This document shows, one piece after another, positions 1-64,000 of a stretch of DNA of 64,000 nt. A program made the position numbers and the translations under genes. Positions within the stretch are counted from its first letter, which is position 1. Each line of letters starts with the position of its first letter. Source of the stretch: Microvirga brassicacearum (GTDB lineage: Bacteria > Pseudomonadota > Alphaproteobacteria > Rhizobiales > Beijerinckiaceae); NCBI RefSeq assembly GCF_008757455.1, contig NZ_VCMV01000003.1, positions 304,322 through 368,321 of the forward strand, written 5' to 3'. The notes beneath the pieces are model-generated. The model was given only the letters and a program-made list of their open reading frames with translations, was not told the DNA's origin and searched no databases.

Positions 1-2
1 CC

Positions 3-545
3 AGGATGTATGTCCCGCGGGGTGGGATGGGCGGTGCCCGGGTTGGAATGGGCGCGGGTGGCTTCCGCGGTGGCGCGATTGCCGCGCGACCGGGCGTGCC
101 AGGCCGGGTAGCCGGCATCGGCCCCGGAGCCGGAGGATTTCGGCAGACGGCGATCGCCAATCCTGGTGGCCGCTTCGACAACCGCGTCGGCAATCGTGGT
201 GATTGGCGATACGGCTATGGTGCGACTGGCGGACGGTATCGATATTACGGTGGGCGCTATCCCTATTATGGCGGGCGCTACCCCTACTATGGCGGCTGGG
301 GGGTTGGCGCCGGGCTGGTCACGGGCAGCGTCATAGGGGCGGCGGCCGCGTACCCGTACTACAACTACCCATACTCGACATACCCGTCCACCACGTATCA
401 GACGCCCGCCTCGTCGGCGGCCGGCGGATACTGTGCAACCTCGGTCCGGACCTGTGCACTGACCAACGCGGCTCCGGTCGGGACCGGATGCTCCTGCCGC
501 ACCTCAGGCGGGCGGGCCCGCGGCACGGTCGTGGCGGGCTACTGA
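3..545 (+). CDS. Gly/Tyr-rich secreted-type protein, 5' end cut by window
   Basis: The reading frame is open to the left edge, so the true start and any signal peptide probably lie outside the window. The N-terminal half is Gly/Arg/Ala-rich. It is followed by tandem GGRYPYYGG-like repeats (about residues 75-97) and a Pro/Tyr/Ser/Thr stretch. The C-terminus has four or five cysteines in a TCAL...VGTGCSCR...GGRARGTV pattern, which I recall from small exported proteins of Rhizobiales. No enzymatic motif is visible. A surface or periplasmic location is inferred from composition only. Confidence 0.6.
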   Translation, partial: RMYVPRGGMGGARVGMGAGGFRGGAIAARPGVPGRVAGIGPGAGGFRQTAIANPGGRFDNRVGNRGDWRYGYGATGGRYRYYGGRYPYYGGRYPYYGGWGVGAGLVTGSVIGAAAAYPYYNYPYSTYPSTTYQTPASSAAGGYCATSVRTCALTNAAPVGTGCSCRTSGGRARGTVVAGY

Positions 546-1244
546 TCTCGACGCGCCTACGGGGCCGTCGGGCATCGTTCGATCTGTCCGGGGCGGCGGG
601 CCTCTGAACAGTCGAGATGGACTCAGGGTTGGTCATGATGGACGATCCTCCGGTTCACGGTGAATGACATTGGAAACAGAAGGGGACAGGGCGGTACCGA
701 TCGGCATCATGAGCCGCTTGACAGGCGAGAACACGAACGAGTTCGACTAGTCCCACGGGCGATAAGGCCTGCCGCTCTGCCCGCAAGAGCCTCGATATTC
801 TCGTCGGATGGTTTTGGATCACCTGGAGGTTTTTTGGATCCAAGCCGCAAGTCGGTCGAGCCGGCCGGAGACCGCCAGGTTCTCGTCCTCGATTGCGCAA
901 ATGCCGTTGCGGGCAGTGAGGTGAGAGTCTCTTGGCAACGACCCCGGACCGTTCTCTCAAGCGCTACTTCAACGAGCAGGATACCACCGGGACTCAGTAC
1001 CAGCGTTGCTCGTGATGACGGTAAAAACGGGATCGGCGAGAGATTGGTACAGTGGCGGGGCTTGGCCTGACTCGAGGGAGCGGCGAGAGGTGAAACGAGC
1101 CGAAAATTTGGCTGGTTGCCTCAATTGTCCACAGACCTGTGCTATCCTTGTACCGGACAAGCATTCGTCTTCGGTTCCGTATTCGAATGCGCCGACTAAG
1201 CGGTTTCGCGATCATCTCTAGATTTCTGCGAGGCGGGCGAGGCG
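546..1244. other. Intergenic region, no supported gene
   Basis: About 700 bases separate the Gly/Tyr-rich gene from the AraC-type regulator. The open frames here (for example 660-1070 +) are Arg/Ser/Pro-rich, have no recognisable domain and no clear ribosome binding site, so I treat them as chance. The promoter of the regulator should lie in the last 200 bases, but I could not place convincing -35/-10 boxes. Confidence 0.5.
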
Positions 1245-2345
1245 ATGACCAACGACATCTTCCCTCGGCCCACGAGGGTCGGTAGAGAGCAGTTCGCCTC
1301 GTCGCGCCAGAGCGTTTTGGCAGCACCCGAGCGGAGGCTTCCCTCCGGCAACATTCGCCTGGGGGTCGCCAAGGAAATCGCGCCGACCTTGCGGGATTTC
1401 GGCATTGATCCCGATCCGGTCATCAGGGAAGTGGGCCTCGACCCGCGTGTCTTCGACGATGAGGCGAACGTGATCCCATATGCGTCCTTGGGCAAGCTGT
1501 TCGCCTTGAGCGTGGCCCGCACGGACTGTCCGCATTTCGGGCTTCTAGTCGGCGAGCGCGCAACGATCCTGTCCCTCGGCATGGTCGGGCGCTTGATGCT
1601 GCATTCGAAGAATGTGGGCGACGCGTTGCGCGCGCTCGTATCCAATCTTAGCATCCAGAACCGGGGGTCCGTCCCCCGGCTCACGATCAGCGATGACGCG
1701 GCCCTGTTCACCCTCTCAGTCTATCATCCCGAGGCCGAAAGCGCGGACCAAATTTCGGACGGAGCCGTTGCGTGCGCGGTCAACGCCATCCGGGCCCTGT
1801 GTGGACCCGGCTGGAACCCGACCGAGGTTCTGTTGCGCCGGGCTGCCCCTGCCCATCATGAGCCGTACCGGCGCCATTTCCGCGCCCTGGTCAGGTTCGA
1901 TCAGGAGATCGCCGCCATCGTTTTTCCTGCCCGTGACCTGGAGCGCAGCATCGCCGGGGCCGATCCTCTGTTGCGGGCCATGCTGGAGGAGCGGATCAGC
2001 CAACTGAAGGATGACTTAGGATCCGAATTCCCGGACGACATCCGGCGTTTGCTGCGCACGCGCTTGACCAGCCATCGCTGTTCGGCCGACGCTATTGCGG
2101 AATTGCTGGCGATGCACCGCCGCACCCTGAGCCGCCGCCTGAAGGGCAGCGGCCTGGGCTACAGGGCCATTACCAACGAAATCCGGTTCGAGATTGCCCG
2201 CCAACTGTTGGAGAACTCCAGGGTATCGCTCGTTCAGATCGCGGCGACCCTCGGCTATTCGGAGGCCAGCGCCTTCACCCGCGCCTTCCGGCGCTGGTCG
2301 GGCCGAACGCCAACCACCTGGCGCACCGAAATCCATCATGGGTGA
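1245..2345 (+). CDS. AraC-family transcriptional regulator
   Basis: The 366-residue protein has the layout of the OruR/ArgR-like AraC subgroup. An N-terminal arabinose-binding-like domain (about residues 35-230, PF12625 type) is followed by a C-terminal double helix-turn-helix domain (about residues 262-362). The second HTH carries the signature VSLVQIAATLGYSEASAFTRAFRRWSG. A purine-rich GGCGAGGCG precedes the ATG. Fifteen to twenty bases after its stop codon lies the first of three promoters carrying 21-bp direct repeats overlapping the -35, which is the geometry used by AraC-type activators. I infer that it controls the DUF2092, pta-ackA and sdaA-pfl transcription units. The inducer is unknown. 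Confidence 0.9.
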   Translation: MTNDIFPRPTRVGREQFASSRQSVLAAPERRLPSGNIRLGVAKEIAPTLRDFGIDPDPVIREVGLDPRVFDDEANVIPYASLGKLFALSVARTDCPHFGLLVGERATILSLGMVGRLMLHSKNVGDALRALVSNLSIQNRGSVPRLTISDDAALFTLSVYHPEAESADQISDGAVACAVNAIRALCGPGWNPTEVLLRRAAPAHHEPYRRHFRALVRFDQEIAAIVFPARDLERSIAGADPLLRAMLEERISQLKDDLGSEFPDDIRRLLRTRLTSHRCSADAIAELLAMHRRTLSRRLKGSGLGYRAITNEIRFEIARQLLENSRVSLVQIAATLGYSEASAFTRAFRRWSGRTPTTWRTEIHHG

Positions 2346-2359
2346 CGCGCCCACGGCCT

Positions 2360-2416
2360 AAACTGTCAAGAGATTGTCTCGGCCGGTCAAGCACGGCGCT
2401 GTAGCTCGCCTAGGAT
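2360..2416 (+). promoter_or_regulatory. Promoter P1 with 21-bp direct repeat (AraC-type activator site)
   Basis: AAACTGTCAA (2360-2369) contains GTCAAG at 2365, repeated at 2386, a 21-bp step. A -10-like TAGGAT starts at 2411, 25 bp after the second repeat. The expected -35 position reads CAAGCA, a poor hexamer overlapped by the second repeat, as in class II activated promoters. A third GTC at 2376 sits one helical turn between the two, inside GAGATTGTCTC. The spacing is identical in P2 and P3. It drives the DUF2092 gene. Confidence 0.65.
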
Positions 2417-2498
2417 GATCGGTGGGACTGTTGATCCAAAGGGCGAGCGGATGGACTCCGCTGGATCGGACCTGAGGAAGTCCAGGGAGGATTACGCG

Positions 2499-3311
2499 AT
2501 GAACCCAGGCAACGGTTCGCGTTCGGGCGCTGCGCTCACGAAGTCCGCGCTGGGCCTTCTCGCGGCAATGGCGATAACGTGCCTTCCCGCGCCCGTCGGG
2601 TGGGCCGCGGAAGGAGAGGCTCAGAATATTTTGAAGGCCATGGCGGACTATGTCGGCCGGCAGGACAACCTGTCCTTGAAATATGATGCCGATGTCGAGG
2701 TGGTGACTCCGGCCGTCGAGAAGATCCAGTTCAGCGCCTCCGGTGACGTCACCATGAGCCGCCCGAACAAGTTCCGTATTACCCGGACTGGCGGCTACGC
2801 CGATGTCGAACTCATCTCGGATGGTTCGAAGGTGACGGTCTATGACCGCGGCGGAAACAGATTCGCCCAGGTTCCTGCCGCCGGTTCGTTCGACGAGGTT
2901 GTCGATAGGCTCCGGACCGAGGCCATGCTCGAACTTCCGGGTGCGGATCTCCTGCTGTCGAAGCCCTACGAGGAACTCATGGGGGGTGTGCTGGAGGGCA
3001 AGCATATCGGCCGCGGCGTTGTCGAGGGCGTTGAATGCGAACATCTCGCCTTCCGCAATCTCGACACCGATTGGCAGATTTGGGTCGAGGTCGGTGACCG
3101 GCCACTGCCGCGCAAATACGTCATCACCAGCAAGGCGGTCGGCGCGGCACCCCAGTACACGCTGCGGCTCAGGGACTGGAAGACCGGCGTCAGCCCGGCA
3201 TCGGATGCATTTGCTTTCAAGCCGCCGGAAGGCTCCAGCGGCGTTGCGATCACTCTGCTCAAGGACATCGATGAAATTCCCGCGGGTATCGTTCCCGGAG
3301 GTGCGAAATGA
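2499..3311 (+). CDS. DUF2092 domain exported protein
   Basis: The frame extends upstream, but ATG 2499 follows a good CCAGGGAGG site and opens a classical signal peptide (hydrophobic core LGLLAAMAITCLPAP, cleavage near GWA). The mature part, about 235 residues, matches the DUF2092 family, predicted periplasmic proteins. Visible conserved stretches include DVTMSRPNKFRITR, LISDGSKVTVYD and HLAFRNLDTDWQIWVE. Its stop overlaps the next start (ATGA), so the two are probably translated together. Biochemical function is unknown. The fold may resemble LolA/LolB-like lipid-binding proteins, but that is an inference. It is the first gene after promoter P1. Confidence 0.85.
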   Translation: MNPGNGSRSGAALTKSALGLLAAMAITCLPAPVGWAAEGEAQNILKAMADYVGRQDNLSLKYDADVEVVTPAVEKIQFSASGDVTMSRPNKFRITRTGGYADVELISDGSKVTVYDRGGNRFAQVPAAGSFDEVVDRLRTEAMLELPGADLLLSKPYEELMGGVLEGKHIGRGVVEGVECEHLAFRNLDTDWQIWVEVGDRPLPRKYVITSKAVGAAPQYTLRLRDWKTGVSPASDAFAFKPPEGSSGVAITLLKDIDEIPAGIVPGGAK

Positions 3312-3604
3312 GCACTCTCACGCAAATCCGTCTCGTTGCGCTCGCATTGTCGGCTGGCAGCACGGTCCTACTCTGGAGCGGCGCCGGGCTCGCTCCATCC
3401 AGCTCGTTCATCTCCCAAGCGGAGGCGAGAGTGGGGCGCCCCGCGACACCCATGAGCTATGCCGGCGTGGCTCGACGGACCACTCGCAGGTCGGTGGCTG
3501 TTGGAGCCGCCGGAGCCGCGGCGGCAGGGTCTTACTATTATGCCGCTCCCGGCTGCGCGCAGGTCGTGAACTCCTACGGCCAGATCGTCTATCGCTGCCC
3601 ATAG
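3308..3604 (+). CDS. Small secreted hypothetical protein coupled to the DUF2092 gene
   Basis: This 98-residue protein starts inside the stop of the DUF2092 gene (ATGA overlap). Its N-terminus is a signal peptide or anchor (LVALALSAGSTVLLWSGAGL). A second Ala/Gly-rich hydrophobic segment (VGAAGAAAAGSYYYA) follows. The tail APGCAQVVNSYGQIVYRCP has two cysteines that could form a disulfide. This tail type recurs in small Rhizobiales exported proteins, but I know no function. Shared transcription from P1 and translational coupling suggest that it works with the DUF2092 protein. Confidence 0.75.
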   Translation: MSTLTQIRLVALALSAGSTVLLWSGAGLAPSSSFISQAEARVGRPATPMSYAGVARRTTRRSVAVGAAGAAAAGSYYYAAPGCAQVVNSYGQIVYRCP

Positions 3605-3646
3605 GCAGCCCCCGGTGGCTTGGCGCATTTCGTGCATGCGAGTCCT

Positions 3647-3703
3647 AAACTGTCAAAACAATGGCCCAACCAGTCAAGCAGCATATCTGGGAAGGGCCAT
3701 ACT
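3647..3703 (+). promoter_or_regulatory. Promoter P2 with 21-bp direct repeat, upstream of pta
   Basis: AAACTGTCAA (3647-3656) is identical to the P1 element. GTCAA recurs at 3652 and 3673, again 21 bp apart, and a -10-like CATACT starts at 3698, again 25 bp after the second repeat. The -35 position reads CAAGCA as in P1. The middle segment differs from P1 and P3. The leader to the pta start is about 155 bases and contains three more GGCCCAA heptamers (3739, 3755, 3767). Confidence 0.65.
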
Positions 3704-3864
3704 CGCCTCTGCAAACGAGCCGGGCAATTGCCGGTACTGGCCCAAAAGCTCATTGGCCCAAACTCGGGCCCAAAACTCGCTCCGACGAGGCTGTCAGGCA
3801 CGTCCGGCGGCATTCAGATGATTCATTAATCAAACAACCCATCGGTGCATAGCGGGAGGCAATC

Positions 3865-4845
3865 ATGGCGGCAGCGGCTTCAGCTCAGGATGCGTCTCAC
3901 GGGAGCCCGCGGCAGCACGACAAGTATGACCGGCTCGTGGCTGCCGCCCAGTCCGTTTCGAAACTGAAGGTCGCGGTGGCGCACCCCTGCGATGCGACCT
4001 CTCTGGGAGCCGTGATTGAGGCGTTCGCGCTCGGTCTGATCGACCCGATCCTGGTTGGGCCGCAGGACAAGATCACGGCCACTGCGGAGGCGCTCGGCAA
4101 GGATATTTCCGAGTTGCGCGTCGTCGAGGCCCCGCACAGCCATGGGGCAGCGGCGACGGCCGTCGATCTCGTGAAGTCCGGCAAGGCCGAGGCGCTGATG
4201 AAGGGCAGCCTGCACACGGACGAACTCATGGGCGCCGTCGTTCGCCGAGAGGGCGGCTTGCGGACGGCCCGCCGGATCAGCCACTGTTTCGTCATGGACA
4301 TTCCCGGTCACGATACCGCGCTCATCATCACCGATGCCGCCGTCAACATCGCGCCGACGCTCGAGGACAAGGTCCATATCGTCCAGAATGCCATCGATCT
4401 TGCCCGAGCGCTTGGGGTTGATCCGGTCCGCGTGGCGATCCTGTCGGCGATGGAGACCGTCAACCCGAAGGTGCCCTCGACCATCGAGGCTGCCGCTTTG
4501 TGCAAGATGGCCGACCGCGGGCAGATCACGGGCGGGATCCTCGACGGTCCGCTGGCCCTCGACAACGCCATCAATCTCGGCGCGGCGAAGATCAAGAAGA
4601 TCGAGTCGCCGGTGGCCGGGCAGGCCAATGTTCTCGTCGTCCCAGACCTCGAAGCCGGTAACATGCTCGCAAAGAGCCTGACCTTCCTCGCAGGCGCCGA
4701 CGCCGCAGGCATTGTCCTCGGCGCCCGCGTGCCGATCATCCTCACGAGCCGGGCCGACTCGGCGATCACCCGGTTGGCCTCGTGTGCCGTGGCCTCGCTG
4801 GTCGCTGACGCCCAACGCACCCGACTTGCGATCCCGGAGGTCTGA
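3865..4845 (+). CDS. pta: Phosphate acetyltransferase (PTA/PTB family)
   Basis: The 326-residue protein matches the short phosphotransacetylase/phosphotransbutyrylase family. It transfers the acetyl group of acetyl-CoA to phosphate, giving acetyl phosphate for acetate kinase. Family features include LVGPQDKI near residue 65, the KSGKAEALMKGSLHTDELM stretch, ILSAMETVNPKVPST and a C-terminal region ending ARVPIILTSRADS. A GGGAGG site precedes the ATG. The kinase gene begins four bases after the stop, so an operon is certain. An acetyl- rather than butyryl-specific enzyme is inferred from the ackA neighbour. Confidence 0.93.
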   Translation: MAAAASAQDASHGSPRQHDKYDRLVAAAQSVSKLKVAVAHPCDATSLGAVIEAFALGLIDPILVGPQDKITATAEALGKDISELRVVEAPHSHGAAATAVDLVKSGKAEALMKGSLHTDELMGAVVRREGGLRTARRISHCFVMDIPGHDTALIITDAAVNIAPTLEDKVHIVQNAIDLARALGVDPVRVAILSAMETVNPKVPSTIEAAALCKMADRGQITGGILDGPLALDNAINLGAAKIKKIESPVAGQANVLVVPDLEAGNMLAKSLTFLAGADAAGIVLGARVPIILTSRADSAITRLASCAVASLVADAQRTRLAIPEV

Positions 4846-4848
4846 AAC

Positions 4849-6057
4849 ATGATCCCCGCCCTCATCATCCTCAACGCAGGATCATCGAGCCTCAAGTTTC
4901 AGGTCTTCGAGATAGTGGACGATGCGGAGCCGCGGCTCGTCTGGAAGGGTCTCTACGAAGGCTTGGGCGGCGCCGCACACTTCATCGTCAGGCACGCAGG
5001 CGGGGCGGATCTGGATGAGATGTCTTGGGCATCAGCGGACGTATTTGGGCACGAGGAGGCACTCATGCACCTCGTCTCATGGCTGCGTGGGCATCAGGAC
5101 GGCCGCAAGCTCGCGGCCATCGGGCACCGAGTCGTCCACGGCGGCGAGGCCTTTCCCGGCCCCGAGCTGGTTGATGAATCCGTCCTCCGGTCGCTCGAAA
5201 CGCTGGTGCCACTCGCGCCGCTGCATCAGCCTCACAATCTGAAGCCGATCCAGATCATGCGCCGCCGCCTTCCGGAGTTGCCGCAGGTCGCTTGCTTCGA
5301 CACCGCCTTTCACCAAAGCCAATCCGACATTGCGAGTTTGTTCGCCCTACCTCAGGAGATTCGGGAGCGCGGCGTGCGGCGCTACGGCTTCCACGGGCTG
5401 TCCTACGACTACATCGCGTCCGTCCTGAAGGACTACGACCCGCACCTCGCCGAGGGGCGGGTGATCGTCGCGCATCTTGGCAACGGTGCAAGCCTGTGCG
5501 CCCTCAGAGGAGGGACCAGCATCGCGACGACGATGGGGTTTTCCGCCCTCGATGGCCTCCCAATGGGAACGCGCTGCGGTGCTGTCGATGCAGGGGTGGT
5601 GTTCTACATGCTCCGCGAGATGAAGCTCACTCCGGAGGCGGCCGAGCGCATGCTCTACACTAAGTCCGGCCTACTTGGAGTTTCCGGTCTGTCAAATGAC
5701 ATGCGGGTCCTTCGGGAGAGAGCGACGACGAATCCAGATGCCAAGCGCGCCATCGACCTGTTCGTCTACCGGATCACGCGAGAAATCGGATCACTTGTCG
5801 CGGCGCTCGGCGGCATCGACGGGCTCATCTTCACGGCCGGGATCGGCGAGAACGACGTTGCGACCCGCGCCGAGGTCACCAACAGCCTCGGGTGGCTCGG
5901 CCTCGTCCTTGACGAGGCCGCCAATCGTACCGGTGGCCCACGGATTTCCTCCGGACAGGGGCCTACAGCGTGGGTGATCCCCACCAACGAGGAACTGGTG
6001 ATCGCACGCCAGACGCGCAGCCTGCTCGGCGCCACGCAAGCCAGTCTCGCATCCTGA
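4849..6057 (+). CDS. ackA: Acetate kinase
   Basis: At 402 residues this has the usual length of the acetate/propionate kinase family (ASKHA fold). The N-terminal LNAGSSSLKF, HRVVHGGE, ACFDTAFH, RRYGFHGLSYDY, HLGNGASLCA, GLPMGTRCGAVD and GLIFTAGIGEN motifs are all present, so it should be active. It makes ATP and acetate from acetyl phosphate, in the cytoplasm. The gene follows pta directly. Substrate-level ATP formation fits low-oxygen or overflow metabolism driven by pyruvate formate-lyase encoded at 16-18 kb. Confidence 0.95.
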   Translation: MIPALIILNAGSSSLKFQVFEIVDDAEPRLVWKGLYEGLGGAAHFIVRHAGGADLDEMSWASADVFGHEEALMHLVSWLRGHQDGRKLAAIGHRVVHGGEAFPGPELVDESVLRSLETLVPLAPLHQPHNLKPIQIMRRRLPELPQVACFDTAFHQSQSDIASLFALPQEIRERGVRRYGFHGLSYDYIASVLKDYDPHLAEGRVIVAHLGNGASLCALRGGTSIATTMGFSALDGLPMGTRCGAVDAGVVFYMLREMKLTPEAAERMLYTKSGLLGVSGLSNDMRVLRERATTNPDAKRAIDLFVYRITREIGSLVAALGGIDGLIFTAGIGENDVATRAEVTNSLGWLGLVLDEAANRTGGPRISSGQGPTAWVIPTNEELVIARQTRSLLGATQASLAS

Positions 6058-6074
6058 ACAGGGAGATTGATGTC

Positions 6075-6602
6075 ATGGTGACACTGAAGACCAAACCGGA
6101 AGACGCCAAAGTCGAGCATGAGCTTGGTGACGAGACGTTCATGTCGGCCGACGACTTGCGGAACTACATGGCCGAGATGCAGATGGCGAAAGCCATGAAG
6201 TCGGTCGATGGAATGGATCGGGCCGGCAAGGCGCGCGAGGAACTGATCAAGCGGCTGGCTGAGCCCATTGATCTGACTCCCGAGCGCTTGAAGGACATTG
6301 TGCAGTCGCTGCGGGCAAAACTGCGGGCTGCAGCCCAACGTGGCGAAACGGAGCTGATGGTCATGCGATTCCCCAGCATCCTTTGCACCGACAAGGGCCG
6401 TGCGATCAACAACGCTGACCCGGCTTGGCCCGAAACTCTGACCGGACGTCCGCGTCAAGCCTATGAGTTATGGCAGAACCGGCTCAGGCCCGCCGGTTTC
6501 AAGTTGTCGGCGATGATCATCGAATGGCCGGGCGGTCTGCCGGGCGACGTCGGCTTCTTCCTCAAGTGGGGCGAAACCAAGCGTAATCTCAATCCACCCT
6601 AG
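6075..6602 (+). CDS. Conserved hypothetical protein in the pta-ackA operon
   Basis: The frame opens upstream inside ackA, but ATG 6075 is preceded by AGGGAGA and avoids that overlap, giving 175 residues. The first 75 residues are charged and helical (for example AEMQMAKAMKSVDGMDRAGKAREELIKRL). The rest is a compact domain with RFPSILCTDKGRAINN and AMIIEWPGGLPGDVGFFLKWG. I recognise no named family. It lies between ackA and the DUF3141 gene with short gaps (17 and 12 bases), so it is co-transcribed and may assist that product. Confidence 0.8.
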   Translation: MVTLKTKPEDAKVEHELGDETFMSADDLRNYMAEMQMAKAMKSVDGMDRAGKAREELIKRLAEPIDLTPERLKDIVQSLRAKLRAAAQRGETELMVMRFPSILCTDKGRAINNADPAWPETLTGRPRQAYELWQNRLRPAGFKLSAMIIEWPGGLPGDVGFFLKWGETKRNLNPP

Positions 6603-6614
6603 AGGGGGACGGTC

Positions 6615-9017
6615 ATGCCACGAAACGACCCGACGACCACAATCCTTCAACACGGGCTGGAGAAGAGGATGACCGAACTCGCCAGCGCGCAAACGAAAGT
6701 CGCTCAGGTCTATCAAGAGCGGTGCACAAACGCATTGCAGCGTTACCTCGACGCCGTGAATGCCGCGAGCGCGCCATCGAGCAAGGACTCGATCCACGCG
6801 ATGTCGCCTCCGGAATTGTGGCGGGACGCCGGTGCGTATTGGCTTGACTTCACGCAGCGCTCAATCCTGTTCTGGGATACCCTGCGACAGCGGGGCAATA
6901 ACTGGCTCGAACACGAAAAGGCTGGCAAACCGCCGCTACTGGATTTCGAATGGGAGACGATTGCAGATGCCCGCACGTTTGAGCGGCCTGCCAACTATGC
7001 CCTGGTGCGCATCGTTCCACCGGATGGCACCAAGACCGATCCGAATCGCCGGCCCTTCGTCATCATCGATCCGCGGGCCGGCCACGGACCAGGCATCGGT
7101 GGCTTCAAGCAGGATTCGCAGGTCGGAGTAGCGCTGAAAGCCGGGCATCCAGTCTATTTCGTAATCTTCTTTCCCGAGCCCGTGCCTGGGCAAACCCTCG
7201 CCGATGTCTCCCGCGCCGAGGCCGGGTTCCTGCGGATCATCGGCGAGCGTCATCCGAAGACCCGCAAGCCGGTCGTAATCGGCAACTGCCAGGGCGGGTG
7301 GGCCTCCATGCTCCTCGGCGCCATCGAGCCCGATCTTGTGGGGCCGATTGTCATCAATGGAGCGCCTATGTCCTACTGGGCCGGCAACGACGGCGAGAAC
7401 CCGATGCGCTACGCGGGCGGCATCCTCGGGGGCACCTGGCCCGCACTCCTCGCCAGCGATCTAGGCGCCGGCACGTTCGACGGCGCCTCCCTCGTCGAGA
7501 ACTTTGAATACCTCAACCCGGCCAATACTTACTTCGAGAAGTTTTATACGCTCTTCTCCAAGATCGACACCGAGCCGGAGCGCTTCCTCGAATTCGAGCG
7601 CTGGTGGGGCGGCTTCTTCCTGATGGACCGCCAGGAGATCAAATGGATCGTCGAAAACCTGTTCGTGGGGAACAACCTCTCGCAGGGCCAGGCGGAATGG
7701 TCTGAGGGACGCGCATACGACCTGCGGTCGATCCAGTCGCCGATTATCCTGTTCGCCTCACTCGGCGACAACATCACGCCGCCCCAGCAGGCATTCAACT
7801 GGGTCGCGGATATCTATCCGACCACTGAAGCCCTCAAGGCGAACGGGCAGGTGATCGTAGGCCTGATGCACAAGAGCGTCGGCCATCTCGGCATCTTCGT
7901 CTCGGGCCAGGTCGCCAAGCGCGAGCACACTCAGATTGTCGATCTGATCGATTACATCGAGCATCTTCCCCCTGGCCTCTATGGCATGCTGGTCGAGGAG
8001 CAGAAGACGAACGGAAGCGTGCTCTACGATGTCCTGCTGACCGAACGACGGGTCGAGGACCTTCAGGTCCTGCAGAAATACGGCCGCAAGGATGAGGTCC
8101 CGTTCGAAACGGTTGAGGCCGTCTCGGAGATGCTTGCGTCCACCTACGAAACGTTCGTTCATCCGGCGATTTCGGCGATGGCGACACCCGCTGGCGCGGC
8201 TATGAGGCGAGCCGTCCATCCCCAGCGGGTGCAGCGCTGGGCGGTATCGGATATCAACCCCTTCCTCTGGCCTCTCGGGGGCATGGCCGACATGGTCCGG
8301 GCGAACCGTGCGCCCCGCGACAACGAGGGCCCGATGGCGGCGATGGAGCGCTGGACGGCAGCCATCACCTCCGCCTCGTGGGACTTCTATCGCGACCTGC
8401 GTGATGCGTCGGTGGAAAACATTTTCTTCCGCACCTACGGCCCAGCCAGCATCGGCATGGCGGCAGCGGACACGGGCGCCGTTGCGGAAGAACTCGTCGA
8501 CGTGCGCGATACTCCACTGGTCAAGGAGGCGCTGTCGCATATCGAGGAGGGTGACCTGACGAAGGCCATCGTCCGTGCGGCCCTCTTGCTGATGAAGGCC
8601 GGCACGGGACGGCGGCGACTCTCGGCCATGAAACGGGCACGCGAACTCGTCGGCAAGGACATCGGTCTCCTTGACTTGCCGGCGGAGGCTGCGCGCGCAA
8701 TCATCCGCGAGCAGTCCTACATCGTCGACCTGGAGCCGGTGAAGGCCCTTTTGGCACTTCCGAAGCTCCTGCGGACGTCCGATGACCGGCGCAGCCTGCT
8801 TGATCTGCTCGACCGCCTGGAGGGCCGGGTCGAAGCCAATGCCAAGCAAATTGCCTTGTTCGGCGAGATCCGGCGTCTGCTCTCCGAAAGCGGCACGGAA
8901 GGTGGAGCAAAAAGTGGGCCGATGACGACCCGGCGGCGGGCGCAAGACAAGGTTCCACCGGCCGCGCCAACGACAACCGACGCACGAGGGCGAGCTCATG
9001 AACGACCAATCCACTGA
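6615..9017 (+). CDS. DUF3141 protein, PHB-synthase-like alpha/beta hydrolase
   Basis: The 800-residue protein belongs to DUF3141, related to class I poly-hydroxyalkanoate synthases. A helical N-terminal region (1-110) precedes the hydrolase core. The nucleophile elbow reads VIGNCQGGW, with Cys as the presumed nucleophile as in PhaC rather than Ser. A candidate acid (SLGDNITPPQQ) and histidine (KSVGHLGIFVSG) follow, so the catalytic triad looks complete. The C-terminal 330 residues are helical and specific to this family. Its last 20 bases overlap fabI. The reaction is not known. Polymer or acyl-CoA/acyl-ester chemistry is a guess from homology and from the fabI and pta neighbours. Confidence 0.87.
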   Translation: MPRNDPTTTILQHGLEKRMTELASAQTKVAQVYQERCTNALQRYLDAVNAASAPSSKDSIHAMSPPELWRDAGAYWLDFTQRSILFWDTLRQRGNNWLEHEKAGKPPLLDFEWETIADARTFERPANYALVRIVPPDGTKTDPNRRPFVIIDPRAGHGPGIGGFKQDSQVGVALKAGHPVYFVIFFPEPVPGQTLADVSRAEAGFLRIIGERHPKTRKPVVIGNCQGGWASMLLGAIEPDLVGPIVINGAPMSYWAGNDGENPMRYAGGILGGTWPALLASDLGAGTFDGASLVENFEYLNPANTYFEKFYTLFSKIDTEPERFLEFERWWGGFFLMDRQEIKWIVENLFVGNNLSQGQAEWSEGRAYDLRSIQSPIILFASLGDNITPPQQAFNWVADIYPTTEALKANGQVIVGLMHKSVGHLGIFVSGQVAKREHTQIVDLIDYIEHLPPGLYGMLVEEQKTNGSVLYDVLLTERRVEDLQVLQKYGRKDEVPFETVEAVSEMLASTYETFVHPAISAMATPAGAAMRRAVHPQRVQRWAVSDINPFLWPLGGMADMVRANRAPRDNEGPMAAMERWTAAITSASWDFYRDLRDASVENIFFRTYGPASIGMAAADTGAVAEELVDVRDTPLVKEALSHIEEGDLTKAIVRAALLLMKAGTGRRRLSAMKRARELVGKDIGLLDLPAEAARAIIREQSYIVDLEPVKALLALPKLLRTSDDRRSLLDLLDRLEGRVEANAKQIALFGEIRRLLSESGTEGGAKSGPMTTRRRAQDKVPPAAPTTTDARGRAHERPIH

Positions 9018-9804
9018 CCCGATTAAAGTCGCCTTCCAGTCGAAGGTTCTTCAGGGGAAGCGCGCTCTCGTCATCGGCATCGCCAACGAGCATTCGATTG
9101 CCTATGGCTGCGCCAGGGTCTTCCGCGAGCTCGGGGCCGATCTCGCAGTCACTTACCTCAACGAAAAGGCCAAACCCTATGTCGAGCCTCTCGCCAAGGA
9201 GCTCGGGGCATCGATCCTTGCGCCCTGCGATGTGGGTTGTCACGGCGATCTCGAAGCCGTCTTCCAGCAGATCCGTGAGACCTGGGGCAGCCTCGACATC
9301 GCGCTCCATTCCATCGCATTTGCGCCGAAGGAGGATCTGCAGGGACGGCTCCTCGACAGTTCCGACGAGGGGTTCAAGGTGGCGATGGACATCTCCTGCC
9401 ATTCCTTCATCCGCATGGCACGGCTCGCCGCGCCCCTCATGAGTGAGGGCGGAACGCTCCTGGCGATGAGCTATCACGGCGCCAACAAGGTGGTGCCGAA
9501 CTACAACCTCATGGGCCCCGTGAAGGCGGCGCTGGAGAGCGCGGTGCGCTATCTCGCCTACGAATTGGGCGACCAGCACATCAGGGTGCACGCCATCTCG
9601 CCGGGCCCCCTGAAAACCCGGGCGGCCTCCGGCCTGAAGGATTTCGATGTCCTGCTTTCGGAGGCTGTCGAACGGGCGCCCATCGGCGAGCTGGTCGACA
9701 TCGAGGATGTCGGCCTCACGGCGGCCTTCCTGACGACGCCGTTCGCCAGGCGGCTCACCGGAATGACCACCTATGTCGACGGCGGGCTCAGCATCATGGC
9801 GTGA
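8998..9804 (+). CDS. fabI: Enoyl-[acyl-carrier-protein] reductase FabI
   Basis: This 268-residue short-chain dehydrogenase has the FabI-specific N-terminus GKRALVIGIANEHSIAYGCA, the SIAFAPKEDLQGRL segment and the catalytic Tyr-x6-Lys in NYNLMGPVKA. It reduces the enoyl-ACP double bond in fatty-acid elongation. The start lies 20 bases inside the DUF3141 gene, preceded by GAGGGCGAGCTC. Sitting in a pta-ackA/DUF3141 operon, it may be a condition-specific second copy rather than the housekeeping enzyme. The window cannot show whether another fabI exists. Confidence 0.93.
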   Translation: MNDQSTDPIKVAFQSKVLQGKRALVIGIANEHSIAYGCARVFRELGADLAVTYLNEKAKPYVEPLAKELGASILAPCDVGCHGDLEAVFQQIRETWGSLDIALHSIAFAPKEDLQGRLLDSSDEGFKVAMDISCHSFIRMARLAAPLMSEGGTLLAMSYHGANKVVPNYNLMGPVKAALESAVRYLAYELGDQHIRVHAISPGPLKTRAASGLKDFDVLLSEAVERAPIGELVDIEDVGLTAAFLTTPFARRLTGMTTYVDGGLSIMA

Positions 9805-9838
9805 GGGGCTCCTGCATAGGGAGCGTGAGGAGAGAGCC

Positions 9839-10948
9839 GTGCAGACCGTGGATCCACGCGAGACCGTGAATACCTCGGAGCAACCCGCTTCCCTCGAGGC
9901 ATCCTACGTCGAGAAGGCGCTCGGCCTTCTGCTGCTTCTGGTCCTGTTCGTCGGCTGCTTCCTTGTTCTCAGGCCCTTCCTGACGGCAATCCTGCTCGCC
10001 GTCATCCTCTGTGTGTCGACATGGCGGCTGTTCCGCCGGATTGAGCATCTGCTGGGCGGGCGGCAGACAGCCGCGGCCCTGGTCATGACCCTCATGACCG
10101 CCGCCCTGCTCGTACTCCCCCTCGTGGCCTTGGGCGCGAACCTGGCGGACGACCTCGCCCAGCTGAACGCGGCCATCCGTTTAGCCATCGAACAGGGTCT
10201 GCCGCCGCCTGGCTGGCTCGGACGCCTGCCGTTGGTTGGAGCGGAGGCAGAGCGGATATGGCTCGAGGTGTCGCAGCGGGGTGTGAAACTCGGACCGGCA
10301 CTCGCGCCCTACATGAAACCGTTGCGCGAGTGGTTCCTGCAACAAGGATATTCGCTCGTCACGGGTACACTTCAGGTCGTGTTTGGGATCGCGTTGACCT
10401 TTTTTCTCTATCGCGATGGCGCTTATGTCGAGAGCCGTCTGGGATGGGGGATGTCCCGCTTGGGCGGATGGCGGGCGAAGCGCGTGTTGCAGACCGCCGG
10501 GATGACCATCGTGAGCGTCGTCAACGGGGTTCTCGGCACAGCACTCGTCCAGGGCATCCTGCTGGGCGTCAGCTTCTGGTTGGCCGGAATCCCGGGTGCC
10601 ATCGTGCTCGGCGCCATCGGCGTGGTCCTGACGTTATTGCCCTTGGGTATTGTGGTGCTATGGCTGCCCGCCGGCCTTTGGCTGATGTCGGATGGCCATA
10701 CGGGGTGGGCTATATTCGTGATGGCGTGGAACGGTCTCTTCGTCGGCACCCTCGACAACGTCCTGCGTCCCTACCTCATTAGTCGTGGCGTCAGGATGCC
10801 GATGGTGCTGATCTTTCTGGGCGTGCTCGGCGGCCTCGTGACGTTCGGAATCGTCGGGGTGTTCCTCGGCCCTGTCCTGCTCGCCGTCGCCCATACCCTG
10901 TTCCAGGATTGGGGGCGCTCCAGTGAAACAGAGCCAGGGCCGGTATGA
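9839..10948 (+). CDS. AI-2E family transporter (YdiK/PerM type)
   Basis: The open frame begins earlier inside fabI, but GTG 9839 has a GTGAGGAGAGA site and avoids the overlap, giving 369 residues. About eight hydrophobic segments are visible, in two early helices, a soluble loop (residues about 100-180) and five or six late helices. The late segment with FWLAGIPGAIVLGAIGVVLTLLP and the DNVLRPYLISRG motif are hallmarks of the AI-2E exporter family. The substrate is unknown. The family name rests on one characterised member. It is probably the last gene of the P2 operon. Confidence 0.85.
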   Translation: MQTVDPRETVNTSEQPASLEASYVEKALGLLLLLVLFVGCFLVLRPFLTAILLAVILCVSTWRLFRRIEHLLGGRQTAAALVMTLMTAALLVLPLVALGANLADDLAQLNAAIRLAIEQGLPPPGWLGRLPLVGAEAERIWLEVSQRGVKLGPALAPYMKPLREWFLQQGYSLVTGTLQVVFGIALTFFLYRDGAYVESRLGWGMSRLGGWRAKRVLQTAGMTIVSVVNGVLGTALVQGILLGVSFWLAGIPGAIVLGAIGVVLTLLPLGIVVLWLPAGLWLMSDGHTGWAIFVMAWNGLFVGTLDNVLRPYLISRGVRMPMVLIFLGVLGGLVTFGIVGVFLGPVLLAVAHTLFQDWGRSSETEPGPV

Positions 10949-10976
10949 TCGCCGGTTTCCCGCGGGCGGGCGCCTT

Positions 10977-11234
10977 TCAGCGCCGGCCTGCGCGATTGAC
11001 CGGACCGCCGCGATTCATGGGGGTGCCGGGGCGCACGCCAACGCCCACTGCACCTACGCCGGGAGTGACGACGGCACGCCGGGCCACCGGCGCAATTGGG
11101 CGCGCGATGCAGCCTCTCGGCACGCCTACCGTCGTGCAATAGATAACTGCATTCGCAGACTCCGTCACCATGAAAAGGCCGGTGAATGCGGCCAGCGCCA
11201 GTCCGGCGCGGGACAACGATCCAATGCGAGCCAT
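10977..11234 (-). CDS. Small secreted hypothetical protein
   Basis: The 85-residue product starts at ATG 11234 behind a strong GGAGGAAGG site. It begins with a signal peptide (LSRAGLALAAFTGLFMVTESANA). The mature part has two cysteines (VIYCTTVGVPRGCIARP) and a Gly/Pro/Val/Arg-rich tail. Such low-complexity exported peptides are common in Rhizobiales and have no known role. It converges with the AI-2E transporter gene. Confidence 0.7.
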   Translation of the reverse strand: MARIGSLSRAGLALAAFTGLFMVTESANAVIYCTTVGVPRGCIARPIAPVARRAVVTPGVGAVGVGVRPGTPMNRGGPVNRAGRR

Positions 11235-11320
11235 TACCTTCCTCCAGTCAAATGTTGCGTCTGTCTGATCATTCGGAGCGGTTCTTTCTACAGCCCTGGC
11301 AGCCGATGTGCTTGATGTCT

Positions 11321-11348
11321 TGGGACACCACTTTGCCCTTTTGGGACA
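11321..11348. promoter_or_regulatory. TGGGACA direct repeat, 21-bp spacing
   Basis: TGGGACA occurs at 11321 and 11342, 21 bp apart, in the 338-base gap between two divergent small secreted-protein genes. The step equals that of P1-P3 but the heptamer differs. A possible -10 (TATTGT, 11369-11374) lies downstream on the plus strand. It could serve another AraC-type or response regulator. Nothing else in 11235-11572 was recognised. Confidence 0.3.
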
Positions 11349-11572
11349 GATGTCGACGATCTACGGGTTATTGTACGACATGCTCCTAAGGCGACGGGCG
11401 CCGTGCTGAATATAGCACAGACGCGGGATTTGAAGCGGGTAATTCGAACGCGGGAGACACCGACTGTCGCCAGTAGTGTCATTTCTGCATAGACATCCAC
11501 TACACCAAGGTGACCAAGTCGGCTTTATACCGCGCCAGGAATTGCACGAATTCTTGAAACAGGAGACGTCCT

Positions 11573-11944
11573 ATGCGTCGTGTTCTCGCCAGCTTTTTCC
11601 TTGCTGTGACATTCACCCTCATCAATAACGCGGCCCTTGCGCAGCAGCAGTTCGATGGGCGCTGGAGTGTCGAGGCCATCCCCGAGAAGGGCGCCTGCGT
11701 CAGAGCCCGTCGCTATGCTGTGGCGATTGAGAATGGGACCATGCGCAATGCCGGCCGAAAGATGGAGAAGGTCAACGTCTCCGGCGGGCTAGAGGCAAGC
11801 GGGCGCATTCGGGGCAGCATCCGACGCAACAAGACACAGGTCGATGTGACGGGTAACCTGTCGGGACGTTTGGGTTCCGGCGACTGGGCCATCGCGGGAC
11901 GCGTGGCCTGTTCGGGACGGTGGACGGCCGAGAAGAAAAGCTGA
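11573..11944 (+). CDS. Secreted hypothetical protein, 123 aa
   Basis: The ATG follows AGGAGACG. Residues 1-23 form a signal peptide ending ALAQQQ. The mature domain of about 100 residues starts FDGRWSVEAIPEKGAC and repeats a beta-strand pattern (VNVSGGLEASGRIRGSIRR, VDVTGNLSGRLGSGDWAIAGRVACSGRW) with two cysteines. This looks like a small all-beta periplasmic protein common in Rhizobiales. No function can be assigned. Confidence 0.75.
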   Translation: MRRVLASFFLAVTFTLINNAALAQQQFDGRWSVEAIPEKGACVRARRYAVAIENGTMRNAGRKMEKVNVSGGLEASGRIRGSIRRNKTQVDVTGNLSGRLGSGDWAIAGRVACSGRWTAEKKS

Positions 11945-12006
11945 TGTCCAACGTCGGGTTATGTGATCGGCGAACGAACCAGATAGAGGCTTCTCGCACC
12001 GGAATC

Positions 12007-13452
12007 TCAGAAGTCGCGCTGAATACGTAGACGACTCTCCCAGCTATCCGCCGAGCCCGTCGACTTAAAGAAGCCCGTCGATTCGCCGGCGGCGGTCGTG
12101 AGTGGAACTGCAACACGTCCCCGTGGATCCACCCTTGTGTATAGGACCTCGACGCCGATCTGGAGCCCGGTGACCGGTGTCCAGATGGTGTTGGTGCCGA
12201 TGCGGTACTCGTTGAAGTCGAGGAGGCCCGTCGCAGTGCCGGCCGTGCCGGCAGTGATGGTCGCGGCATTCGCCGGTACGATGAACCGGGCACCCGCCGG
12301 AGCGTCAAAGCGCATCCACGACCCAAAGATGTTCGTCGCGAAGGCCCGGTTCCAGTTATGGTTGAGGCCGCCGGCGACGCCATAGGCCTTGTTGGTCTTG
12401 AACTCGCCCGTGAATGGATCGACAAAGGCGTCCGCAAAGGGCAGCGCGAGCGGGCCGGCGCTGATTACGCCCTCGTTGATGGGGCCTGCTTGGCCGGCAT
12501 TGATGTAACCGACCGCACCATCCGTGTAGGTAGCCGAAATCCAGGCTGTATCGGCCTCGCCGAGAAACGGCAGCTTGACCACAGTATTCAGCGCGATCGC
12601 GAAGCCATAATCCGTGTCAGCAAAGGTCGGGTTCGGCAGGCCGGTGAGCGGGTTGAGCACGGGGACGACGACACCGTCGACGGTGGTGACGCCGGCCGCC
12701 ACGTCACGGATCTGATGCAGCGCGCTGGAGAGTTGTACGCTGCCCCAGGTGCCGGTATAGCGCAGGTTCGCAACCACATCCGGCACGCGCTGACCACCGT
12801 AATTAAACGGGAGCGGAGCTGCCGCACCCACACCGAAGAGCGGGAACACGAGTGGGTTGTTGACGCGACGTTCGAGCGCATCTTCAAGCGATAGGGTCGC
12901 CGAGAAGCCATTCCCGAAGGAGAACGTATAAGCGAGCAGATCCACATCCGCGTTGGTAGGGTCGTCGAAGCGCAGATCGCCGAAGTTCGGCGCCGGCAGT
13001 TCAGAGTCCGAGAAGAACGACGTGACCCGTCCGGCCGTCAGGCCGCCAAACTGGACATAGGCCTGGTTGATCTTCGGGTTGGTAGAAATCTCCCCGGGGC
13101 TTGCAAACGCACCTGAGTTGCGATCGATCTCATACCGGATATAGGAGCGCAGCAGGCCATACGCCGTCATCGTGCGGGTGTCGAGGTTCAGACGGCCACG
13201 GGCACGAAAGCCGGTGATGTCCTGAGCGCGGGTGAATGGCTCGGCGTAGAGGTAGTCGGCACGAACCCGACCGCCGATGCGCAGGCATGTCTCGGTACCG
13301 GGGATATAGAAAAAGCCTTGCCCGTAGGTGGAGCACACGCGAACGTACTCGACGGGAGCTGCCTTCGCGATGGGAAGATCGGCAGCTTGAGTGCCTGTAA
13401 CAACAGCGAGCCCGGCAGCAGAACCGATTATCAGGCTCCGAAGATGCGGCAT
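12007..13452 (-). CDS. Outer-membrane porin (Porin_2 family)
   Basis: From ATG 13452 (GGAG eight bases upstream) the protein has 481 residues. A signal peptide ends near GTQAADL. The start of the mature chain, AAPVEYVRVCSTYGQGFFYIPGTETCLRIGGRVR, is typical of alphaproteobacterial Porin_2 proteins, with two cysteines probably disulfide-bonded. Alternating beta strands follow and the protein ends in an aromatic residue (RIQRDF), as outer-membrane barrels do. It should form a general diffusion pore. The gene lies downstream of the transporter gene in the same direction with a 153-base gap, so it may have its own promoter. Confidence 0.92.
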   Translation of the reverse strand: MPHLRSLIIGSAAGLAVVTGTQAADLPIAKAAPVEYVRVCSTYGQGFFYIPGTETCLRIGGRVRADYLYAEPFTRAQDITGFRARGRLNLDTRTMTAYGLLRSYIRYEIDRNSGAFASPGEISTNPKINQAYVQFGGLTAGRVTSFFSDSELPAPNFGDLRFDDPTNADVDLLAYTFSFGNGFSATLSLEDALERRVNNPLVFPLFGVGAAAPLPFNYGGQRVPDVVANLRYTGTWGSVQLSSALHQIRDVAAGVTTVDGVVVPVLNPLTGLPNPTFADTDYGFAIALNTVVKLPFLGEADTAWISATYTDGAVGYINAGQAGPINEGVISAGPLALPFADAFVDPFTGEFKTNKAYGVAGGLNHNWNRAFATNIFGSWMRFDAPAGARFIVPANAATITAGTAGTATGLLDFNEYRIGTNTIWTPVTGLQIGVEVLYTRVDPRGRVAVPLTTAAGESTGFFKSTGSADSWESRLRIQRDF

Positions 13453-13605
13453 AGTATTGGCTCCGAGATCAAACTTACGCTCGCGATGATGCAAGCGTGG
13501 GCAGATCGGAGAACTCGTCAAGCCAACCTGGGGCTGGAGTTGCCTCACTTTCGTACAATCACGCCCAGTGTTGCCCACCAGCACCACTTCAAGCGTGTCC
13601 CAAAC

Positions 13606-15174
13606 TCAGCTCAGCAGGACCTGAACAGCAATAATCTTGACGATGGTCGTGCTTGGGAAACAGATCGCATAACCAATGTCGGTCCTGTCGGTTGGAGCCA
13701 GACGCCCAGCTGCGGCGACGATTGCGGGATTTCCGGTTGAGCCGGCGCAGACGCCGAGCAGATCGTCGAATGGAATGCGCAGCAGATAGCCGCCGACCAG
13801 CACGATCAGCACCAATGTGAGCAGCACGGCGGCTCCGCCAAGCAGGATTTGTATTCCGTTAGACGCTACGGTTTGTACAAAGGGGCTTCCCGCGCCGATC
13901 GCAACCGACCCGATGAAGATCGACAGTCCTAGGTTCCGCAGAACGAGATTTGCCACAACAGGCATTCTCCAGCCGATTGGGCCGGTACGGCCGAGCCAGC
14001 CAAGGATAAGCGCCATGACCAGCGGCCCGCCCGCCACGCCCAAGCTGAATGTGCCGCCTCCCGGCAGGGGAACGGGGATCATGCCGAGGAGCAAGCCGAG
14101 TGCGATCCCGACACCGATCGAGACGAAGGACAATTCGGCGTTGCCCTTGATGCTGTCGCCGAAATGGCGCCGGACCTCGGCCTGCCTGCCTGTAGGAACC
14201 GCAGCCACGAGCAGGTCGCCGTATTCAATCGTCAAATCAGATGAAGCAAAGAGTTCCAAATCCCCCCGGCGCACGTGCGAAATCGTCACTGGGAAGTCGG
14301 GAAGAACAAGATCGCCAAGAGGCTTGCCGACGAAAGCCGCTTTGGACACGTACACCCGCACCACATCATAATTCGCACGATCGCGGCTCAGGCGGCCCGG
14401 CTCCTCTCGCCCCATGAATGCCTTGGCCTGTTCGATGCTGCTTGGGCTGCCGACCAAAAGCAGACCGTCGCCCGGCTCCAATTTTGTTCCAGAAACAGGA
14501 GGAGCATTCACGTGATCGTGGCGTACGGCGACGATCTTGACGTCAGCCGGCAACGTCGTGGAGAGTTCTTCGATAGTCCTTTCCCGGTCGCCGGATTCAA
14601 GGGTCAGCTCGGCAAGTCGCACATTCTGTGACGGTGGCGAGAATTTGGGTTTGACCAGCGCTGTCATGATCGTCATCAGAATGATGGGACCGATCACACC
14701 GAACGGGTACGACACCGAGTAGCCGATCGCCGGATCCTGGTTACCTGCCGCGGCCAATGCCGCTTGCAGGGTCGGCGTGCTGGTGCCCGAACCGGCAAAG
14801 AGTCCGGCCGCCGTCCCGAGCGAAATTCCAAGAGGCCCGGCAAGCAACATCGCGACACCGAGAGAGGCGACCACTGCAAATGTCGCCAGAGCAATATACT
14901 TGATGCCCGGGCCGCGAAGGCTGGCAAAGAACTGCGGCCCGTATTGAATGCCGACGCCGTACACGAACATGACAAGGCCGATGGTTCCAACCATTCCGGA
15001 AGGCGCAGCCTTCGGCGCAATGGCCCCAATGATCAGGCCGGTGAACAGGACTGCGCCGGCGCCAAACGAAACTCCCCCAAACGAGATTTGGCCGAGTGCA
15101 TAACCGGTGGCGATAGCGAGAAACAACGCCAGCAAGGGGGACGATTCAAGCAGGGTGCGAAGGACTTCAATCAT
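13606..15174 (-). CDS. AspT/YidE-type transporter with two TrkA-C domains
   Basis: The 522-residue membrane protein shows the duplicated layout of the aspartate:alanine exchanger family. Five or six N-terminal helices include the GSGTSTPTLQAAL motif. Two soluble TrkA-C-like domains (about 195-275 and 285-360) follow, then five or six helices with the mirrored motif GVCAGSTGNPAIVAAA. It starts nine bases after the pflA stop, so it is the last gene of the sdaA-pfl operon. I infer exchange of an amino or organic acid linked to serine, pyruvate or formate. The actual substrate is unknown. Confidence 0.87.
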   Translation of the reverse strand: MIEVLRTLLESSPLLALFLAIATGYALGQISFGGVSFGAGAVLFTGLIIGAIAPKAAPSGMVGTIGLVMFVYGVGIQYGPQFFASLRGPGIKYIALATFAVVASLGVAMLLAGPLGISLGTAAGLFAGSGTSTPTLQAALAAAGNQDPAIGYSVSYPFGVIGPIILMTIMTALVKPKFSPPSQNVRLAELTLESGDRERTIEELSTTLPADVKIVAVRHDHVNAPPVSGTKLEPGDGLLLVGSPSSIEQAKAFMGREEPGRLSRDRANYDVVRVYVSKAAFVGKPLGDLVLPDFPVTISHVRRGDLELFASSDLTIEYGDLLVAAVPTGRQAEVRRHFGDSIKGNAELSFVSIGVGIALGLLLGMIPVPLPGGGTFSLGVAGGPLVMALILGWLGRTGPIGWRMPVVANLVLRNLGLSIFIGSVAIGAGSPFVQTVASNGIQILLGGAAVLLTLVLIVLVGGYLLRIPFDDLLGVCAGSTGNPAIVAAAGRLAPTDRTDIGYAICFPSTTIVKIIAVQVLLS

Positions 15175-15183
15175 TTGGACCGC

Positions 15184-16005
15184 TCATCTTGCACGGCAGC
15201 CCGCGTCACGAAATTGTCCCAGCACACGCGCTACCAGATCGGGTGAAGGCGACGGGGTATCGAGTAACTCGTAGTCGAGTCCTGCAGCCTTCCATTTGAA
15301 GCTGCCCATCTGATGGAATGGGAGGACCTCGACCCATTCGACGTTGCTCATTGGCGCCACGAACCGGGCGATTCCCTCGACATTTGCAGGATCGTCGGTC
15401 AGGCCGGGCACCAACACAAAGCGGACCCAAACAGGCTTGCCGAGATTTGCCAGACGCTCGGCAAACTCAAGCGTCGGACGCAGATCCTGGCCCACGGCAC
15501 GGCGGTACGTCGCGGGGTCCCACGACTTGATGTCGAGCAGCACGAGATCGACCAGGCGAAGGTAATCATCGTCGGCACGCGCACCCAGAAAACCTGATGT
15601 ATCCAAAGCGGTATGGACTCCCATCCTCTTGGCGGATGCGAACAGCCTCTTTGTGAAATGCATTTGAACCAACGGTTCCCCGCCCGATATGGTCAGCCCA
15701 CCGTCCATGGCACGCAGCGCCGCCGCATAGGACGTCAATGCCTGTTCGGCACGCTCGAAGGAAACGCGCGTACCGTCCTTGAGATGCCATGTATCGGGGT
15801 TGTGGCAATAAAGGCATCGCAACAGACAGCCGCTCATGAACACTGTGACGCGAATTCCAGGTCCGTCAACGGTGGATCCGGTCTCATACGAATGGATCCA
15901 TCCGACATCGCCCCGTGGATCGTTGAATTCGGCCGTCTCCGGCGCGTCAGGAGATTGTGACAGACGCAACGCGTACCGACTATTGGCCCAAGGTTCGTCG
16001 GCCAT
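15184..16005 (-). CDS. pflA: Pyruvate formate-lyase-activating enzyme
   Basis: This radical-SAM enzyme reductively cleaves S-adenosylmethionine to place the glycyl radical on PflB. The cluster motif CLLRCLYC (Cys-x3-Cys-x2-Cys) and the SAM-binding SGGEP are present, and the length fits (about 273 residues). The frame also offers GTG 16020 overlapping the pflB end. ATG 16005 is preferred because GAGTGAGG lies about nine bases upstream. The gene directly follows pflB and precedes the AspT-type transporter. The enzyme is oxygen sensitive, so activity implies anoxic or micro-oxic growth. Confidence 0.93.
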   Translation of the reverse strand: MADEPWANSRYALRLSQSPDAPETAEFNDPRGDVGWIHSYETGSTVDGPGIRVTVFMSGCLLRCLYCHNPDTWHLKDGTRVSFERAEQALTSYAAALRAMDGGLTISGGEPLVQMHFTKRLFASAKRMGVHTALDTSGFLGARADDDYLRLVDLVLLDIKSWDPATYRRAVGQDLRPTLEFAERLANLGKPVWVRFVLVPGLTDDPANVEGIARFVAPMSNVEWVEVLPFHQMGSFKWKAAGLDYELLDTPSPSPDLVARVLGQFRDAGCRAR

Positions 16006-16016
16006 GATGTCAAGCC

Positions 16017-18362
16017 TCACTCACCGTGGAAAGTACGGCTGATGACGTCCATTTGCTGCTCCTTCGTGAGGCGGACGAAATTTACCGCATAGCCCGAAAC
16101 CCGGATCGTCAATTGCGGGTACTTGTCCGGATGCTCCATCGCGTCGAGCAATGTATCGCGATTCAGGACGTTGAGGTTCATGTGAAACCCTCCCTGGCCG
16201 CAATACGTGTCGAGCACCTTCACCGCCTGAGCGATCTTCTGGCCCTCATCCAGGCGGTTGAGGCTCGGTGTCACGGACACGGTGTAGCTGATGCCGTCTT
16301 GCGCATCAGCGTAAGGCAGTTTGGCGACGGATAGGCACGATGCGAGCCATCCGTGGCTGTCACGGCCATGCATCGGGTTGGCGCCGGGAGCAAAGGGCTC
16401 CCCGGCCTTGCGGCCATCCGGCGTGTCGCCGGTGTTCTTGCCATAGACGACGTTGCTCGTGATGGTGAGGACCGACTGCGTATGAACGGCATTGCGATAG
16501 GTTGGATACTTGCGGATCTTCTTCATGAAGGTGGAGACGAGGTCGGCCGCAATGGAGTCCACGCGATCGTCATTGTTGCCGTATTTCGGGAAGTCACCCG
16601 TGGTCTCGTAAGCGACGATCAGTCCGTCCTCACGCCTGATCGGCCTGACCTTTGCGTGTTTGATCGCGGAGAGGCTGTCGGTCACCACCGACAGTCCAGC
16701 GATGCCGAAAGCCATCGTGCGCAGGATCTGCTGGTCATGGAGCGCCATCTCCAAGCGCTCGTAGTAGTACTTGTCGTGCATGTAATGGATGCAGTTCATG
16801 GCATGGACATAGGTTTGTGCCAGCCACTCCATCATGCTGTCGAACTTCGTCATCACGTCGTCGAATTCGAGAACTTCGCCGGTCACGGGCGCCACCGCTG
16901 GGCCGACTTGGTCGCCACTCACCTCGTCCCGCCCGCCATTGATGGCGTATAGCAGGCACTTGCCGAGGTTGGCCCGCGCGCCGAAGAACTGCATCTGGTT
17001 GCCGATGCGCATGGCCGACACGCAGCAGGCAATTCCATAATCGTCGCCCCAATAGGGACGCATGAGGTCGTCGTTCTCATACTGAATGGACGACGTCTCG
17101 GCCGAAACCTTGATGCAGTAGCGCTTGAAGCCGTCAGGAAGTTGCGTCGACCAAAGCACGGTGATGTTGGGCTCTGGCGCGGGCCCGAGATTCGTCAGCG
17201 TATGCAGCATGCGAAAACTGGTGCGCGTGACCAGTGGCCGGCCGTTAAGATCCATACCTCCGATGCACTCGGTTGCCCAATAAGGGTCGCCCGAGAACAG
17301 CGCGTCATAGTCCGGCGTGCGCAGGAATCGTACGATGCGGAGCTTCTGCACAAACTGATCGACGAGTTCCTGAGCACCCGCCTCATCGATAGCGCCGCTG
17401 CTCAGATCGCGCTCGATGTAGATGTCCAGGAAGGACGAAACACGTCCGATGGACATGGCAGCGCCATTGGCTTCCTTAATGGCTCCGAGATAACCGAAAT
17501 AGGTCCACTGCACCGCCTCACGCGCATTCGCCGCCGGCCGCGTGATGTCGAGGCCGTAGCTCTTGGCCATGGTCGCGAGGTCACTCAGTGCCCGCGTCTG
17601 CTCGGCCAGTTCCTCGCGCTCGCGGATCACGTCATCGGTCGGCCATTTCGCGTCCAGCAATGCCCGCTCAGCGCGCTTTGCTTCCAGCAACCTGTCGGTT
17701 CCGTACAATGCCACCCGGCGATAGTCCCCGATGATCCGGCCCCGACCGTAGGCGTCCGGCAGCCCCGTGATGATGTGGCTGCGCCGACAGGCCATGATCT
17801 CCGGCGTATAGGCGTCGAAGACACCTTCATTGTGGGTTTTGCGATACTTGGTGAAAATGTCGTGCACGATCGGATCCGGCTCAATGCCGGCCGCCTTCAA
17901 ACCCGCTTCGACCATGCGGAGGCCTCCATACGGCATGATGGCCCGTCGGAATGGCGCGTCGGTTTGCAGACCGACAATCACTTCATTGTCGCGATCAATG
18001 TACCCGGGAGGATGCGAGGTGAGCGAAGAAGGAGTTTTGGCATCGGCGTCCAAAACGCCTTTGCGGATTTCCTCTTTGAAGTAAGGCTGAAGTTTGGCCC
18101 AGACAGCTTTCGTCCGGTCGGTGGAGCCGATCAAAAATCCCTCGTCTCCGTCATACGGCGTGACATTGCGTTGAATGAAATCGCGGACGTCGATGGCATG
18201 CTGCCACCGCCCTGGCGCGAAGCCCGACCATTCAGCGACCGAGACTGCGATTTCCGTTGTGGGTGGCGTTGTTTTGACCGCGAAAGATCCGGTTCTCTCG
18301 TGTCCTGCTGCCTGCTTCAGGGTATCCGCGGATGTCTGAGTGGCAATGGCTTCACCTGGCAT
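16017..18362 (-). CDS. pflB: Formate C-acetyltransferase (pyruvate formate-lyase)
   Basis: The 781-residue glycyl-radical enzyme converts pyruvate and CoA to acetyl-CoA and formate. The paired catalytic cysteines are in [12 protein letters not shown]. The radical glycine is in [10 protein letters not shown] near the C-terminus. Further pyruvate formate-lyase features are [27 protein letters not shown] and NPMHGRD. All key residues are present. About 25 extra residues at the N-terminus are Ala/Thr-rich. It lies between sdaA (69-base gap) and pflA. Its acetyl-CoA can feed the Pta-AckA pair at 4-6 kb. Confidence 0.96.
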
Positions 18363-18431
18363 GACAGCTTCCTCCCGGCGACGATCGTTCGTCTTTGATT
18401 CAGCACTTCTCTCACTCGGCGGGCGAAGGAC

Positions 18432-20060
18432 TCAGCAGAGGACAAGGTTCTGTGCCAGCCCCGCCTCGCTCGTTTCCTTGTATTTAGCGTTCATGTCCCG
18501 ACCCGTATCGGCCAGCGTCTTGATCGTCGTATCAAGATCGACGCGGTGGCGGCTCGCGATCTCGTTGGTGGCGACCATAAAGGCAGTCCAGGCCTTCACC
18601 GCACCAAAGGCGCAACGCTCGATGCAGGGAACCTGCACGTAGCCCGCAACTGGGTCGCATGTCATGCCCAGATGGTGCTCAAGAGCCGACTCTGCTGCGT
18701 TCTCGATGACCTGCGGCGAGCTGTCCATGATTTGCGCGATCAAGGCAGCTGACATGGCCGAAGCCACTCCGACTTCGGACTGACAGCCGCCTTCGGCTCC
18801 AGACAGCGTTGCGTTGTGCTTGCACAGATATCCGACAGCCGCGCCGGCGAGCAAACCCTGACGGATTTTCTCCAGCGGCACCTTCCGCTGGCTCTCTGTA
18901 AGCGCATACACAACCGCCGGCATAACACCTGCAGAGCCACCCGTGGGCGCGGTGATGACAAGGTGGCCACGGGCGTTCTCCTCCGATGCAGCCAACGCGC
19001 AGGCGGCAACCAGTGCGATCGCGCGGTCGCTCTCGTACTTCTGATCCATCGCCCGTTCCCAGACGGTCGCAGCCTTCGAGTGAAGCTTGATCGGGCCAGG
19101 CAGGACATCATCTTTCATGGAGAGGCCGGCTTTCACCGTCGCGAGCATTGCGCCGGCGATCTTGTCCAGAAACGCGTTGATCTGTTCCTCGCTCTTGCCG
19201 GATACCGCGACCTCATTCGCCATGACCACGTCGGCGATCGAAAGGTTGTTCGTCTCCGCGTGCCGCCGCAGCTCTTTCATGGTGGAATAGGGGTATTTCG
19301 GCTGGCCTTTTTTGGGGGGCTCATAACCCTTCCACTCGATGAATCCACCTCCGACCGAATAATATTCAAGCTCGGATAACGCCTTGTCGCCTGCCATAAG
19401 CTTGCAGGTCATCGTGTTCGGGTGCGGAAACTCGCCTTTCGGCGCGTCGTAGATGATGTCGGCGAGGGAAAGATTGAACGTTTTGCCGCCGAGTTGGACC
19501 GGATAGGTTTGCTGGGGTTTGGCGATCATTTCGTCGAGGAAGAGAGGATCCACGGTTGCCGGCTCCTTGCCGATCAAACCCGCCAACGAGGCCCGCTCGG
19601 TGCCATGGCCTTTACCGGTGGCGCTCAAGCTGCCGAACAGATGTACCTTGAGACCGGTCGCCTGCGCTAGCTGGTCGGCTGGCAGCTTCGTGCAGCGTTG
19701 ATAGAAATCGTACGTGATCCGCATCGGTCCGATCGTGTGCGAACTCGAGGGACCTGGCCCTACCTTGTAGAACTCTTCGAGCACGGTCATCACCGGCCCT
19801 TTCGACTTCTTGACGACGTCTAGGTCGGGCGAAAGCGTGCCACTCATCTTGAGCCCGGAGGCGTCCTTTGCAGCCTGCTGAGCGACCGCCTCTTTCGCGG
19901 CCTGCTGCGCACGGGCTTCGGGTGCCCAGGTGGTCCCGGTCATCGCCGCCGCCGCGCCGATGGCGGCGTGGCGCATGAGAAATGCGCGACGGTCCATGCC
20001 CGGGACCTCAGATGTCTCCGGAAGGGGCGGGAACGGCTTGTTCTTGCTCGAGCGCGTCAT
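18432..20060 (-). CDS. sdaA: L-serine ammonia-lyase (iron-sulfur) with Tat-like leader
   Basis: The catalytic part matches single-chain iron-dependent L-serine dehydratases (serine to pyruvate and ammonia). The beta domain starts about residue 87 (GPGPSSSHTIGPM). The alpha domain contains APTGGSAGVMPAVVYAL, and three cluster cysteines lie in GGCQSEVG, MTCDPVAG and ERCAFGA. Unusually, the N-terminus carries an extra 70-85 residues with a twin-arginine motif (DRRAFLMR, Arg24-Arg25), an Ala-rich hydrophobic stretch and a cleavage-like ARA-QQ near residue 51. That predicts Tat export of the folded protein. ATG 20060 is chosen because GGGAGA precedes it. It heads the sdaA-pflB-pflA-transporter operon. 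Confidence 0.9.
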   Translation of the reverse strand: MTRSSKNKPFPPLPETSEVPGMDRRAFLMRHAAIGAAAAMTGTTWAPEARAQQAAKEAVAQQAAKDASGLKMSGTLSPDLDVVKKSKGPVMTVLEEFYKVGPGPSSSHTIGPMRITYDFYQRCTKLPADQLAQATGLKVHLFGSLSATGKGHGTERASLAGLIGKEPATVDPLFLDEMIAKPQQTYPVQLGGKTFNLSLADIIYDAPKGEFPHPNTMTCKLMAGDKALSELEYYSVGGGFIEWKGYEPPKKGQPKYPYSTMKELRRHAETNNLSIADVVMANEVAVSGKSEEQINAFLDKIAGAMLATVKAGLSMKDDVLPGPIKLHSKAATVWERAMDQKYESDRAIALVAACALAASEENARGHLVITAPTGGSAGVMPAVVYALTESQRKVPLEKIRQGLLAGAAVGYLCKHNATLSGAEGGCQSEVGVASAMSAALIAQIMDSSPQVIENAAESALEHHLGMTCDPVAGYVQVPCIERCAFGAVKAWTAFMVATNEIASRHRVDLDTTIKTLADTGRDMNAKYKETSEAGLAQNLVLC

Positions 20061-20114
20061 AGGCCCATTCTCCCGTTGATAGCCGAGCCGCAAAGTGTGG
20101 TGCAAACGTCCTCA

Positions 20115-20139
20115 CTCTCATCTCGGAGCGAGATGAGAG
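20115..20139 (-). promoter_or_regulatory. Perfect hairpin in the leader of the sdaA-pfl operon
   Basis: CTCTCATCTCG (20115-20125) and CGAGATGAGAG (20129-20139) are exact inverted repeats around a 3-base loop, an 11-bp stem. It lies about 25 bases after the predicted transcription start of P3 and 55 bases before the sdaA ATG. There is no U-run, so it is more likely a transcript-stabilising structure or an operator than a terminator. Confidence 0.5.
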
Positions 20140-20167
20140 CTGCGCCTCTCGAACCAGTCTTTGAACC

Positions 20168-20227
20168 ATCCTAGCCTCGCCCGAACCCCACGCTTGATCG
20201 ATCGGGACAATCCCTTGACAGTTTGAG
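20168..20227 (-). promoter_or_regulatory. Promoter P3 with 21-bp direct repeat, upstream of sdaA-pfl
   Basis: Read on the minus strand, AAACTGTCAA (20224-20215) is identical to P1 and P2. GTCAAG begins at 20219 and ATCAAG at 20198, 21 bp apart. A TAGGAT -10 starts at 20173, 25 bp after the second repeat. The -35 position reads CAAGCG. The middle GGGATTGTCCC and the P1 counterpart GAGATTGTCTC differ at both arms in a compensating way, which suggests that the palindrome matters. The flanking CTAGGATG is shared with P1. Confidence 0.65.
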
Positions 20228-20288
20228 CCATTGCCACCGGCCGCCGATGTAATCCGATGATCACAGCGTGGCCGGACTCACTTCGGGC

Positions 20289-20810
20289 TCATGTGATTTG
20301 AAGCACGATATGAATTACGCCTGGCTCTCGCGTGATCTTGACCCCAAGCTTGCTTGTCTCGAACACCTTCAGCATCGCGGCGTTCTCCGGCAGGACATCG
20401 GCGATCAGTTCCGTGAGCCCGCTTTCACGCGCGATGGCAGCGAGATGGCGCATCAGGCCTGCGCCGATTCCTTTCCCTTGGTGTTCGTCGTCCACGGCGA
20501 AGGCGATCTCGGCTTTGCCTAGCTGCATCACGATGTATCGCGCGCCGCCGACGATCACCGGATGTCCGCTCTCCTCCAGCAAAGCGACCAGGGCAACGTG
20601 GCTTATGAAGTCGACATTGACATAGAAGTCGACCTCCTGCTCCGTAAAGCCACGTTTGAACGCGAAGAAGCGTCGGTAAAGGGATTGCTGGCTTGCCCGG
20701 CCGATGGCGGCGAGCAGGTCCGCGCGGTCTTCAGGCTTGAGTGCGCGTATTTCGACCACGCCTCCGTCACGCAGCGCCTCCGTCGCCGAATAGTCTTTCG
20801 CGTGCAACAT
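20289..20810 (-). CDS. GNAT-family N-acetyltransferase
   Basis: The 173-residue protein has the GNAT fold. The acetyl-CoA loop is in VDDEHQGKGIGAGLMRHLAAIA (Q-x-x-G-x-G/A type), preceded by strands ending GGARYIVM and AEIAFAV. The N-terminal segment VVEIRALKPEDRADLLAAI resembles the acetyltransferase part of larger protein acetylases (Pat-like), but the regulatory domains are absent. It starts behind AGGAGGCC. The substrate is unknown. It is upstream of P3 and transcribed in the same direction, so it is probably a separate unit. Confidence 0.87.
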   Translation of the reverse strand: MLHAKDYSATEALRDGGVVEIRALKPEDRADLLAAIGRASQQSLYRRFFAFKRGFTEQEVDFYVNVDFISHVALVALLEESGHPVIVGGARYIVMQLGKAEIAFAVDDEHQGKGIGAGLMRHLAAIARESGLTELIADVLPENAAMLKVFETSKLGVKITREPGVIHIVLQIT

Positions 20811-21356
20811 GGCCTCCTGATCGTTCGGGCAGAGTTAATAAGCTACCGCATCCCGTCCTCCTCCAATGTAGTGAGACGATCTCGAAGACTGTCAGTCTGC
20901 CACAGTAGGAAACTGCCGTACCGGTTGACCCTGGCGGCGAGACTTTAGCAGGAGACAACGCTCTGACGAGCCGGAACAGGTCTCTGGCCAGGAATCCAGC
21001 CGCCGCAAAAGGTCGGTGGTTTCAGCTCCCTGCGAAGCCGACCTTTCAGTTGGTGCGAGGTCCCAATCAAAAATGTCGTCAATAAAAACAACAATTCAAG
21101 ATGGGTGCGTGTGCCCGCAACAACAGCGTATTATACACGAGCGCGAGCAACTACTTTCACCCGAAATGGAGACGGTGACCAGAGCTGTCGGGTGCTTTAC
21201 GGCTGTGCCGCGCACCGCAAACGGACAAACCGCCGACATCAGAAGATGATAAACTGTCCGCGCAAAACGCGCTTATGGGACACTCTATTCGCTCGACTGA
21301 TCGGCAACACCACGCATCCATGGTGGCGGCAATGACGCCAGATACCGGGTGGCCGA
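20811..21356. other. Intergenic region bordering the recombinase cassette
   Basis: This 546-base stretch carries no supported gene. It includes an A-rich patch (21066-21095, with AATAAAAACAACAATTC) unlike the GC-rich surroundings. Near 21247-21285 there is an imperfect inverted arrangement AACTGTCC...GGGACACT around a GCGC-aaaa-CGCG core. The latter lies about 75 bases before the DUF3489 gene and could be a cassette promoter or boundary site. Confidence 0.4.
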
Positions 21357-21929
21357 ATGAAACACCGACGCAATCCTCTGCTCTCCGACACGCAACTGAT
21401 CCTCTTGTCCGCCGCCTCTCAGCGAGACGACCTGCTCCTGCCGCCACCTCACCTTCGTGGCGGAGCTGCGACCCGCGTCGCCGGAAGTCTGATTACCAAC
21501 GGTCTGGTTGCGGAAACGACTGTTAGCTTCGGCCAGCCCTCATGGCGGGAGGACGCCAACCATGGCAAAATTGGCCTGAAGATTACGAAGGCTGGCCTCA
21601 GGGAAATCGGTGTCGACGATCCGGAGCCAGTTGATAAGAAGTCGGCTCGCACAATAGCTGAGCCTGAACTTGAGAAAATCGAGCCTCGAAGCGACAAGCC
21701 ACCTGTTCCGGCCTTTCGCGATGGAACTAAGAAAGCCCTCGTTCTGGCCCTCTTGCATCGCGATGAGGGTGCTTTCCTTGACGATCTGACTGAGGCGACC
21801 GGTTGGCTTGCCCACACCACTCGCGCGGCTCTGACCGGCTTGCGGCATTCAGGCGTGACCATCGAGCGGACCAAAGCCTCGGATGGCCGGTCGGTGTACC
21901 GCGCGTTGCCCGCGCGTGGTGAGGCGTGA
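21357..21929 (+). CDS. DUF3489 domain protein (recombinase-cassette gene 1)
   Basis: The 190-residue protein has an N-terminal segment LSDTQLILLSAASQRDDLLLPPP and a C-terminal DUF3489 winged-helix-like domain (about 122-188: GTKKALVLALLHRDEGAFLDDLTEATGW...TRAALTGLRHSG). In many alphaproteobacteria DUF3489, DUF2924 and a large serine recombinase occur as three adjacent genes, as here. The role is unknown. DNA binding is inferred from the helix-turn-helix-like pattern. The stop overlaps the DUF2924 start by four bases (ATGA-type coupling). Confidence 0.82.
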   Translation: MKHRRNPLLSDTQLILLSAASQRDDLLLPPPHLRGGAATRVAGSLITNGLVAETTVSFGQPSWREDANHGKIGLKITKAGLREIGVDDPEPVDKKSARTIAEPELEKIEPRSDKPPVPAFRDGTKKALVLALLHRDEGAFLDDLTEATGWLAHTTRAALTGLRHSGVTIERTKASDGRSVYRALPARGEA

Positions 21930-22485
21930 TGATGACCGACCATCGCTTGTCTCATCAGGATGCAGACTCCAACGGCCTTGAGGGGAGGTCGTCTGATGAT
22001 CTGAAATCGCTCTACATCGCGCTGACCGGTGCGCCGTTGCCAAAGTTCATCCGTGGCAAGCTGCTGCGCCGGGCAGTCGTTCATGCTCTCGCGGAAAAGC
22101 GCGATGGCGGTCTCAACCCTGATACCCAACGGTGCCTTGATGGACTTGTGCGGCAGATCGTACCCACTGGCGAGACCGCACCGCCAAAACCCAACAGGAA
22201 GATCCGCAGCGGGACCCGCCTGATCCGGGAATGGCAGGGCCAGGTGCATGAGGTCACGGTCGATGGCGTCAGCTTCCTCTGAACGACGAGCGCTATCGGT
22301 CCCTGTCCGAGATTGCCCGCCTGATCACCAGGACACGCTGGAACGGCTGGGTGTTCTTTGGCCTCAAGAAGTCGGGCGCGGGAAGGGCGGTGTCGCCAAA
22401 GCTGAAGGGCCAACGGACACGGGCCGCCAGGATCGAGGCCAGGGCGAGCGCCAGGGAAACGGCAGGGGCTGATCATCATGCGTGA
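21926..22485 (+). pseudogene. DUF2924 gene broken by a one-base deletion
   Basis: Frame 21926-22282 encodes 118 residues ending RLIREWQGQVHEVTVDGVSFL, then TGA. The usual DUF2924 continuation (NDERYRSLSEIARLITRTRWNG, then FFGLKKSG) is present at once in another frame and runs to a stop at 22485. Restoring one G at 22280-22281 (CTCTGA to CTCTGGA) would give FLWNDERYRSL and rejoin both parts, so a single-base deletion or a sequencing error is the simplest explanation. The restored gene would overlap the recombinase start by eight bases, the normal coupling in this cassette. Confidence 0.75.
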
Positions 22486-24166
22486 CCCGAGCCGCCAGCT
22501 GCGCTGCGCCATCTACACCCGCAAGTCCTCCGAGGAGGGGCTGGAGCAGGATTTTAACTCCCTCCATGCCCAGCGCGAGGCATGCGAGGCTTACGTGACC
22601 TCGCAGAAGCATGAGGGCTGGAAAGCGATCCCGGTCCTCTACGACGATGGCGGCTCCGGCGGCACCATGGAGCGGCCGGGTCTGTCGAGACTTCTGACCG
22701 ATATCGCCTCCGGGCTTGTTGACGTGGTGGTGGTCTACAAGGTCGATCGCCTGACCCGGTCGCTGACCGACTTTGCCCGCATCGTCGATGTCTTCGACCA
22801 GAAAGGTGTCAGCTTCGTCTCGGTGACCCAGGCCTTCAACACCACGAGCAGCATGGGGCGGCTGACGCTCAATGTGCTGCTCTCGTTCGCCCAATTCGAA
22901 CGAGAGGTGACGGGGGAGCGCATTCGCGACAAGATTGCGGCTTCGAAGAAGAAGGGTCTGTGGATGGGCGGCTTCGTGCCCATCGGCTATGAGGCCGCTG
23001 GCCGGACCCTCGTCATCAACGAAGACGAGGCGCAGACCGTCCGCTTGATCTACGAGCTCTATCTCGAGCAGAGATCCGTCGACGCGCTCACCGCTTCTCT
23101 CGCGCATCGGGGATTGCTGACGAAGATCAGGACGGGGGAGTCTGAGGGCATGACGGGCGGAAGAGCCTTCTCCCGCGGTCATCTCCACCGCATCCTGCAA
23201 AATCCCCTCTATGCCGGGAAGATCGCTCACAAGGGCAAGGTCTATGGTGGCCAGCACCCGGCGATCATCGATCCGGCGCTCTGGCTGCAGGTTCAGGAAC
23301 TTCTGGCTGACAACTGCCAGGGCGCGAGATTAAAGGTGCGGGCGAAAAACCCGAGCCTGCTGACCGGTTTGCTGGTCGATGCGTCCCGCCAGCCGCTCCT
23401 TGCATCTCATGCCGTCAAACGCGGTCGCCGTTACCGCTACTATGTCAGCGCCAGCCTCATGAAACGCGCAGCGGGGAGGAAACATCCCGCTGCGACCCCG
23501 AGAGGGAGCACCGACCGGAAGGGCTGGCGGGTCCCTGCCGGTGAGGTCGATGACGGCGTTATTCGCATCCTGTCCGGCCTGCTTTGCAACGAGACCTGGG
23601 TGCTCGCTCATATGGCAGCACCCCAATCGACTATTGCCGTCCGGCAGGCCGCCCTTGCTCGCGCCGAGACTTTTGCCGCGCATCTGCAATCGTCAGACCC
23701 CGTCGCCCGCCGCACCTTCGTGCTCGGTCTTGTCGAGCAAGTCATGCTGACTGATACCGAGATAACTCTGACGATCAAGACGGACCTGTTTTCAGAGTTT
23801 GCCGCCGGCAGGGAAGCACCCATCGTGGAGACTTGCCCGCTCATCCTGACCCGCCGCGGTGCCGAAACCCGTCTCATTCTTGAGGGCAGCGCCGCGCGCG
23901 AACCGGAGCCGGATCCCGTGCTGACCAAGGGCCTCGCGCAAGCCCATCGTTGGTGGAAGGACCTTCTCTCACAGCGCTATACGACCATGCGGGAGATCGC
24001 CCAAGCCTACCAGACCGATGAACGCTACGTTGCCCGCATCATCATGCTGGCGTTCCTGCCTGCTGCGCGCGCGAAGCAGATTCTCGACGGCACCCAACCT
24101 TCAGACCTCACCCTGCACTCGTTCCTCAAGGATGATGAGGTGTGGCTGGCTGCGGAGATTGCATGA
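22478..24166 (+). CDS. Large serine recombinase (recombinase-cassette gene 3)
   Basis: The 562-residue protein has an N-terminal resolvase domain with the catalytic serine in YTRKSSEEGLEQDFNSL (about Ser17/18) and arginines in VDRLTRSL and FEREVTGERIRDKI. A recombinase domain (about 165-270, GYEAAGRTLVINEDEAQTVRLIYELY) and a C-terminal region follow. The zinc-ribbon position reads LLVDASRQPLLASHAVKRGRRYRYYV without the usual cysteine pairs. It should catalyse site-specific DNA integration, excision or inversion. No attachment-site pair was found around it. The frame looks intact. Confidence 0.92.
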   Translation: MRDPSRQLRCAIYTRKSSEEGLEQDFNSLHAQREACEAYVTSQKHEGWKAIPVLYDDGGSGGTMERPGLSRLLTDIASGLVDVVVVYKVDRLTRSLTDFARIVDVFDQKGVSFVSVTQAFNTTSSMGRLTLNVLLSFAQFEREVTGERIRDKIAASKKKGLWMGGFVPIGYEAAGRTLVINEDEAQTVRLIYELYLEQRSVDALTASLAHRGLLTKIRTGESEGMTGGRAFSRGHLHRILQNPLYAGKIAHKGKVYGGQHPAIIDPALWLQVQELLADNCQGARLKVRAKNPSLLTGLLVDASRQPLLASHAVKRGRRYRYYVSASLMKRAAGRKHPAATPRGSTDRKGWRVPAGEVDDGVIRILSGLLCNETWVLAHMAAPQSTIAVRQAALARAETFAAHLQSSDPVARRTFVLGLVEQVMLTDTEITLTIKTDLFSEFAAGREAPIVETCPLILTRRGAETRLILEGSAAREPEPDPVLTKGLAQAHRWWKDLLSQRYTTMREIAQAYQTDERYVARIIMLAFLPAARAKQILDGTQPSDLTLHSFLKDDEVWLAAEIA

Positions 24167-24234
24167 AGCCAGATCATTGCATTTACAGCTTGGACGAGTG
24201 CAGAACATCTGAAACTCATTCGCTCTGACTACTC

Positions 24235-24738
24235 ATGAAAGGACACCCATTGGCCAAGACCCCGGCGAAGGCTTCCGCCAAGAAGGCGCCTGCTCGAAAG
24301 GCTGCAGTCAAGAAAACGACGGCCAAAAGCGCATCGGCGTCAAAAGCTGCTTCCAAGAAGACCACGACCAAGGTTGTCGCGGGCAAAGCGGCTATAGCAA
24401 AGAAGACACCGGGAAAGGTCCCCGCGAAGAAGGTTGCGAAATCTGCGGCCTCGAGCCCGAGCGCGATCCTGACGCTCCGCCACATCGCACAGACGATCTC
24501 CGACGCGCATGAACTCACCAAGCGTCAAGCCAACGAGATCATCGTCCAGGTCATGGAAACCATCACGAAAAGTCTGAGAAAAGGCGATAAGGTCCGTCTG
24601 AGCGGTCTTGGCATTCTTCAGGTGCGCAAACGCCCGGCACGTATGGCGCGTAACCCGCGCACCGGTGAACCTGTGAAAGTGAAGGCTTCAAAGAAGGTCG
24701 CCTTCCGTGCCGCCAAGGAACTGAAGGAGTCGATCTGA
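24235..24738 (+). CDS. HU-family DNA-binding protein with histone H1-like N-terminal tail
   Basis: Residues 1-75 are almost entirely Lys, Ala, Thr, Pro and Ser, with AKKAPARKAAVKK-type repeats as in histone H1-like tails. Residues 78-167 are an HU/IHF domain (TLRHIAQTISDAHELTKRQANEIIVQVMETI, GLGILQVRKRPARMARNPRTGEPV, KKVAFRAAKELKESI). TTG 24250 may be the real start, giving MAKTPAK, because AAAGGA lies seven bases before it. ATG 24235 lacks a good site. The protein should compact DNA. Similar tailed HU proteins occur in several Rhizobiales. Confidence 0.88.
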   Translation: MKGHPLAKTPAKASAKKAPARKAAVKKTTAKSASASKAASKKTTTKVVAGKAAIAKKTPGKVPAKKVAKSAASSPSAILTLRHIAQTISDAHELTKRQANEIIVQVMETITKSLRKGDKVRLSGLGILQVRKRPARMARNPRTGEPVKVKASKKVAFRAAKELKESI

Positions 24739-24893
24739 GCCCGACGAAACTTGTTGGGCGGTGATAGCGGGCTGCCATGGTTTGACTAGCGAGGATCCGG
24801 CCAGAGGCTCGTGGGACGTCAATCATCGCATCGGAGGAGACTGACCTGCGATCACCTATAGACAGCGGACGCAGTTGTTGATTGTCTCAGAGG

Positions 24894-25154
24894 ATGGCTA
24901 CACCAATCGTCCTACGCTCTGCCTCGGGGGCCGCTCTTGATGCGACCGTTGAGCTAACTCCAACGGGAATAATCTTTCACAGCCGTAGCGGCGCCGATCG
25001 TAATCGCGATTACCGGCCTGCTCTGGAACTGCTGATGGGGCGGTTAGACAAGGCGCAAATTTCGTACGAAATCTACCTCGTAGAAGAGCTTATGCACTGT
25101 GACATACCATTAGCGTCGAGAAAAATGTCGTGGCAATGGTGCCGTAATCCTTGA
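24894..25154 (+). CDS. Hypothetical protein, probably a truncated gene remnant
   Basis: The first 60 residues look like a real domain (ATPIVLRSASGAALDATVELTPTGIIFHSRSG, then NRDYRPALELLMGRLDKA and SYEIYLV). The remaining 27 are irregular and end in SWQWCRNP with no family character. I think that this is the 5' part of a longer gene whose 3' part is lost, but I could not identify the parent family. ATG 24894 has only a weak upstream site. Confidence 0.4.
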   Translation: MATPIVLRSASGAALDATVELTPTGIIFHSRSGADRNRDYRPALELLMGRLDKAQISYEIYLVEELMHCDIPLASRKMSWQWCRNP

Positions 25155-25282
25155 CACTGTGGAATACTCCTTCACGACCGCGGAAGCGACAGAAGTCTGA
25201 CCGACAGCGGCTCCACCATGCTGGCTGGGGCCGCTGCTGCGTTGGGAAGGGAAGCCGGCCTGCTATGCAGGCTCCCCTTTTG

Positions 25283-25771
25283 TCAGGCGTCGAGCGGCCG
25301 AAGGGCCTGGACGAGGCTCTTCGCGTCGAGCCGAAACCCGTCGTACACGACGCGGCCATCGGGCGCGATCACAACGAACCAAGGGGTGCCGCCGGAGCGG
25401 AATGCCTCCATGATCGCGGGCACAGCGTCTTCCGAGGCCGAGCCAGCGACAGCATGCCCAAAGGGAACACGCAGTCCATAACGTCGTTGGTTTTCCCGCA
25501 GACGATCGAAGGTGTTGACGTCCAAACCCTCGAACACCGTCTGGATGGCTGCCAGGCCAACTCCCTTTTCGCGAAGTTCCTCGGCAAGTGTCACGAATGT
25601 GGGAAAGCCATGTGCATGACAGCCAGCACACCAATCCTGAAAGAAGTACAGTATCTTGAAACCCTGTCCCAACTCGGCCAAGGTCAAGGGGCTGCGCTCG
25701 TCGCCATGTTCATTGACCCACCGAATATGCTCGAGCGGAGGGGCAGGCTGCCCCACAATTCCCGTTTCCAT
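25283..25771 (-). CDS. Thioredoxin-like (TlpA/redoxin type) protein
   Basis: The 162-residue cytoplasmic protein has a thioredoxin fold with the active site QDWCAGCHAHG (CxxC) near residue 50 and the cis-proline loop SGGTPWFVVI. There is no signal peptide. It lies 51 bases after msrA in the same direction, in an msrB-msrA-thioredoxin order. It may therefore recycle the methionine sulfoxide reductases. This role is inferred from context only. Confidence 0.82.
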   Translation of the reverse strand: METGIVGQPAPPLEHIRWVNEHGDERSPLTLAELGQGFKILYFFQDWCAGCHAHGFPTFVTLAEELREKGVGLAAIQTVFEGLDVNTFDRLRENQRRYGLRVPFGHAVAGSASEDAVPAIMEAFRSGGTPWFVVIAPDGRVVYDGFRLDAKSLVQALRPLDA

Positions 25772-25822
25772 GAAATCCTCCGTTAGCAGGCTCGCGGCGT
25801 CATGCCGCGAGCCACGGGGTTG

Positions 25823-26332
25823 CTAGGCGGCAGCACCGCGATGCGGCAACACCCAGTTCGGACGTGGAAAATGGCAGGTATATCCGTGTGGAACACGTTC
25901 GAGATAGTCCTGGTGCTCGGGCTCGGCCTCCCAGAAATCACCGAGCGGCTCGATTTCGGTGACAACCTTGCCAGGCCATAGTCCCGACGCATCAACGTCT
26001 GCAACCGTATCGAGCGCAACGGCCTTCTGCTGATCGCTGGTGAAAAAGATCGCGGAACGGTAGCTCGGACCACGGTCGTTCCCCTGACGATTGAGCGTCG
26101 TCGGATCATGGATCTGGAAGAAGAACTCGAGCAGGCGGCGATAAGTAGTCTGCGAGGGATCGAAGATGATCTCGATTGCCTCGGCATGGGTGCCGTGATT
26201 GCGATAGGTCGCATTCTTCACGTCGCCACCCGTGTACCCGACACGGGTCGAGATCACACCGGGCAGCTTGCGGATGAGGTCCTGCATGCCCCAGAAGCAG
26301 CCCCCGGCGAGAACAGCGCGATCTGTCGTCAT
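25823..26332 (-). CDS. msrA: Peptide-methionine (S)-S-oxide reductase MsrA
   Basis: This 169-residue enzyme repairs the S-epimer of methionine sulfoxide. The catalytic cysteine is in GGCFWGMQ near residue 12. [19 protein letters not shown] and [10 protein letters not shown] complete the family signature. A second cysteine (YTCHF) could act as resolving residue. Its ATG shares one base with the msrB stop (TGATG), so the two are translationally coupled. Confidence 0.95.
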
Positions 26333-26778
26333 CAGATGTCCTCCACTTGGTTGAGATATTCTTCGTAACCCTGCTCCACCATCTCGCCGCGCGGCACGAA
26401 GCGCAGCGAAGCGGAATTGATGCAGTAGCGCAGGCCACCGCGGTCGGTCGGTCCGTCCGAGAAAACGTGGCCTAGATGGCTATCGCCATGCGTCGAACGC
26501 ACTTCCGTCCGGATCATGCCGTGGCTGTTGTCGCGCAGCTCATTCACGTTCGCGGGTTCGATCGGCTTGGTGAAGCTCGGCCATCCGCAGCCCGACTCAA
26601 ATTTGTCCGACGATGCGAACAGCGGTTCGCCTGAGACGATATCGACATAAATGCCGGGTTCTTTGTTGTCGAGAAGCGCACCGGTTCCAGGACGCTCGGT
26701 CGCATTCTGCTGCGTCACCCGATATTCCTCAGGTGACAGCTTGGCGATCGCGGCGTCTGTCTTCTTGTAGGCTGCCAT
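26332..26778 (-). CDS. msrB: Peptide-methionine (R)-S-oxide reductase MsrB
   Basis: The open frame continues far upstream, but ATG 26778 follows AAGGAGGAATCC and gives the usual MsrB length (148 residues). Conserved parts are [44 protein letters not shown] and [11 protein letters not shown], whose Cys is the catalytic residue. The structural zinc cysteines of one MsrB class are absent (LLDNKEPG in place of a CxxC), so this is the zinc-free form. It is first in an msrB-msrA-thioredoxin operon and presumably reduces the R-epimer. Confidence 0.95.
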
Positions 26779-26882
26779 GGATTCCTCCTTCGAACACATG
26801 CACGGAAGATGGATATTCGAGCCGAAGGTGTCCAATACGTCGCGACTATAGTTTCGATGTGCGACTGACATGCCTACAGAAT

Positions 26883-27758
26883 TTACGACCACACATACCG
26901 CTCTATTAGTACGCGGAGCTGCCGCAGCGCCGCGGCTGTCCCCGAACCCGAAATCGATTGGAATGCGACCGTGCGCGACAGGTCCAGCGTATCGACCGGA
27001 CGTAATGTCAGGCCCTCTACGATTGCCGAGCGCTCTGGCAGCATGCAAACACCTGTGCCTTCCGCCACGGCTTGTTGAATCAAATCTTCCCGTTCGGATC
27101 TGAGCCGCGGGATCATGATAATCGCGCGCTCGTGCAGATGGTTCTGCACGCGCGTGCGGAATTCGCATTGGAGCCGATCGAGGTAAGGTTGCTCCGACAG
27201 GTCCGAAAGCGAAACCGAGACCTTGTTTGCCAAACTGTGTCCTTGCGCCATCGCCAGTAACAATCGCTCGCTAAACATTTCGACGGTGGCGATCTTGGTG
27301 TTTCCGGCTGTCGGATCCGTGCAGAAGCACCCATCAATTTGGCCGCTGAGCAGGAGCTCCATTCCCTGGTCTCGTGTGATTGGCTGGAGAACCAGTTCGA
27401 GCATCGGCATCTGTCGAAGAGTGTGCGTAACGAACCCGGTAATCAGCGCCGGTGCGATGGTGTTCACGACACCCAGCGTCAAAGTCTCGCGGCGGCCGCG
27501 AACCCGATTGAGCGATATTGCCAAAACCCGCTGCTCGCGGTCCGCGATTGCAGCGAATTCGGATCGTATGTCGCGGCCGAGCGTTGTCAGTCGACTGTCT
27601 TTTCCATCACGATAGACCAACATTCCGCCCAGCTCTTGTTCTAGCCGCTGTATCGAGCGGGTGAGCGTGGGCTGGGACACCCCGCTTCGCATGGCTGCTT
27701 CGGTGAAATTGAGGGTGTCCGCCAGGTTCAGGAAATATCGAATCTGGTTAAGTTCCAT
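26883..27758 (-). CDS. LysR-family transcriptional regulator
   Basis: From ATG 27758 (GAGGAAAG site) the protein has 291 residues. The N-terminal winged HTH reads [41 protein letters not shown] co-inducer-binding domain follows from about residue 90 ([17 protein letters not shown]). It is divergent from the oxidoreductase gene at 27984 with about 225 bases between them, the usual arrangement for a LysR regulator and its target. A conspicuous TNA-type operator was not pinned down by eye. Confidence 0.92.
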
Positions 27759-27983
27759 TGTTCTTTCCTCACCACTTCCTCCTGCGCCGCATTCGGACCC
27801 AGCAAGCGCTTCCGAGCGCAGCAATTACCGATCCGTATGGAAACTATACGTGCCAGCTATTGGAAATTTTTATTCCGCGCTGCGACAACTGAAATGACCA
27901 ACGAAGACTATCAGTTAGCTACCCATACCCGCCAGCAAGCAGAACTTCCACCAAAGAGACAAACGAGAGAGGAGACAATTCCG

Positions 27984-28901
27984 ATGAAAGCAATCGTTGT
28001 GACGGACCAGGCTGCGGGAACGGCCGGGATGAAGCTGGTGGAGCGGCCCAAGCCGCAGGCCGCGATAAACGACGTTGTCGTTCAGGTTCATGCGTCGGGA
28101 TTCGTCCCCACCGAGCTGGAGTGGCCCTCGACCTGGACCGATCGCCGCGACCATGACCGTACACCGTCGATCCCTGGGCACGAGCTGGCCGGAGTGGTCA
28201 CCGCCCTCGGCTATGGGACGACGGGGCTGTCTGTGGGACAGCGGGTGTTCGGCCTCGCGGACTGGCATCGCGACGGCACGCTCGCGGAGTATGTAGCCAT
28301 GGAGGCACGCAACCTCGCGCCACTGCCAGGGGACGTCGATTTCACGGTAGGCGCGAGTCTGCCAATCTCGGGCTTGACCGCGTGGCAGGGACTGTTTCAG
28401 CACGGCCGCCTTCAGGCGGGGCAGAGCATCCTCGCGCATGGCGCAGCCGGCGCAGTCGGCTCGATGGTGGTGCAACTCGCCCGGGAGGCCGGAGCCTATG
28501 TCATCGGCACCGGACGTGCTGCCGACCGTCAGAAGGCGCTCGACTTCGGCGCAAGTGAGTTCGTCGACCTCGAAAACGACGTCCTGGAAGACGTCGGCGG
28601 CGTCGATCTGGTGTTCGATGTCATCGGTGGCGGAATCCAGAAGCGATCCGCAGCCCTGATTCGAGCCGGAGGAACACTGGTGACCGTCGTTGGACCGGCC
28701 GAGGCTCGGCCCGTAGATGGCCTAGCGGTCGACTTCGTTGTCGAGTTCGATCGTGCCCAACTGAGTGAGATCGTCCAGCGGGTGCGAGACGGCCGACTGC
28801 GGACGAACATCGGCACCGTTTCGGGCCTCGACGATGCTATCACGGCTTTCAATGCAACCAAGCGACGCGCGGGGAAGACGGTCATCCGCGTTCTCCCGTG
28901 A
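27984..28901 (+). CDS. Zinc-independent alcohol dehydrogenase-like oxidoreductase (quinone reductase type)
   Basis: ATG 27984 follows GAGAGAGGAGAC, giving 305 residues. It is an MDR-superfamily protein: a GroES-like N-terminal domain (PGHELAGVVTALG), the nucleotide site AHGAAGAVGSMVVQLA and the C-terminal KTVIRVLP. The zinc-binding Cys/His/Glu set of alcohol dehydrogenases is missing, so it resembles NADPH:quinone reductases. It is divergent from the LysR gene and probably regulated by it. The substrate is unknown. Related proteins reduce quinones or reactive enones. Confidence 0.88.
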   Translation: MKAIVVTDQAAGTAGMKLVERPKPQAAINDVVVQVHASGFVPTELEWPSTWTDRRDHDRTPSIPGHELAGVVTALGYGTTGLSVGQRVFGLADWHRDGTLAEYVAMEARNLAPLPGDVDFTVGASLPISGLTAWQGLFQHGRLQAGQSILAHGAAGAVGSMVVQLAREAGAYVIGTGRAADRQKALDFGASEFVDLENDVLEDVGGVDLVFDVIGGGIQKRSAALIRAGGTLVTVVGPAEARPVDGLAVDFVVEFDRAQLSEIVQRVRDGRLRTNIGTVSGLDDAITAFNATKRRAGKTVIRVLP

Positions 28902-29404
28902 GGACCGGCTAGAATCAGGGTATTCGCAACCCTCGCATCTGCAATGTATCTGCCTGTCAGATTGGTAGCCCCGCGATCGTTGGATGAAGCGCTTCATCAA
29001 GGATCGCGCCGATGCGGTTACTTCGGCCCGCCAGGAGCGTCTTATCGTCTGCCAAAACGGCGGCGGTTTCCCACGATCAGACACCAAAACCGGAGAGTCT
29101 GCTTCCGGCCAAACCGGCCACGCCCACGCTGGTTCGCTGATAGAGGTGGAGGGCATTTGCCGTATGTTCGGCGATTACTTCGGCAGAGGCTATCCTACCC
29201 GGCGTATCGGGGGAATCCGAATTGCAGATACGGCTGGAGATCTAATCGGGACCGAAGTCTCTTAAAATAGTGGCGGCCACGGTGCGATGGATTCCGCCGG
29301 GCCGATGCTGATTGCGGCGTCATTCCTGCGTTCATATATGCAACCCGCTCAAGTCGGTTTTGAACCGAGCCAGCCCAACCCCTCACCTTGACGGACCTCA
29401 CATC
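28902..29404. other. Intergenic region, no supported gene
   Basis: The region contains a 93-codon open frame (28984-29265 +) with some protein-like character (SLIEVEGICRMFGDYFGRGYPTRRIGGIRIAD) but no clear ribosome binding site, domain or neighbours that support it. I leave it uncalled. A promoter for the DUF763 gene is expected near 29300-29390. Confidence 0.4.
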
Positions 29405-30691
29405 ATGGCACGCCGAGCTGGAAGCGCAGATCTACCGCTGCACAGCGGCCACGTCCCGAAATGGCTCGCCGAGCGGATGACCCGCTTGGGAGCGGTCATG
29501 AGCGAAGCGATCGTGCACCATTACGGCCGCGAGGAGCTTCTCCGTCGTCTGGCGCACCCCTTCTGGTTCCAATCCTTCGGCGCCGTCATGGGTATGGACT
29601 GGCATTCCTCAGGCATCACGACCAGCGTCATCGGAGCCCTCAAGCGTGGACTTACTCCGCTGTCAAAGGAGCTCGGGATCCACGTATGCGGTGGCCGAGG
29701 GAAACACTCAAGGCAAACACCGCACGAGCTTGTCTCCATTGGAAATCGGGTCGGATTTGATGGCTCTGCACTCGCAGATGCCAGCCGGCTCGTTGCCAAG
29801 GTCGACACCGCTGCGATCCAGGATGGCTTCGACCTCTACCTCCACGCTTTCATTGTCACGGATGATGGCCAATGGGTCGTGGTACAGCAGGGGATGAACG
29901 GCGACCTCAAACAGGCTCGGCGGTATCATTGGCAATCGGAAGGCCTCAAGAGTTTCATCGACGAGCCGCATTCCGGCATCGACGGGATAGGGCAGGGGCA
30001 GATCATCAATCTGACCGATCGACGCGCCGAGGCCTCGCGCCGCGCGCAGCTCGACCTCCTCGTAAATCTCGGGCCCGACGGCATTACGCGCGAACTTGCC
30101 GCGATCGAAATCAAGGCTGGCCCAGTCGAAGAAGCAAGCCAGATGTTCCTGCCGCACTTGATCATGCCGGAGCACCATGAGGTTCGCGCGGAAGATGTTG
30201 TCATGCGGCGGCTTCAGGGGGCCCTAGCCGCCGCAGCCGATCGGGGTCCAGTCGATTTTTCCGAGCTTCTTCTGGTGCCCGGAATAGGCGCCCGAACCGT
30301 CAGGGCCCTCGCCCAGGTTGCGGAGGTGGTTCATGGGACACCGTGCCGGTTCACTGATCCTGCTCGCTTTTCATACGCCCACGGCGGAAAAGACCGGCAC
30401 CCGTTTCCAGTGCCCCTCAAGGTCTACGACGAGACGATCAGGGCTTTGAAATCGGCCGTGCAGAAGGCGAAGCTGGGACAGCAGGACGAACTCTTCGCCT
30501 TGAGGCGCCTTGATGACCAGGCTCGCCTGCTTGAGCGACGCGCCGCAGGTGCATCCTTTGACGAACTGCTTGAAGAGGAGAGGACAAAATCCAACGCTTA
30601 CGGCGGCCGCTCCATTTTCGGAGACGAGCCGCTACCCGATCATCTCGTTCGCAACCGGGAGACAGGGAGGAGATCGACGGATGCTCTCTAG
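29405..30691 (+). CDS. DUF763 domain protein with helix-hairpin-helix motif
   Basis: From ATG 29405 the protein has 428 residues and matches DUF763. N-terminal MARRAGSADLPLHSGHVPKWLAERM, HVCGGRGKHSRQTPHEL, and the long VQQGMN region are typical. A helix-hairpin-helix-like segment (ELLLVPGIGARTVRALAQVAEVVHG, about 295-320) suggests DNA contact. The family is known from archaea and scattered bacteria and its function is not established. A repair-type or nucleic-acid role is inferred. The last 60 residues are charged and probably flexible. Confidence 0.85.
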   Translation: MARRAGSADLPLHSGHVPKWLAERMTRLGAVMSEAIVHHYGREELLRRLAHPFWFQSFGAVMGMDWHSSGITTSVIGALKRGLTPLSKELGIHVCGGRGKHSRQTPHELVSIGNRVGFDGSALADASRLVAKVDTAAIQDGFDLYLHAFIVTDDGQWVVVQQGMNGDLKQARRYHWQSEGLKSFIDEPHSGIDGIGQGQIINLTDRRAEASRRAQLDLLVNLGPDGITRELAAIEIKAGPVEEASQMFLPHLIMPEHHEVRAEDVVMRRLQGALAAAADRGPVDFSELLLVPGIGARTVRALAQVAEVVHGTPCRFTDPARFSYAHGGKDRHPFPVPLKVYDETIRALKSAVQKAKLGQQDELFALRRLDDQARLLERRAAGASFDELLEEERTKSNAYGGRSIFGDEPLPDHLVRNRETGRRSTDAL

Positions 30692-30904
30692 GCCGGTTTC
30701 ACTTCCGGTCCGCAGCATTTCGGTCAACCGGACTGCCTCAATGAGAGGCAGAGAATTGGCCAGCAATGCCGCTCAAGGTTCGCTGACGTTGCCGCGCAAG
30801 GAAGTCCCACAGAGAACGCGGCACGGCGAAAGAACGCGCAAATTCCGACACTTATGGAACACGGCGCTTTCAAAATTATTTAACTAAAACAGTTGCTTAG
30901 ACGG

Positions 30905-30994
30905 TGGCGGAGAGGGGGAGATTCGAACTCCCGATACGGTTGCCCGTATGCCGCATTTCGAGTGCGGTGCATTCAACCACTCTGCCACCTCTCC
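30905..30994 (-). tRNA. tRNA-Ser (anticodon CGA)
   Basis: On the minus strand the 90-base sequence folds as a class II tRNA. The acceptor stem GGAGAGG pairs with CCTCTCC, and the anticodon loop CTCGAAA is closed by CGCA/TGCG pairs. There is a long variable arm with ATACGG and CCGTAT pairing, a GTTCGAATC T-arm and an encoded CCA. It lies between the DUF763 gene and rplU. Confidence 0.95.
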
Positions 30995-31118
30995 GTGGAA
31001 GCCTAAGGTCGGCTGGTTGAGGCGGCGTGGATATCATGGGGCTTGGCGGTCTTCAAGCGTCCCCAGGGGTCTTTTTTATTGACAAGGCGAGGCGGGTTCC
31101 CTTAGAGAGACGCTTCTT

Positions 31119-31144
31119 ACGCGTGGACCCGTCTGTCCACGCGT
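31119..31144 (+). promoter_or_regulatory. Leader hairpin upstream of rplU
   Basis: ACGCGTGGAC (31119-31128) and GTCCACGCGT (31135-31144) form a perfect 10-bp stem with a 6-base loop, followed by TTTTCG. A TTGACA box lies at 31079-31084. The hairpin lies about 100 bases before the rplU start. It may be an attenuator or L21-type leader element. Autoregulation is not demonstrated. Confidence 0.5.
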
Positions 31145-31247
31145 TTTCGCGCGGTGGCCATGAGGTCGCCGTTCCATGAAGCCGGAAACTGCCAAAAAGC
31201 TGGCCCTGCGGTCGCCCCGTGGAGAGCCGGTAGAACACGAGGATCAG

Positions 31248-31643
31248 ATGTTCGCAGTGATCAAGACCGGCGGCAAGCAGTATCGCGTCGCCGCCGATGA
31301 TGTCATTACCATTGCCACGCTCGAAGGAGAGCCGGGCGCCGCTGTCACGTTCGACCAGGTTTTGATGGTCACCAATGACAATGGCACCCAGGTCGGGGCG
31401 CCCCTCATCGAGGGTGCGACCGTGATGGGCGAGGTGGTGGAGCACACCCGCGGCGCGAAGGTCATAGCCTTCAAGAAGCGTCGCCGCCAGAATTCGCGCC
31501 GCAAGCGCGGGCATCGCCAGGATTACACCGTGGTTCGGATCACCGATATCCTCGGCGCCGGCGAGAAGCCCAAGAAGGCTGCGGCAAAGAAGAAAACCAC
31601 CAAGGCTGCGGCTGACGAAGCTGCGCCGGCCAGCGCCGAATAA
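31248..31643 (+). CDS. rplU: 50S ribosomal protein L21
   Basis: ATG 31248 is chosen over upstream in-frame starts because the conserved N-terminus MFAVIKTGGKQYRVAADD begins there. The L21 core ends with KRRRQNSRRKRGHRQDYTVVRI, the rRNA-binding basic stretch. A Lys/Ala-rich tail of about 30 residues (KKAAAKKKTTKAAADEAAP) is an alphaproteobacterial extension. It forms an operon with rpmA 35 bases downstream. Confidence 0.97.
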   Translation: MFAVIKTGGKQYRVAADDVITIATLEGEPGAAVTFDQVLMVTNDNGTQVGAPLIEGATVMGEVVEHTRGAKVIAFKKRRRQNSRRKRGHRQDYTVVRITDILGAGEKPKKAAAKKKTTKAAADEAAPASAE

Positions 31644-31678
31644 GCGACGGCACCTGAAAGCAACACGGGAGTAGACCC

Positions 31679-31945
31679 ATGGCACACAAAAAAGCAGGCG
31701 GCTCGTCTCGCAACGGCCGCGATTCGGCAGGCCGTCGTCTCGGCGTCAAGAAGTTCGGCGATCAAGCGGTCGTGTCGGGCAACATTATCATTCGTCAGCG
31801 CGGCACGAAGTGGCACGCGGGCGCGAATGTCGGCATGGGCAAAGACCACACCCTCTTTGCGACTGCCAATGGCCGAGTCCGATTCCTTACGCGTCAAGGC
31901 CGAGCCTTTGTAACGGTCGTGCCAGCCCAAGAGGCAGCAGAATAA
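31679..31945 (+). CDS. rpmA: 50S ribosomal protein L27
   Basis: The 88-residue protein starts [27 protein letters not shown], the universal L27 N-terminus that reaches the peptidyl-transferase centre, and has no propeptide. [14 protein letters not shown]-like and [12 protein letters not shown] segments follow. CGGGAG lies upstream. It ends before a strong terminator-like hairpin at 32048. Confidence 0.97.
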
Positions 31946-32047
31946 ACGGCGAGAGCAAAACGAAGGAGCTCCCGCCGGCATCACACCGACCCGGCGGATC
32001 AAGCTCTTAACTGGCTCATAAGGCCGCGCTTCAGATCCGGATCGACA

Positions 32048-32075
32048 GGGGAGGTGGGATGTCCACCTCCCCTTC
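32048..32075 (+). terminator. Terminator after rplU-rpmA
   Basis: GGGGAGGTGG (32048-32057) and CCACCTCCCC (32063-32072) form a perfect 10-bp stem with a 5-base loop, followed by a weak T-rich tract (TTCGTCATTT). It sits about 100 bases after rpmA. The in-frame ATG at 32059 lies in the loop, which argues against it as the start of the next gene. Confidence 0.7.
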
Positions 32076-32121
32076 GTCATTTCGGGGCTTCGAAAGAGCC
32101 CAACCGGATCGGAGCAGGACC

Positions 32122-32760
32122 ATGTTTCCCGACCTCACCCGTGACGATGTTTTCCGCCTGGAAACGCGCCGCCTGTGGCTGCGCTGGCCGCGTCTTGCCG
32201 ACGTACAGGCCATCCTGCGCCTCGCCGGTGAGAAAGCGGTCGCCGAGATGACGGCGCGAATTCCCCATCCGTATGACCCCGAGGATGCGGAGCGTTTCGT
32301 GTTCATGGCGCGGAAATCCAACGCTGACGGCAAAGGACTCCAATTGGCCATTACGCCGAAAGGGCGTCCGAATTGCCTGATCGGCGTCGTCGGGATCGGA
32401 CCCAGCCCGGACAAGGGCACGCCCCATCTCGGCTTCTGGCTCGGCACGCCTTCGTGGGGGCACGGCCATGCGACGGAAGCCGCGCGGGCGCTCATCGATG
32501 CGTTCTTCGCCTATGGCGACGGCAACGAACTCACGGCATCGGTCCGGGTCATCAACCCTGCATCCCGGCGCGTTCTCGAAAAATGCGGGTTCGCCTATCA
32601 GGGCTCGGGTCTCGTCGAACTGCCGGCCCGCGGCGGGCTTTATCCGGCAGAGCATTTCCGGCTCGACCGCCGGGCCTGGGAAAGCCTGAAGACCTGGGGT
32701 CATAGCGGCCTCGTGCCGGAACTGGCGGAGCCTGATTCCGCCTTGCCTCTGGCCTCTTGA
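32122..32760 (+). CDS. GNAT-family N-acetyltransferase (RimJ-like)
   Basis: ATG 32122 is preceded by GGAGCAGGACC. The upstream in-frame ATG 32059 is inside a terminator loop. The 212-residue protein has RimJ/RimL-type features: LETRRLWLRWPRLADVQAIL, an acetyl-CoA loop GFWLGTPSWGHGHATEAARALIDAF and a C-terminal NPASRRVLEKCGFAYQG. It may acetylate a protein N-terminus or an antibiotic-like small molecule. The target is unknown. This gene between rpmA and obgE is conserved in Rhizobiales. Confidence 0.9.
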   Translation: MFPDLTRDDVFRLETRRLWLRWPRLADVQAILRLAGEKAVAEMTARIPHPYDPEDAERFVFMARKSNADGKGLQLAITPKGRPNCLIGVVGIGPSPDKGTPHLGFWLGTPSWGHGHATEAARALIDAFFAYGDGNELTASVRVINPASRRVLEKCGFAYQGSGLVELPARGGLYPAEHFRLDRRAWESLKTWGHSGLVPELAEPDSALPLAS

Positions 32761-32783
32761 GGGGGCCAGCCAAATTCATCACC

Positions 32784-32805
32784 GGGCGCTCCCACGGGAG
32801 CGCCC
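32784..32805. repeat. Perfect inverted repeat between GNAT gene and obgE
   Basis: GGGCGCTCCC (32784-32793) and GGGAGCGCCC (32796-32805) are exact inverted repeats with a 2-base centre. No T-run follows on either strand. It could be a factor-dependent terminator or pausing hairpin after the GNAT gene. Confidence 0.5.
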
Positions 32806-32846
32806 GCCCTGTCGCCCGCGTTGCTCCCGCTGGCCTTGTCCCGTAA

Positions 32847-34993
<2,147 letters not shown>

Positions 34994-35005
<12 letters not shown>

Positions 35006-35887
35006 TCCCGGCTTCTTCAGGAGTTCCAGAAGCACTCCGGCATCGGCCGGCGCCGCGCTCTTGAGGTCGTTGTCGAAATAGACGAAGAGGTCGCGCTTCT
35101 CCTTTCGCCATGTCCCGAGATCGGCGACCCATCTCCTCAAGACCTCTCGGCCATAACTTCCTTCCTAATGACCGCTCGTGCCGTGCGCGCGGATATACGC
35201 AAATTGCGCAGTGGCGACCCACGGCGCCGGCGCGGCCGCGTGATCGGAGATGCAAAGAGCCGCGTCGTGATCCCGCAACAGGTCGAAAACAGGATCGGCA
35301 TACCAGCTGGGATGGCGGAACTCGAACGCACAGCGCTTGCCCTTTGGAATTTGCGTCAGGCACCGCGCAAGCCGCTCGCGTGTATCCTGATTGAATTCGA
35401 GGTTCGGAGGCAGCTGAAACAGGGTGGGGCCCATCTTGTCGCCAAGCGGCGCCATGCGCTTGAAAATCAACGCGAGGCTCTCCCCGACATCCTTCAGGCG
35501 CTTCATGTGGGTGATGAAGCGCGATGCCTTCCAGGCGAAAAGAAAGTGCTCCGGGGTTCCGTCACGCCATTCCCTGACTGCCTTCTCGGTCGGAAGCCGA
35601 TAGAACGAATTGTTGATCTCGGTCGTATCGAAAAGCTGCGCATAGAAGGACAGCAGATCTCTGCCGACGTTCTGCGGATAGAACGGGCCGATCCATGACC
35701 GATAGTGCCAGCCGGAAGTGCCGATTCTGATCTCGGGCGCCCTGAGACCCTTCTTTTCTCGGAGCGGGAGAGAACGGCTTGGCCCTTGGGCGGCGGAGCG
35801 TGCTATGGACTTCCCACGAGAGGCAACTCCCGAAGCCTGAGGATGAGGCTTGACTGTTCGGGAGGGGAGTCTGTGGGACTTGGACAT
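34994..35887 (-). pseudogene. DUF72 family gene interrupted by an in-frame amber codon
   Basis: The upper part encodes the DUF72 TIM-barrel family (RIGTSGWHYRSWIGPFYP, FDTTEINNSFYRLPTEKAV, FAWKASRFITH, FEFRHPSWY, YIRAHGTSGH). Immediately after GTSGH comes TAG at 35167-35165. The same frame then continues with the normal C-terminus (YGREVLRRWVADLGTW, RDLFVYFDNDLKSAAPADA) to a TAG at 34994. Homologues have Tyr at that position, so one base change (TAT/TAC to TAG) explains it. ATG 35887 overlaps the divergent proA start, and the true start is uncertain. Function of DUF72 is unknown. The C-terminal 57 codons are lost unless TAG is read through. Confidence 0.8.
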
Positions 35888-37220
35888 GAATGACACTCGT
35901 GGGTTGGGCGGCGTTCCGCCCACAAAGGGACTCAACGCCGGACATGAGACTTTGATCGACGCTGACGTTCCGTCGTTGATGGCCGATTTGGGCCGGCGCG
36001 CGCGAAAAGCCGCTCGCCGGCTGGGTCTCGCGACGACGGATGAGAAGAACGCGGCCTTGCGCGCCATGGCGGCGTGCATCCGCGAGCGGGCGCCGGAGAT
36101 CCTGAAAGCCAACAGGGATGATGTGGCGGAGGCGCAAAGCCGTCACCAGAGTGCATCATTTATCGACCGTCTGGCGCTCGATCCGGCACGGCTGGACACC
36201 ATCGCGGCGGCGGTGGAGGACATTGCCGCGCTGCCGGATCCGGTGGGCAGAACCCTGTCCCGATTCGAGCGCCCCAACGGCCTCGTCATTGAGCGGGTCG
36301 CGACGCCGCTCGGCGTTATCGGGGTGATTTTCGAGAGCCGCCCCAACGTCACGGCGGATGCCGGCGCCCTCTGCCTGAAGGCCGGCAATGCCGCCATCCT
36401 GCGAGCCGGTTCCGACAGTTTCCGCACATCAAGCCTGATCGCCGAGGCCATGCGCGAGGGTCTGGAGCGGAGCGGTCTGCCGTCGGACGCGATCTGCCTC
36501 GTCCCGACCCGGGACCGCGCTGCCGTTGGTGCTATGCTCGCGGGGCTCGACGGCCATATCGACGTCATTGTGCCGCGCGGCGGCAAGAGCCTTGTGGCGC
36601 GCGTGCAGCATGATGCGCGCGTTCCGGTCTTCGCCCATCTCGAGGGCCTATGCCACGTCTTCGTTCATAAGCACTCCGATCTGACGATGGCCCGGAACAT
36701 CGTGGTCAATGCCAAAATGCGTCGCACGGGTGTCTGCGGCTCTGCCGAAACACTGCTCGTCGATCGTGCTTGCGCCGACACGCATCTGAAGCCGCTGATC
36801 GCGACGCTGATCGATTCCGGCTGCTCCGTGCGCGGCGACGATTCCGCACAATCGGCGGACGCGCGCGTGACGGCCGCGACCGAGGAGGATTGGCGGACCG
36901 AGTATCTTGATGCCATCATCGCGGTCCGTGTCGTGGACGATCTCGATGCCGCCATCGCCCATATCGAGACATTCGGTTCTCATCACACCGATTGCATCGT
37001 CACCGATGATTCGACGGCGGCGAAGCGGTTCCTGACCGAGGTCGATTCCGCCATCGTGCTGCACAACGCCTCGACGCAGTTCGCTGACGGCGGCGAGTTC
37101 GGATTTGGGGCCGAGATCGGCATTGCGACGGGCCGCATGCATGCGCGCGGCCCGGTCGGGGTCGAGCAACTCACGTCCTTCAAATACCGTGTTCACGGGT
37201 CGGGTCAGACGCGTCCGTGA
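35886..37220 (+). CDS. proA: Glutamate-5-semialdehyde dehydrogenase (gamma-glutamyl phosphate reductase)
   Basis: The second proline enzyme reduces gamma-glutamyl phosphate with NADPH. It is an aldehyde-dehydrogenase-fold protein with [45 protein letters not shown], the catalytic Cys in [16 protein letters not shown], and [32 protein letters not shown] near the end. The start is uncertain. ATG 35886 gives about 31 residues before the conserved MADLGRRAR, and a start near 35952 is possible. Its end overlaps nadD (GTGA). Confidence 0.95.
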
Positions 37221-37873
37221 ATCATCTGTCAGGTCGTTTTCGAATTCAGCCGTCGGGACTCGCCCACTTGCCTCGCGCCTCTCGCGGCATGCGGATCGGT
37301 CTTTATGGCGGATCTTTCAATCCGGCGCATGACGGACATCGGCTGGTGAGCCTGCTGGCGATGAAGCGTCTCGATCTCGACCGCGTCTGGTGGATCGTGA
37401 CACCCGGCAATCCCCTGAAATCGACGGGCGAACTGGCCTCGCTCGCCGAACGGATGGCCGAGGCCGAGCGGGCGAGCGCCCATCCGCGCATCGACGTGAC
37501 GGATTTCGAGGCAGCCATCGGATCGCGCTATACCGTGGACACGCTCGCCTATCTCAAGCGGCGCTGTCCCGGAATCGACTTCGTATGGATCATGGGAGCG
37601 GACAATCTGGCGAGCTTCCACCGCTGGCGGGGCTGGGCCGAAATCGCCCGGATGATGCCCATTGCGGTCATCGATCGTCCGGGCTGGACGCTGAAGGCGA
37701 CGCATTCTCGCGCTGCTGCCGCGTTGAGTTCGGCGCGGCTGGAGGAGCGGGAAGCGGCCGCATTGCCAGTGCTCAAGCCGCCGGCCTGGACGTTCCTCCA
37801 CGGGCCGCGCTCGCACGCCTCATCGACGGAGTTACGGCGCCTGCGACGAACTTCTTCGCAGGGCGCCCGTTGA
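37217..37873 (+). CDS. nadD: Nicotinate-nucleotide adenylyltransferase
   Basis: The nucleotidyltransferase motif [21 protein letters not shown] (with HxGH) begins at residue 25. [32 protein letters not shown] and [10 protein letters not shown] complete the NadD signature. GTG 37217 overlapping the proA stop is taken as start because Rhizobiales NadD proteins usually carry such a short leader. ATG 37289 is the alternative. It makes deamido-NAD from nicotinate mononucleotide. Confidence 0.94.
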
Positions 37874-37936
37874 AATACCGTGCCATTCGGCACTATCTTG
37901 TAGCTACGGCGCGGTTTGCGCGTTGTTTGAAAGGAC

Positions 37937-38353
37937 TTGAACCTGAACCGACTTTCTCCGCTTGGGGCGAATCTGAATTCGCCTCCCCCTCTCTCCGGAG
38001 CGGATGCTCCGCTTGATGAGGATCTCCGGGCCGTCGCCCTGGCTTGCCTTGAGGACATGAAGGCCGAAAACACGGTCGAGATCGACCTCGCGGGCAAAAC
38101 CTCGATTGCAGACACCATGTTCGTGACCTCCGGGCGTTCCGATCGTCACGTGGGTGCTATCGCCGATCGCGTGATCAAGGAGCTCAAAGAAAAGGGCTTT
38201 GGGACCGCGCGCGTCGAGGGCATGCCTGCCTGCGACTGGGTGCTCATCGATGCCGGTGACGTTCTGATCCACATTTTCCGTCCCGAGGTGCGTGGATTCT
38301 ACAACCTCGAGAAGATGTGGGGCGCCGACCGTCCGCAAGACCACGTCAGCTGA
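37937..38353 (+). CDS. rsfS: Ribosomal silencing factor RsfS
   Basis: The 138-residue protein carries the RsfS/Iojap domain (VALACLEDMKAENTVEIDLAGKTSIADTMFVTSGRSDRHVGAIADRV, ACDWVLIDAGDVLIHIFRPEVRGFYNLEKMWG). It binds ribosomal protein L14 and blocks subunit joining under starvation. The start is a TTG with GAAAGGAC just upstream. Because this spacing is short, the exact start is uncertain. The nadD-rsfS-rlmH order is conserved. Confidence 0.94.
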   Translation: MNLNRLSPLGANLNSPPPLSGADAPLDEDLRAVALACLEDMKAENTVEIDLAGKTSIADTMFVTSGRSDRHVGAIADRVIKELKEKGFGTARVEGMPACDWVLIDAGDVLIHIFRPEVRGFYNLEKMWGADRPQDHVS

Positions 38354-38368
38354 CGAAGGCTGACGGGA

Positions 38369-38863
38369 TTGCGACTGAGCTTGCTGGCCGTGGGCCGTCT
38401 CAAGAGCGGCCCCGAGCGGGAGCTGGTCGAGCGGTACCGGCAGCGAATCGAAGGCCTCGGGCGTAGCCTCGGGGTTGCCGGGCTGGACCTTGTCGAGTTT
38501 CCGGAGAGCCGCGCGCGTCGCGACGACGACCGCCGGGGAGAAGAGGCTGTCGCCATCCTAGAGCGGACCGGGAGCTCGGCGCTGATTGCCTTCGACGAGC
38601 GTGGCAAGAGCCCTTCCAGTGACGTTTTTGCAGACCGAATCAGGCATTGGCGCGATGAAGGCGTCGCCGGAATCGCCTGCGTGATCGGGGGGCCGGACGG
38701 TCTCGATCCACAGGTTCTCCAGCGCGCCAAGCTGGTGGTTTCTTTTGGCGCGCTCACAATGCCGCACCAGATCGTTCGCGCCCTTGTGGCCGAGCAGCTT
38801 TATCGGGCACTGACAATCATCGCCGGACACCCGTATCATCGGGCCGGACATGATGATTCCTGA
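38369..38863 (+). CDS. rlmH: 23S rRNA pseudouridine-1915 N3-methyltransferase RlmH
   Basis: The 164-residue SPOUT methyltransferase starts at TTG with the conserved MRLSLLAVGRLKSGPERELVERYRQRI. The SAM-binding knot is visible in IACVIGGPDGL and LVVSFGALTMPHQIVRALVAEQLYRALTIIAGHPYHR, the family hallmark. It methylates the pseudouridine in helix 69 of 23S rRNA. It lies 15 bases after rsfS and three bases before the EnvC-like gene. Confidence 0.96.
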   Translation: MRLSLLAVGRLKSGPERELVERYRQRIEGLGRSLGVAGLDLVEFPESRARRDDDRRGEEAVAILERTGSSALIAFDERGKSPSSDVFADRIRHWRDEGVAGIACVIGGPDGLDPQVLQRAKLVVSFGALTMPHQIVRALVAEQLYRALTIIAGHPYHRAGHDDS

Positions 38864-38866
38864 AGC

Positions 38867-40219
38867 ATGACGCGAATTTCGTTTTCCACCGCCGGCCCTC
38901 TCTGCGCCGCCGCGTTCTTCGCGAGCTTGGGTGTTGGTTCGGCCGCGGCCCAGCCGGCCCCGCCCTCCGGACAACAGCCGCCGGTAGTCGCCGGCGAGAC
39001 GGTGGAGCAGAAGGCCCAGCGCGAAAAGGATCTCCGGGCGCTGGAGGAGGCCATGGCGGCCAGCGCCAGCGCCAACAGGCAACTCGAATCGGAGATCGCC
39101 GAGATCAGGACCGACAGGGCGAAGCTCAACACGGCGCTGATCGGGACTGCGAATCGCGTCCGCGAGACCGAGGACCGAATCCGGGCGCTCGAGCAACGGC
39201 TTCAAACCCTGACGGCCAGCGAGGCGGCGATCCGGCGCTCGCTCGAAAGTCGGCGCGGGGTCATCATCGAGGTGTTCGCAGCGCTGCAGCGGATGGGCCG
39301 CCGCCCGCCGCCCGCCGTGCTGGTGCGCCCCGAGGATATGCTGGAAGCCGTCCGGGCATCGATCCTGCTGGGCGCCGTCCTGCCGGAACTGCGTGTGGAG
39401 GCCGAAATCCTCGCCAGCGACCTGACCGAACTGGTCCGCCTCAAGGACGCCATCGCGACCGATCGCAGGTCGCTGGGCAACGAACTGGCGGCGCTGACCT
39501 CGGAGCAGGACCGCCTGGCGGCGCTGATCGAGGCCCGGCAGGGCAGAATCGCCGAGGTCGAACGAACTTTGGGCTCGGAACGCGGCAAAGCCGCCGAGCT
39601 GGCGCGACAGGCGGGATCTCTCAAAGAGTTGATCGACCGCATGGAAAAGGAAATCGCCGGCGCCCAAAAGGCGGCTGAAGAGGCCCGGAAGGCGGCCGAA
39701 GCCCAGGAAAAACAGGCCCGCGAGCAATTCGCGCAGGCAGCCTTCCGGGATCCGGCCCGGCTCGCTCCGAAAGTGCCGTTTCCCGAGGCGCGGGGGCTGC
39801 TGCCCCGGCCTGTAAGCGGCGATACGGTGCGGGAATTTGGCGCGTCCGACGGCTATGGCGGAACGACGCGCGGCATTTCGATCAATACTCGCCCCAAAGC
39901 CGCCATTGTCTCACCGGCAGATGGGTGGGTGGCGTTCGCCGGCCCCTTCCGGTCGTATGGACGACTCTTGATCATCAACGCGGGCGCGGGGTATTATCTG
40001 TTGTTAGCCGGAATGGACCAAATCAATGTCGACGTCGGGCAATTCGTGCTCGCCGGCGAACCTGTCGCAACCATGGGAGAAACATCTCTCATCTCGTTGG
40101 CGGGAAGTACCATAGAAAAGAACGCCCCGGTTCTCTATGTAGAGTTCAGGAAAGACGGCGGTTCGATCGATCCGGGTCCATGGTGGGCGAAATCGCAAAG
40201 CGAAAAGGTTCGCGGGTAA
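38867..40219 (+). CDS. Murein hydrolase activator EnvC-like protein
   Basis: A signal peptide (ending GSAAAQPAP) is followed by long coiled coils (about 40-150 and 190-290, rich in Glu/Ala/Lys/Arg). A C-terminal LytM/M23 domain covers about 330-445. The LytM metal ligands are absent: GISINTRP replaces the HxxxD motif and YYLLLAGM the HxH. It is therefore a degenerate LytM domain, as in EnvC, which activates amidases at the division septum. Its stop overlaps the ctpA start (TAATG), a conserved pairing in alphaproteobacteria. Confidence 0.9.
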   Translation: MTRISFSTAGPLCAAAFFASLGVGSAAAQPAPPSGQQPPVVAGETVEQKAQREKDLRALEEAMAASASANRQLESEIAEIRTDRAKLNTALIGTANRVRETEDRIRALEQRLQTLTASEAAIRRSLESRRGVIIEVFAALQRMGRRPPPAVLVRPEDMLEAVRASILLGAVLPELRVEAEILASDLTELVRLKDAIATDRRSLGNELAALTSEQDRLAALIEARQGRIAEVERTLGSERGKAAELARQAGSLKELIDRMEKEIAGAQKAAEEARKAAEAQEKQAREQFAQAAFRDPARLAPKVPFPEARGLLPRPVSGDTVREFGASDGYGGTTRGISINTRPKAAIVSPADGWVAFAGPFRSYGRLLIINAGAGYYLLLAGMDQINVDVGQFVLAGEPVATMGETSLISLAGSTIEKNAPVLYVEFRKDGGSIDPGPWWAKSQSEKVRG

Positions 40220-41535
40220 TGCGCAAACTGTCCCTTTTAATTCTCGGCGCCGTCGTCGGTGCCGGTGGTGCGACAATGGTGTCGCAGACCACATTGCTGT
40301 CCTCGACGAGCGCGATCGCGGCCTCGGCGGACACCTATCGGCAGCTCAGCCTTTTCGGTGATGTGTTCGAGAAGATCCGCACGGATTACGTCGAAAAGCC
40401 GGAGGAATCGAAGCTTGTCGAATCAGCCATCAACGGGATGCTGACTTCGCTCGATCCGCATTCGAGCTACATGGACGCCAAGAGCTTCCGTGACATGCAG
40501 GTTCAGACCCGCGGCGAATTCGGTGGTCTCGGCATCGAGGTGACGATGGAGGACGGCCTCGTCAAGGTCGTGACTCCGATCGACGATACGCCGGCCTCGC
40601 GCGCCGGCATTCTCGCCAACGACGTGATCACGCAAATCAATGGCGAGCAGGTCCAGGGGCTCAACCTCAATCAGGCCGTCGACAAGATGCGCGGTCCGAT
40701 CAATTCCTCCGTAACGCTCAAGATCCAGCGCAAGGAAGCGAAGGAACCGCTCGAGGTCAAGCTCACCCGTGAGATGATCAAGGTGCGTCCGGTCCGCGCT
40801 CGGGTCGAAGGCGATATCGGCGTTCTGCGGATCACGCAGTTCAACGAGCAGACCTATGAGGGCCTGCGCAGCGCCATCGACAAGCTCACGACCGATATCG
40901 GCGCCGACAAGCTCGCTGGCTTCGTCATCGACCTGCGCAATAATCCGGGCGGCCTGCTTGATCAGGCGATCATGGTCTCGGATGCGTTCCTCGATCGCGG
41001 CGAAATCGTCTCGACCCGCAGCCGCAATGCCGAGGACACGCAACGGTTCAATGCGAAATCCGGCGATCTGACCAAGGGCAAGCCTCTCGTGGTCCTCGTC
41101 AATGGCGGCTCGGCCTCGGCCTCCGAGATCGTCGCCGGCGCATTGCAGGACCACAAGCGCGCGACCGTTCTGGGGACGCGCTCGTTCGGCAAGGGTTCGG
41201 TGCAGACCATCATCCCGCTTGGCGGCAACGGTGCGGTTCGCCTGACCACGGCGCGGTACTACACCCCGTCCGGACGCTCCATCCAGGCCAAGGGCATCGA
41301 TCCTGATACCGAGGTGGTGCAGGACGTTCCCGACGAGCTCAAGGGCAAGGACGAGACCAAGGGCGAGGCCGGACTTCGCGGCCACCTCCAGAATGGCGGC
41401 GAGAAGGAAGAACGGGGCGGCTCATCCGCGTACGTTCCGCCGGATCCCACCAAGGACAAGCAGCTTCAGGCCGCCTACGACCTGCTGCACGGCGTCCGTA
41501 AGGGTGCCGCCAACACGGTTACGCCTGCGAACTGA
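40219..41535 (+). CDS. ctpA: C-terminal processing protease (S41 family)
   Basis: From ATG 40219, sharing a base with the upstream stop, the protein has 438 residues. An N-terminal signal or anchor (LSLLILGAVVGAGGATMVS) leads to a PDZ domain (about 85-165, GLGIEVTMEDGLVKVVTPIDDTPASRAGI) and the S41 catalytic domain. The nucleophile Ser is in NGGSASASEIVAG and the Lys in TRSFGKGSVQTI. It acts in the periplasm, probably trimming envelope proteins or peptidoglycan hydrolases. The upstream frame extension is in another gene and is not used. Confidence 0.95.
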   Translation: MRKLSLLILGAVVGAGGATMVSQTTLLSSTSAIAASADTYRQLSLFGDVFEKIRTDYVEKPEESKLVESAINGMLTSLDPHSSYMDAKSFRDMQVQTRGEFGGLGIEVTMEDGLVKVVTPIDDTPASRAGILANDVITQINGEQVQGLNLNQAVDKMRGPINSSVTLKIQRKEAKEPLEVKLTREMIKVRPVRARVEGDIGVLRITQFNEQTYEGLRSAIDKLTTDIGADKLAGFVIDLRNNPGGLLDQAIMVSDAFLDRGEIVSTRSRNAEDTQRFNAKSGDLTKGKPLVVLVNGGSASASEIVAGALQDHKRATVLGTRSFGKGSVQTIIPLGGNGAVRLTTARYYTPSGRSIQAKGIDPDTEVVQDVPDELKGKDETKGEAGLRGHLQNGGEKEERGGSSAYVPPDPTKDKQLQAAYDLLHGVRKGAANTVTPAN

Positions 41536-41566
41536 GCCGTCGCGCTCAAGGCCCGAGACGAAAGTT

Positions 41567-41598
41567 GACCTGGCGGTTTTCTGACCGTCAGGTCTTTT
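41567..41598 (+). terminator. Rho-independent terminator after ctpA
   Basis: GACCTGGCGGT (41567-41577) and ACCGTCAGGTC (41584-41594) form an 11-bp stem with one G-U pair and a 6-base loop, directly followed by TTTT. It should end the proA-to-ctpA transcription unit. Confidence 0.8.
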
Positions 41599-41742
41599 CG
41601 TTTCAGGTCAGCGAACCTAACGGAAAGGCTTGTGAAAGGTCGCCCGAGGCGTCACTCTCGCAGGAACCGAGCGGTCCGCCGATGGTGGAGATCAGCCGGG
41701 CGACAGGAAGCTTGTCCGCACGGACAGGAAGGACGTGGTCGA

Positions 41743-42285
41743 ATGAGAGGCGCCAGAGGACAACAGCTCAGGACTGATCTTCCCTACCGTTCCTGTGTCG
41801 GCGTCATGCTTCTCAACAAGGCGGGCCGGGTCTTCATTGGCCGCCGCCGGTCAGAACCCAATCCCAATGATCCAGCCTCCGCCTATGCCTGGCAGATGCC
41901 GCAAGGCGGCATCGATCCGGGGGAGGAACCCTATCAGGCGGCATTACGCGAATTGTACGAGGAAACCAGTATCCGGTCGGTGACGCCGCTTGCCGAAGCG
42001 CCCGAATGGTATTCCTACGATCTTCCGTCCGTGGTGGCGGGTCGCGCCTGGCGTGGACGCTACCGCGGCCAGACCCAGCGCTGGTTCGCGTTCCGTTTCG
42101 AAGGAAGCGAAGACGAAATAAACGTGCAGCAACCCGGCGGCGGGCGCCACAAGTCGGAATTCGACGAATGGCGCTGGGAAGCCATGGAGCGGTTGCCGGA
42201 ACTGATCATTCCGTTCAAGCGACCCGTTTACGAGAACGTGGTCGCGGCTTTCAGCGATCTTGCCGAAATGGCCCGTCAGGACTGA
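41743..42285 (+). CDS. rppH: RNA pyrophosphohydrolase RppH
   Basis: ATG 41743 has GGAAGGACG upstream and gives 180 residues. The Nudix box [23 protein letters not shown] is complete. [23 protein letters not shown] and AWQMPQGGI are typical of RppH/IalA. The enzyme removes pyrophosphate from the 5' triphosphate of mRNA and so starts decay. It follows ctpA after a terminator and has its own leader. Confidence 0.95.
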
Positions 42286-42428
42286 TCGCGCGCTCAGGCT
42301 CCCACATTCCGCTCCCACATTCACCGTGCCTAGCTGATCGGATCGATGGGAACCTTCTCGCCTCTGCCTTCTCCAATGTTGTGACGCCCCGGATTTGAAC
42401 GGCGTTTTGCTGCAACACGGAGACTGCC

Positions 42429-42851
42429 ATGAGAATTCTGCCCTTCGCGCTCGCGACGCTCCTGATCGGGTCCGTTCCGGTTCTCGCGCACGACGTACCG
42501 GCCGCCGTCGCCAAATCGCCCCCCAAGGGCACGTTCCAGCAGGTCAGCAACCTGGTGAAGCTGCCTGATTTTCTGCCGGGCATGGGGCAGCTTTTCGTCG
42601 ACCCCGCGACGCTCCCCGCTGGCCCTTTCCTGGCCTACGATCATGACGGTAAGCTCGTCAGCACGATCTACATGATCCCGGTCGAGGATCTGAACGCGAA
42701 CAAGCGCTTCGATGATCTCGCGGCCCCCGGCGGCAATGTCGACCACGTCGACATCTACTTCAACGCCGGTCATCCGGGCGTCGAGAAGCCGCATGCCCAT
42801 CTTGTCCTGTGGCATGTGGCGAAGGCTGACGAAGCACGGGTCGCAAAATGA
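42429..42851 (+). CDS. Secreted protein of the cupredoxin/sigma-factor operon
   Basis: The 140-residue protein starts with a signal peptide ending VLAHDVP. The mature domain has FLPGMGQLFVDPATLPAGPFLAYDHDGKLVSTIYMIPVEDL and a C-terminal VDHVDIYFNAGHPGVEKPHAHLVLWHV rich in His. I relate it loosely to DUF5602-type proteins. The histidine cluster suggests metal binding. It overlaps the cupredoxin gene by four bases (ATGA), so the two are co-expressed. Confidence 0.8.
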   Translation: MRILPFALATLLIGSVPVLAHDVPAAVAKSPPKGTFQQVSNLVKLPDFLPGMGQLFVDPATLPAGPFLAYDHDGKLVSTIYMIPVEDLNANKRFDDLAAPGGNVDHVDIYFNAGHPGVEKPHAHLVLWHVAKADEARVAK

Positions 42852-43363
42852 CGACCCGCCGTGAGATCCTGATGGGAGGCGGCGGAATTCTTGCCGCCGC
42901 CTCCCTGGCATCCCTCACCGTCCGGGCGGACGAACCGATTGAAATTCGGATGCAAGGGCGGCCGGATGGATCGCATGTGTGGTTCGACCCGATCGGCATT
43001 CGCATCATGCCGGGGCAGACCATCCGGTGGATCAATCTCGATCCGGGCAATTCGCACACCGCGACGGCCTACCATCCGACGAATTTCGGCCGGGCACGGC
43101 GGATGCCAAATGGTGCGAAACCATGGAACTCCGATTACCTGCTTCCGGACGAGAGCTTTTCCATCACCTTCAAGCAACCCGGGGTCTATGATTATTATTG
43201 CGTGCCCCACGAGCATGCGGGGATGGTCGGGCGCATCGTGGTCGGGACGGCTCAAGCACCCGGTTGGATGGCGGCTGGAACTGGGGATCTGCCGGAACAG
43301 GCCTTGCGGGCGTTTCCGAGCGTCGAGGATATCATGCAGAAAGGGACGATCCGGCACACGTGA
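42848..43363 (+). CDS. Cupredoxin-domain periplasmic protein
   Basis: The N-terminus MTTRREILMGGGGILAAASLASL is a Tat-like signal peptide. The mature chain has a plastocyanin-like fold. One His (NSHTATAYHP) and a C-terminal CVPHEHAGMVG, with Cys, two His and Met, form a type-1 copper site. WINLDPG and QPGVYDYYCVPHE are usual cupredoxin motifs. It is probably an electron carrier or copper-handling protein in the periplasm. It is translationally coupled to the preceding secreted protein and followed by a sigma factor. Confidence 0.87.
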   Translation: MTTRREILMGGGGILAAASLASLTVRADEPIEIRMQGRPDGSHVWFDPIGIRIMPGQTIRWINLDPGNSHTATAYHPTNFGRARRMPNGAKPWNSDYLLPDESFSITFKQPGVYDYYCVPHEHAGMVGRIVVGTAQAPGWMAAGTGDLPEQALRAFPSVEDIMQKGTIRHT

Positions 43364-43396
43364 GGCGTGCCGGATCGTCTGAGGGAAGGCGATCCG

Positions 43397-44110
43397 ATGT
43401 TGAACCCTGGACACGCCGTTGCGCGAAGCCGACTCAAACTTGAAACCGCGCCAGATGAAGAACTCGTCGCGCTCTGCCGGGACGGCGACGAGGGCGCAGT
43501 CCGCGTGCTCGTCCGGCGTCACAACCAGCGCCTTTTCAGGGTCGCCCGGGCCGTGGTGCGCAATGATGCCGAGGCCGAAGATGTCGTGCAGGAGACCTAT
43601 GTCCAGGCATTCACCCATCTCCACACCTTTCGCGGCGAGGCCCGTTTGTCGACATGGCTTACGCGCATCGCGTTCAACGCCGCCCTTGCTCGCGTGCGCC
43701 GACGGCGCCCGATGGCTGCGCTCGAGGAGGTCGATGCGCAGGACAGCGGCTCAGGCGGGCGTCTGATCATGTTCCCCTCACCGCCACCACCGCCAAATCC
43801 CGAGACGGAGCTGGCCCGCAGCCAGATTCGCGGGGTCCTCGAACGGGCGATCGACGAATTGCCCGATTCCTTCCGGGTGGTTTTCATCATGCGCGACGTG
43901 GAAGGCATGAGCACGGAGGAAACCGCCTCCTACCTTTCGATCAGGGTGGAGACGGTCAAGACGAGACTTCATCGCGCGAGAAAGCTGATGCGCTCAGCAA
44001 TCGAGACGCAATTGTCCGGGGCATTCGCGGAGGCGTTCCCCTTCGACGGGGCGCGCTGCGTCCGAATGGCGGACCGGGTGGTCGAGAGGCTACGGGCGTT
44101 AAAGGCGTGA
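43397..44110 (+). CDS. RNA polymerase sigma factor, ECF type
   Basis: From ATG 43397 (GGAAGGCG site) the protein has 237 residues. Region 2 reads VLVRRHNQRLFRVARAVVRNDAEAEDVVQETYVQAF, with STWLTRIAFNAALARVRRRRP. Region 4 reads AIDELPDSFRVVFIMRDVEGMSTEETASYLSIRVETVKTRLHRARKLM. No anti-sigma gene is adjacent. The two preceding genes encode a cupredoxin and a His-rich secreted protein. Regulation by copper or redox state, or by a regulator elsewhere, is inferred. A similar sigma/cupredoxin pairing occurs in other Rhizobiales. Confidence 0.9.
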   Translation: MLNPGHAVARSRLKLETAPDEELVALCRDGDEGAVRVLVRRHNQRLFRVARAVVRNDAEAEDVVQETYVQAFTHLHTFRGEARLSTWLTRIAFNAALARVRRRRPMAALEEVDAQDSGSGGRLIMFPSPPPPPNPETELARSQIRGVLERAIDELPDSFRVVFIMRDVEGMSTEETASYLSIRVETVKTRLHRARKLMRSAIETQLSGAFAEAFPFDGARCVRMADRVVERLRALKA

Positions 44111-44274
44111 GCGCCGAGGTTTCGGATCCGGGTCCGTCGCGCCCCTCGATCGACCGCTGTCTTGCGGCGCGATTTGTCGGAATGCTAAGCTTTGCCGTCC
44201 GCGGATCCCGTCCCTGGAGCAAGATCCCGCGGGTCGGTCGCGGAGGCCTGACGCCGACCTGATGAAAGCTCGAC

Positions 44275-45600
44275 ATGATCCGCCTGGCGATTCTGCTGAT
44301 GGGTTTCGACACCATGCGCCGGCAATGGCGCTCGCTCGCGCTGCTCGGGGGCGTATGGTGCCTGCTTGGTCTGATCATCATGATCGATGCCGCCGATGGG
44401 GTCACCGTGGTCATTACGGAGACCTTTGGCTATTTGCTTATTGTCGAGGGCTTGCTGGCGGTTTCCCTGACCCTTGGCCTCGGCGGCTATCGCGGACGGT
44501 TCTTCCTGGCGCGCGCGCTGGTGATGATCGCGCTCGGGCTGCTCATCGTCGATCTTCCCTGGCGCAACGACATTGCCAACAGCCTGCTCTTCGGCATCGC
44601 TTTCTTGATCGACGGCCTGATCCGGCTCACGGCCGCCTGGCTGGTGCGCTATCCCCGCTGGCGGATCATCGCTGCCGTTGCGCTGCTGGAAATCGGCCTC
44701 GCGGTGCTGGCTTTCTCCAATTGGCCGATCTCCTACACCAAGACGGTGCCGTTCTGCATCGGCGTCGCGCTGTTTCTGTCGGGAGCCACCATTCTGCGGT
44801 TGGCACTGGGCTTGCGCGGCCTGCCGCCGGCACCGGGCGCCTGGCCGCTCTTTGCCCGCTCGCGCTGGCTGCCGCCGGCGATGAGCCTGACGACCCCATC
44901 GGCTGAGGAAGCGAATGATTCGCTGATCGTCCGCGTCTGGACGCCGGTCGCCGCTGCCGGAGAGGCGCGCCGGAGGCCGATGGTCGACCGCTATATCGCG
45001 GCCGTAGACCGCAATGGTGTCATCTCCACCGGGCACGCGGCAATGGAATGCGGCTCCAATCTTTACATCAGCCACTATCCGGGGACCGAAATCGACCGCT
45101 CGGCGTCGGAGTTCTCGCGCGTCGTGCGGGCGGACACTACCAACGATGTCCAGGGCCGCTTTCAGCCGTCCTATGGTTGTGAGACGTCGCAATGGTGCGA
45201 AGCCGACGCGATGGTGAAATTCCACCGCTTCGATGCTGCGAAACTCCAGGCTTTCTGGGCCGCTTACCGGACCGACGACACCTACAACCTGACCAACCGC
45301 AATTGCTCCGTCGCGGTGGCGCTGGCGCTCGAAGTGGCGCTCGAGGGCGTCATGCGGTCCGACAGGGTCTGGCGACGGTTCCTTCGCCTGATGTTCAATC
45401 CCGATCTGTGGCTCGCTGCCGTGCTGCGCGAGCGCGCCGAGGCCATGACCTGGACGCCGGGTCTCGTGCTGGACTATGCGCGAGCCCTGCGCCGCCTCGT
45501 CCATCCGTCGCGCGTGCGCTGGCCCAGCAAGCTTCGCAACGTCCTGCGCGAGCATCGCCGGGTGCGGGCGCAGATCGAGCACGCGGCTGCCTCCGCATGA
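44275..45600 (+). CDS. DUF308/HdeD-like membrane protein with C-terminal Cys-His domain
   Basis: Residues 1-185 hold about six membrane helices in paired repeats, as in HdeD/DUF308 proteins. Residues 220-441 form a soluble domain with GHAAMECGSNLYISHYPGTE (His) and YNLTNRNCSVAVALALEVAL (Cys). An Asn-Cys before a helix together with an upstream Gly-His resembles the catalytic pair of NlpC/P60- or LRAT-like thiol hydrolases. This is an inference from motif order only. The start of the next gene overlaps its stop (ATGA). Confidence 0.75.
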   Translation: MIRLAILLMGFDTMRRQWRSLALLGGVWCLLGLIIMIDAADGVTVVITETFGYLLIVEGLLAVSLTLGLGGYRGRFFLARALVMIALGLLIVDLPWRNDIANSLLFGIAFLIDGLIRLTAAWLVRYPRWRIIAAVALLEIGLAVLAFSNWPISYTKTVPFCIGVALFLSGATILRLALGLRGLPPAPGAWPLFARSRWLPPAMSLTTPSAEEANDSLIVRVWTPVAAAGEARRRPMVDRYIAAVDRNGVISTGHAAMECGSNLYISHYPGTEIDRSASEFSRVVRADTTNDVQGRFQPSYGCETSQWCEADAMVKFHRFDAAKLQAFWAAYRTDDTYNLTNRNCSVAVALALEVALEGVMRSDRVWRRFLRLMFNPDLWLAAVLRERAEAMTWTPGLVLDYARALRRLVHPSRVRWPSKLRNVLREHRRVRAQIEHAAASA

Positions 45601-46751
45601 GCCAGGCCATCGCGCTCAGCAATCGGCAGCGGTTCATCTCGGCGATCGCCGTCGTGGCGACCGCCACGATGTTCGGCCTCACCTACAGTCTCAGCGCCGC
45701 CCTGATCGCGCTCGATCTCGCCGAGCGCGGGTTCGGCGAATCGATGATCGGCCTCAATGCGGCGATGCATGCCATCGGCGTGCTCATCGTCGCGCCGCTC
45801 CTGCCTCGCATGGTGGGGCATTGGGGCACGAGACGGCTCGTCCTCGTGGCTCTCGCCATGGCCGCGGTGGTGCTCGCGCTTTTTCCTGCCGTGCCCTTCG
45901 TCTGGCTCTGGTTTCCCCTCCGCCTCCTGCTCGGCATGGCCTCCGAAGTCCTGTTCGTGCTGTCGGAGACCTGGATCAATTTTCTCACTCTCGAGAAGGC
46001 ACGAGCCCGCGCGATGGCCGCCTATACGGCGGCGCTTTCGCTTGGTTTCGCCCTGGGCCCGCTGATCCTGTCCTTCACGGGCACGTCGGACGCGACGCCC
46101 TATCACTTGGGCGCGGGCCTCGCGCTTCTCGCGCTCGTGCTGATTGCCATGCCGGTGGTCGTTACCCCGACCCGCGAAGAGCCCGCGACGGGAAACCTGC
46201 TGCGTTATGCCCGCATCGCCCCGATCGCCATCGCCACCACCGTTCTCAACGCGGCTCTGGAGACGGCCGGACTTTCGTTCCTTGCCCTTTACGCCATCGG
46301 CAATGGCTGGGCCGAAACCCCGGCGACGCAACTGATCGCCACCATGATGTTCGGCGCGATCTTCCTGCAACTGCCCATCGGCTGGCTCGGCGACAAGATG
46401 GACCGTCGCAAGCTCGTCCTCGCGCTCGGCCTGCTGTCGTCGATCGGCGCGCTGGTCTGGCCTTTCGTGCTCGGGAACCCGCTGCTGGCGCACATCACGG
46501 TTTTTATCTGGGGCGGATTGTTCGTCGGTATTTACACGATCATGCTGACCGTCGTCGGCAGCCGCTTCAAAGGGAGCGAACTCGTGGGTATCTACGCCGT
46601 GATGGGTCTCACGTGGGGTGCAGGCGCGCTGCTCGGCCCGGCGCTTGCCGGTCTTGCGATGGACGTCACGCCGCACGGATTGCCGATCTTTGCCTCGCTG
46701 GCCTGCCTGGCCTTCGTCATCTTCATGGCGCGGGTGAAGAGCAGGGCTTGA
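45597..46751 (+). CDS. MFS transporter
   Basis: ATG 45597 overlaps the preceding stop (ATGA). The 384-residue protein has about 12 hydrophobic segments. It carries the MFS motif between helices 2 and 3 (LLPRMVGHWGTRRLVLVALAMAAVVL) and a second copy in the C-terminal half (GWLGDKMDRRKLVLALGLL), plus ETWINFL near helix 5, as in the YcaD-type subfamily. The substrate is unknown. Coupling to the HdeD-like gene suggests a common envelope task. Confidence 0.9.
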   Translation: MSQAIALSNRQRFISAIAVVATATMFGLTYSLSAALIALDLAERGFGESMIGLNAAMHAIGVLIVAPLLPRMVGHWGTRRLVLVALAMAAVVLALFPAVPFVWLWFPLRLLLGMASEVLFVLSETWINFLTLEKARARAMAAYTAALSLGFALGPLILSFTGTSDATPYHLGAGLALLALVLIAMPVVVTPTREEPATGNLLRYARIAPIAIATTVLNAALETAGLSFLALYAIGNGWAETPATQLIATMMFGAIFLQLPIGWLGDKMDRRKLVLALGLLSSIGALVWPFVLGNPLLAHITVFIWGGLFVGIYTIMLTVVGSRFKGSELVGIYAVMGLTWGAGALLGPALAGLAMDVTPHGLPIFASLACLAFVIFMARVKSRA

Positions 46752-46765
46752 CGCTTCCGCGCTCG

Positions 46766-48016
46766 CTACGCTCCGCCTTGAGCCACGCCAGGAGGGGTCG
46801 CCAAAATGTCAGACGCTTCTACGGGGGAAATCGCCACCGGCTCGAGAAAAACCGCGGCTGCGCCGGGACGGGTCGAAACCTCCGGCGCCACGGCCTTGGC
46901 GGACAAGGTGAGTCCGACAAGCTGCGCCATCGTCTGGCTGGGCATCTCGATGAGACGATGCAGCACCCAACTCAGGAGCAGCGTCACGCCGAAGGCGATA
47001 ATCACTCCTGCGCCTGCCGGAAATCCGACCCGCGCCAGAGTCCAAAGGATCACGTACCCGACGATCGCGTGCACGGCATAGAGCGGATAGCTCACCGCCG
47101 CCAGAAACTGCAGCGGCCTCCTCGTCGCCCAGGCTCCCTGAAACCGATAGGCGAGCAGAAAGACCGCGAGTGCGACTGCGTAACTTACCCTCGACGTCAG
47201 GGTCAGCGTGCTCGGGGTGATGGCTGCTCCGGCAAGGAACAATCCGAAGAGCCCGACCACCATTGCCGCCAAGGCACGGCGGGTGAGAAAGCCGCGGAAA
47301 TGAAAGTTCACCGCGACGCCGATGAACATGAACATCAGAAACGGACCGTTCAACGCCGCGACAGTGACGAACTTCCAGGCTCCTCGGGCCAAGAGGGAGG
47401 ACGGCCCGACATTTCCGAGGAGCGCCATGACGATACATGTGCCGAAGAGGAAAAGTGGTGCCGCAAAGGCGAGGATGCGACCCCGCGCCAACAGCCCCGC
47501 GACGATCGCACAAACCACATAGAAGCGGATTTCCATCTCGATGGTCCAGACAACACCATCGATTCGGTCGACTGGAATGATCGCCCGGAGCCCCGCGACC
47601 GCGTGCGTTGCAACATGCCAGGGTGAGAATGGGAATTGCTCTCCCCTTGCGGCGAAGAGCAGGCCGAGGCTTGCGACGCCGATCAGGAACCCGGCCGCAT
47701 AAACAGGCAGAATCCGCACGGCTCTGGCGACCAGAAAGCCAAGCGGATTGTAGCGCTGCAGCGAGAACGGGATCACGAAGCCGCTGATGAGGAAGAAGAG
47801 GCCGACGCCGAAAGCGCCCCAATTGAAAGCCACGTGCGGAAAGAGCCACGGTGCGAGATACGGGTTCTCGATGGAGGCGGGCAAGGGCGCCAGCTTGAGT
47901 GGCCCGACGGTGCCGGCGCGGTCCAGCCAGAAAGTTCCCAGAAAATGCGACGCGACCACCGCGAGAGCCGCGGGACCGCGCAATGCGTTCGCAAATTCAA
48001 CTCGCCCCGCCGACAT
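46766..48016 (-). CDS. Acyltransferase 3 family membrane protein
   Basis: ATG 48016 has GAGGGGCGG directly upstream, giving 416 residues. The N-terminal motif VEFANALRGPAALAVVASHF with the catalytic-type His, the GVGLFFLISGFVIPFSL and RAVRILPVYAAG segments, and about ten membrane helices define the acyltransferase 3 (OafA-like) family. These enzymes O-acylate polysaccharides or lipids in the inner membrane. The last 60 residues are a soluble Pro/Val/Ala-rich tail. It converges with the MFS gene. Confidence 0.9.
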   Translation of the reverse strand: MSAGRVEFANALRGPAALAVVASHFLGTFWLDRAGTVGPLKLAPLPASIENPYLAPWLFPHVAFNWGAFGVGLFFLISGFVIPFSLQRYNPLGFLVARAVRILPVYAAGFLIGVASLGLLFAARGEQFPFSPWHVATHAVAGLRAIIPVDRIDGVVWTIEMEIRFYVVCAIVAGLLARGRILAFAAPLFLFGTCIVMALLGNVGPSSLLARGAWKFVTVAALNGPFLMFMFIGVAVNFHFRGFLTRRALAAMVVGLFGLFLAGAAITPSTLTLTSRVSYAVALAVFLLAYRFQGAWATRRPLQFLAAVSYPLYAVHAIVGYVILWTLARVGFPAGAGVIIAFGVTLLLSWVLHRLIEMPSQTMAQLVGLTLSAKAVAPEVSTRPGAAAVFLEPVAISPVEASDILATPPGVAQGGA

Positions 48017-48180
48017 TCCGCCCCTCACGTTTCACATCCCGTACCAGATCCCGACGCGCGTGAACACTGCCGCATCGTGTGCGGGCTGCCTCGGCGATCG
48101 AGGTTTCGAAAAGTGACGACCGGCGGGCCTGAAGGTCGTCAGGCCTCGCGTTTCGAATGCGCCACTGGTCTGGGAGAGCG

Positions 48181-48266
48181 TGGTGCCCCTGGCCGGAATC
48201 GAACCAGCACTCCTTGCGGAACTCGATTTTGAGTCGAGCGCGTCTACCAATTCCGCCACAGGGGCA
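48181..48266 (-). tRNA. tRNA-Leu (anticodon CAA)
   Basis: On the minus strand the 86 bases start GCCCCTG-type (TGCCCCTGTGG) and end CCAGGGGCACCA with an encoded CCA. The anticodon stem CTCGA/TCGAG encloses CTCAAAA (anticodon CAA). The D-arm has AATTGGTAGACG and the T-arm GGTTCGATTCC, and a variable arm is present as expected for tRNA-Leu. Confidence 0.95.
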
Positions 48267-48456
48267 ATGCGGGTGCCGAGTAACATAGGTTGCGCCGGGC
48301 GGTCAACGGTCGCGGCACGCTGCCTCTCGCCACGGAGGGCGGCTTGTGCTCAAAGGGGCCGGGCAGCGACGCGATGATCTGCGCGTCATCCGCCCCGGTT
48401 CAGGCTCCGTTGGGACTGAACTGATCTCCAGTTCGCCCGATAGCTTCAGGGATGCC

Positions 48457-49038
48457 ATGCTGAGACGCCTTTACGATTGGACCCTGTCGCTGGCGGCAAA
48501 ACCCTCCGCGCCTTATGCGCTGGCGCTTGTCTCGTTTGCCGAAAGCTCTTTCTTTCCGGTCCCGCCGGACGTGATGCTGGTGCCCATGATGCTGGCGCGG
48601 CCTGATCGTGCCTGGTCCTACGCGCTCATCTGCACCGTCGCGTCGGTTGTGGGCGGCGTTCTGGGCTACCTGATCGGATATCTCCTCTACGACTCGGTCG
48701 GAGCCTGGCTGTTTCAGGTCTATGGGCTGGCGGACGGGGCCGAGGCGTTTCGGCATTCCTATGGCGAATACGGACACTGGATCATACTTCTGAAAGGCTT
48801 GACGCCGATCCCCTACAAGCTGGTGACGATCACATCGGGCTTTGCGGGCTACCCCCTCGGCTGGTTCATCCTCCTGTCGGTTCTCACCCGCGGCGCCCGT
48901 TTCTTCCTCGTGGCAGTGCTGATGAGCCGGTACGGGTCGGCCATCAAGGGCATCATTGATCGGAATTTCAACGTGGTGGCGGCCGGCGCCATTACCGCCA
49001 TCGTCGGCGGCTTCGTGGCTTTCCGCTATTTGTTCTGA
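48457..49038 (+). CDS. YqaA family (DedA/SNARE-associated) membrane protein
   Basis: ATG 48457 follows TTCAGGGA and gives 193 residues. The protein has four or five hydrophobic segments with FAESSFFPVPPDVMLVPMMLA at the front and LLKGLTPIPYKLVTITSGFAGYPLGWFILLSVLTRGARFFLVA later. These are the re-entrant-loop and arginine motifs of the DedA/VTT superfamily. Members act in lipid scrambling or proton-dependent export. The role of YqaA itself is unknown. It is ten bases upstream of dsbB. Confidence 0.9.
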   Translation: MLRRLYDWTLSLAAKPSAPYALALVSFAESSFFPVPPDVMLVPMMLARPDRAWSYALICTVASVVGGVLGYLIGYLLYDSVGAWLFQVYGLADGAEAFRHSYGEYGHWIILLKGLTPIPYKLVTITSGFAGYPLGWFILLSVLTRGARFFLVAVLMSRYGSAIKGIIDRNFNVVAAGAITAIVGGFVAFRYLF

Positions 49039-49048
49039 GGACGTGCCG

Positions 49049-49531
49049 ATGCGATTCCCCCTCAATCTCCGGCAAGCCTCCCTGACCATCGCTCTTGTTG
49101 CGGCGGCCACCGTCGGCGGCGCGCTCCTGTTCCAGCATGTATGGGGTTATCAACCCTGCAAGCTCTGTCTGCAGCAGCGCTATCCGTATTATCTCGGCAT
49201 TCCGTTGGCCTTGGCGGGCGCCCTGCTGCCGCGCCAATGGACGCGTGCGGGGCTTTATCTGATGGTGCTGCTCTTCGTCGCCAGCGCGGCCCTTGGGGCT
49301 TACCACGCCGGTGTCGAATGGGGCCTATGGCTCGGCCCGAGCGATTGCGGCGGCAATGTCAGCACCGGTCCCGGCAATGTCGGCGATCTCATGAGCCAGC
49401 TCAATTCCATCCGCGTCGTCAGCTGCACGGAGGCGGCATGGCGTTTTCTCGGCCTTTCGCTCGCAGGCTGGAACGTGCTGATCTCGCTTGGAATTGCCGG
49501 CCTGGCATGGAGCGCCGCGCGCCGCGGCTGA
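49049..49531 (+). CDS. dsbB: Disulfide bond formation protein B
   Basis: ATG 49049 with GAGGACG upstream gives 160 residues. Four membrane helices and a first periplasmic loop YQPCKLCLQQRYPYYLGIPLAL carry the CxxC that passes electrons to quinone. A second periplasmic loop has two cysteines (PSDCGGNV and VVSCTEAAWRFLGLSLAGWN). It reoxidises DsbA. All four cysteines are present, so it should work. The frame's upstream extension lies in the YqaA gene. Confidence 0.94.
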   Translation: MRFPLNLRQASLTIALVAAATVGGALLFQHVWGYQPCKLCLQQRYPYYLGIPLALAGALLPRQWTRAGLYLMVLLFVASAALGAYHAGVEWGLWLGPSDCGGNVSTGPGNVGDLMSQLNSIRVVSCTEAAWRFLGLSLAGWNVLISLGIAGLAWSAARRG

Positions 49532-49534
49532 TAC

Positions 49535-50104
49535 TTACGGCTCCAGTTCGCTGTCCCAGTAGAGATAGTCGAGCCAGCTGTCGTGCAGGTAATTCGGCGG
49601 GAAGAGGCGGCCGTTGGAATGAAGATCCTGCAGCGTCGGTGCGAACGGGTTCTGGCGGGGCCACATCTCCACGTGGCTGGGGAGGCGGTCGCCCTTCCGC
49701 AGGTTGCAGGGTGCGCAGGCCGCGACCACGTTCTCCCAGGTGGTCTGTCCGCCCTTTGAGCGGGGAATGACGTGATCGAAGGTCAGGTCCTCGCGAGTGC
49801 CGCAATATTGGCAGGTAAACCGATCGCGCAGGAAGACGTTGAAGCGGGTGAAGGCCGGGTGCCGAGAGGGCTTGACGTAGGTCTTGAGGGAAATCACCGA
49901 AGGCAGGCGGATTTCGAAGGACGGACTTCGGACCGTCTTGTCATATTGGGAGACGATGTTGACGCGGTCGAGGAAGACCGCCTTGATCGCATCCTGCCAA
50001 CACCAGATAGACAAGGGGTAGTAGCTCAACGGCCGGTAATCGGCATTGAGGACGAGGGCCGGGCAGGCCTCCGGTCGCACAACAGGTTGGACGTGTATCG
50101 TCAC
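49535..50104 (-). CDS. HNH endonuclease family protein
   Basis: GTG 50104 is taken as the start because GAGGAGATACG precedes it and the conserved part (ALVLNADYRPLSYYPLSIWCWQDAIKAVFLDRV) follows soon after. The C-terminal HNH domain reads RFTCQYCGTREDLTFDHVIPRSKGGQTTWENVVAACAPCNLRKGD, with two CxxC zinc pairs and the DH catalytic motif. This compact type is widespread and chromosomal in Rhizobiales, and its biological substrate is not known. It converges with dsbB after three bases. Confidence 0.9.
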   Translation of the reverse strand: MTIHVQPVVRPEACPALVLNADYRPLSYYPLSIWCWQDAIKAVFLDRVNIVSQYDKTVRSPSFEIRLPSVISLKTYVKPSRHPAFTRFNVFLRDRFTCQYCGTREDLTFDHVIPRSKGGQTTWENVVAACAPCNLRKGDRLPSHVEMWPRQNPFAPTLQDLHSNGRLFPPNYLHDSWLDYLYWDSELEP

Positions 50105-50310
50105 CGTATCTCCTCGGTCAGAAGAGCAGCACCCCGTAGGGATTAAGACTACAGGAATTGTGACGCTGTTGTGAAGCGGACCTGAGGCAACTCTGTGACG
50201 CACCCACAAGAAAGCTGGCGAAGGACAGAAATTCCTCGCCAGCGAGCCGTCGCCATGGGATTTCGGTCAAATATCTCCGATTCCCCGGTTCTGCGGCGGT
50301 TTGATTCCAG

Positions 50311-50829
50311 ATGAGCTTCTTTCACCAGGCCGCCGCAGACGTCGAACACCTCATCATGGTCTACGGTGCGTTGGCGCTGTTCGTCGTGATCTACTTCGAG
50401 TCGTTCGGAGTGCCCCTGCCCGGCGAGAGCGCCCTCATTGCGGCCTCGTTGCTCGCCACACGGGGCGATCTCGATCTTGGACACGTGTTTCTGGCGGCTT
50501 TCCTGGGCGGCGTGCTGGGGGACAGCACCGGATACCTGATCGGGCATATCGGCGGCAGGCGGCTGCTCGAACGGTACGGTTCGCTGGTGAAGCTGACGCC
50601 GGAGCGTCTGGCACAGGTGGAATCGCTTGCGCGCCGCAGGGGCTTCCTGATGGTGCTGACGGCGCGGTTCGTGGTGGTGCTCCGGCAGCTCAACGGATTG
50701 GTCGCGGGCTCCGTGGGGATGCCTTGGACGCATTTCGTGGCCGCCAACGGCCTGGGCGGAGCGCTCTGGGCGGGCCTGTGGACGCTGGGGCCGTACTACT
50801 TCGCGGATCTGTTCGGCCGCTTCATCTAG
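50311..50829 (+). CDS. DedA family membrane protein
   Basis: This 172-residue protein has the DedA signature FVVIYFESFGVPLPGESALIAASLLA near the front, followed by GVLGDSTGYLIGHIGGRRLLERYG and RFVVVLRQLNGLVAGSVGMPWTHF. The last includes the conserved arginine of the family. About four membrane segments are visible. Its stop is 20 bases from the convergent cytochrome gene. DedA proteins support envelope integrity and undecaprenyl-phosphate or phospholipid translocation. Confidence 0.92.
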   Translation: MSFFHQAAADVEHLIMVYGALALFVVIYFESFGVPLPGESALIAASLLATRGDLDLGHVFLAAFLGGVLGDSTGYLIGHIGGRRLLERYGSLVKLTPERLAQVESLARRRGFLMVLTARFVVVLRQLNGLVAGSVGMPWTHFVAANGLGGALWAGLWTLGPYYFADLFGRFI

Positions 50830-50849
50830 GCTTGATGGCCCGGGCTGAT

Positions 50850-51860
50850 CTACGGCGCCCGTTTGCCCGGCACCGCACCGGCCGCCTTGAGCCGCGCGAT
50901 CTCGTCCCGGATCGGCTTGAACGGACCGTAGACATGCTGCGCCAGGCTGAACCCGTCGGCATAGGGGCCGTAGGGCGTGTCGGCCGGCTTTTGCAGGAGA
51001 TCGGGGTAATCCTTGTCGAGATCCGCCTTGATCGGCCGCGGCTGCGAGATCACGAAGGCCGCAACGTCCCACGCATCCTCGACGGAGAGACGCGGCATCA
51101 CATAACTGGTGCCGTTCGGCATGTTGTCGTGCGCGAAATTCGCCAGCGTGACGAGGCGGTTCATGCCCGCGCTGTTGTTGAAACTGTCCGGCCCCCAGAG
51201 CGGCGGCACCATGTAGCCGAGATCGGTCGTTGGCAGAGAGCGGCGCAGGCCCGCGCCGTCGGTCCCGTGGCAGATGGCGCAGTTCTGCTTGAAGATGCCG
51301 TTGCCGCGCACAGGATCGGCCGCACGGTCCAGTTCGGCCATCTGACCGGCCCCATAACCGGTCAGTTTCTCGCCCGGCTTCACTCCGAGCGACAGAAACC
51401 CGACATAGGCCACCATTGCGCGCATTTCTTGCGACTCGATGGGCAGCGGCTTGCCGTTCATGCTCCGCGTCATGCAGGCATTGAGCCGCTGCTCGATGGT
51501 GATCGGTTGGCCGCTTTCGGAATCGTATTGCGGAAACTGGTCCAGCAATCCCCACAAGGGATTGCCGAATTTTTTCGTGCCGGCGTCGAGATGGCAGTTG
51601 CGGCACGCCAGATTGTTGCCCGCATAACGTTTGGTCGCATCCGGTACGAGCGGGCCGATATGGGCATAAGTGGCGGTGATGAGGTCGCGTCCGCGACGCA
51701 CGAGCCGTCCGTGATCGTCGTCAGGCAGGGAACCGATGTCCGGGACGTTCCAGAACGGATCGGGCGCGGGGGATCCTTGCGCGTAAACCTGCTGAGCGCC
51801 GAAAGCCGAAAGCGCGAGCAGAGCCGCAACTGCCATGCGGCGGAGTCCTTGTTTGACCAT
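50850..51860 (-). CDS. Dihaem cytochrome c, TsdA-like
   Basis: From ATG 51860 (336 residues) a signal peptide ends at QVYAQGS. Two haem motifs, CRNCH and CAICH, lie in two cytochrome domains. The first domain continues LDAGTKKFGNPLWG and RLNACMTRSMNGKPLP. The cysteine in the latter matches the axial haem ligand of thiosulfate dehydrogenase TsdA. This suggests thiosulfate-to-tetrathionate or a related sulfur redox reaction in the periplasm. No other sulfur-oxidation genes are nearby, so another electron-transfer role is possible. Confidence 0.75.
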   Translation of the reverse strand: MVKQGLRRMAVAALLALSAFGAQQVYAQGSPAPDPFWNVPDIGSLPDDDHGRLVRRGRDLITATYAHIGPLVPDATKRYAGNNLACRNCHLDAGTKKFGNPLWGLLDQFPQYDSESGQPITIEQRLNACMTRSMNGKPLPIESQEMRAMVAYVGFLSLGVKPGEKLTGYGAGQMAELDRAADPVRGNGIFKQNCAICHGTDGAGLRRSLPTTDLGYMVPPLWGPDSFNNSAGMNRLVTLANFAHDNMPNGTSYVMPRLSVEDAWDVAAFVISQPRPIKADLDKDYPDLLQKPADTPYGPYADGFSLAQHVYGPFKPIRDEIARLKAAGAVPGKRAP

Positions 51861-51959
51861 GAGATGCCCCAGCGAGATGCGGGTATTCTGCCAAGAGCGT
51901 GGGCGTATTGCCAGCTTGATGGCCGGGAAGCGGCGCCCGCCTGAGATCAGCATGCAGAC

Positions 51960-52442
51960 CTACAGCTCACCCCAGTTCTTTTTATTTGCAGCATCGAAGA
52001 CGATAAAGCCCTCCGGCGATTTCACGCCGATTTTGCCCTGCTGGGGGAAATCGATGATATCCACGTCACGGTTCTCGCCGCCCATCAGATAGACGAGTTC
52101 GCCGGCACTGTCGTTGCGCAGGTGATGGGGAAGGGACGGCGTTCCAAACGCGATGAAATCGCCGGGGCCGACGATATGCTCCTCCTCTCCGGAGATCAGC
52201 GTCGCCTGCCCCTCGAGGATATAGAGCCACTCCTCCTCGAAATGATGGGCATGCAGGACGAAGGATTCCTTCCCGGGCTGGATGCGACCGAGGCTCACCG
52301 GCGCACGCGCCAGGCCGGCAAGGCGGCTCAAGGGAGCGCCGCCCAACTCGGACCGGGGATTGTAGGGATGGCTGAAGACGGTCGGCTGAGCCGCAATGTC
52401 GGCGGCGCGAAGAATGACGGCGGGTTTGCGCCCCTCGCTCAC
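51960..52442 (-). CDS. Cupin-domain protein
   Basis: The 160-residue protein has the cupin metal site in FVLHAHHFEEEWLYILEGQATLISG (motif 1: HxH, E, with GxG-like end) and PGDFIAFGTPSLPHHLRNDS (motif 2). It is a single-domain soluble protein with unknown catalytic role. Its start overlaps the end of the 3-hydroxybutyryl-CoA dehydrogenase gene by four bases (ATGA), suggesting co-expression. The cytochrome gene downstream is about 100 bases away. Confidence 0.87.
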   Translation of the reverse strand: MSEGRKPAVILRAADIAAQPTVFSHPYNPRSELGGAPLSRLAGLARAPVSLGRIQPGKESFVLHAHHFEEEWLYILEGQATLISGEEEHIVGPGDFIAFGTPSLPHHLRNDSAGELVYLMGGENRDVDIIDFPQQGKIGVKSPEGFIVFDAANKKNWGEL

Positions 52443-53320
52443 CGCGTCGGAACCGGTTTCTCACCGCGATAATCGTAGAACCCGCGCTTGGCCTTGCGAC
52501 CGAGCCAGCCGGCTTCGACATATTTCACCAGAAGCGGGCAGGGGCGGTATTTCGAATCGGCCAGACCCTCGTGCAGAACCTGCATCACCGACAGGCAGGT
52601 ATCGAGGCCGATGAAATCTGCGAGCTGCAGTGGGCCCATGGGATGGTTGGCGCCCAGCCGCATGGCTGTGTCGATGGCCTCGACCGAGCCGACGCCCTCA
52701 TAGAGCGTGTAGATGGCCTCGTTGATCATCGGCAGCAGAATGCGGTTGACGATGAAGGCCGGAAAATCCTCCGAGACCGTCGTCGTCTTGCCGAGTTTGC
52801 CGATGAACTCCTTGGCGGATTCATAGGTCGGGTCTTCGGTGGCGATGCCGCGGATCAGCTCCACGAGCTGCATGACCGGGACCGGGTTCATGAAGTGGAT
52901 GCCAATGAAGCGCTCGGGCCGATCGGTCGATGCCGCGAGCCGCGTGATCGAAATCGACGAGGTGTTGGTGGCGATCATCGTGTCCGGACGGAGGGACGGA
53001 CAAAGCGCCGTGAAGATCTTGCGCTTCACCTCTTCGTTCTCGGTCGCCGCCTCGATCACGATGTCGCAAACCGCCAGATCGTCATAGGTGGGCGCGGGCG
53101 TGATGCGCGCGAGTGCGGCTTTGCGCTCGGCGTCGGTGATCGCTTCCTTCGAGACCTGGCGTGCCATGTTGCCGGTGATCGTGGCGAGGCCGGCATTGAT
53201 GCGCTCTTCCGAGAGGTCGTGGAGCCGAACATCAAAACCCGCGAGCGAGCAGACGTGAGCGATGCCGCTGCCCATCTGGCCAGCGCCGATCACTCCGACT
53301 GTTTTGATCTCGATACTCAT
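52439..53320 (-). CDS. 3-hydroxybutyryl-CoA dehydrogenase
   Basis: ATG 53320 gives 293 residues. The Rossmann start is IKTVGVIGAGQMGSGIAHVCSLAGFDVRLHD. SSISITRLA, GIHFMNPVPVMQLVELI and DFPAFIVNRILLPMINEAI are hallmarks of Hbd/PaaH enzymes. It interconverts acetoacetyl-CoA and 3-hydroxybutyryl-CoA with NAD(P)H, in butyrate/PHB or fatty-acid turnover. It follows etfA in the same direction (83-base gap), a conserved etfBA-hbd order in Rhizobiales. Confidence 0.94.
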   Translation of the reverse strand: MSIEIKTVGVIGAGQMGSGIAHVCSLAGFDVRLHDLSEERINAGLATITGNMARQVSKEAITDAERKAALARITPAPTYDDLAVCDIVIEAATENEEVKRKIFTALCPSLRPDTMIATNTSSISITRLAASTDRPERFIGIHFMNPVPVMQLVELIRGIATEDPTYESAKEFIGKLGKTTTVSEDFPAFIVNRILLPMINEAIYTLYEGVGSVEAIDTAMRLGANHPMGPLQLADFIGLDTCLSVMQVLHEGLADSKYRPCPLLVKYVEAGWLGRKAKRGFYDYRGEKPVPTR

Positions 53321-53402
53321 CTTGCCTGTCGCCTCAGACGTCTCGCCATGAAAAGGGGCCCGGGCGGCAACGCCGCGCGGGGCATACACATTCCTGACCC
53401 GA

Positions 53403-54344
53403 TTACCCTGCTTTGGTCAACTCTTCTTGCAGCTGTGGCAGGATCGTGAAGAGATCGCCGACGAGGCCGTAATCGGCGACCTGGAAGATCGGCGCCTCCT
53501 CGTCCTTGTTGATGGCAACGATTACCTTGGAATCCTTCATGCCGGCGAGGTGCTGGATGGCGCCCGAGATGCCGACCGCGATATAGAGTTGCGGCGCCAC
53601 CACCTTGCCGGTCTGGCCGACCTGCCAGTCGTTGGGGGCATAGCCGGCATCGACCGCAGCGCGGCTGGCGCCCATGGCGGCTCCGAGCTTGTCGGCGATC
53701 GGCTCGATGTACTTGGCGAAGTTCTCGGCCGAGCCGAGCGAACGGCCGCCCGAGATGATGATCTTCGCCGAGGTCAGCTCGGGCCGGTCGCTCTCGGCGA
53801 TCTCCTCGCCCTTGAAGGTGGAGAGAAGCGGATCGGCCGCTGCCGCCACCGTTTCGATCGCCGCATTGCCGCCCTCGGGCGCTGCCGGGAAGGCCGAGAT
53901 GCGCACGGTGATGACCTTCTTGGAATCGGTTGCCTGCACCGTCTGGATGGCATTGCCGGCATAGATCGGACGCTCGAAGGTGTCGGGTGAAACCACCTTG
54001 GTGATGTCCGACACCTGCATCACATCGAGGAGAGCCGCCACTCGGGGCAGCACGTTCTTGCCCGTGGTGGTGGCCGCCGCCACGATGGCGTCATAGGCGC
54101 CTGCCAGCGAAACGATCAGCGCCGCGACCGGCTCGGCGAGCTGATGCTCGTATGCCGGGGCCTCGGCGAGCAGAACCTTCTCGACGCCGTCGAGCTTCGC
54201 CGCAGCCTCGGCGGCCGCCTTGGCGTTCGCGCCCGCCACCAGCACATGGACCGGTCCACCCAGAGCCTTGGCGGCCGAGAGTGCCTTGTGGGTCGCGTCC
54301 TTGAGGTGAGCGTTGTCGTGCTCGGCGATCAGCAATGTGGTCAT
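53403..54344 (-). CDS. etfA: Electron transfer flavoprotein subunit alpha
   Basis: The 313-residue subunit has the N-terminal domain ([27 protein letters not shown]) and the C-terminal FAD-binding domain with [60 protein letters not shown] and [25 protein letters not shown]. It carries electrons from acyl-CoA and other flavin dehydrogenases to ETF-quinone oxidoreductase. It starts 16 bases after etfB. Confidence 0.97.
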
Positions 54345-54360
54345 CTGTCTCTTTCCTACC

Positions 54361-55110
54361 TTAGAGCACGCCGGCTTCGGTCTTCAGCTTCTGGACCAGT
54401 TCGGCCACCGAGCCGACCTTCACCCCGGCCTTGCGGCCGCCCGGCTCCGTGGTCTTGATCACCTTGAGACGGGACGCGATGTCGACGCCCAGGGCCTCGG
54501 GCGACGTTTCGTCAAGCGGCTTCTTCTTTGCCTTCATGATGTTGGGCAGACTCGCATAGCGCGGCTCGTTCAGGCGCAGGTCCGTCGTGACGACCGCCGG
54601 CAGCTTCAGGGCCACCGTCTGCAACCCGCCATCGACCTCGCGGGTGACGTCGATTCCACCGTCGCCGGGGGTCACCCGGAACGCGAAGGTCCCCTGCGGC
54701 CAGCCCAGCAGGGCCGCCAGCATCTGACCGGTCTGGTTGGCGTCGTCATCGATCGCCTGCTTGCCGAGAATGACCAGATCGGGCTTCTCCTGCTCGACTA
54801 CCTTTTGCAGGAGCTTGGCGACGGCGAGCGGTTCAACCACCGCATCGGTTTTCACCAGAATGCCGCGATCCGCGCCCATGGCGAGAGCGGTCCGGATCGT
54901 CTCGCCCGCCTGTTGCGGGCCGATCGACACCGCCACGACTTCGCTCGCCTTGCCCTGTTCCTTCAGCCGGATGGCTTCCTCGACGGCAATCTCGTCGAAG
55001 GGGTTCATCGACATCTTCACGTTCGCAAGCTCGATCCCCGAGCCATCACCCTTCACTCGGACCTTCACGTTGAAATCAACAACGCGCTTCACACACACCA
55101 GAAGCTTCAT
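54361..55110 (-). CDS. etfB: Electron transfer flavoprotein subunit beta
   Basis: The 249-residue protein starts [21 protein letters not shown] and has [47 protein letters not shown] and [22 protein letters not shown], all characteristic of EtfB, with the AMP-binding region. It pairs with EtfA. The leader between rhomboid and etfB (55111-55212) probably holds the operon promoter on the minus strand. Confidence 0.97.
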
Positions 55111-55212
55111 AGGGCTGTCCTCATCGAAAGATACAGGTCCGATGGCGCGTGGCCGCCTATCCGGACGGGCAGGGAAATGTTCGCCGGGACCCTATATCGC
55201 AGACCGCGATTG

Positions 55213-55920
55213 TCAACGCGGCGCGTGCATCTCGTGCGCCTCGATTCGCGCGAGCAGCGGATCGAAGCGATGACGCATGAACGGAATGAGCACGGCGCCG
55301 GCGACGAACCCACCGAGATGCGCGAACCACCCAACGCCGTCATCGGCGCTGAAGAACGCGGACGCGAATTGCAGCACGAACCAGAACCCGATGGCCCAAT
55401 AGGCCGGCAGGCGAAGTGGCAGGCCGTTCAGGAACAACGCCCAGATCCGCACCCGCGGGTACAGGATGAGATACGCTGCGACGACGCCCGAGACTCCTCC
55501 CGAGGCGCCGATCAGGGGGCGGTGGGATGCCGGGTCGATCACCGCATGGAGGAGGCTCGCGGCGGTTCCGCACAAGACAAAAAACAGAAGAAAGCGGCCA
55601 TGCCCCATGGCATCCTCGACATTATCGCCGAAGACCCACAGGAACAGCATGTTGCCGATCAGGTGGAAAAGCGATCCGTGCAGGAAGATGTTCGTCACGA
55701 GCGTCATCTCGACCGGCACGAACGGAAACCCTTCGGGCAGGACTTCAGCACCGAACAACACCGCGGGGATCAGCCCGAAACCGGCCACCATTTCGTCAGC
55801 GCCGATCGGCGTATGGAACGTGAGGATGTATAAAAAGATGCAGAGCGCCATCAGCCCGCGCGTGGCGAACGGCGTCTTCATGTTCTTCAGGGGGACGCCG
55901 TCGTGAAGCGGGAGGAACAT
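55213..55920 (-). CDS. Rhomboid family intramembrane serine protease
   Basis: ATG 55920 with GGGAGGAAC-like sequence upstream gives 235 residues. The protein has six hydrophobic segments. The catalytic Ser is in IGASGGVSGVVAAY and the His in HLGGFVAGAVLIPFM. The L1 loop contains LTNIFLHGSLFHLIGNMLFLWVFGDNVE, typical of rhomboids. It cleaves membrane proteins within the bilayer. Substrates are not predictable. Eight bases separate it from the upstream cobalamin adenosyltransferase gene, a conserved pairing. Confidence 0.93.
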   Translation of the reverse strand: MFLPLHDGVPLKNMKTPFATRGLMALCIFLYILTFHTPIGADEMVAGFGLIPAVLFGAEVLPEGFPFVPVEMTLVTNIFLHGSLFHLIGNMLFLWVFGDNVEDAMGHGRFLLFFVLCGTAASLLHAVIDPASHRPLIGASGGVSGVVAAYLILYPRVRIWALFLNGLPLRLPAYWAIGFWFVLQFASAFFSADDGVGWFAHLGGFVAGAVLIPFMRHRFDPLLARIEAHEMHAPR

Positions 55921-55928
55921 GGTCTGCT

Positions 55929-56504
55929 TCAGCGATTCTGGCCGGGAACCCAGAGGACGTCCAAAGCACCTTTGTCGTTGATGTAGCGGGAGGCGACGAA
56001 AAGAAGATCGGACAGGCGGTTGAGGTAGCGCACCGCCTCCACCGAGACGACCTCGTCGGGCTTTTCCGAGAGTTCGACCACCCGCCGCTCGGCACGGCGG
56101 CAAACCGTCCGTGCGAGATGGAGCGCGGCGGCGGCTGCCGTCCCGCCGGGCAGGACGAAGGAGCGCAACGTCGACAGATGCGCGTTCATCTCGTCGATCT
56201 CGCGTTCGAGACGATCGACCTGACCCTGCGTGATGCGCAAGGGCGTATAGGGAAGGGGCTTGCCGGTTTCCACCGTCGCCAGATCCGAGCCGAGATCGAA
56301 CAGGTCGTTCTGGATCCGGCTGAGAACGGCATCGAGCGCGTCGCCCGCAGTGTGCAGACGGACCATGCCGAGACACGCATTGGTTTCATCCACCGTGCCA
56401 TAGGCCTCGATGCGGAGATCGTGTTTCGCGCGACGCCCACCCGCCGCCAGGGCCGTCGTGCCGGTATCGCCTGTCCGGGTATAAATCCTGTTCAGAACGA
56501 CCAT
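55929..56504 (-). CDS. Cob(I)alamin adenosyltransferase, PduO type
   Basis: The 191-residue enzyme starts VVLNRIYTRTGDTGTTAL, the ATP-binding motif of PduO-type adenosyltransferases. EAYGTVDETNACLGMVR, the central IQNDLFDLGSDLA and the C-terminal CRRAERRVVELSE and AVRYLNRLSDLLFVASRYIN complete it. It makes adenosylcobalamin from cob(I)alamin and ATP and forms a trimer in the family. A corrinoid-using enzyme must exist elsewhere in the genome. Confidence 0.94.
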   Translation of the reverse strand: MVVLNRIYTRTGDTGTTALAAGGRRAKHDLRIEAYGTVDETNACLGMVRLHTAGDALDAVLSRIQNDLFDLGSDLATVETGKPLPYTPLRITQGQVDRLEREIDEMNAHLSTLRSFVLPGGTAAAAALHLARTVCRRAERRVVELSEKPDEVVSVEAVRYLNRLSDLLFVASRYINDKGALDVLWVPGQNR

Positions 56505-56524
56505 GTCGGCTCTCCAGCGTGCGA

Positions 56525-57106
56525 TCAGAACGTATAGCCGACCCGCGCGCCCACATTCGTCAGGCCGCGGTTTTCGGAACAGGCCCCGGCATTCGTCAGG
56601 TGCTCGAGTGTCGCCATGACGCTCCAGTTTGCCGAGAGCCTGACGCCGACCGAACCGGATTCGCGAAAGAGGGGCGAGCAGCCAAGCGATTCAAGGTTCC
56701 GAGACATGGCGGAGGTTTTGGTGTCACCGTCGTGGAATGCGCCCCCAATGCTTCCCTCGACGAAGAGGGAGGGCGTGATGTCGACAGTCCATGAAAGGCC
56801 CGCATAGGCGAAACTCGTCTGGCCATCGAAGTTCAGGCTGCCGCCCACATGCGGCCGGGGAATAAAATAACTGGTGAAGAGGTCGGAGGCTGTGAACGGT
56901 TTCGCGAACAGGATCTCGCCGGTCAGGTTGGCCGAGTTGCCCCGGCTCTCGGCTCCCCAGGGATCGTGGGCCGAAAAGCCGAAGCGGAATTCCGACAGGA
57001 GACCGCGCTGTGGACTGGCCGGCTTCTTCCAATCCACCGCGGAGGCGCAAGGGGCGCCCACGACGGCGAGCAGAAGGCTCAGACCTGTAACTGTGCCCAC
57101 ACGCAT
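56525..57106 (-). CDS. PagL-like lipid A 3-O-deacylase (acyloxyacyl hydrolase)
   Basis: A signal peptide ends near APCASAVDW. The 170-residue mature protein is an outer-membrane barrel whose C-terminus SVGVRLSANWSVMATLEHLTNAG...ENRGLTNVGARVGYTF matches PagL/acyloxyacyl hydrolases. PagL has the catalytic His-x-Ser. Here the position reads His-Leu-Thr, so Thr replaces the usual Ser, and activity is uncertain. It ends in an aromatic Phe, as outer-membrane barrels do. Where active, the family removes the 3-O acyl chain from lipid A. Confidence 0.8.
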   Translation of the reverse strand: MRVGTVTGLSLLLAVVGAPCASAVDWKKPASPQRGLLSEFRFGFSAHDPWGAESRGNSANLTGEILFAKPFTASDLFTSYFIPRPHVGGSLNFDGQTSFAYAGLSWTVDITPSLFVEGSIGGAFHDGDTKTSAMSRNLESLGCSPLFRESGSVGVRLSANWSVMATLEHLTNAGACSENRGLTNVGARVGYTF

Positions 57107-57218
57107 ACGGGGGTCGTTCCAATACTTAGCAAAGATAATGAGGCCATGCCGCGAAGCGGTTATGGCTAATGGCGTCTTATAGAGAGCGCCGCCGACAAGC
57201 TGTCAATATGGCAGGCGA

Positions 57219-57325
57219 GAGCATGATGCCGAAATGTGCAACGGTCTTCGGACGACATCATGCTCCAACTTATTGGAATCGATCTTATGCCTTTGGAAAA
57301 TTCCCCCCAAAGGCATCGTGATCTA
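57219..57325. repeat. Dispersed intergenic repeat, copy 1 (two hairpins)
   Basis: Two inverted repeats stand side by side. GAGCATGATG (57219-57228) pairs with CATCATGCTC (57256-57265). ATGCCTTTGG (57287-57296) pairs with CCAAAGGCAT (57307-57316). The first is the well-known Rhizobiales GAGCATGATG palindrome family. Read on the minus strand the unit starts CCTAGATCACGATGCC, and the TAG inside that start is the stop codon of the HIG1-domain gene. Copy 2 is at 62757-62838. Confidence 0.75.
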
Positions 57326-57514
57326 GGCGGCGCGCCACCAGATCACCCCCATGATGACGATGATGGCCACGAATTGCAGCAAAACCCTTAATCGCATCAG
57401 GTGTTGCGACTTGCTTGCGTCGCCGCCCCGCAACATGTTGACAAGTCCCAGCAGCAGAACGATCGCGACGGCGAGGACGGCCACCGGGACGAGGATGTCG
57501 GCGAAGCTGTTCAT
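57323..57514 (-). CDS. HIG1-domain twin-transmembrane protein
   Basis: The 63-residue protein has two membrane helices (ILVPVAVLAVAIVLLLGLVNMLRG and LRVLLQFVAIIVIMGVIWWRAA) joined by a short polar loop (GDASKSQHLMRLR), the HIG1/twin-TM layout. ATG 57514 is preferred over GTG 57526, since neither has a strong site. Family members support respiratory chain or hypoxia function. The role here is unknown. It follows the DUF4175 gene in the same direction. Confidence 0.82.
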   Translation of the reverse strand: MNSFADILVPVAVLAVAIVLLLGLVNMLRGGDASKSQHLMRLRVLLQFVAIIVIMGVIWWRAA

Positions 57515-57661
57515 GGAGAATTCCACTGTCGGCGAAGCGGATACCGGCGCCGAAAAGCTGATGGAGAAGCCCGGCTCGGATCAAACGAAACTGGATCGGT
57601 CAAAGAATCGGGCGGAAAATGCAGCGAACGCCGTCTCAAAGCAAGCGCGCGGCGGTTCTCT

Positions 57662-60235
57662 TCAGTTGCGGCGCAGGAGGCGGTCGAAATAATCCAGCTC
57701 TTCCTGAGGCCGCGTCGGGTCACCGAGCTTGCGCCGCAATTCCTCGAGAATGCGGCCGGCCCGTTGCGCCGGGGATTCGTTGACGCTGGGGATTGGGCGT
57801 CCTCCTTCCGCGGCGTCGCGTGAGCGCGTCGGGCGGCCGAGCGGATCATTGTTCTCTCGTCCCGCCTGCTCGCGGCCCTGGGGATTCGCCTGGCCGCCGG
57901 GCTGATCGCCCGCCTGCTCGTTGCCCTGCTGGCCTTCCTGCATCTGCTGCATTTGTTGAGCCATGCCCTGCATGCCGCGGCGAAGCCCTTCGAGAGCTCG
58001 TCCCTGGGCGTCGACGGCCTCGCCGTCCTGACCTTGTCCAAGGGCGCCCTCGGCCTCCCGCATCGCCTCCTCGGCATCGCCAAGGCCCTGCTCGTTCTGC
58101 ATGCCTTGGCCCTGCATGCGGCGCTGAAGTTCGCGCAGGCGCTCCCGGAGGGCTTGCTGGCGCTCGCTCAGGCCCTTGCCGCTCTGTCCTTCCTGCTGGC
58201 CTTCGCCTTCTTCGCCGTTCTCCGCCTGCTCCTGGTTGTCACCCGGCTCTCCGCGCTGCCCACGCTGGCGGTGTTGCCGATTGCGGTCGCCCTGCTGCAT
58301 TCGCCGGTTCTGGCCGTCGCGGAAGGTGTCGTCTCGCAGGTTTTGCTGATCGCGTGCCATATCCTCCAGATCGCGCATGGATTGCTGCATCTCGCGGCCG
58401 AGCGGATCGGACATCCGGCCATCGGGCCGGGCGGTCTGCAGATTCTCGAGGATGTTGCGCAGCTCGTCGAGGAGGCGCTGTGCCTCCGCCACGTCGCCAC
58501 GCCGCATGGCGTCTTCCATCTTCTCCAGCATGCGGTTGAGATCGTTCTGCGAAATGACGCGGTCCGGTTCGCGCTGGTTGGGGTCCTGCGTCGTGGGGTT
58601 ATCCTGCATCCGCTGGGCGAATTCGCGCAGGAACCTGTCCATGGCCTGCCGCAACTCGTCGGTCAGGCGCTTGATCTCGCTATCCGGCGCGCCGCGGTCC
58701 ATCGCCTCCTTCAGGCGCTCCTGCGCGGCGCGCAATTGCTGCTCGCTGTCCGAGAGATTGCCGTCCTCGATCTGCACCGCCATGGTCCACAACCACTCGG
58801 CAACCTCGAGCAGGGCCTCATCGCTGCGCGCTTGGCGCAGCCGCTCCGCAGCGAGGCGAAGGCCCATGAACACGCCCCATTGCGGCGTGAAGCTGTCGGG
58901 TTCGATCAGCAGGGCATCGAGGGCGGTCTGCACCCATCTGCGATCATCCGGCGCGAGGACGAGATCGCGCCGTTGCTCCACCAAGGCTTTCGCCAGCGGG
59001 TTGGAGAAGGCCCGCTGCGGCAACGTGAAATCGATCGTTTCGCTCAATCCCTCCTGGCCCGCCTCATCCTTGACGCGGAGCTGGATCTTGACCTTCGCGC
59101 CGGCCCAGGGATGGGTCGAAAGGTCGACGAGCGCCCGGGTCTCCGGCGCATTCTCGTCGTGGTTCGGAATGGCGAGGGAAAGCGCAGGCGCGGGCACCAG
59201 GCTGCGCCCGGTGACATTGCCGGATCGCTCGACCAGACCGTCGGTCGAAGCGATGCCGTAATCGTCCTTCCCTTTGTAGACGAGTGTGAAGCCGCCCTGG
59301 CCGTTCACCTCCGGCGGCCCCGTGAAGGCGATTGCGGGTGCACGGTCTGGAATCGCCTCGAAGGTCAGGCGCGCGCCGCTCGCGAACCCGGTCTTGAGGC
59401 TGATCTCGGAATTGGCTTCCAGCGTAAAGCGCTCCTCGCGCAGATCGGCGCGCTGGCCCGCTTTGGGCGGCAGGGGTGCGAGGCCGGCGCCCGCCGTGAT
59501 TTCGGCCGTGCCCTCACCGGCGATGCGGATCACCACCGTGGATCGGACCGGCATGCGCAGCGTCTGGCTCTTGGCGAGGTCGATCATGACGGGCGGCGCT
59601 CTCGTGTAGAGCGGCGGGTCGACCCAGCCGTCGATCCGGAACGCCGGACCGGGCCCGGCCGGCATCCGCCAGTCGAAGGCGGAGGAGAGACGGGGTCCCA
59701 TTTCGGGACCGGCCACGAATGCGCTCGCCACGAACGCCAAAAGCGCGACCGCTCGCAGGGCATAGAAATCCCGCTTGGGCATGTCGGGCCGGGGCGGCGC
59801 AACCCTCATATGCCGGATGGCGTCCTCCGCCCGGCGTCGATGGAGCGCCCAGAGGGCACGTGTGCCAGGGTCGGCGGAACCGATGGTCAGGGTGTCGACG
59901 AGCGTATGGGCTGGCGAATGGCTCAGGCCGGTATCACGATCGATGCGCCCCAGAACCTCTGAGCGGGTCGGCCGGCGAAACCGGATCAGCGGCCAGAACG
60001 AGGCCGCGAAGACGGCAGCAAACAGGCCGAGACCGATCATCCGTCCCACGGGGCCCATATCGAGCCACAATCCGAACCAGGAGGCGGTCAGAAAAACGAG
60101 GACGATTCCGACGGGGAGCCACGCGCGCGGCCAAGCCTGCTCCCAGGTCAGCGCCGTGCGGGCACGCACCATCAGTTCCCCGAAACGGGACGCAATCTGG
60201 CTTGAAGCGGGCAACGTGCCCGGGCCTTCGCTCAT
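57662..60235 (-). CDS. DUF4175 / TIGR02302 family membrane protein
   Basis: ATG 60235 follows GAGGAGACGG and gives 857 residues. Two N-terminal membrane helices (about 35-80) and one near 150 precede a periplasmic region with a conserved fold (GWVDPPLYTRAPPV, FTGPPEVNGQGGFTLVYKGKDDYGI). The C-terminal half (about 490-800) is helical and very rich in Gln, Glu, Arg and Gly, with RMQGQGM/GQQEGQ-type low complexity. It matches the TIGR02302/DUF4175 family, of unknown function, found next to lysA in Rhizobiales. A cell-envelope scaffold role is a guess. Confidence 0.9.
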   Translation of the reverse strand: MSEGPGTLPASSQIASRFGELMVRARTALTWEQAWPRAWLPVGIVLVFLTASWFGLWLDMGPVGRMIGLGLFAAVFAASFWPLIRFRRPTRSEVLGRIDRDTGLSHSPAHTLVDTLTIGSADPGTRALWALHRRRAEDAIRHMRVAPPRPDMPKRDFYALRAVALLAFVASAFVAGPEMGPRLSSAFDWRMPAGPGPAFRIDGWVDPPLYTRAPPVMIDLAKSQTLRMPVRSTVVIRIAGEGTAEITAGAGLAPLPPKAGQRADLREERFTLEANSEISLKTGFASGARLTFEAIPDRAPAIAFTGPPEVNGQGGFTLVYKGKDDYGIASTDGLVERSGNVTGRSLVPAPALSLAIPNHDENAPETRALVDLSTHPWAGAKVKIQLRVKDEAGQEGLSETIDFTLPQRAFSNPLAKALVEQRRDLVLAPDDRRWVQTALDALLIEPDSFTPQWGVFMGLRLAAERLRQARSDEALLEVAEWLWTMAVQIEDGNLSDSEQQLRAAQERLKEAMDRGAPDSEIKRLTDELRQAMDRFLREFAQRMQDNPTTQDPNQREPDRVISQNDLNRMLEKMEDAMRRGDVAEAQRLLDELRNILENLQTARPDGRMSDPLGREMQQSMRDLEDMARDQQNLRDDTFRDGQNRRMQQGDRNRQHRQRGQRGEPGDNQEQAENGEEGEGQQEGQSGKGLSERQQALRERLRELQRRMQGQGMQNEQGLGDAEEAMREAEGALGQGQDGEAVDAQGRALEGLRRGMQGMAQQMQQMQEGQQGNEQAGDQPGGQANPQGREQAGRENNDPLGRPTRSRDAAEGGRPIPSVNESPAQRAGRILEELRRKLGDPTRPQEELDYFDRLLRRN

Positions 60236-60400
60236 GCCGTCCGTCTCCTCGCGCGCATCGAAGCCCCCACCGGAAGCTATCATGGCGTTAGGTCATGACC
60301 AGCGGCGAATTGGGCAACTCCGCCATGATGGAAACGAAACGCGTTCACAAAATGACGATGAGCAGGCCCTCCTGCGGACGAATACCGCAGCTTGAGAGCC

Positions 60401-61669
60401 TCAGGAGAGCCAGCCGGGCAGCCGGTCGAGGCCGATGAGATCGTCGTAGCTTTGGCGCGGACGGATCACCGCGTGACCTGCATTCTTGACCAGCACCTCC
60501 GGAACCAGCAGGCGGGTGTTATAGGTATTCGCCGTCACGGCCCCATAGGCGCCCGTCGTCATGATGGCGATCAGATCGCCCGCCTTCAGCGCCGGCATGT
60601 CGCGTGACAGGGCGAGGTAATCGCCGGTCTCGCAGACCGGGCCGACCACATCGGCAACCAGGCGGCCCGTATTCGGACCTGCCTCGATGACCGGCTTGAT
60701 ATCATGGAAGGCGTCGTAAAGCGTCGGTCGGATCAGGTCGTTCATGGCCGCATCGACGATCACGAAGGACTTGTCGGCTCCCTCCTTCACGTAGATGACC
60801 TGCGTCACAAGAATTCCCGCATTGCCCGCAATGAGGCGGCCCATCTCGAAGACCAGCTTGAGACCGAGATCGTTCGTGTGGCGCTTGATGATGGCGGCGT
60901 AGGCCTGCGGATCGGGCGGCGGCTCGTTGTCCTCGCGGTAGGGGATGCCCAACCCGCCGCCGAGATCGATGTGACGGAGCTTGTGGCCGTCGGCCATCAG
61001 ATCGCGGGCCAATTCGGCCAGCAGCGCGCTGGCATTGTCGAAAGGCTCCAGATCGATGATCTGGCTTCCGATATGCATATCGACGCCCGTCACCTCGATA
61101 CCCGGCAGCTTAGCGGCGAACGCATAGACGTCGCGGGCCCGGGCGATGGGAATGCCGAACTTGTTCTCGGACTTGCCGGTGGAGATTTTCTTATGCGTCT
61201 TCGCATCCACGTCGGGGTTGATGCGGATCGAAATGGGCGCGCACATCCCTTTTGAAACCGCGACTTCGGAGAGGGCTTCCAGCTCCTGCTCGGATTCCAC
61301 ATTGAAACACAGGATGCCGCTGTCGAGCGCAAACGACATTTCGCGCTTCGTCTTTCCGACGCCCGAGAAGACGATGCGCTGGCCGGGCACGCCTGCAGCG
61401 AGCGCCCTGCGAAGTTCACCCTCGGACACGATGTCCATCCCGGCGCCGAGTTCGCCCAGCGTCCGCAAGACCGCCTGGTTGGAATTCGCCTTCATGGCGT
61501 AGCAAACCAGGGTGTCGCGATCCGCGAATGCTTCGGCGAAGACGCGGTAGTGCCGCTCCAGCGTCGCCGAGGAATAGCAATAGAACGGCGTGCCGACCTC
61601 GCTCGCGATCTGGCGCAGGTCAACATCTTCGGCGTGCAGGACGCCGTTGCGATAAGCAAAGTGGTGCAT
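60401..61669 (-). CDS. lysA: Diaminopimelate decarboxylase
   Basis: ATG 61669 gives 422 residues, starting MHHFAYRNGVLHAEDV. The PLP lysine is in CYAMKANSNQAVLR, and the barrel motifs HIGSQI, DLGGGLGIPY, and GPVCETGDYLA with its substrate-binding cysteine are present. It makes L-lysine from meso-diaminopimelate. It lies after a small lipoprotein gene and before DUF4175, an arrangement conserved in Rhizobiales (usually argH-lipoprotein-lysA-DUF4175, here without argH). Confidence 0.96.
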   Translation of the reverse strand: MHHFAYRNGVLHAEDVDLRQIASEVGTPFYCYSSATLERHYRVFAEAFADRDTLVCYAMKANSNQAVLRTLGELGAGMDIVSEGELRRALAAGVPGQRIVFSGVGKTKREMSFALDSGILCFNVESEQELEALSEVAVSKGMCAPISIRINPDVDAKTHKKISTGKSENKFGIPIARARDVYAFAAKLPGIEVTGVDMHIGSQIIDLEPFDNASALLAELARDLMADGHKLRHIDLGGGLGIPYREDNEPPPDPQAYAAIIKRHTNDLGLKLVFEMGRLIAGNAGILVTQVIYVKEGADKSFVIVDAAMNDLIRPTLYDAFHDIKPVIEAGPNTGRLVADVVGPVCETGDYLALSRDMPALKAGDLIAIMTTGAYGAVTANTYNTRLLVPEVLVKNAGHAVIRPRQSYDDLIGLDRLPGWLS

Positions 61670-61677
61670 GGCGAAAC

Positions 61678-61929
61678 CTAGAGAATCGGATCGAGAATGA
61701 AGCGCGTCTTCGGAATGGTGATCGGACGGTTGCTCGTCTTGCGCGGCGTACCGACCGGGGACGGCAACGCGCCCTGCGACGCACTCGTGCCGTCCGCTGC
61801 CTGCTGAGCCGGCGCGGCGTTCGGATCGGGCGGCGGCTCGAGAGCGCCGCGACGACCGCAGGCGGAAAGGCCGAGAAGAACGATGCCCGCCACCAGGAGG
61901 GCACGGGAAAACGCGAGGCTGGACGACAT
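61678..61929 (-). CDS. Small LptM-like lipoprotein
   Basis: ATG 61929 gives 83 residues. The lipobox LLGLSACG places the lipidated cysteine at about residue 24, followed by GRRGALEPPPDPNAAPAQQ, as in small LptM/YifL-type lipoproteins (CGxxGPLxxP motif). These help to mature the LPS transporter in enterobacteria. The role in alphaproteobacteria is inferred. It lies eight bases upstream of lysA. Confidence 0.82.
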   Translation of the reverse strand: MSSSLAFSRALLVAGIVLLGLSACGRRGALEPPPDPNAAPAQQAADGTSASQGALPSPVGTPRKTSNRPITIPKTRFILDPIL

Positions 61930-62121
61930 TAGATGCTCCGAAACTTGGCCGCACCATAACGACATCCGCGCGCCGATGCGAGAGGCAACCCGACGGTCAT
62001 TGACGCTCCTTGACGCGAGTGGCACGAGCCGCTTGCAACCCCACCGGATTGTGATGGGGAATGGCGAGGGCGCGTCCTTTGAACGCTTGAGGTAGCGCAG
62101 AAAACACGGCACACCCCGCCC

Positions 62122-62760
62122 ATGTCGAACCTCTCAAGCTCCCGCTTCGTTCAATTGTCCGCCTTGCTCGCCCTGGTGGGAGGCGCTGGCTGGTACGCCC
62201 TGCAGATGCGAGGCTCCTCCGGCGCCGCTAGCGGCGAGTGCCGTGCCTCTGCGGCAATGGTCGACCGGCTGAAGCCCTTGGCGACGGGCGAAGTGGCGGC
62301 TCTTGCCGTCAGCAACGCCCCCAAGCCTCCGCCGGCGATCAGTTTCACCGGCCCCGATGGGCAGCCGCGGACCTTGTCCGATTTCAAAGGCAAGGCGGTT
62401 CTGGTCAACCTGTGGGCGACGTGGTGCGTGCCCTGCCGGGAGGAAATGCCGGCTCTGGACAAGGTGCAGACCGAATTCGGCGGACCGGCCTTCGAGGTGG
62501 TCGCAATCAACGTAGACACACGCAATGCCGAGAAGCCCAAGGCCTGGCTGCAAGAGAACGGCATTCACAACCTTGCCTATTATGCCGACCCGACCGGCAA
62601 GCTCCTGCAGGTCCTGCAGAAATCCGGCCACGCGGTCGGCTTGCCGACGACCCTGCTGGTCGATGCGGCAGGCTGTGAGATCGCGCTTTTGAAGGGACCC
62701 GCCGAATGGGCCTCTCCCGAGGCCCTGGCCTTCGTCCGCAGCGCGCTCGCGAAGCCCTAG
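62122..62760 (+). CDS. tlpA: TlpA family thiol:disulfide oxidoreductase
   Basis: The protein (212 residues) has an N-terminal membrane anchor (LSALLALVGGAGWYALQM) and a periplasmic thioredoxin fold with WATWCVPCREEMPAL (WCVPC) and the cis-proline loop VGLPTTLLVD. An extra cysteine pair (GECR, AGCEIA) matches the structural disulfide of Bradyrhizobium TlpA. It reduces partner proteins in cytochrome oxidase assembly. It is divergent from the lipoprotein-lysA unit. Its TAG stop is the first codon of repeat copy 2. Confidence 0.92.
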   Translation: MSNLSSSRFVQLSALLALVGGAGWYALQMRGSSGAASGECRASAAMVDRLKPLATGEVAALAVSNAPKPPPAISFTGPDGQPRTLSDFKGKAVLVNLWATWCVPCREEMPALDKVQTEFGGPAFEVVAINVDTRNAEKPKAWLQENGIHNLAYYADPTGKLLQVLQKSGHAVGLPTTLLVDAAGCEIALLKGPAEWASPEALAFVRSALAKP

Positions 62761-62838
62761 ATCACGATGCCATTGGACGGCACCGTTCAAAGGCATAAGA
62801 CGTGATCGATTTCAATAAGCTAGGGCATCATGCCCTAG
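62757..62838. repeat. Dispersed intergenic repeat, copy 2
   Basis: CCTAGATCACGATGCC starts at 62757, with TAG (62758-62760) as the tlpA stop. After a short hairpin-like stretch ending AAAGGCATAAGA and TCGATTTCAATAAG comes CTAGGGCAT/ATGCCCTAG (62820-62838, a palindrome around one base). It aligns with copy 1 (minus strand) over about 80 bases with small gaps. The terminal GCATCATG hairpin is much shorter than the copy 1 hairpin. It overlaps the 3' end of the next minus-strand gene. Confidence 0.75.
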
Positions 62839-63167
62839 CGGAGCTGGGACCTGGTGATGCCGGCACCATCCGGCACGCCGATCTCTCCCGAGAATGCCGC
62901 TTTGGCGAGGCGCCACGGGCGATCCATCGCGCTTCGGGCCTTGCCCTTCGCCAGTCGGCGGGGCGTGCCGTCCGCGAGGATCTCGTCGATGACGATGAAA
63001 CCAAAGGCCTGCAGCATGAGAGCCGCCATCTTGGTGGCGGTGTCGTCGGCCGGCAACGCGAGGGAGCCTGCCGTATAGATCCGCTCGAGGATGGTCCGGG
63101 GAGCGGTTTCGCCGATGGAAGGCGCGCGCCGCTTCAGCGCGATGACATTCGTCGTCTCGTCGATCAT
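62835..63167 (-). CDS. Conserved hypothetical protein, 110 aa
   Basis: The protein starts MIDETTNVIALKRRAPSIGETAPRTILERIYTAGSLALP and ends with ALMLQAFGFIVIDEILADGTPRRLAKGKARSAMD. It is soluble, with no signal or membrane segment. I recall related short proteins in Rhizobiales chromosomes but no named family. Its stop falls inside repeat copy 2. The longer frame 62812-63303 on the same strand is an overlapping shadow. Confidence 0.65.
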   Translation of the reverse strand: MIDETTNVIALKRRAPSIGETAPRTILERIYTAGSLALPADDTATKMAALMLQAFGFIVIDEILADGTPRRLAKGKARSAMDRPWRLAKAAFSGEIGVPDGAGITRSQLR

Positions 63168-63304
63168 GGCAAAGACCCCCGTCCGGGTGCCGCATCATAA
63201 TTTTCGTGCGGCGTTGCTCAATTTCCGGACGAGGCATTTTGCCGACAATCGGGGCCGCTGGAAATCGCGACTTATGTCGCGGGACATCAGGTCGCCCTCG
63301 CACG

Positions 63305-63329
63305 AAAAAAGGCGGAGCCTTGCCCCGCC
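63305..63329 (-). terminator. Rho-independent terminator after grxD
   Basis: Read on the minus strand, GGCGGGGC pairs with GCTCCGCC (one G-U pair, 3-base loop) and is followed by TTTTTT (63310-63305). It lies 25 bases after the grxD stop, a standard intrinsic terminator. Confidence 0.85.
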
Positions 63330-63354
63330 CTGAAAACCGGTCCGGACGCTCGCG

Positions 63355-63690
63355 TCAGGCCGTCTGCTTGACCTCGATGCCTTTGTCGACGAAGAGCTGC
63401 TGCAATTCGCCGGCCTGGAACATCTCGCGCGTGATATCGCAGCCGCCGACGAACTCGCCCTTGACGTAGAGCTGGGGGATCGTCGGCCAGCTCGAATAAT
63501 CCTTGATGCCCTGGCGGATGCCCTCGTCATCGAGGACGTTGATGCCCTTGTAGGGAACGCCCAGATAGCCAAGGATCTGCACAACCTGGCCGGAAAACCC
63601 ACACATGGGGAATTGCGGCGTGCCCTTCATGAAAAGCACCACGTCGTTGGACTTCACCTCGTTCTCGATCGCCTGACGGGCATCGGTCAT
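63355..63690 (-). CDS. grxD: Monothiol glutaredoxin (Grx4 type)
   Basis: The 111-residue protein has the CGFS active site ([14 protein letters not shown]), with [12 protein letters not shown] before it and [26 protein letters not shown] after it. Such proteins bind a [2Fe-2S] cluster with glutathione and deliver it to targets, often together with BolA. bolA lies 42 bases upstream in the same direction, so the pair is an operon. Confidence 0.96.
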
Positions 63691-63732
63691 GGAATTCTCC
63701 TGATTTGCCGGCGTTCAAGGCGCCGGGTCCTT

Positions 63733-63969
63733 TTAATTGTCGGGTGCGACGGTGGTGAGCGCAAGGGCGTGCAGCGCGCCACCCATGCGGCCTTGCAGCG
63801 CTGCGTACACCATCTGGTGCTGCTGAACGCGGGATTTTCCCTTGAACGCCGCCGAAGTCACGGTCGCCGCGTAGTGATCCCCGTCGCCGGCCAGATCCTT
63901 GATCTCCACCGTCGCGTCAGGGATGGCGGCCTTGATCAGGGTCTCGATGTCGCGCGCGTCCATAGGCAT
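63733..63969 (-). CDS. bolA: BolA family protein
   Basis: The 78-residue protein has the BolA domain (DIETLIKAAIPDATVEIKDLAGDGDHYAATVTSAAFKGKSRVQQHQMVYAALQGRMGGALHALALTT) with the conserved His that shares the Fe-S cluster with glutaredoxin. It is the small BolA/Fra2-like type. Starts at 63969 or 63963 are both possible. It forms an operon with grxD. Confidence 0.94.
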   Translation of the reverse strand: MPMDARDIETLIKAAIPDATVEIKDLAGDGDHYAATVTSAAFKGKSRVQQHQMVYAALQGRMGGALHALALTTVAPDN

Positions 63970-63981
63970 GGATGTGGATCC

Positions 63982-64000
63982 TCAGGCCTTGCCGGCCATG
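63982..64000 (-). CDS. 3' end of an upstream minus-strand gene (partial)
   Basis: The frame entering from the right edge ends MAGKA then TGA at 63984-63982, 12 bases before the bolA start codon. In Rhizobiales the gene upstream of bolA-grxD is often purL, but too little sequence is present to identify it. Confidence 0.3.

Follow-up and report, generated by a model that had tools for sequence, protein, structure and literature searches.

A predicted AraC-family regulon with tandem 21-bp half-sites at fermentation and exported-protein genes of Microvirga brassicacearum

In Escherichia coli, the araI half-sites are direct repeats that recur with a 21-bp period and overlap the -35 position of the promoter. 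According to PMC6018408, the induced AraC dimer shifts to araI1 and araI2, near RNA polymerase. A second tandem arrangement is the ARG box of Pseudomonas ArgR, given in PMC10963909 as TGTCGC-N6-GNAA, the copies of which lie 5 bp apart; the same paper describes ARG-box spacing in P. alloputida as variable.

The locus described here lies in a 64,000-nucleotide stretch of the M. brassicacearum genome, hereafter the window. Its predicted promoters resemble araBAD in their 21-bp direct repeats, in the overlap with the -35 position and in the expected placement of a dimer near RNA polymerase. In contrast, the half-site sequence is different, the regulator carries a PF12625 N-terminal domain and several operons would be targeted. 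Compared by box sequence alone, the ARG box is alike in having a 16-bp half-site that starts with TGTC and ends with AA, and in a tandem layout with a 5-bp gap and hence a 21-bp period. The middle of the half-site differs, and the window consensus, GTCCCAAACTGTCAAG, is not an ARG box despite its equal length and period. No paper on this regulon was found in a limited search of the open-licence literature.

The putative regulator belongs to the AraC/XylS family, PF12625 subgroup. Its product exceeds the Pfam cut-offs for the two-HTH C-terminus (PF12833, 66.8 bits against 33.6; PF00165, 33.7 against 26.6) and for PF12625 (136.5 against 27.6). The best-scoring named NCBIfam model is that of the AraC-like regulator QhpR (NF049968), but the score of 219.7 bits falls below its cut-off of 250 and the protein is not a member. 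The solved chain nearest by sequence is VirS (8rcx; residues 47-360, E 4.3e-27), which is nevertheless distant. VirS is a mycobacterial regulator with other targets.

Table 1. Coordinates of the predicted promoters and genes in the window. E-values are those of matrix R1 (see text).
Feature	Positions	Strand	Remarks
AraC-family regulator, 366 aa	1245-2345	+	PF12625 (Arabinose_bd) N-terminal domain, then HTH_18/HTH_AraC; Pfam, orthologues
P1 promoter	2355-2416	+	distal half-site 2355-2370, proximal 2376-2393, -10 TAGGAT 2411-2416; E 2.7e-13
DUF2092 periplasmic protein	2499-3311	+	ORF open from 2415; likely start 2499 after GGGAGG
98-aa protein, second P1-unit gene	3308-3604	+	signal-peptide-like start; no Pfam match
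P2 promoter	3642-3703	+	distal half-site 3642-3657, proximal 3663-3680, -10 CATACT 3698-3703; E 2.4e-13
pta, phosphate acetyltransferase	3865-4845	+	NF008852 above cut-off
ackA, acetate kinase	4849-6057	+	profile match
conserved protein, ~170 aa	6090-6602	+	no Pfam match; 6090 is not an ATG and the exact start is uncertain
DUF3141 protein	6615-9017	+	weak PHA synthase resemblance, below the model's cut-off
FabI-type enoyl-ACP reductase	8998-9804	+	profile match
AI-2E-family membrane protein	9773-10948	+	overlaps fabI; profile match
85-aa protein, P4 unit	10977-11234	-	signal-peptide-like start; preceded by GGAGGAAGG
P4 promoter	11285-11347	-	distal half-site 11347-11332, proximal 11326-11309, -10 TAGAAA 11290-11285; E 1.9e-5
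Porin_2 porin	12007-13587	-	profile match
AspT/YidE-type exchanger	13606-15174	-	duplication-domain model above cut-off; aspartate-alanine antiporter model below
pflA, PFL-activating radical-SAM enzyme	15184-16020	-	TIGR02493 above cut-off
pflB, formate C-acetyltransferase	16017-18362	-	TIGR01255 above cut-off
sdaA, L-serine ammonia-lyase	18432-20060	-	twin-arginine-like N-terminus; ORF open from 20105; likely ATG 20060
P3 promoter	20168-20229	-	distal half-site 20229-20214, proximal 20208-20191, -10 TAGGAT 20173-20168; E 9.7e-15

A preliminary description of the window had proposed three promoters, P1 to P3, with shared geometry, and the three sites and their geometry are confirmed. The window contains three copies of AAACTGTCAA, at 2360, 3647 and 20224 (minus strand), against a chance expectation of 0.03, and the distance from the second GTCAA (or ATCAA) to the -10-like hexamer is 25 bp, in agreement with the description. 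GTCAA-N16-RTCAAG occurs four times (expectation 0.03), the fourth copy, at 40756, having no preceding AAACT. Across the whole genome (5,220,401 bases in 82 contigs), AAACTGTCAA-N17-TCAAG has three exact matches, all of them in the window, one match with one mismatch and four with two; the control pattern with N16 in place of N17 has 38 matches, each with exactly three mismatches. The genome was also scanned with R1, a model built from 61 sites of relatives only, fourteen two-mismatch sites being left out. P3, P2 and P1 are its top three hits in the 5.2-Mb genome. Only the window genome was held out, and high scores of relatives' sites with R1 and with the bit-score matrix are partly by construction, as these sites served for training. 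The P1-P3 sites exceed chance.

A weaker fourth site, P4, had been overlooked. Its distal half-site has three mismatches in the AAACTGTCAA part and its -10 element lies at an offset of 26 bp instead of 25, but it scores 34.7 bits, against a best score of 8.8 in 5.1 Mb of shuffled sequence. The 85-aa protein that follows shares 58% identity, over 95 aligned columns, with a protein whose gene lies behind a strong box in the relative G122.

Box architecture was derived from 78 of the 82 sites with at most two mismatches; L131, L165, L136 and L145 were dropped by judgement as lone hits, and L094 and L133, both located before DUF2092 genes, were kept although a mechanical gene caller flagged them as intragenic. 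The GTCAA repeats first described do have a 21-bp period, but each makes up just the right side of a longer, 16-bp half-site, G(T/G)CCCAAACTGTCAAG. Columns outside the search pattern are also kept, including G at -5 (74 sites), C at -3 (72 sites), TG(T/G)C at 15-18 and CA at 32-33. GTCC recurs at -5 and 16, so that the half-sites form a direct repeat two helical turns apart. In 34 fetched stretches, the distance from TGTCAA to RTCAAG is 21 bp in 49 cases and any other value from 8 to 59 once, a frequency that is partly by construction because the 21-bp spacing belonged to the search pattern. The proximal half-site covers the -35 position, and its columns 28-33 lie 17 bp before the -10 element. 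The latter has the form TAnnnT (A in 65 sites, T in 63), and is found at offset 25 in 40 of the 78 sites and in at most five at each other offset from 8 to 47. The -35 place has no TTGACA-like hexamer, and no sigma-70 -35/-10 pair was found in 2200-4000, the stretch covering P1 and P2. These features support the AraC-type, class-II-like layout that had been suggested.

The product of the regulator gene is very probably an activator of the four units in the window, acting through the tandem half-sites in a class II arrangement. A dimer would occupy the two 16-bp half-sites, each monomer reading one GTCC and one GTCAA element separated by roughly a helical turn, and the proximal half-site would stand in place of a -35 hexamer, with the -10 element 25 bp after its GTCAA. 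Because the proximal half-site covers the -35 position and the -10 element is so placed, the promoters would be weak alone and depend on contact between activator and RNA polymerase.

The predicted targets extend beyond those first named. P1, which starts 10 bp past the stop codon of the regulator gene, would drive the DUF2092 gene and the gene for the 98-aa protein; the latter is 84% and 70% identical to the products of the second genes of P1-like units in M. vignae and G115, respectively. The P2 unit had been given as pta, ackA, the DUF3141 gene and fabI, all of which are present, but the gene for the ~170-aa protein between ackA and the DUF3141 gene had been missed, and the AI-2E-family gene is probably the last of the unit. 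Similarly, sdaA, pflB, pflA and the transporter gene predicted to be activated from P3 are followed by a porin gene, probably the last of that unit; a porin homologue is found downstream of the exchanger gene in two relatives. P4 would activate the gene for an 85-aa exported protein. SdaA is an L-serine ammonia-lyase by TIGR00720 (420.6 bits, cut-off 345.1) and PflB a pyruvate formate-lyase by TIGR01255 (1133.5 bits, cut-off 994.2). PflB contains GIACCVSAM and RVSGY, and we take the Cys-Cys pair and the RVSGY glycyl-radical motif to be hallmarks of pyruvate formate-lyase. Together, the P3 and P2 enzymes could convert serine to pyruvate, pyruvate to acetyl-CoA and formate, and acetyl-CoA to acetate with the formation of ATP. 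Control of fermentation genes thus describes two of the four units; it is too narrow for P1 and P4, whose proteins look exported or periplasmic, and for relatives, in which boxes also head envelope, ion-transport and energy genes.

The link between the neighbouring AraC gene and the boxes, which had been put forward as an inference, is well supported by comparison of genome sequences. Among 48 genomes of the genus, boxes occur in 31 of the 31 with an orthologue and in one of the 17 without, and in a comparison of 199 genomes of the family all 10 with exact sites fall among the 12 with an orthologue; the orthologue threshold (E 1e-130) was chosen after the list had been seen, and the genomes are related, so the counts are not independent. 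P2 precedes pta in 9/9 and P3 precedes sdaA in 6/6 of the tested regulator-bearing genomes that have the respective orthologue. In relatives, P2 and P3 show an identity of 0.72-0.83 in the box and -10 element versus 0.28-0.31 outside; the 18 regulator-less genomes in the box, P2 and P3 comparison were hand-chosen and not a random draw. Relatives that keep the genes and lose the sites had been named as evidence against the regulon. In G196, pta is retained (79% identity) and the site is absent, but the regulator is missing too. G608 does not fit the pattern, as it has three boxes, one of them before pta (60.5 bits), while the best regulator found is only 54-55% identical. The pta paralogues (57-60% identity) of five regulator-bearing genomes (G015, G087, G055, G112 and G115) are preceded by a box in none of the five cases. 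At 18 loci around more distant homologues in the family (35-54% identity), no box within 1.5 kb exceeds 7 bits, so possession of the box does not characterise this AraC subgroup as a whole.

The boxes might be genuine activator sites used by, or shared with, a paralogue, either the 51% identical AraC protein encoded on C34 of the same genome or the HTH-only AraC proteins. Recognition helices are very similar in the paralogues, including the C34 copy, and an alignment read by eye shows that much of the DNA-binding domain of the orthologue group is common to paralogues and HTH-only proteins. The canonical boxes of G608 point the same way, as do the boxes that precede the HTH-only genes themselves in G122, G183 and M. 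calopogonii. However, G142 and G578, which possess a 54% identical paralogue, yield no box at E <= 1e-6, boxes beside paralogues (C34, C60 and G142) deviate in the AAAC stretch of the consensus, and every orthologue-bearing genome of the genus has boxes; we regard this reading as unlikely.

Two further explanations concern the mode of action and the identity of the protein. A repressor could use the proximal half-site to block RNA polymerase at -35, but with no TTGACA-like hexamer in that place there would be little left to repress, and the preserved distance from box to -10 element is what polymerase contact would produce. AraC-family proteins bound over -35 are, moreover, mostly activators, and repression appears quite improbable. 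The sites could instead be those of an oxygen regulator (FNR/FixK), or repeat DNA that was duplicated and travelled with the genes; in favour are the similarity of RTCAAG to half an FNR site and the frequent FNR control of PFL and pta-ackA in other organisms. Yet a search of the 400 bp in front of pta and of sdaA in the window genome gave no TTGAT-N4-ATCAA with fewer than three mismatches, and FNR/FixK boxes were rejected there. P1-P4 are alike in the box and -10 element, their spacers and flanks not being visibly similar by eye, and box presence tracks the AraC gene, which makes an origin of this kind extremely improbable. Activation by the AraC-family protein remains the preferred reading.

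Box-headed units in relatives include ion exchangers, a channel, an aquaporin, an F1-ATPase inhibitor, PPK2, Usp, phasin and small proteins with signal-peptide-like starts; the lists are provisional, as mechanical gene calling missed genes (partly made good) and the distance from box to assigned first gene is 300-620 bp in some cases. On account of the PPK2, F1-ATPase inhibitor, ion exchangers and channels in these lists, our tentative guess is that the signal is a loss of respiratory energy or a membrane or ion stress, a theme based on gene names. Rather more doubtful is a wider "energy emergency" regulon, in which an old AraC-DUF2092 pair, perhaps still present in another family, would have multiplied its box until each genome held 3-22 sites, and would have taken over the whole ATP-yielding route from serine to acetate and formate and, in relatives, PPK2, the F1-ATPase inhibitor and ion transporters, with the regulon damping itself in certain species by means of HTH-only copies of the regulator under box control, and with a serine deaminase placed outside the cytoplasm. 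In the other family, a regulator match and a box that are both strong coincide in one genome only, G476, where they are neighbours. Box-like sites beside the regulator in G573 and G202 are weak (16.5 and 11.9 bits), were found by looking near the regulator in four other-family genomes, and are to be read against a 12.7-bit site elsewhere in the same 13 kb of G202. A weak box-like site in that family also precedes the gene for a DUF2092 protein with 51% identity to the one of the P1 unit.

For an AraC-type regulator that had not been characterised, the analysis provides a specific predicted binding site, a target list and a proposed promoter mechanism, and would tie fermentation genes of the Microvirga type to a local activator instead of, or besides, the usual oxygen regulators. 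It also offers a candidate case of a regulator and its site diverging together among paralogues, with AAAC opposed to CATT or GATC variants. Weaker boxes elsewhere in the M. brassicacearum genome (E 1.1e-5 to 1.0e-4) lie near the paralogue on C34, on C60 and on C54, and were not counted as targets of the window regulator. The C60 box precedes an FGE-sulfatase gene, and the C54 box, at a contig edge, resembles a site in G157.

All three promoters for which the preliminary description had proposed a common 21/25-bp geometry, P1 (DUF2092 unit), P2 (pta unit) and P3 (sdaA unit), carry it in the window. Across the whole genome (5.22 Mb, 82 contigs), the pattern AAACTGTCAA-N17-TCAAG has three exact matches, every one inside the window, one match with one mismatch and four with two; a spacing off by one base yields 38 matches, each with three mismatches. 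A whole-genome scan with a sequence-only model, built from 61 sites of relatives and none from the window (a held-out test), ranks P3, P2 and P1 as the top three (E 9.7e-15, 2.4e-13 and 2.7e-13), and the first match below them has 1.1e-5.

Boxes, each composed of a distal and a proximal half-site, were collected, allowing up to two mismatches, from the window, the named Microvirga loci (six) and 40 fetched stretches, of which regulator-bearing relatives supplied 39 and the source genome one; 82 were found, 4 were dropped and 78 were kept. The consensus derived from their frequency table is a direct repeat, the 16-bp half-site G(T/G)CCCAAACTGTCAAG followed by GTCCC.A.CGGTCAAGCA. Self-correlation of the box over lags 5-44 is maximal at lag 21 (0.74; runner-up 0.44 at lag 43), a periodicity that is partly by construction, since the search pattern itself fixes the spacing at 21 bp and includes the GTCAA words. 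Conserved columns outside this pattern are found at -5 to -2, 15-18 and 32-33, and in the -10 at 51-56. TAnnnT occurs at offset 25 in 40 of the 78 sites; no other offset from 8 to 47 has it in more than 5. Among 34 of the fetched stretches, the TGTCAA-RTCAAG distance (GTCAA to GTCAA) is 21 bp 49 times, and all other distances between 8 and 59 together account for a single case. With a 17-bp spacer from the -10, the -35 hexamer falls within the proximal half-site. No match emerged when 2200-4000, the region of P1 and P2, was scanned with the sigma-70 consensus.

Homologues of the AraC-family regulator encoded next to P1 are 69-77% identical in the named genome collection, and all six come from Microvirga. 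In the family survey, 36 of 199 genomes have a box match with at most one mismatch. The match is exact in 10, all of which belong to the 12 genomes whose regulator is 68-100% identical; in the remaining two of these 12, the matches carry one mismatch. In each of the 24 further matching genomes, the one-mismatch matches are isolated and number one or two. When 30 genomes were scanned with the model, best E values were 7.5e-10 to 9.7e-15 in the 12 orthologue-bearing genomes, 11 of which also supplied training sites, and 6.2e-6 upwards in the 18 others. Within the genus, 31 of 48 genomes possess the orthologue: 30 reach E <=1e-130, and G586 is counted for a 77% fragment at the edge of a contig. 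All 31 contain boxes, 3 to 22 each (E 1e-6), and 16 of the 17 genomes lacking the orthologue have none. The exception, G608, has three. One of them, at 60.5 bits, stands upstream of a pta that shares 89% identity with that of the source genome; the best regulator found in G608 is only 54-55% identical. The predicted regulation of the boxes by the neighbouring AraC gene is strengthened by the genus and orthologue counts, on which the odds for an AraC regulon mainly rest.

The box precedes pta in all nine regulator-bearing genomes whose pta is at least 76% identical (45-67 bits). The remaining three have either a pta of only 56-60% identity (G055, G087) or none at E 1e-60 (G157). The pta box has diverged in G142 (17 bits; 54% regulator), and G196, a relative keeping pta (79% identical) with no box, also has no regulator. 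The box is absent at 5/5 pta paralogues (57-60%) in regulator-bearing genomes. Likewise, it precedes sdaA in 6/6 genomes with an 84-100% orthologue and is missing from the seven distant sdaA genes (39-43%), none of whose genomes has an orthologous regulator. Pairwise identity in the P2 and P3 alignments is 0.83 and 0.81 in the box, 0.46 and 0.37 in the spacer, 0.72 and 0.78 in the -10, and 0.28 and 0.31 elsewhere. A DUF2092 gene lies behind the box at 7 of the examined loci, counting the window.

Serine can be converted to pyruvate, then to acetyl-CoA and formate, and finally to acetate, yielding one ATP. The P3 and P2 units together are predicted to encode this established route because their enzymes pass NCBIfam (PFL, PFL activase, serine ammonia-lyase, phosphate acetyltransferase) or Pfam (acetate kinase) cut-offs; the source genome has a single pta copy at E 1e-60. 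The serine ammonia-lyase starts with a twin-arginine-like export signal (RRAFLMRHAAIGAAAAMTG...ARAQ), the RR-x-FL of which is kept in 6/6 orthologues, and is possibly an exported serine deaminase. A serine recombinase gene (Resolvase and Recombinase domains) lies a few kb past P3.

The PFL and pta-ackA units are box-headed, but fermentation is too narrow a term for the proposed regulon, as boxes in relatives also stand before ion, envelope and energy genes. Box-headed units there, some assigned to boxes several hundred bases away, encode an Na/Ca exchanger with an ion channel, aquaporin, ATPase inhibitor zeta, MscS, PPK2, SulP, Usp, phasin, sulfatase, an LTXXQ protein and many small proteins with signal-peptide-like starts. 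This set is consistent with energy or membrane/ion stress; the signal itself is a guess.

The box geometry in the window is that of AraC-type activators. A search of an open-licence library gave no publication on this regulon; the proposed regulon is new, its kind (AraC-type) already known. The AraC mechanism is treated in PMC6018408, and GliR in PMC8151288. Among the boxes compared, the closest described is the Pseudomonas ARG box, which PMC10963909 gives as 16 bp, tandem and 5 bp apart.

A survey of 397 genomes from the order recovers the regulator, at E 1e-75, in the source genome and in G476, G573 and G202, which belong to other families; the extended box, at up to one mismatch, is present in the source genome, G272 and G476. 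A 45% regulator and a 30.8-bit box, with a sulfatase gene behind it, adjoin each other in G476. The 35.8-bit box of G272 follows a short AraC-like match (45 residues, 47%). A directed look around the regulator in G573 and G202 revealed weak box-like sites (16.5 and 11.9 bits) upstream of it on the opposite strand; behind that of G202 is a DUF2092 gene whose product is 51% identical to that of the window. From these cases, an older AraC-box-DUF2092 pairing, with fermentation operons recruited later, is a plausible inference, with the counterweight that 18 loci around 35-54% regulator homologues within the family have no box above 7 bits.

P4 is one of the model matches ranking after P1-P3 and lies within the window. 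Its proximal half-site agrees with the consensus, and the distal one departs from AAACTGTCAA at three positions. Markov-shuffled window sequence (5.1 Mb) reached a top score of 8.8, versus 34.7 bits for P4. The unit encodes an 85-residue protein with a signal-peptide-like start, 58% identical to a protein behind a strong box in G122.

Coordinates of features in the window and in fetched stretches (L) of the source genome (G000) and relatives
Feature	Location	Strand	Remark
P4	11347-11285	minus	model E 1.9e-5, 34.7 bits
Serine ammonia-lyase	18432-20060	minus	
Serine recombinase	22478-24166		
Box-preceded HTH-only AraC gene	L142 near 6723		
Box-preceded HTH-only AraC gene	L135 near 7112		
Box-preceded HTH-only AraC gene	L094 near 14661		
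Variant box	G000:C34 (L164 8717)		CATT/GATC replaces AAAC
Variant box	G000:C60 (L238 4174)		CATT/GATC replaces AAAC
Variant boxes	G142 (L242, L243)		CATT/GATC replaces AAAC
GTAAA box	G184 (L246 6011)		34.2 bits
GTAAA box	G184 (L246 6989)		33.6 bits

HTH-only AraC proteins of about 140-165 residues, with similar recognition helices, are encoded by genes themselves preceded by a box, which suggests feedback. The CATT/GATC variant boxes lie in the vicinity of a paralogous regulator (51-54% identity) or precede an FGE-sulfatase gene, and perhaps represent a sister regulon of altered specificity. Two related boxes in G184, in which GTAAA replaces GTCAA, adjoin a distant AraC homologue, and one of them precedes an SDR-like gene.
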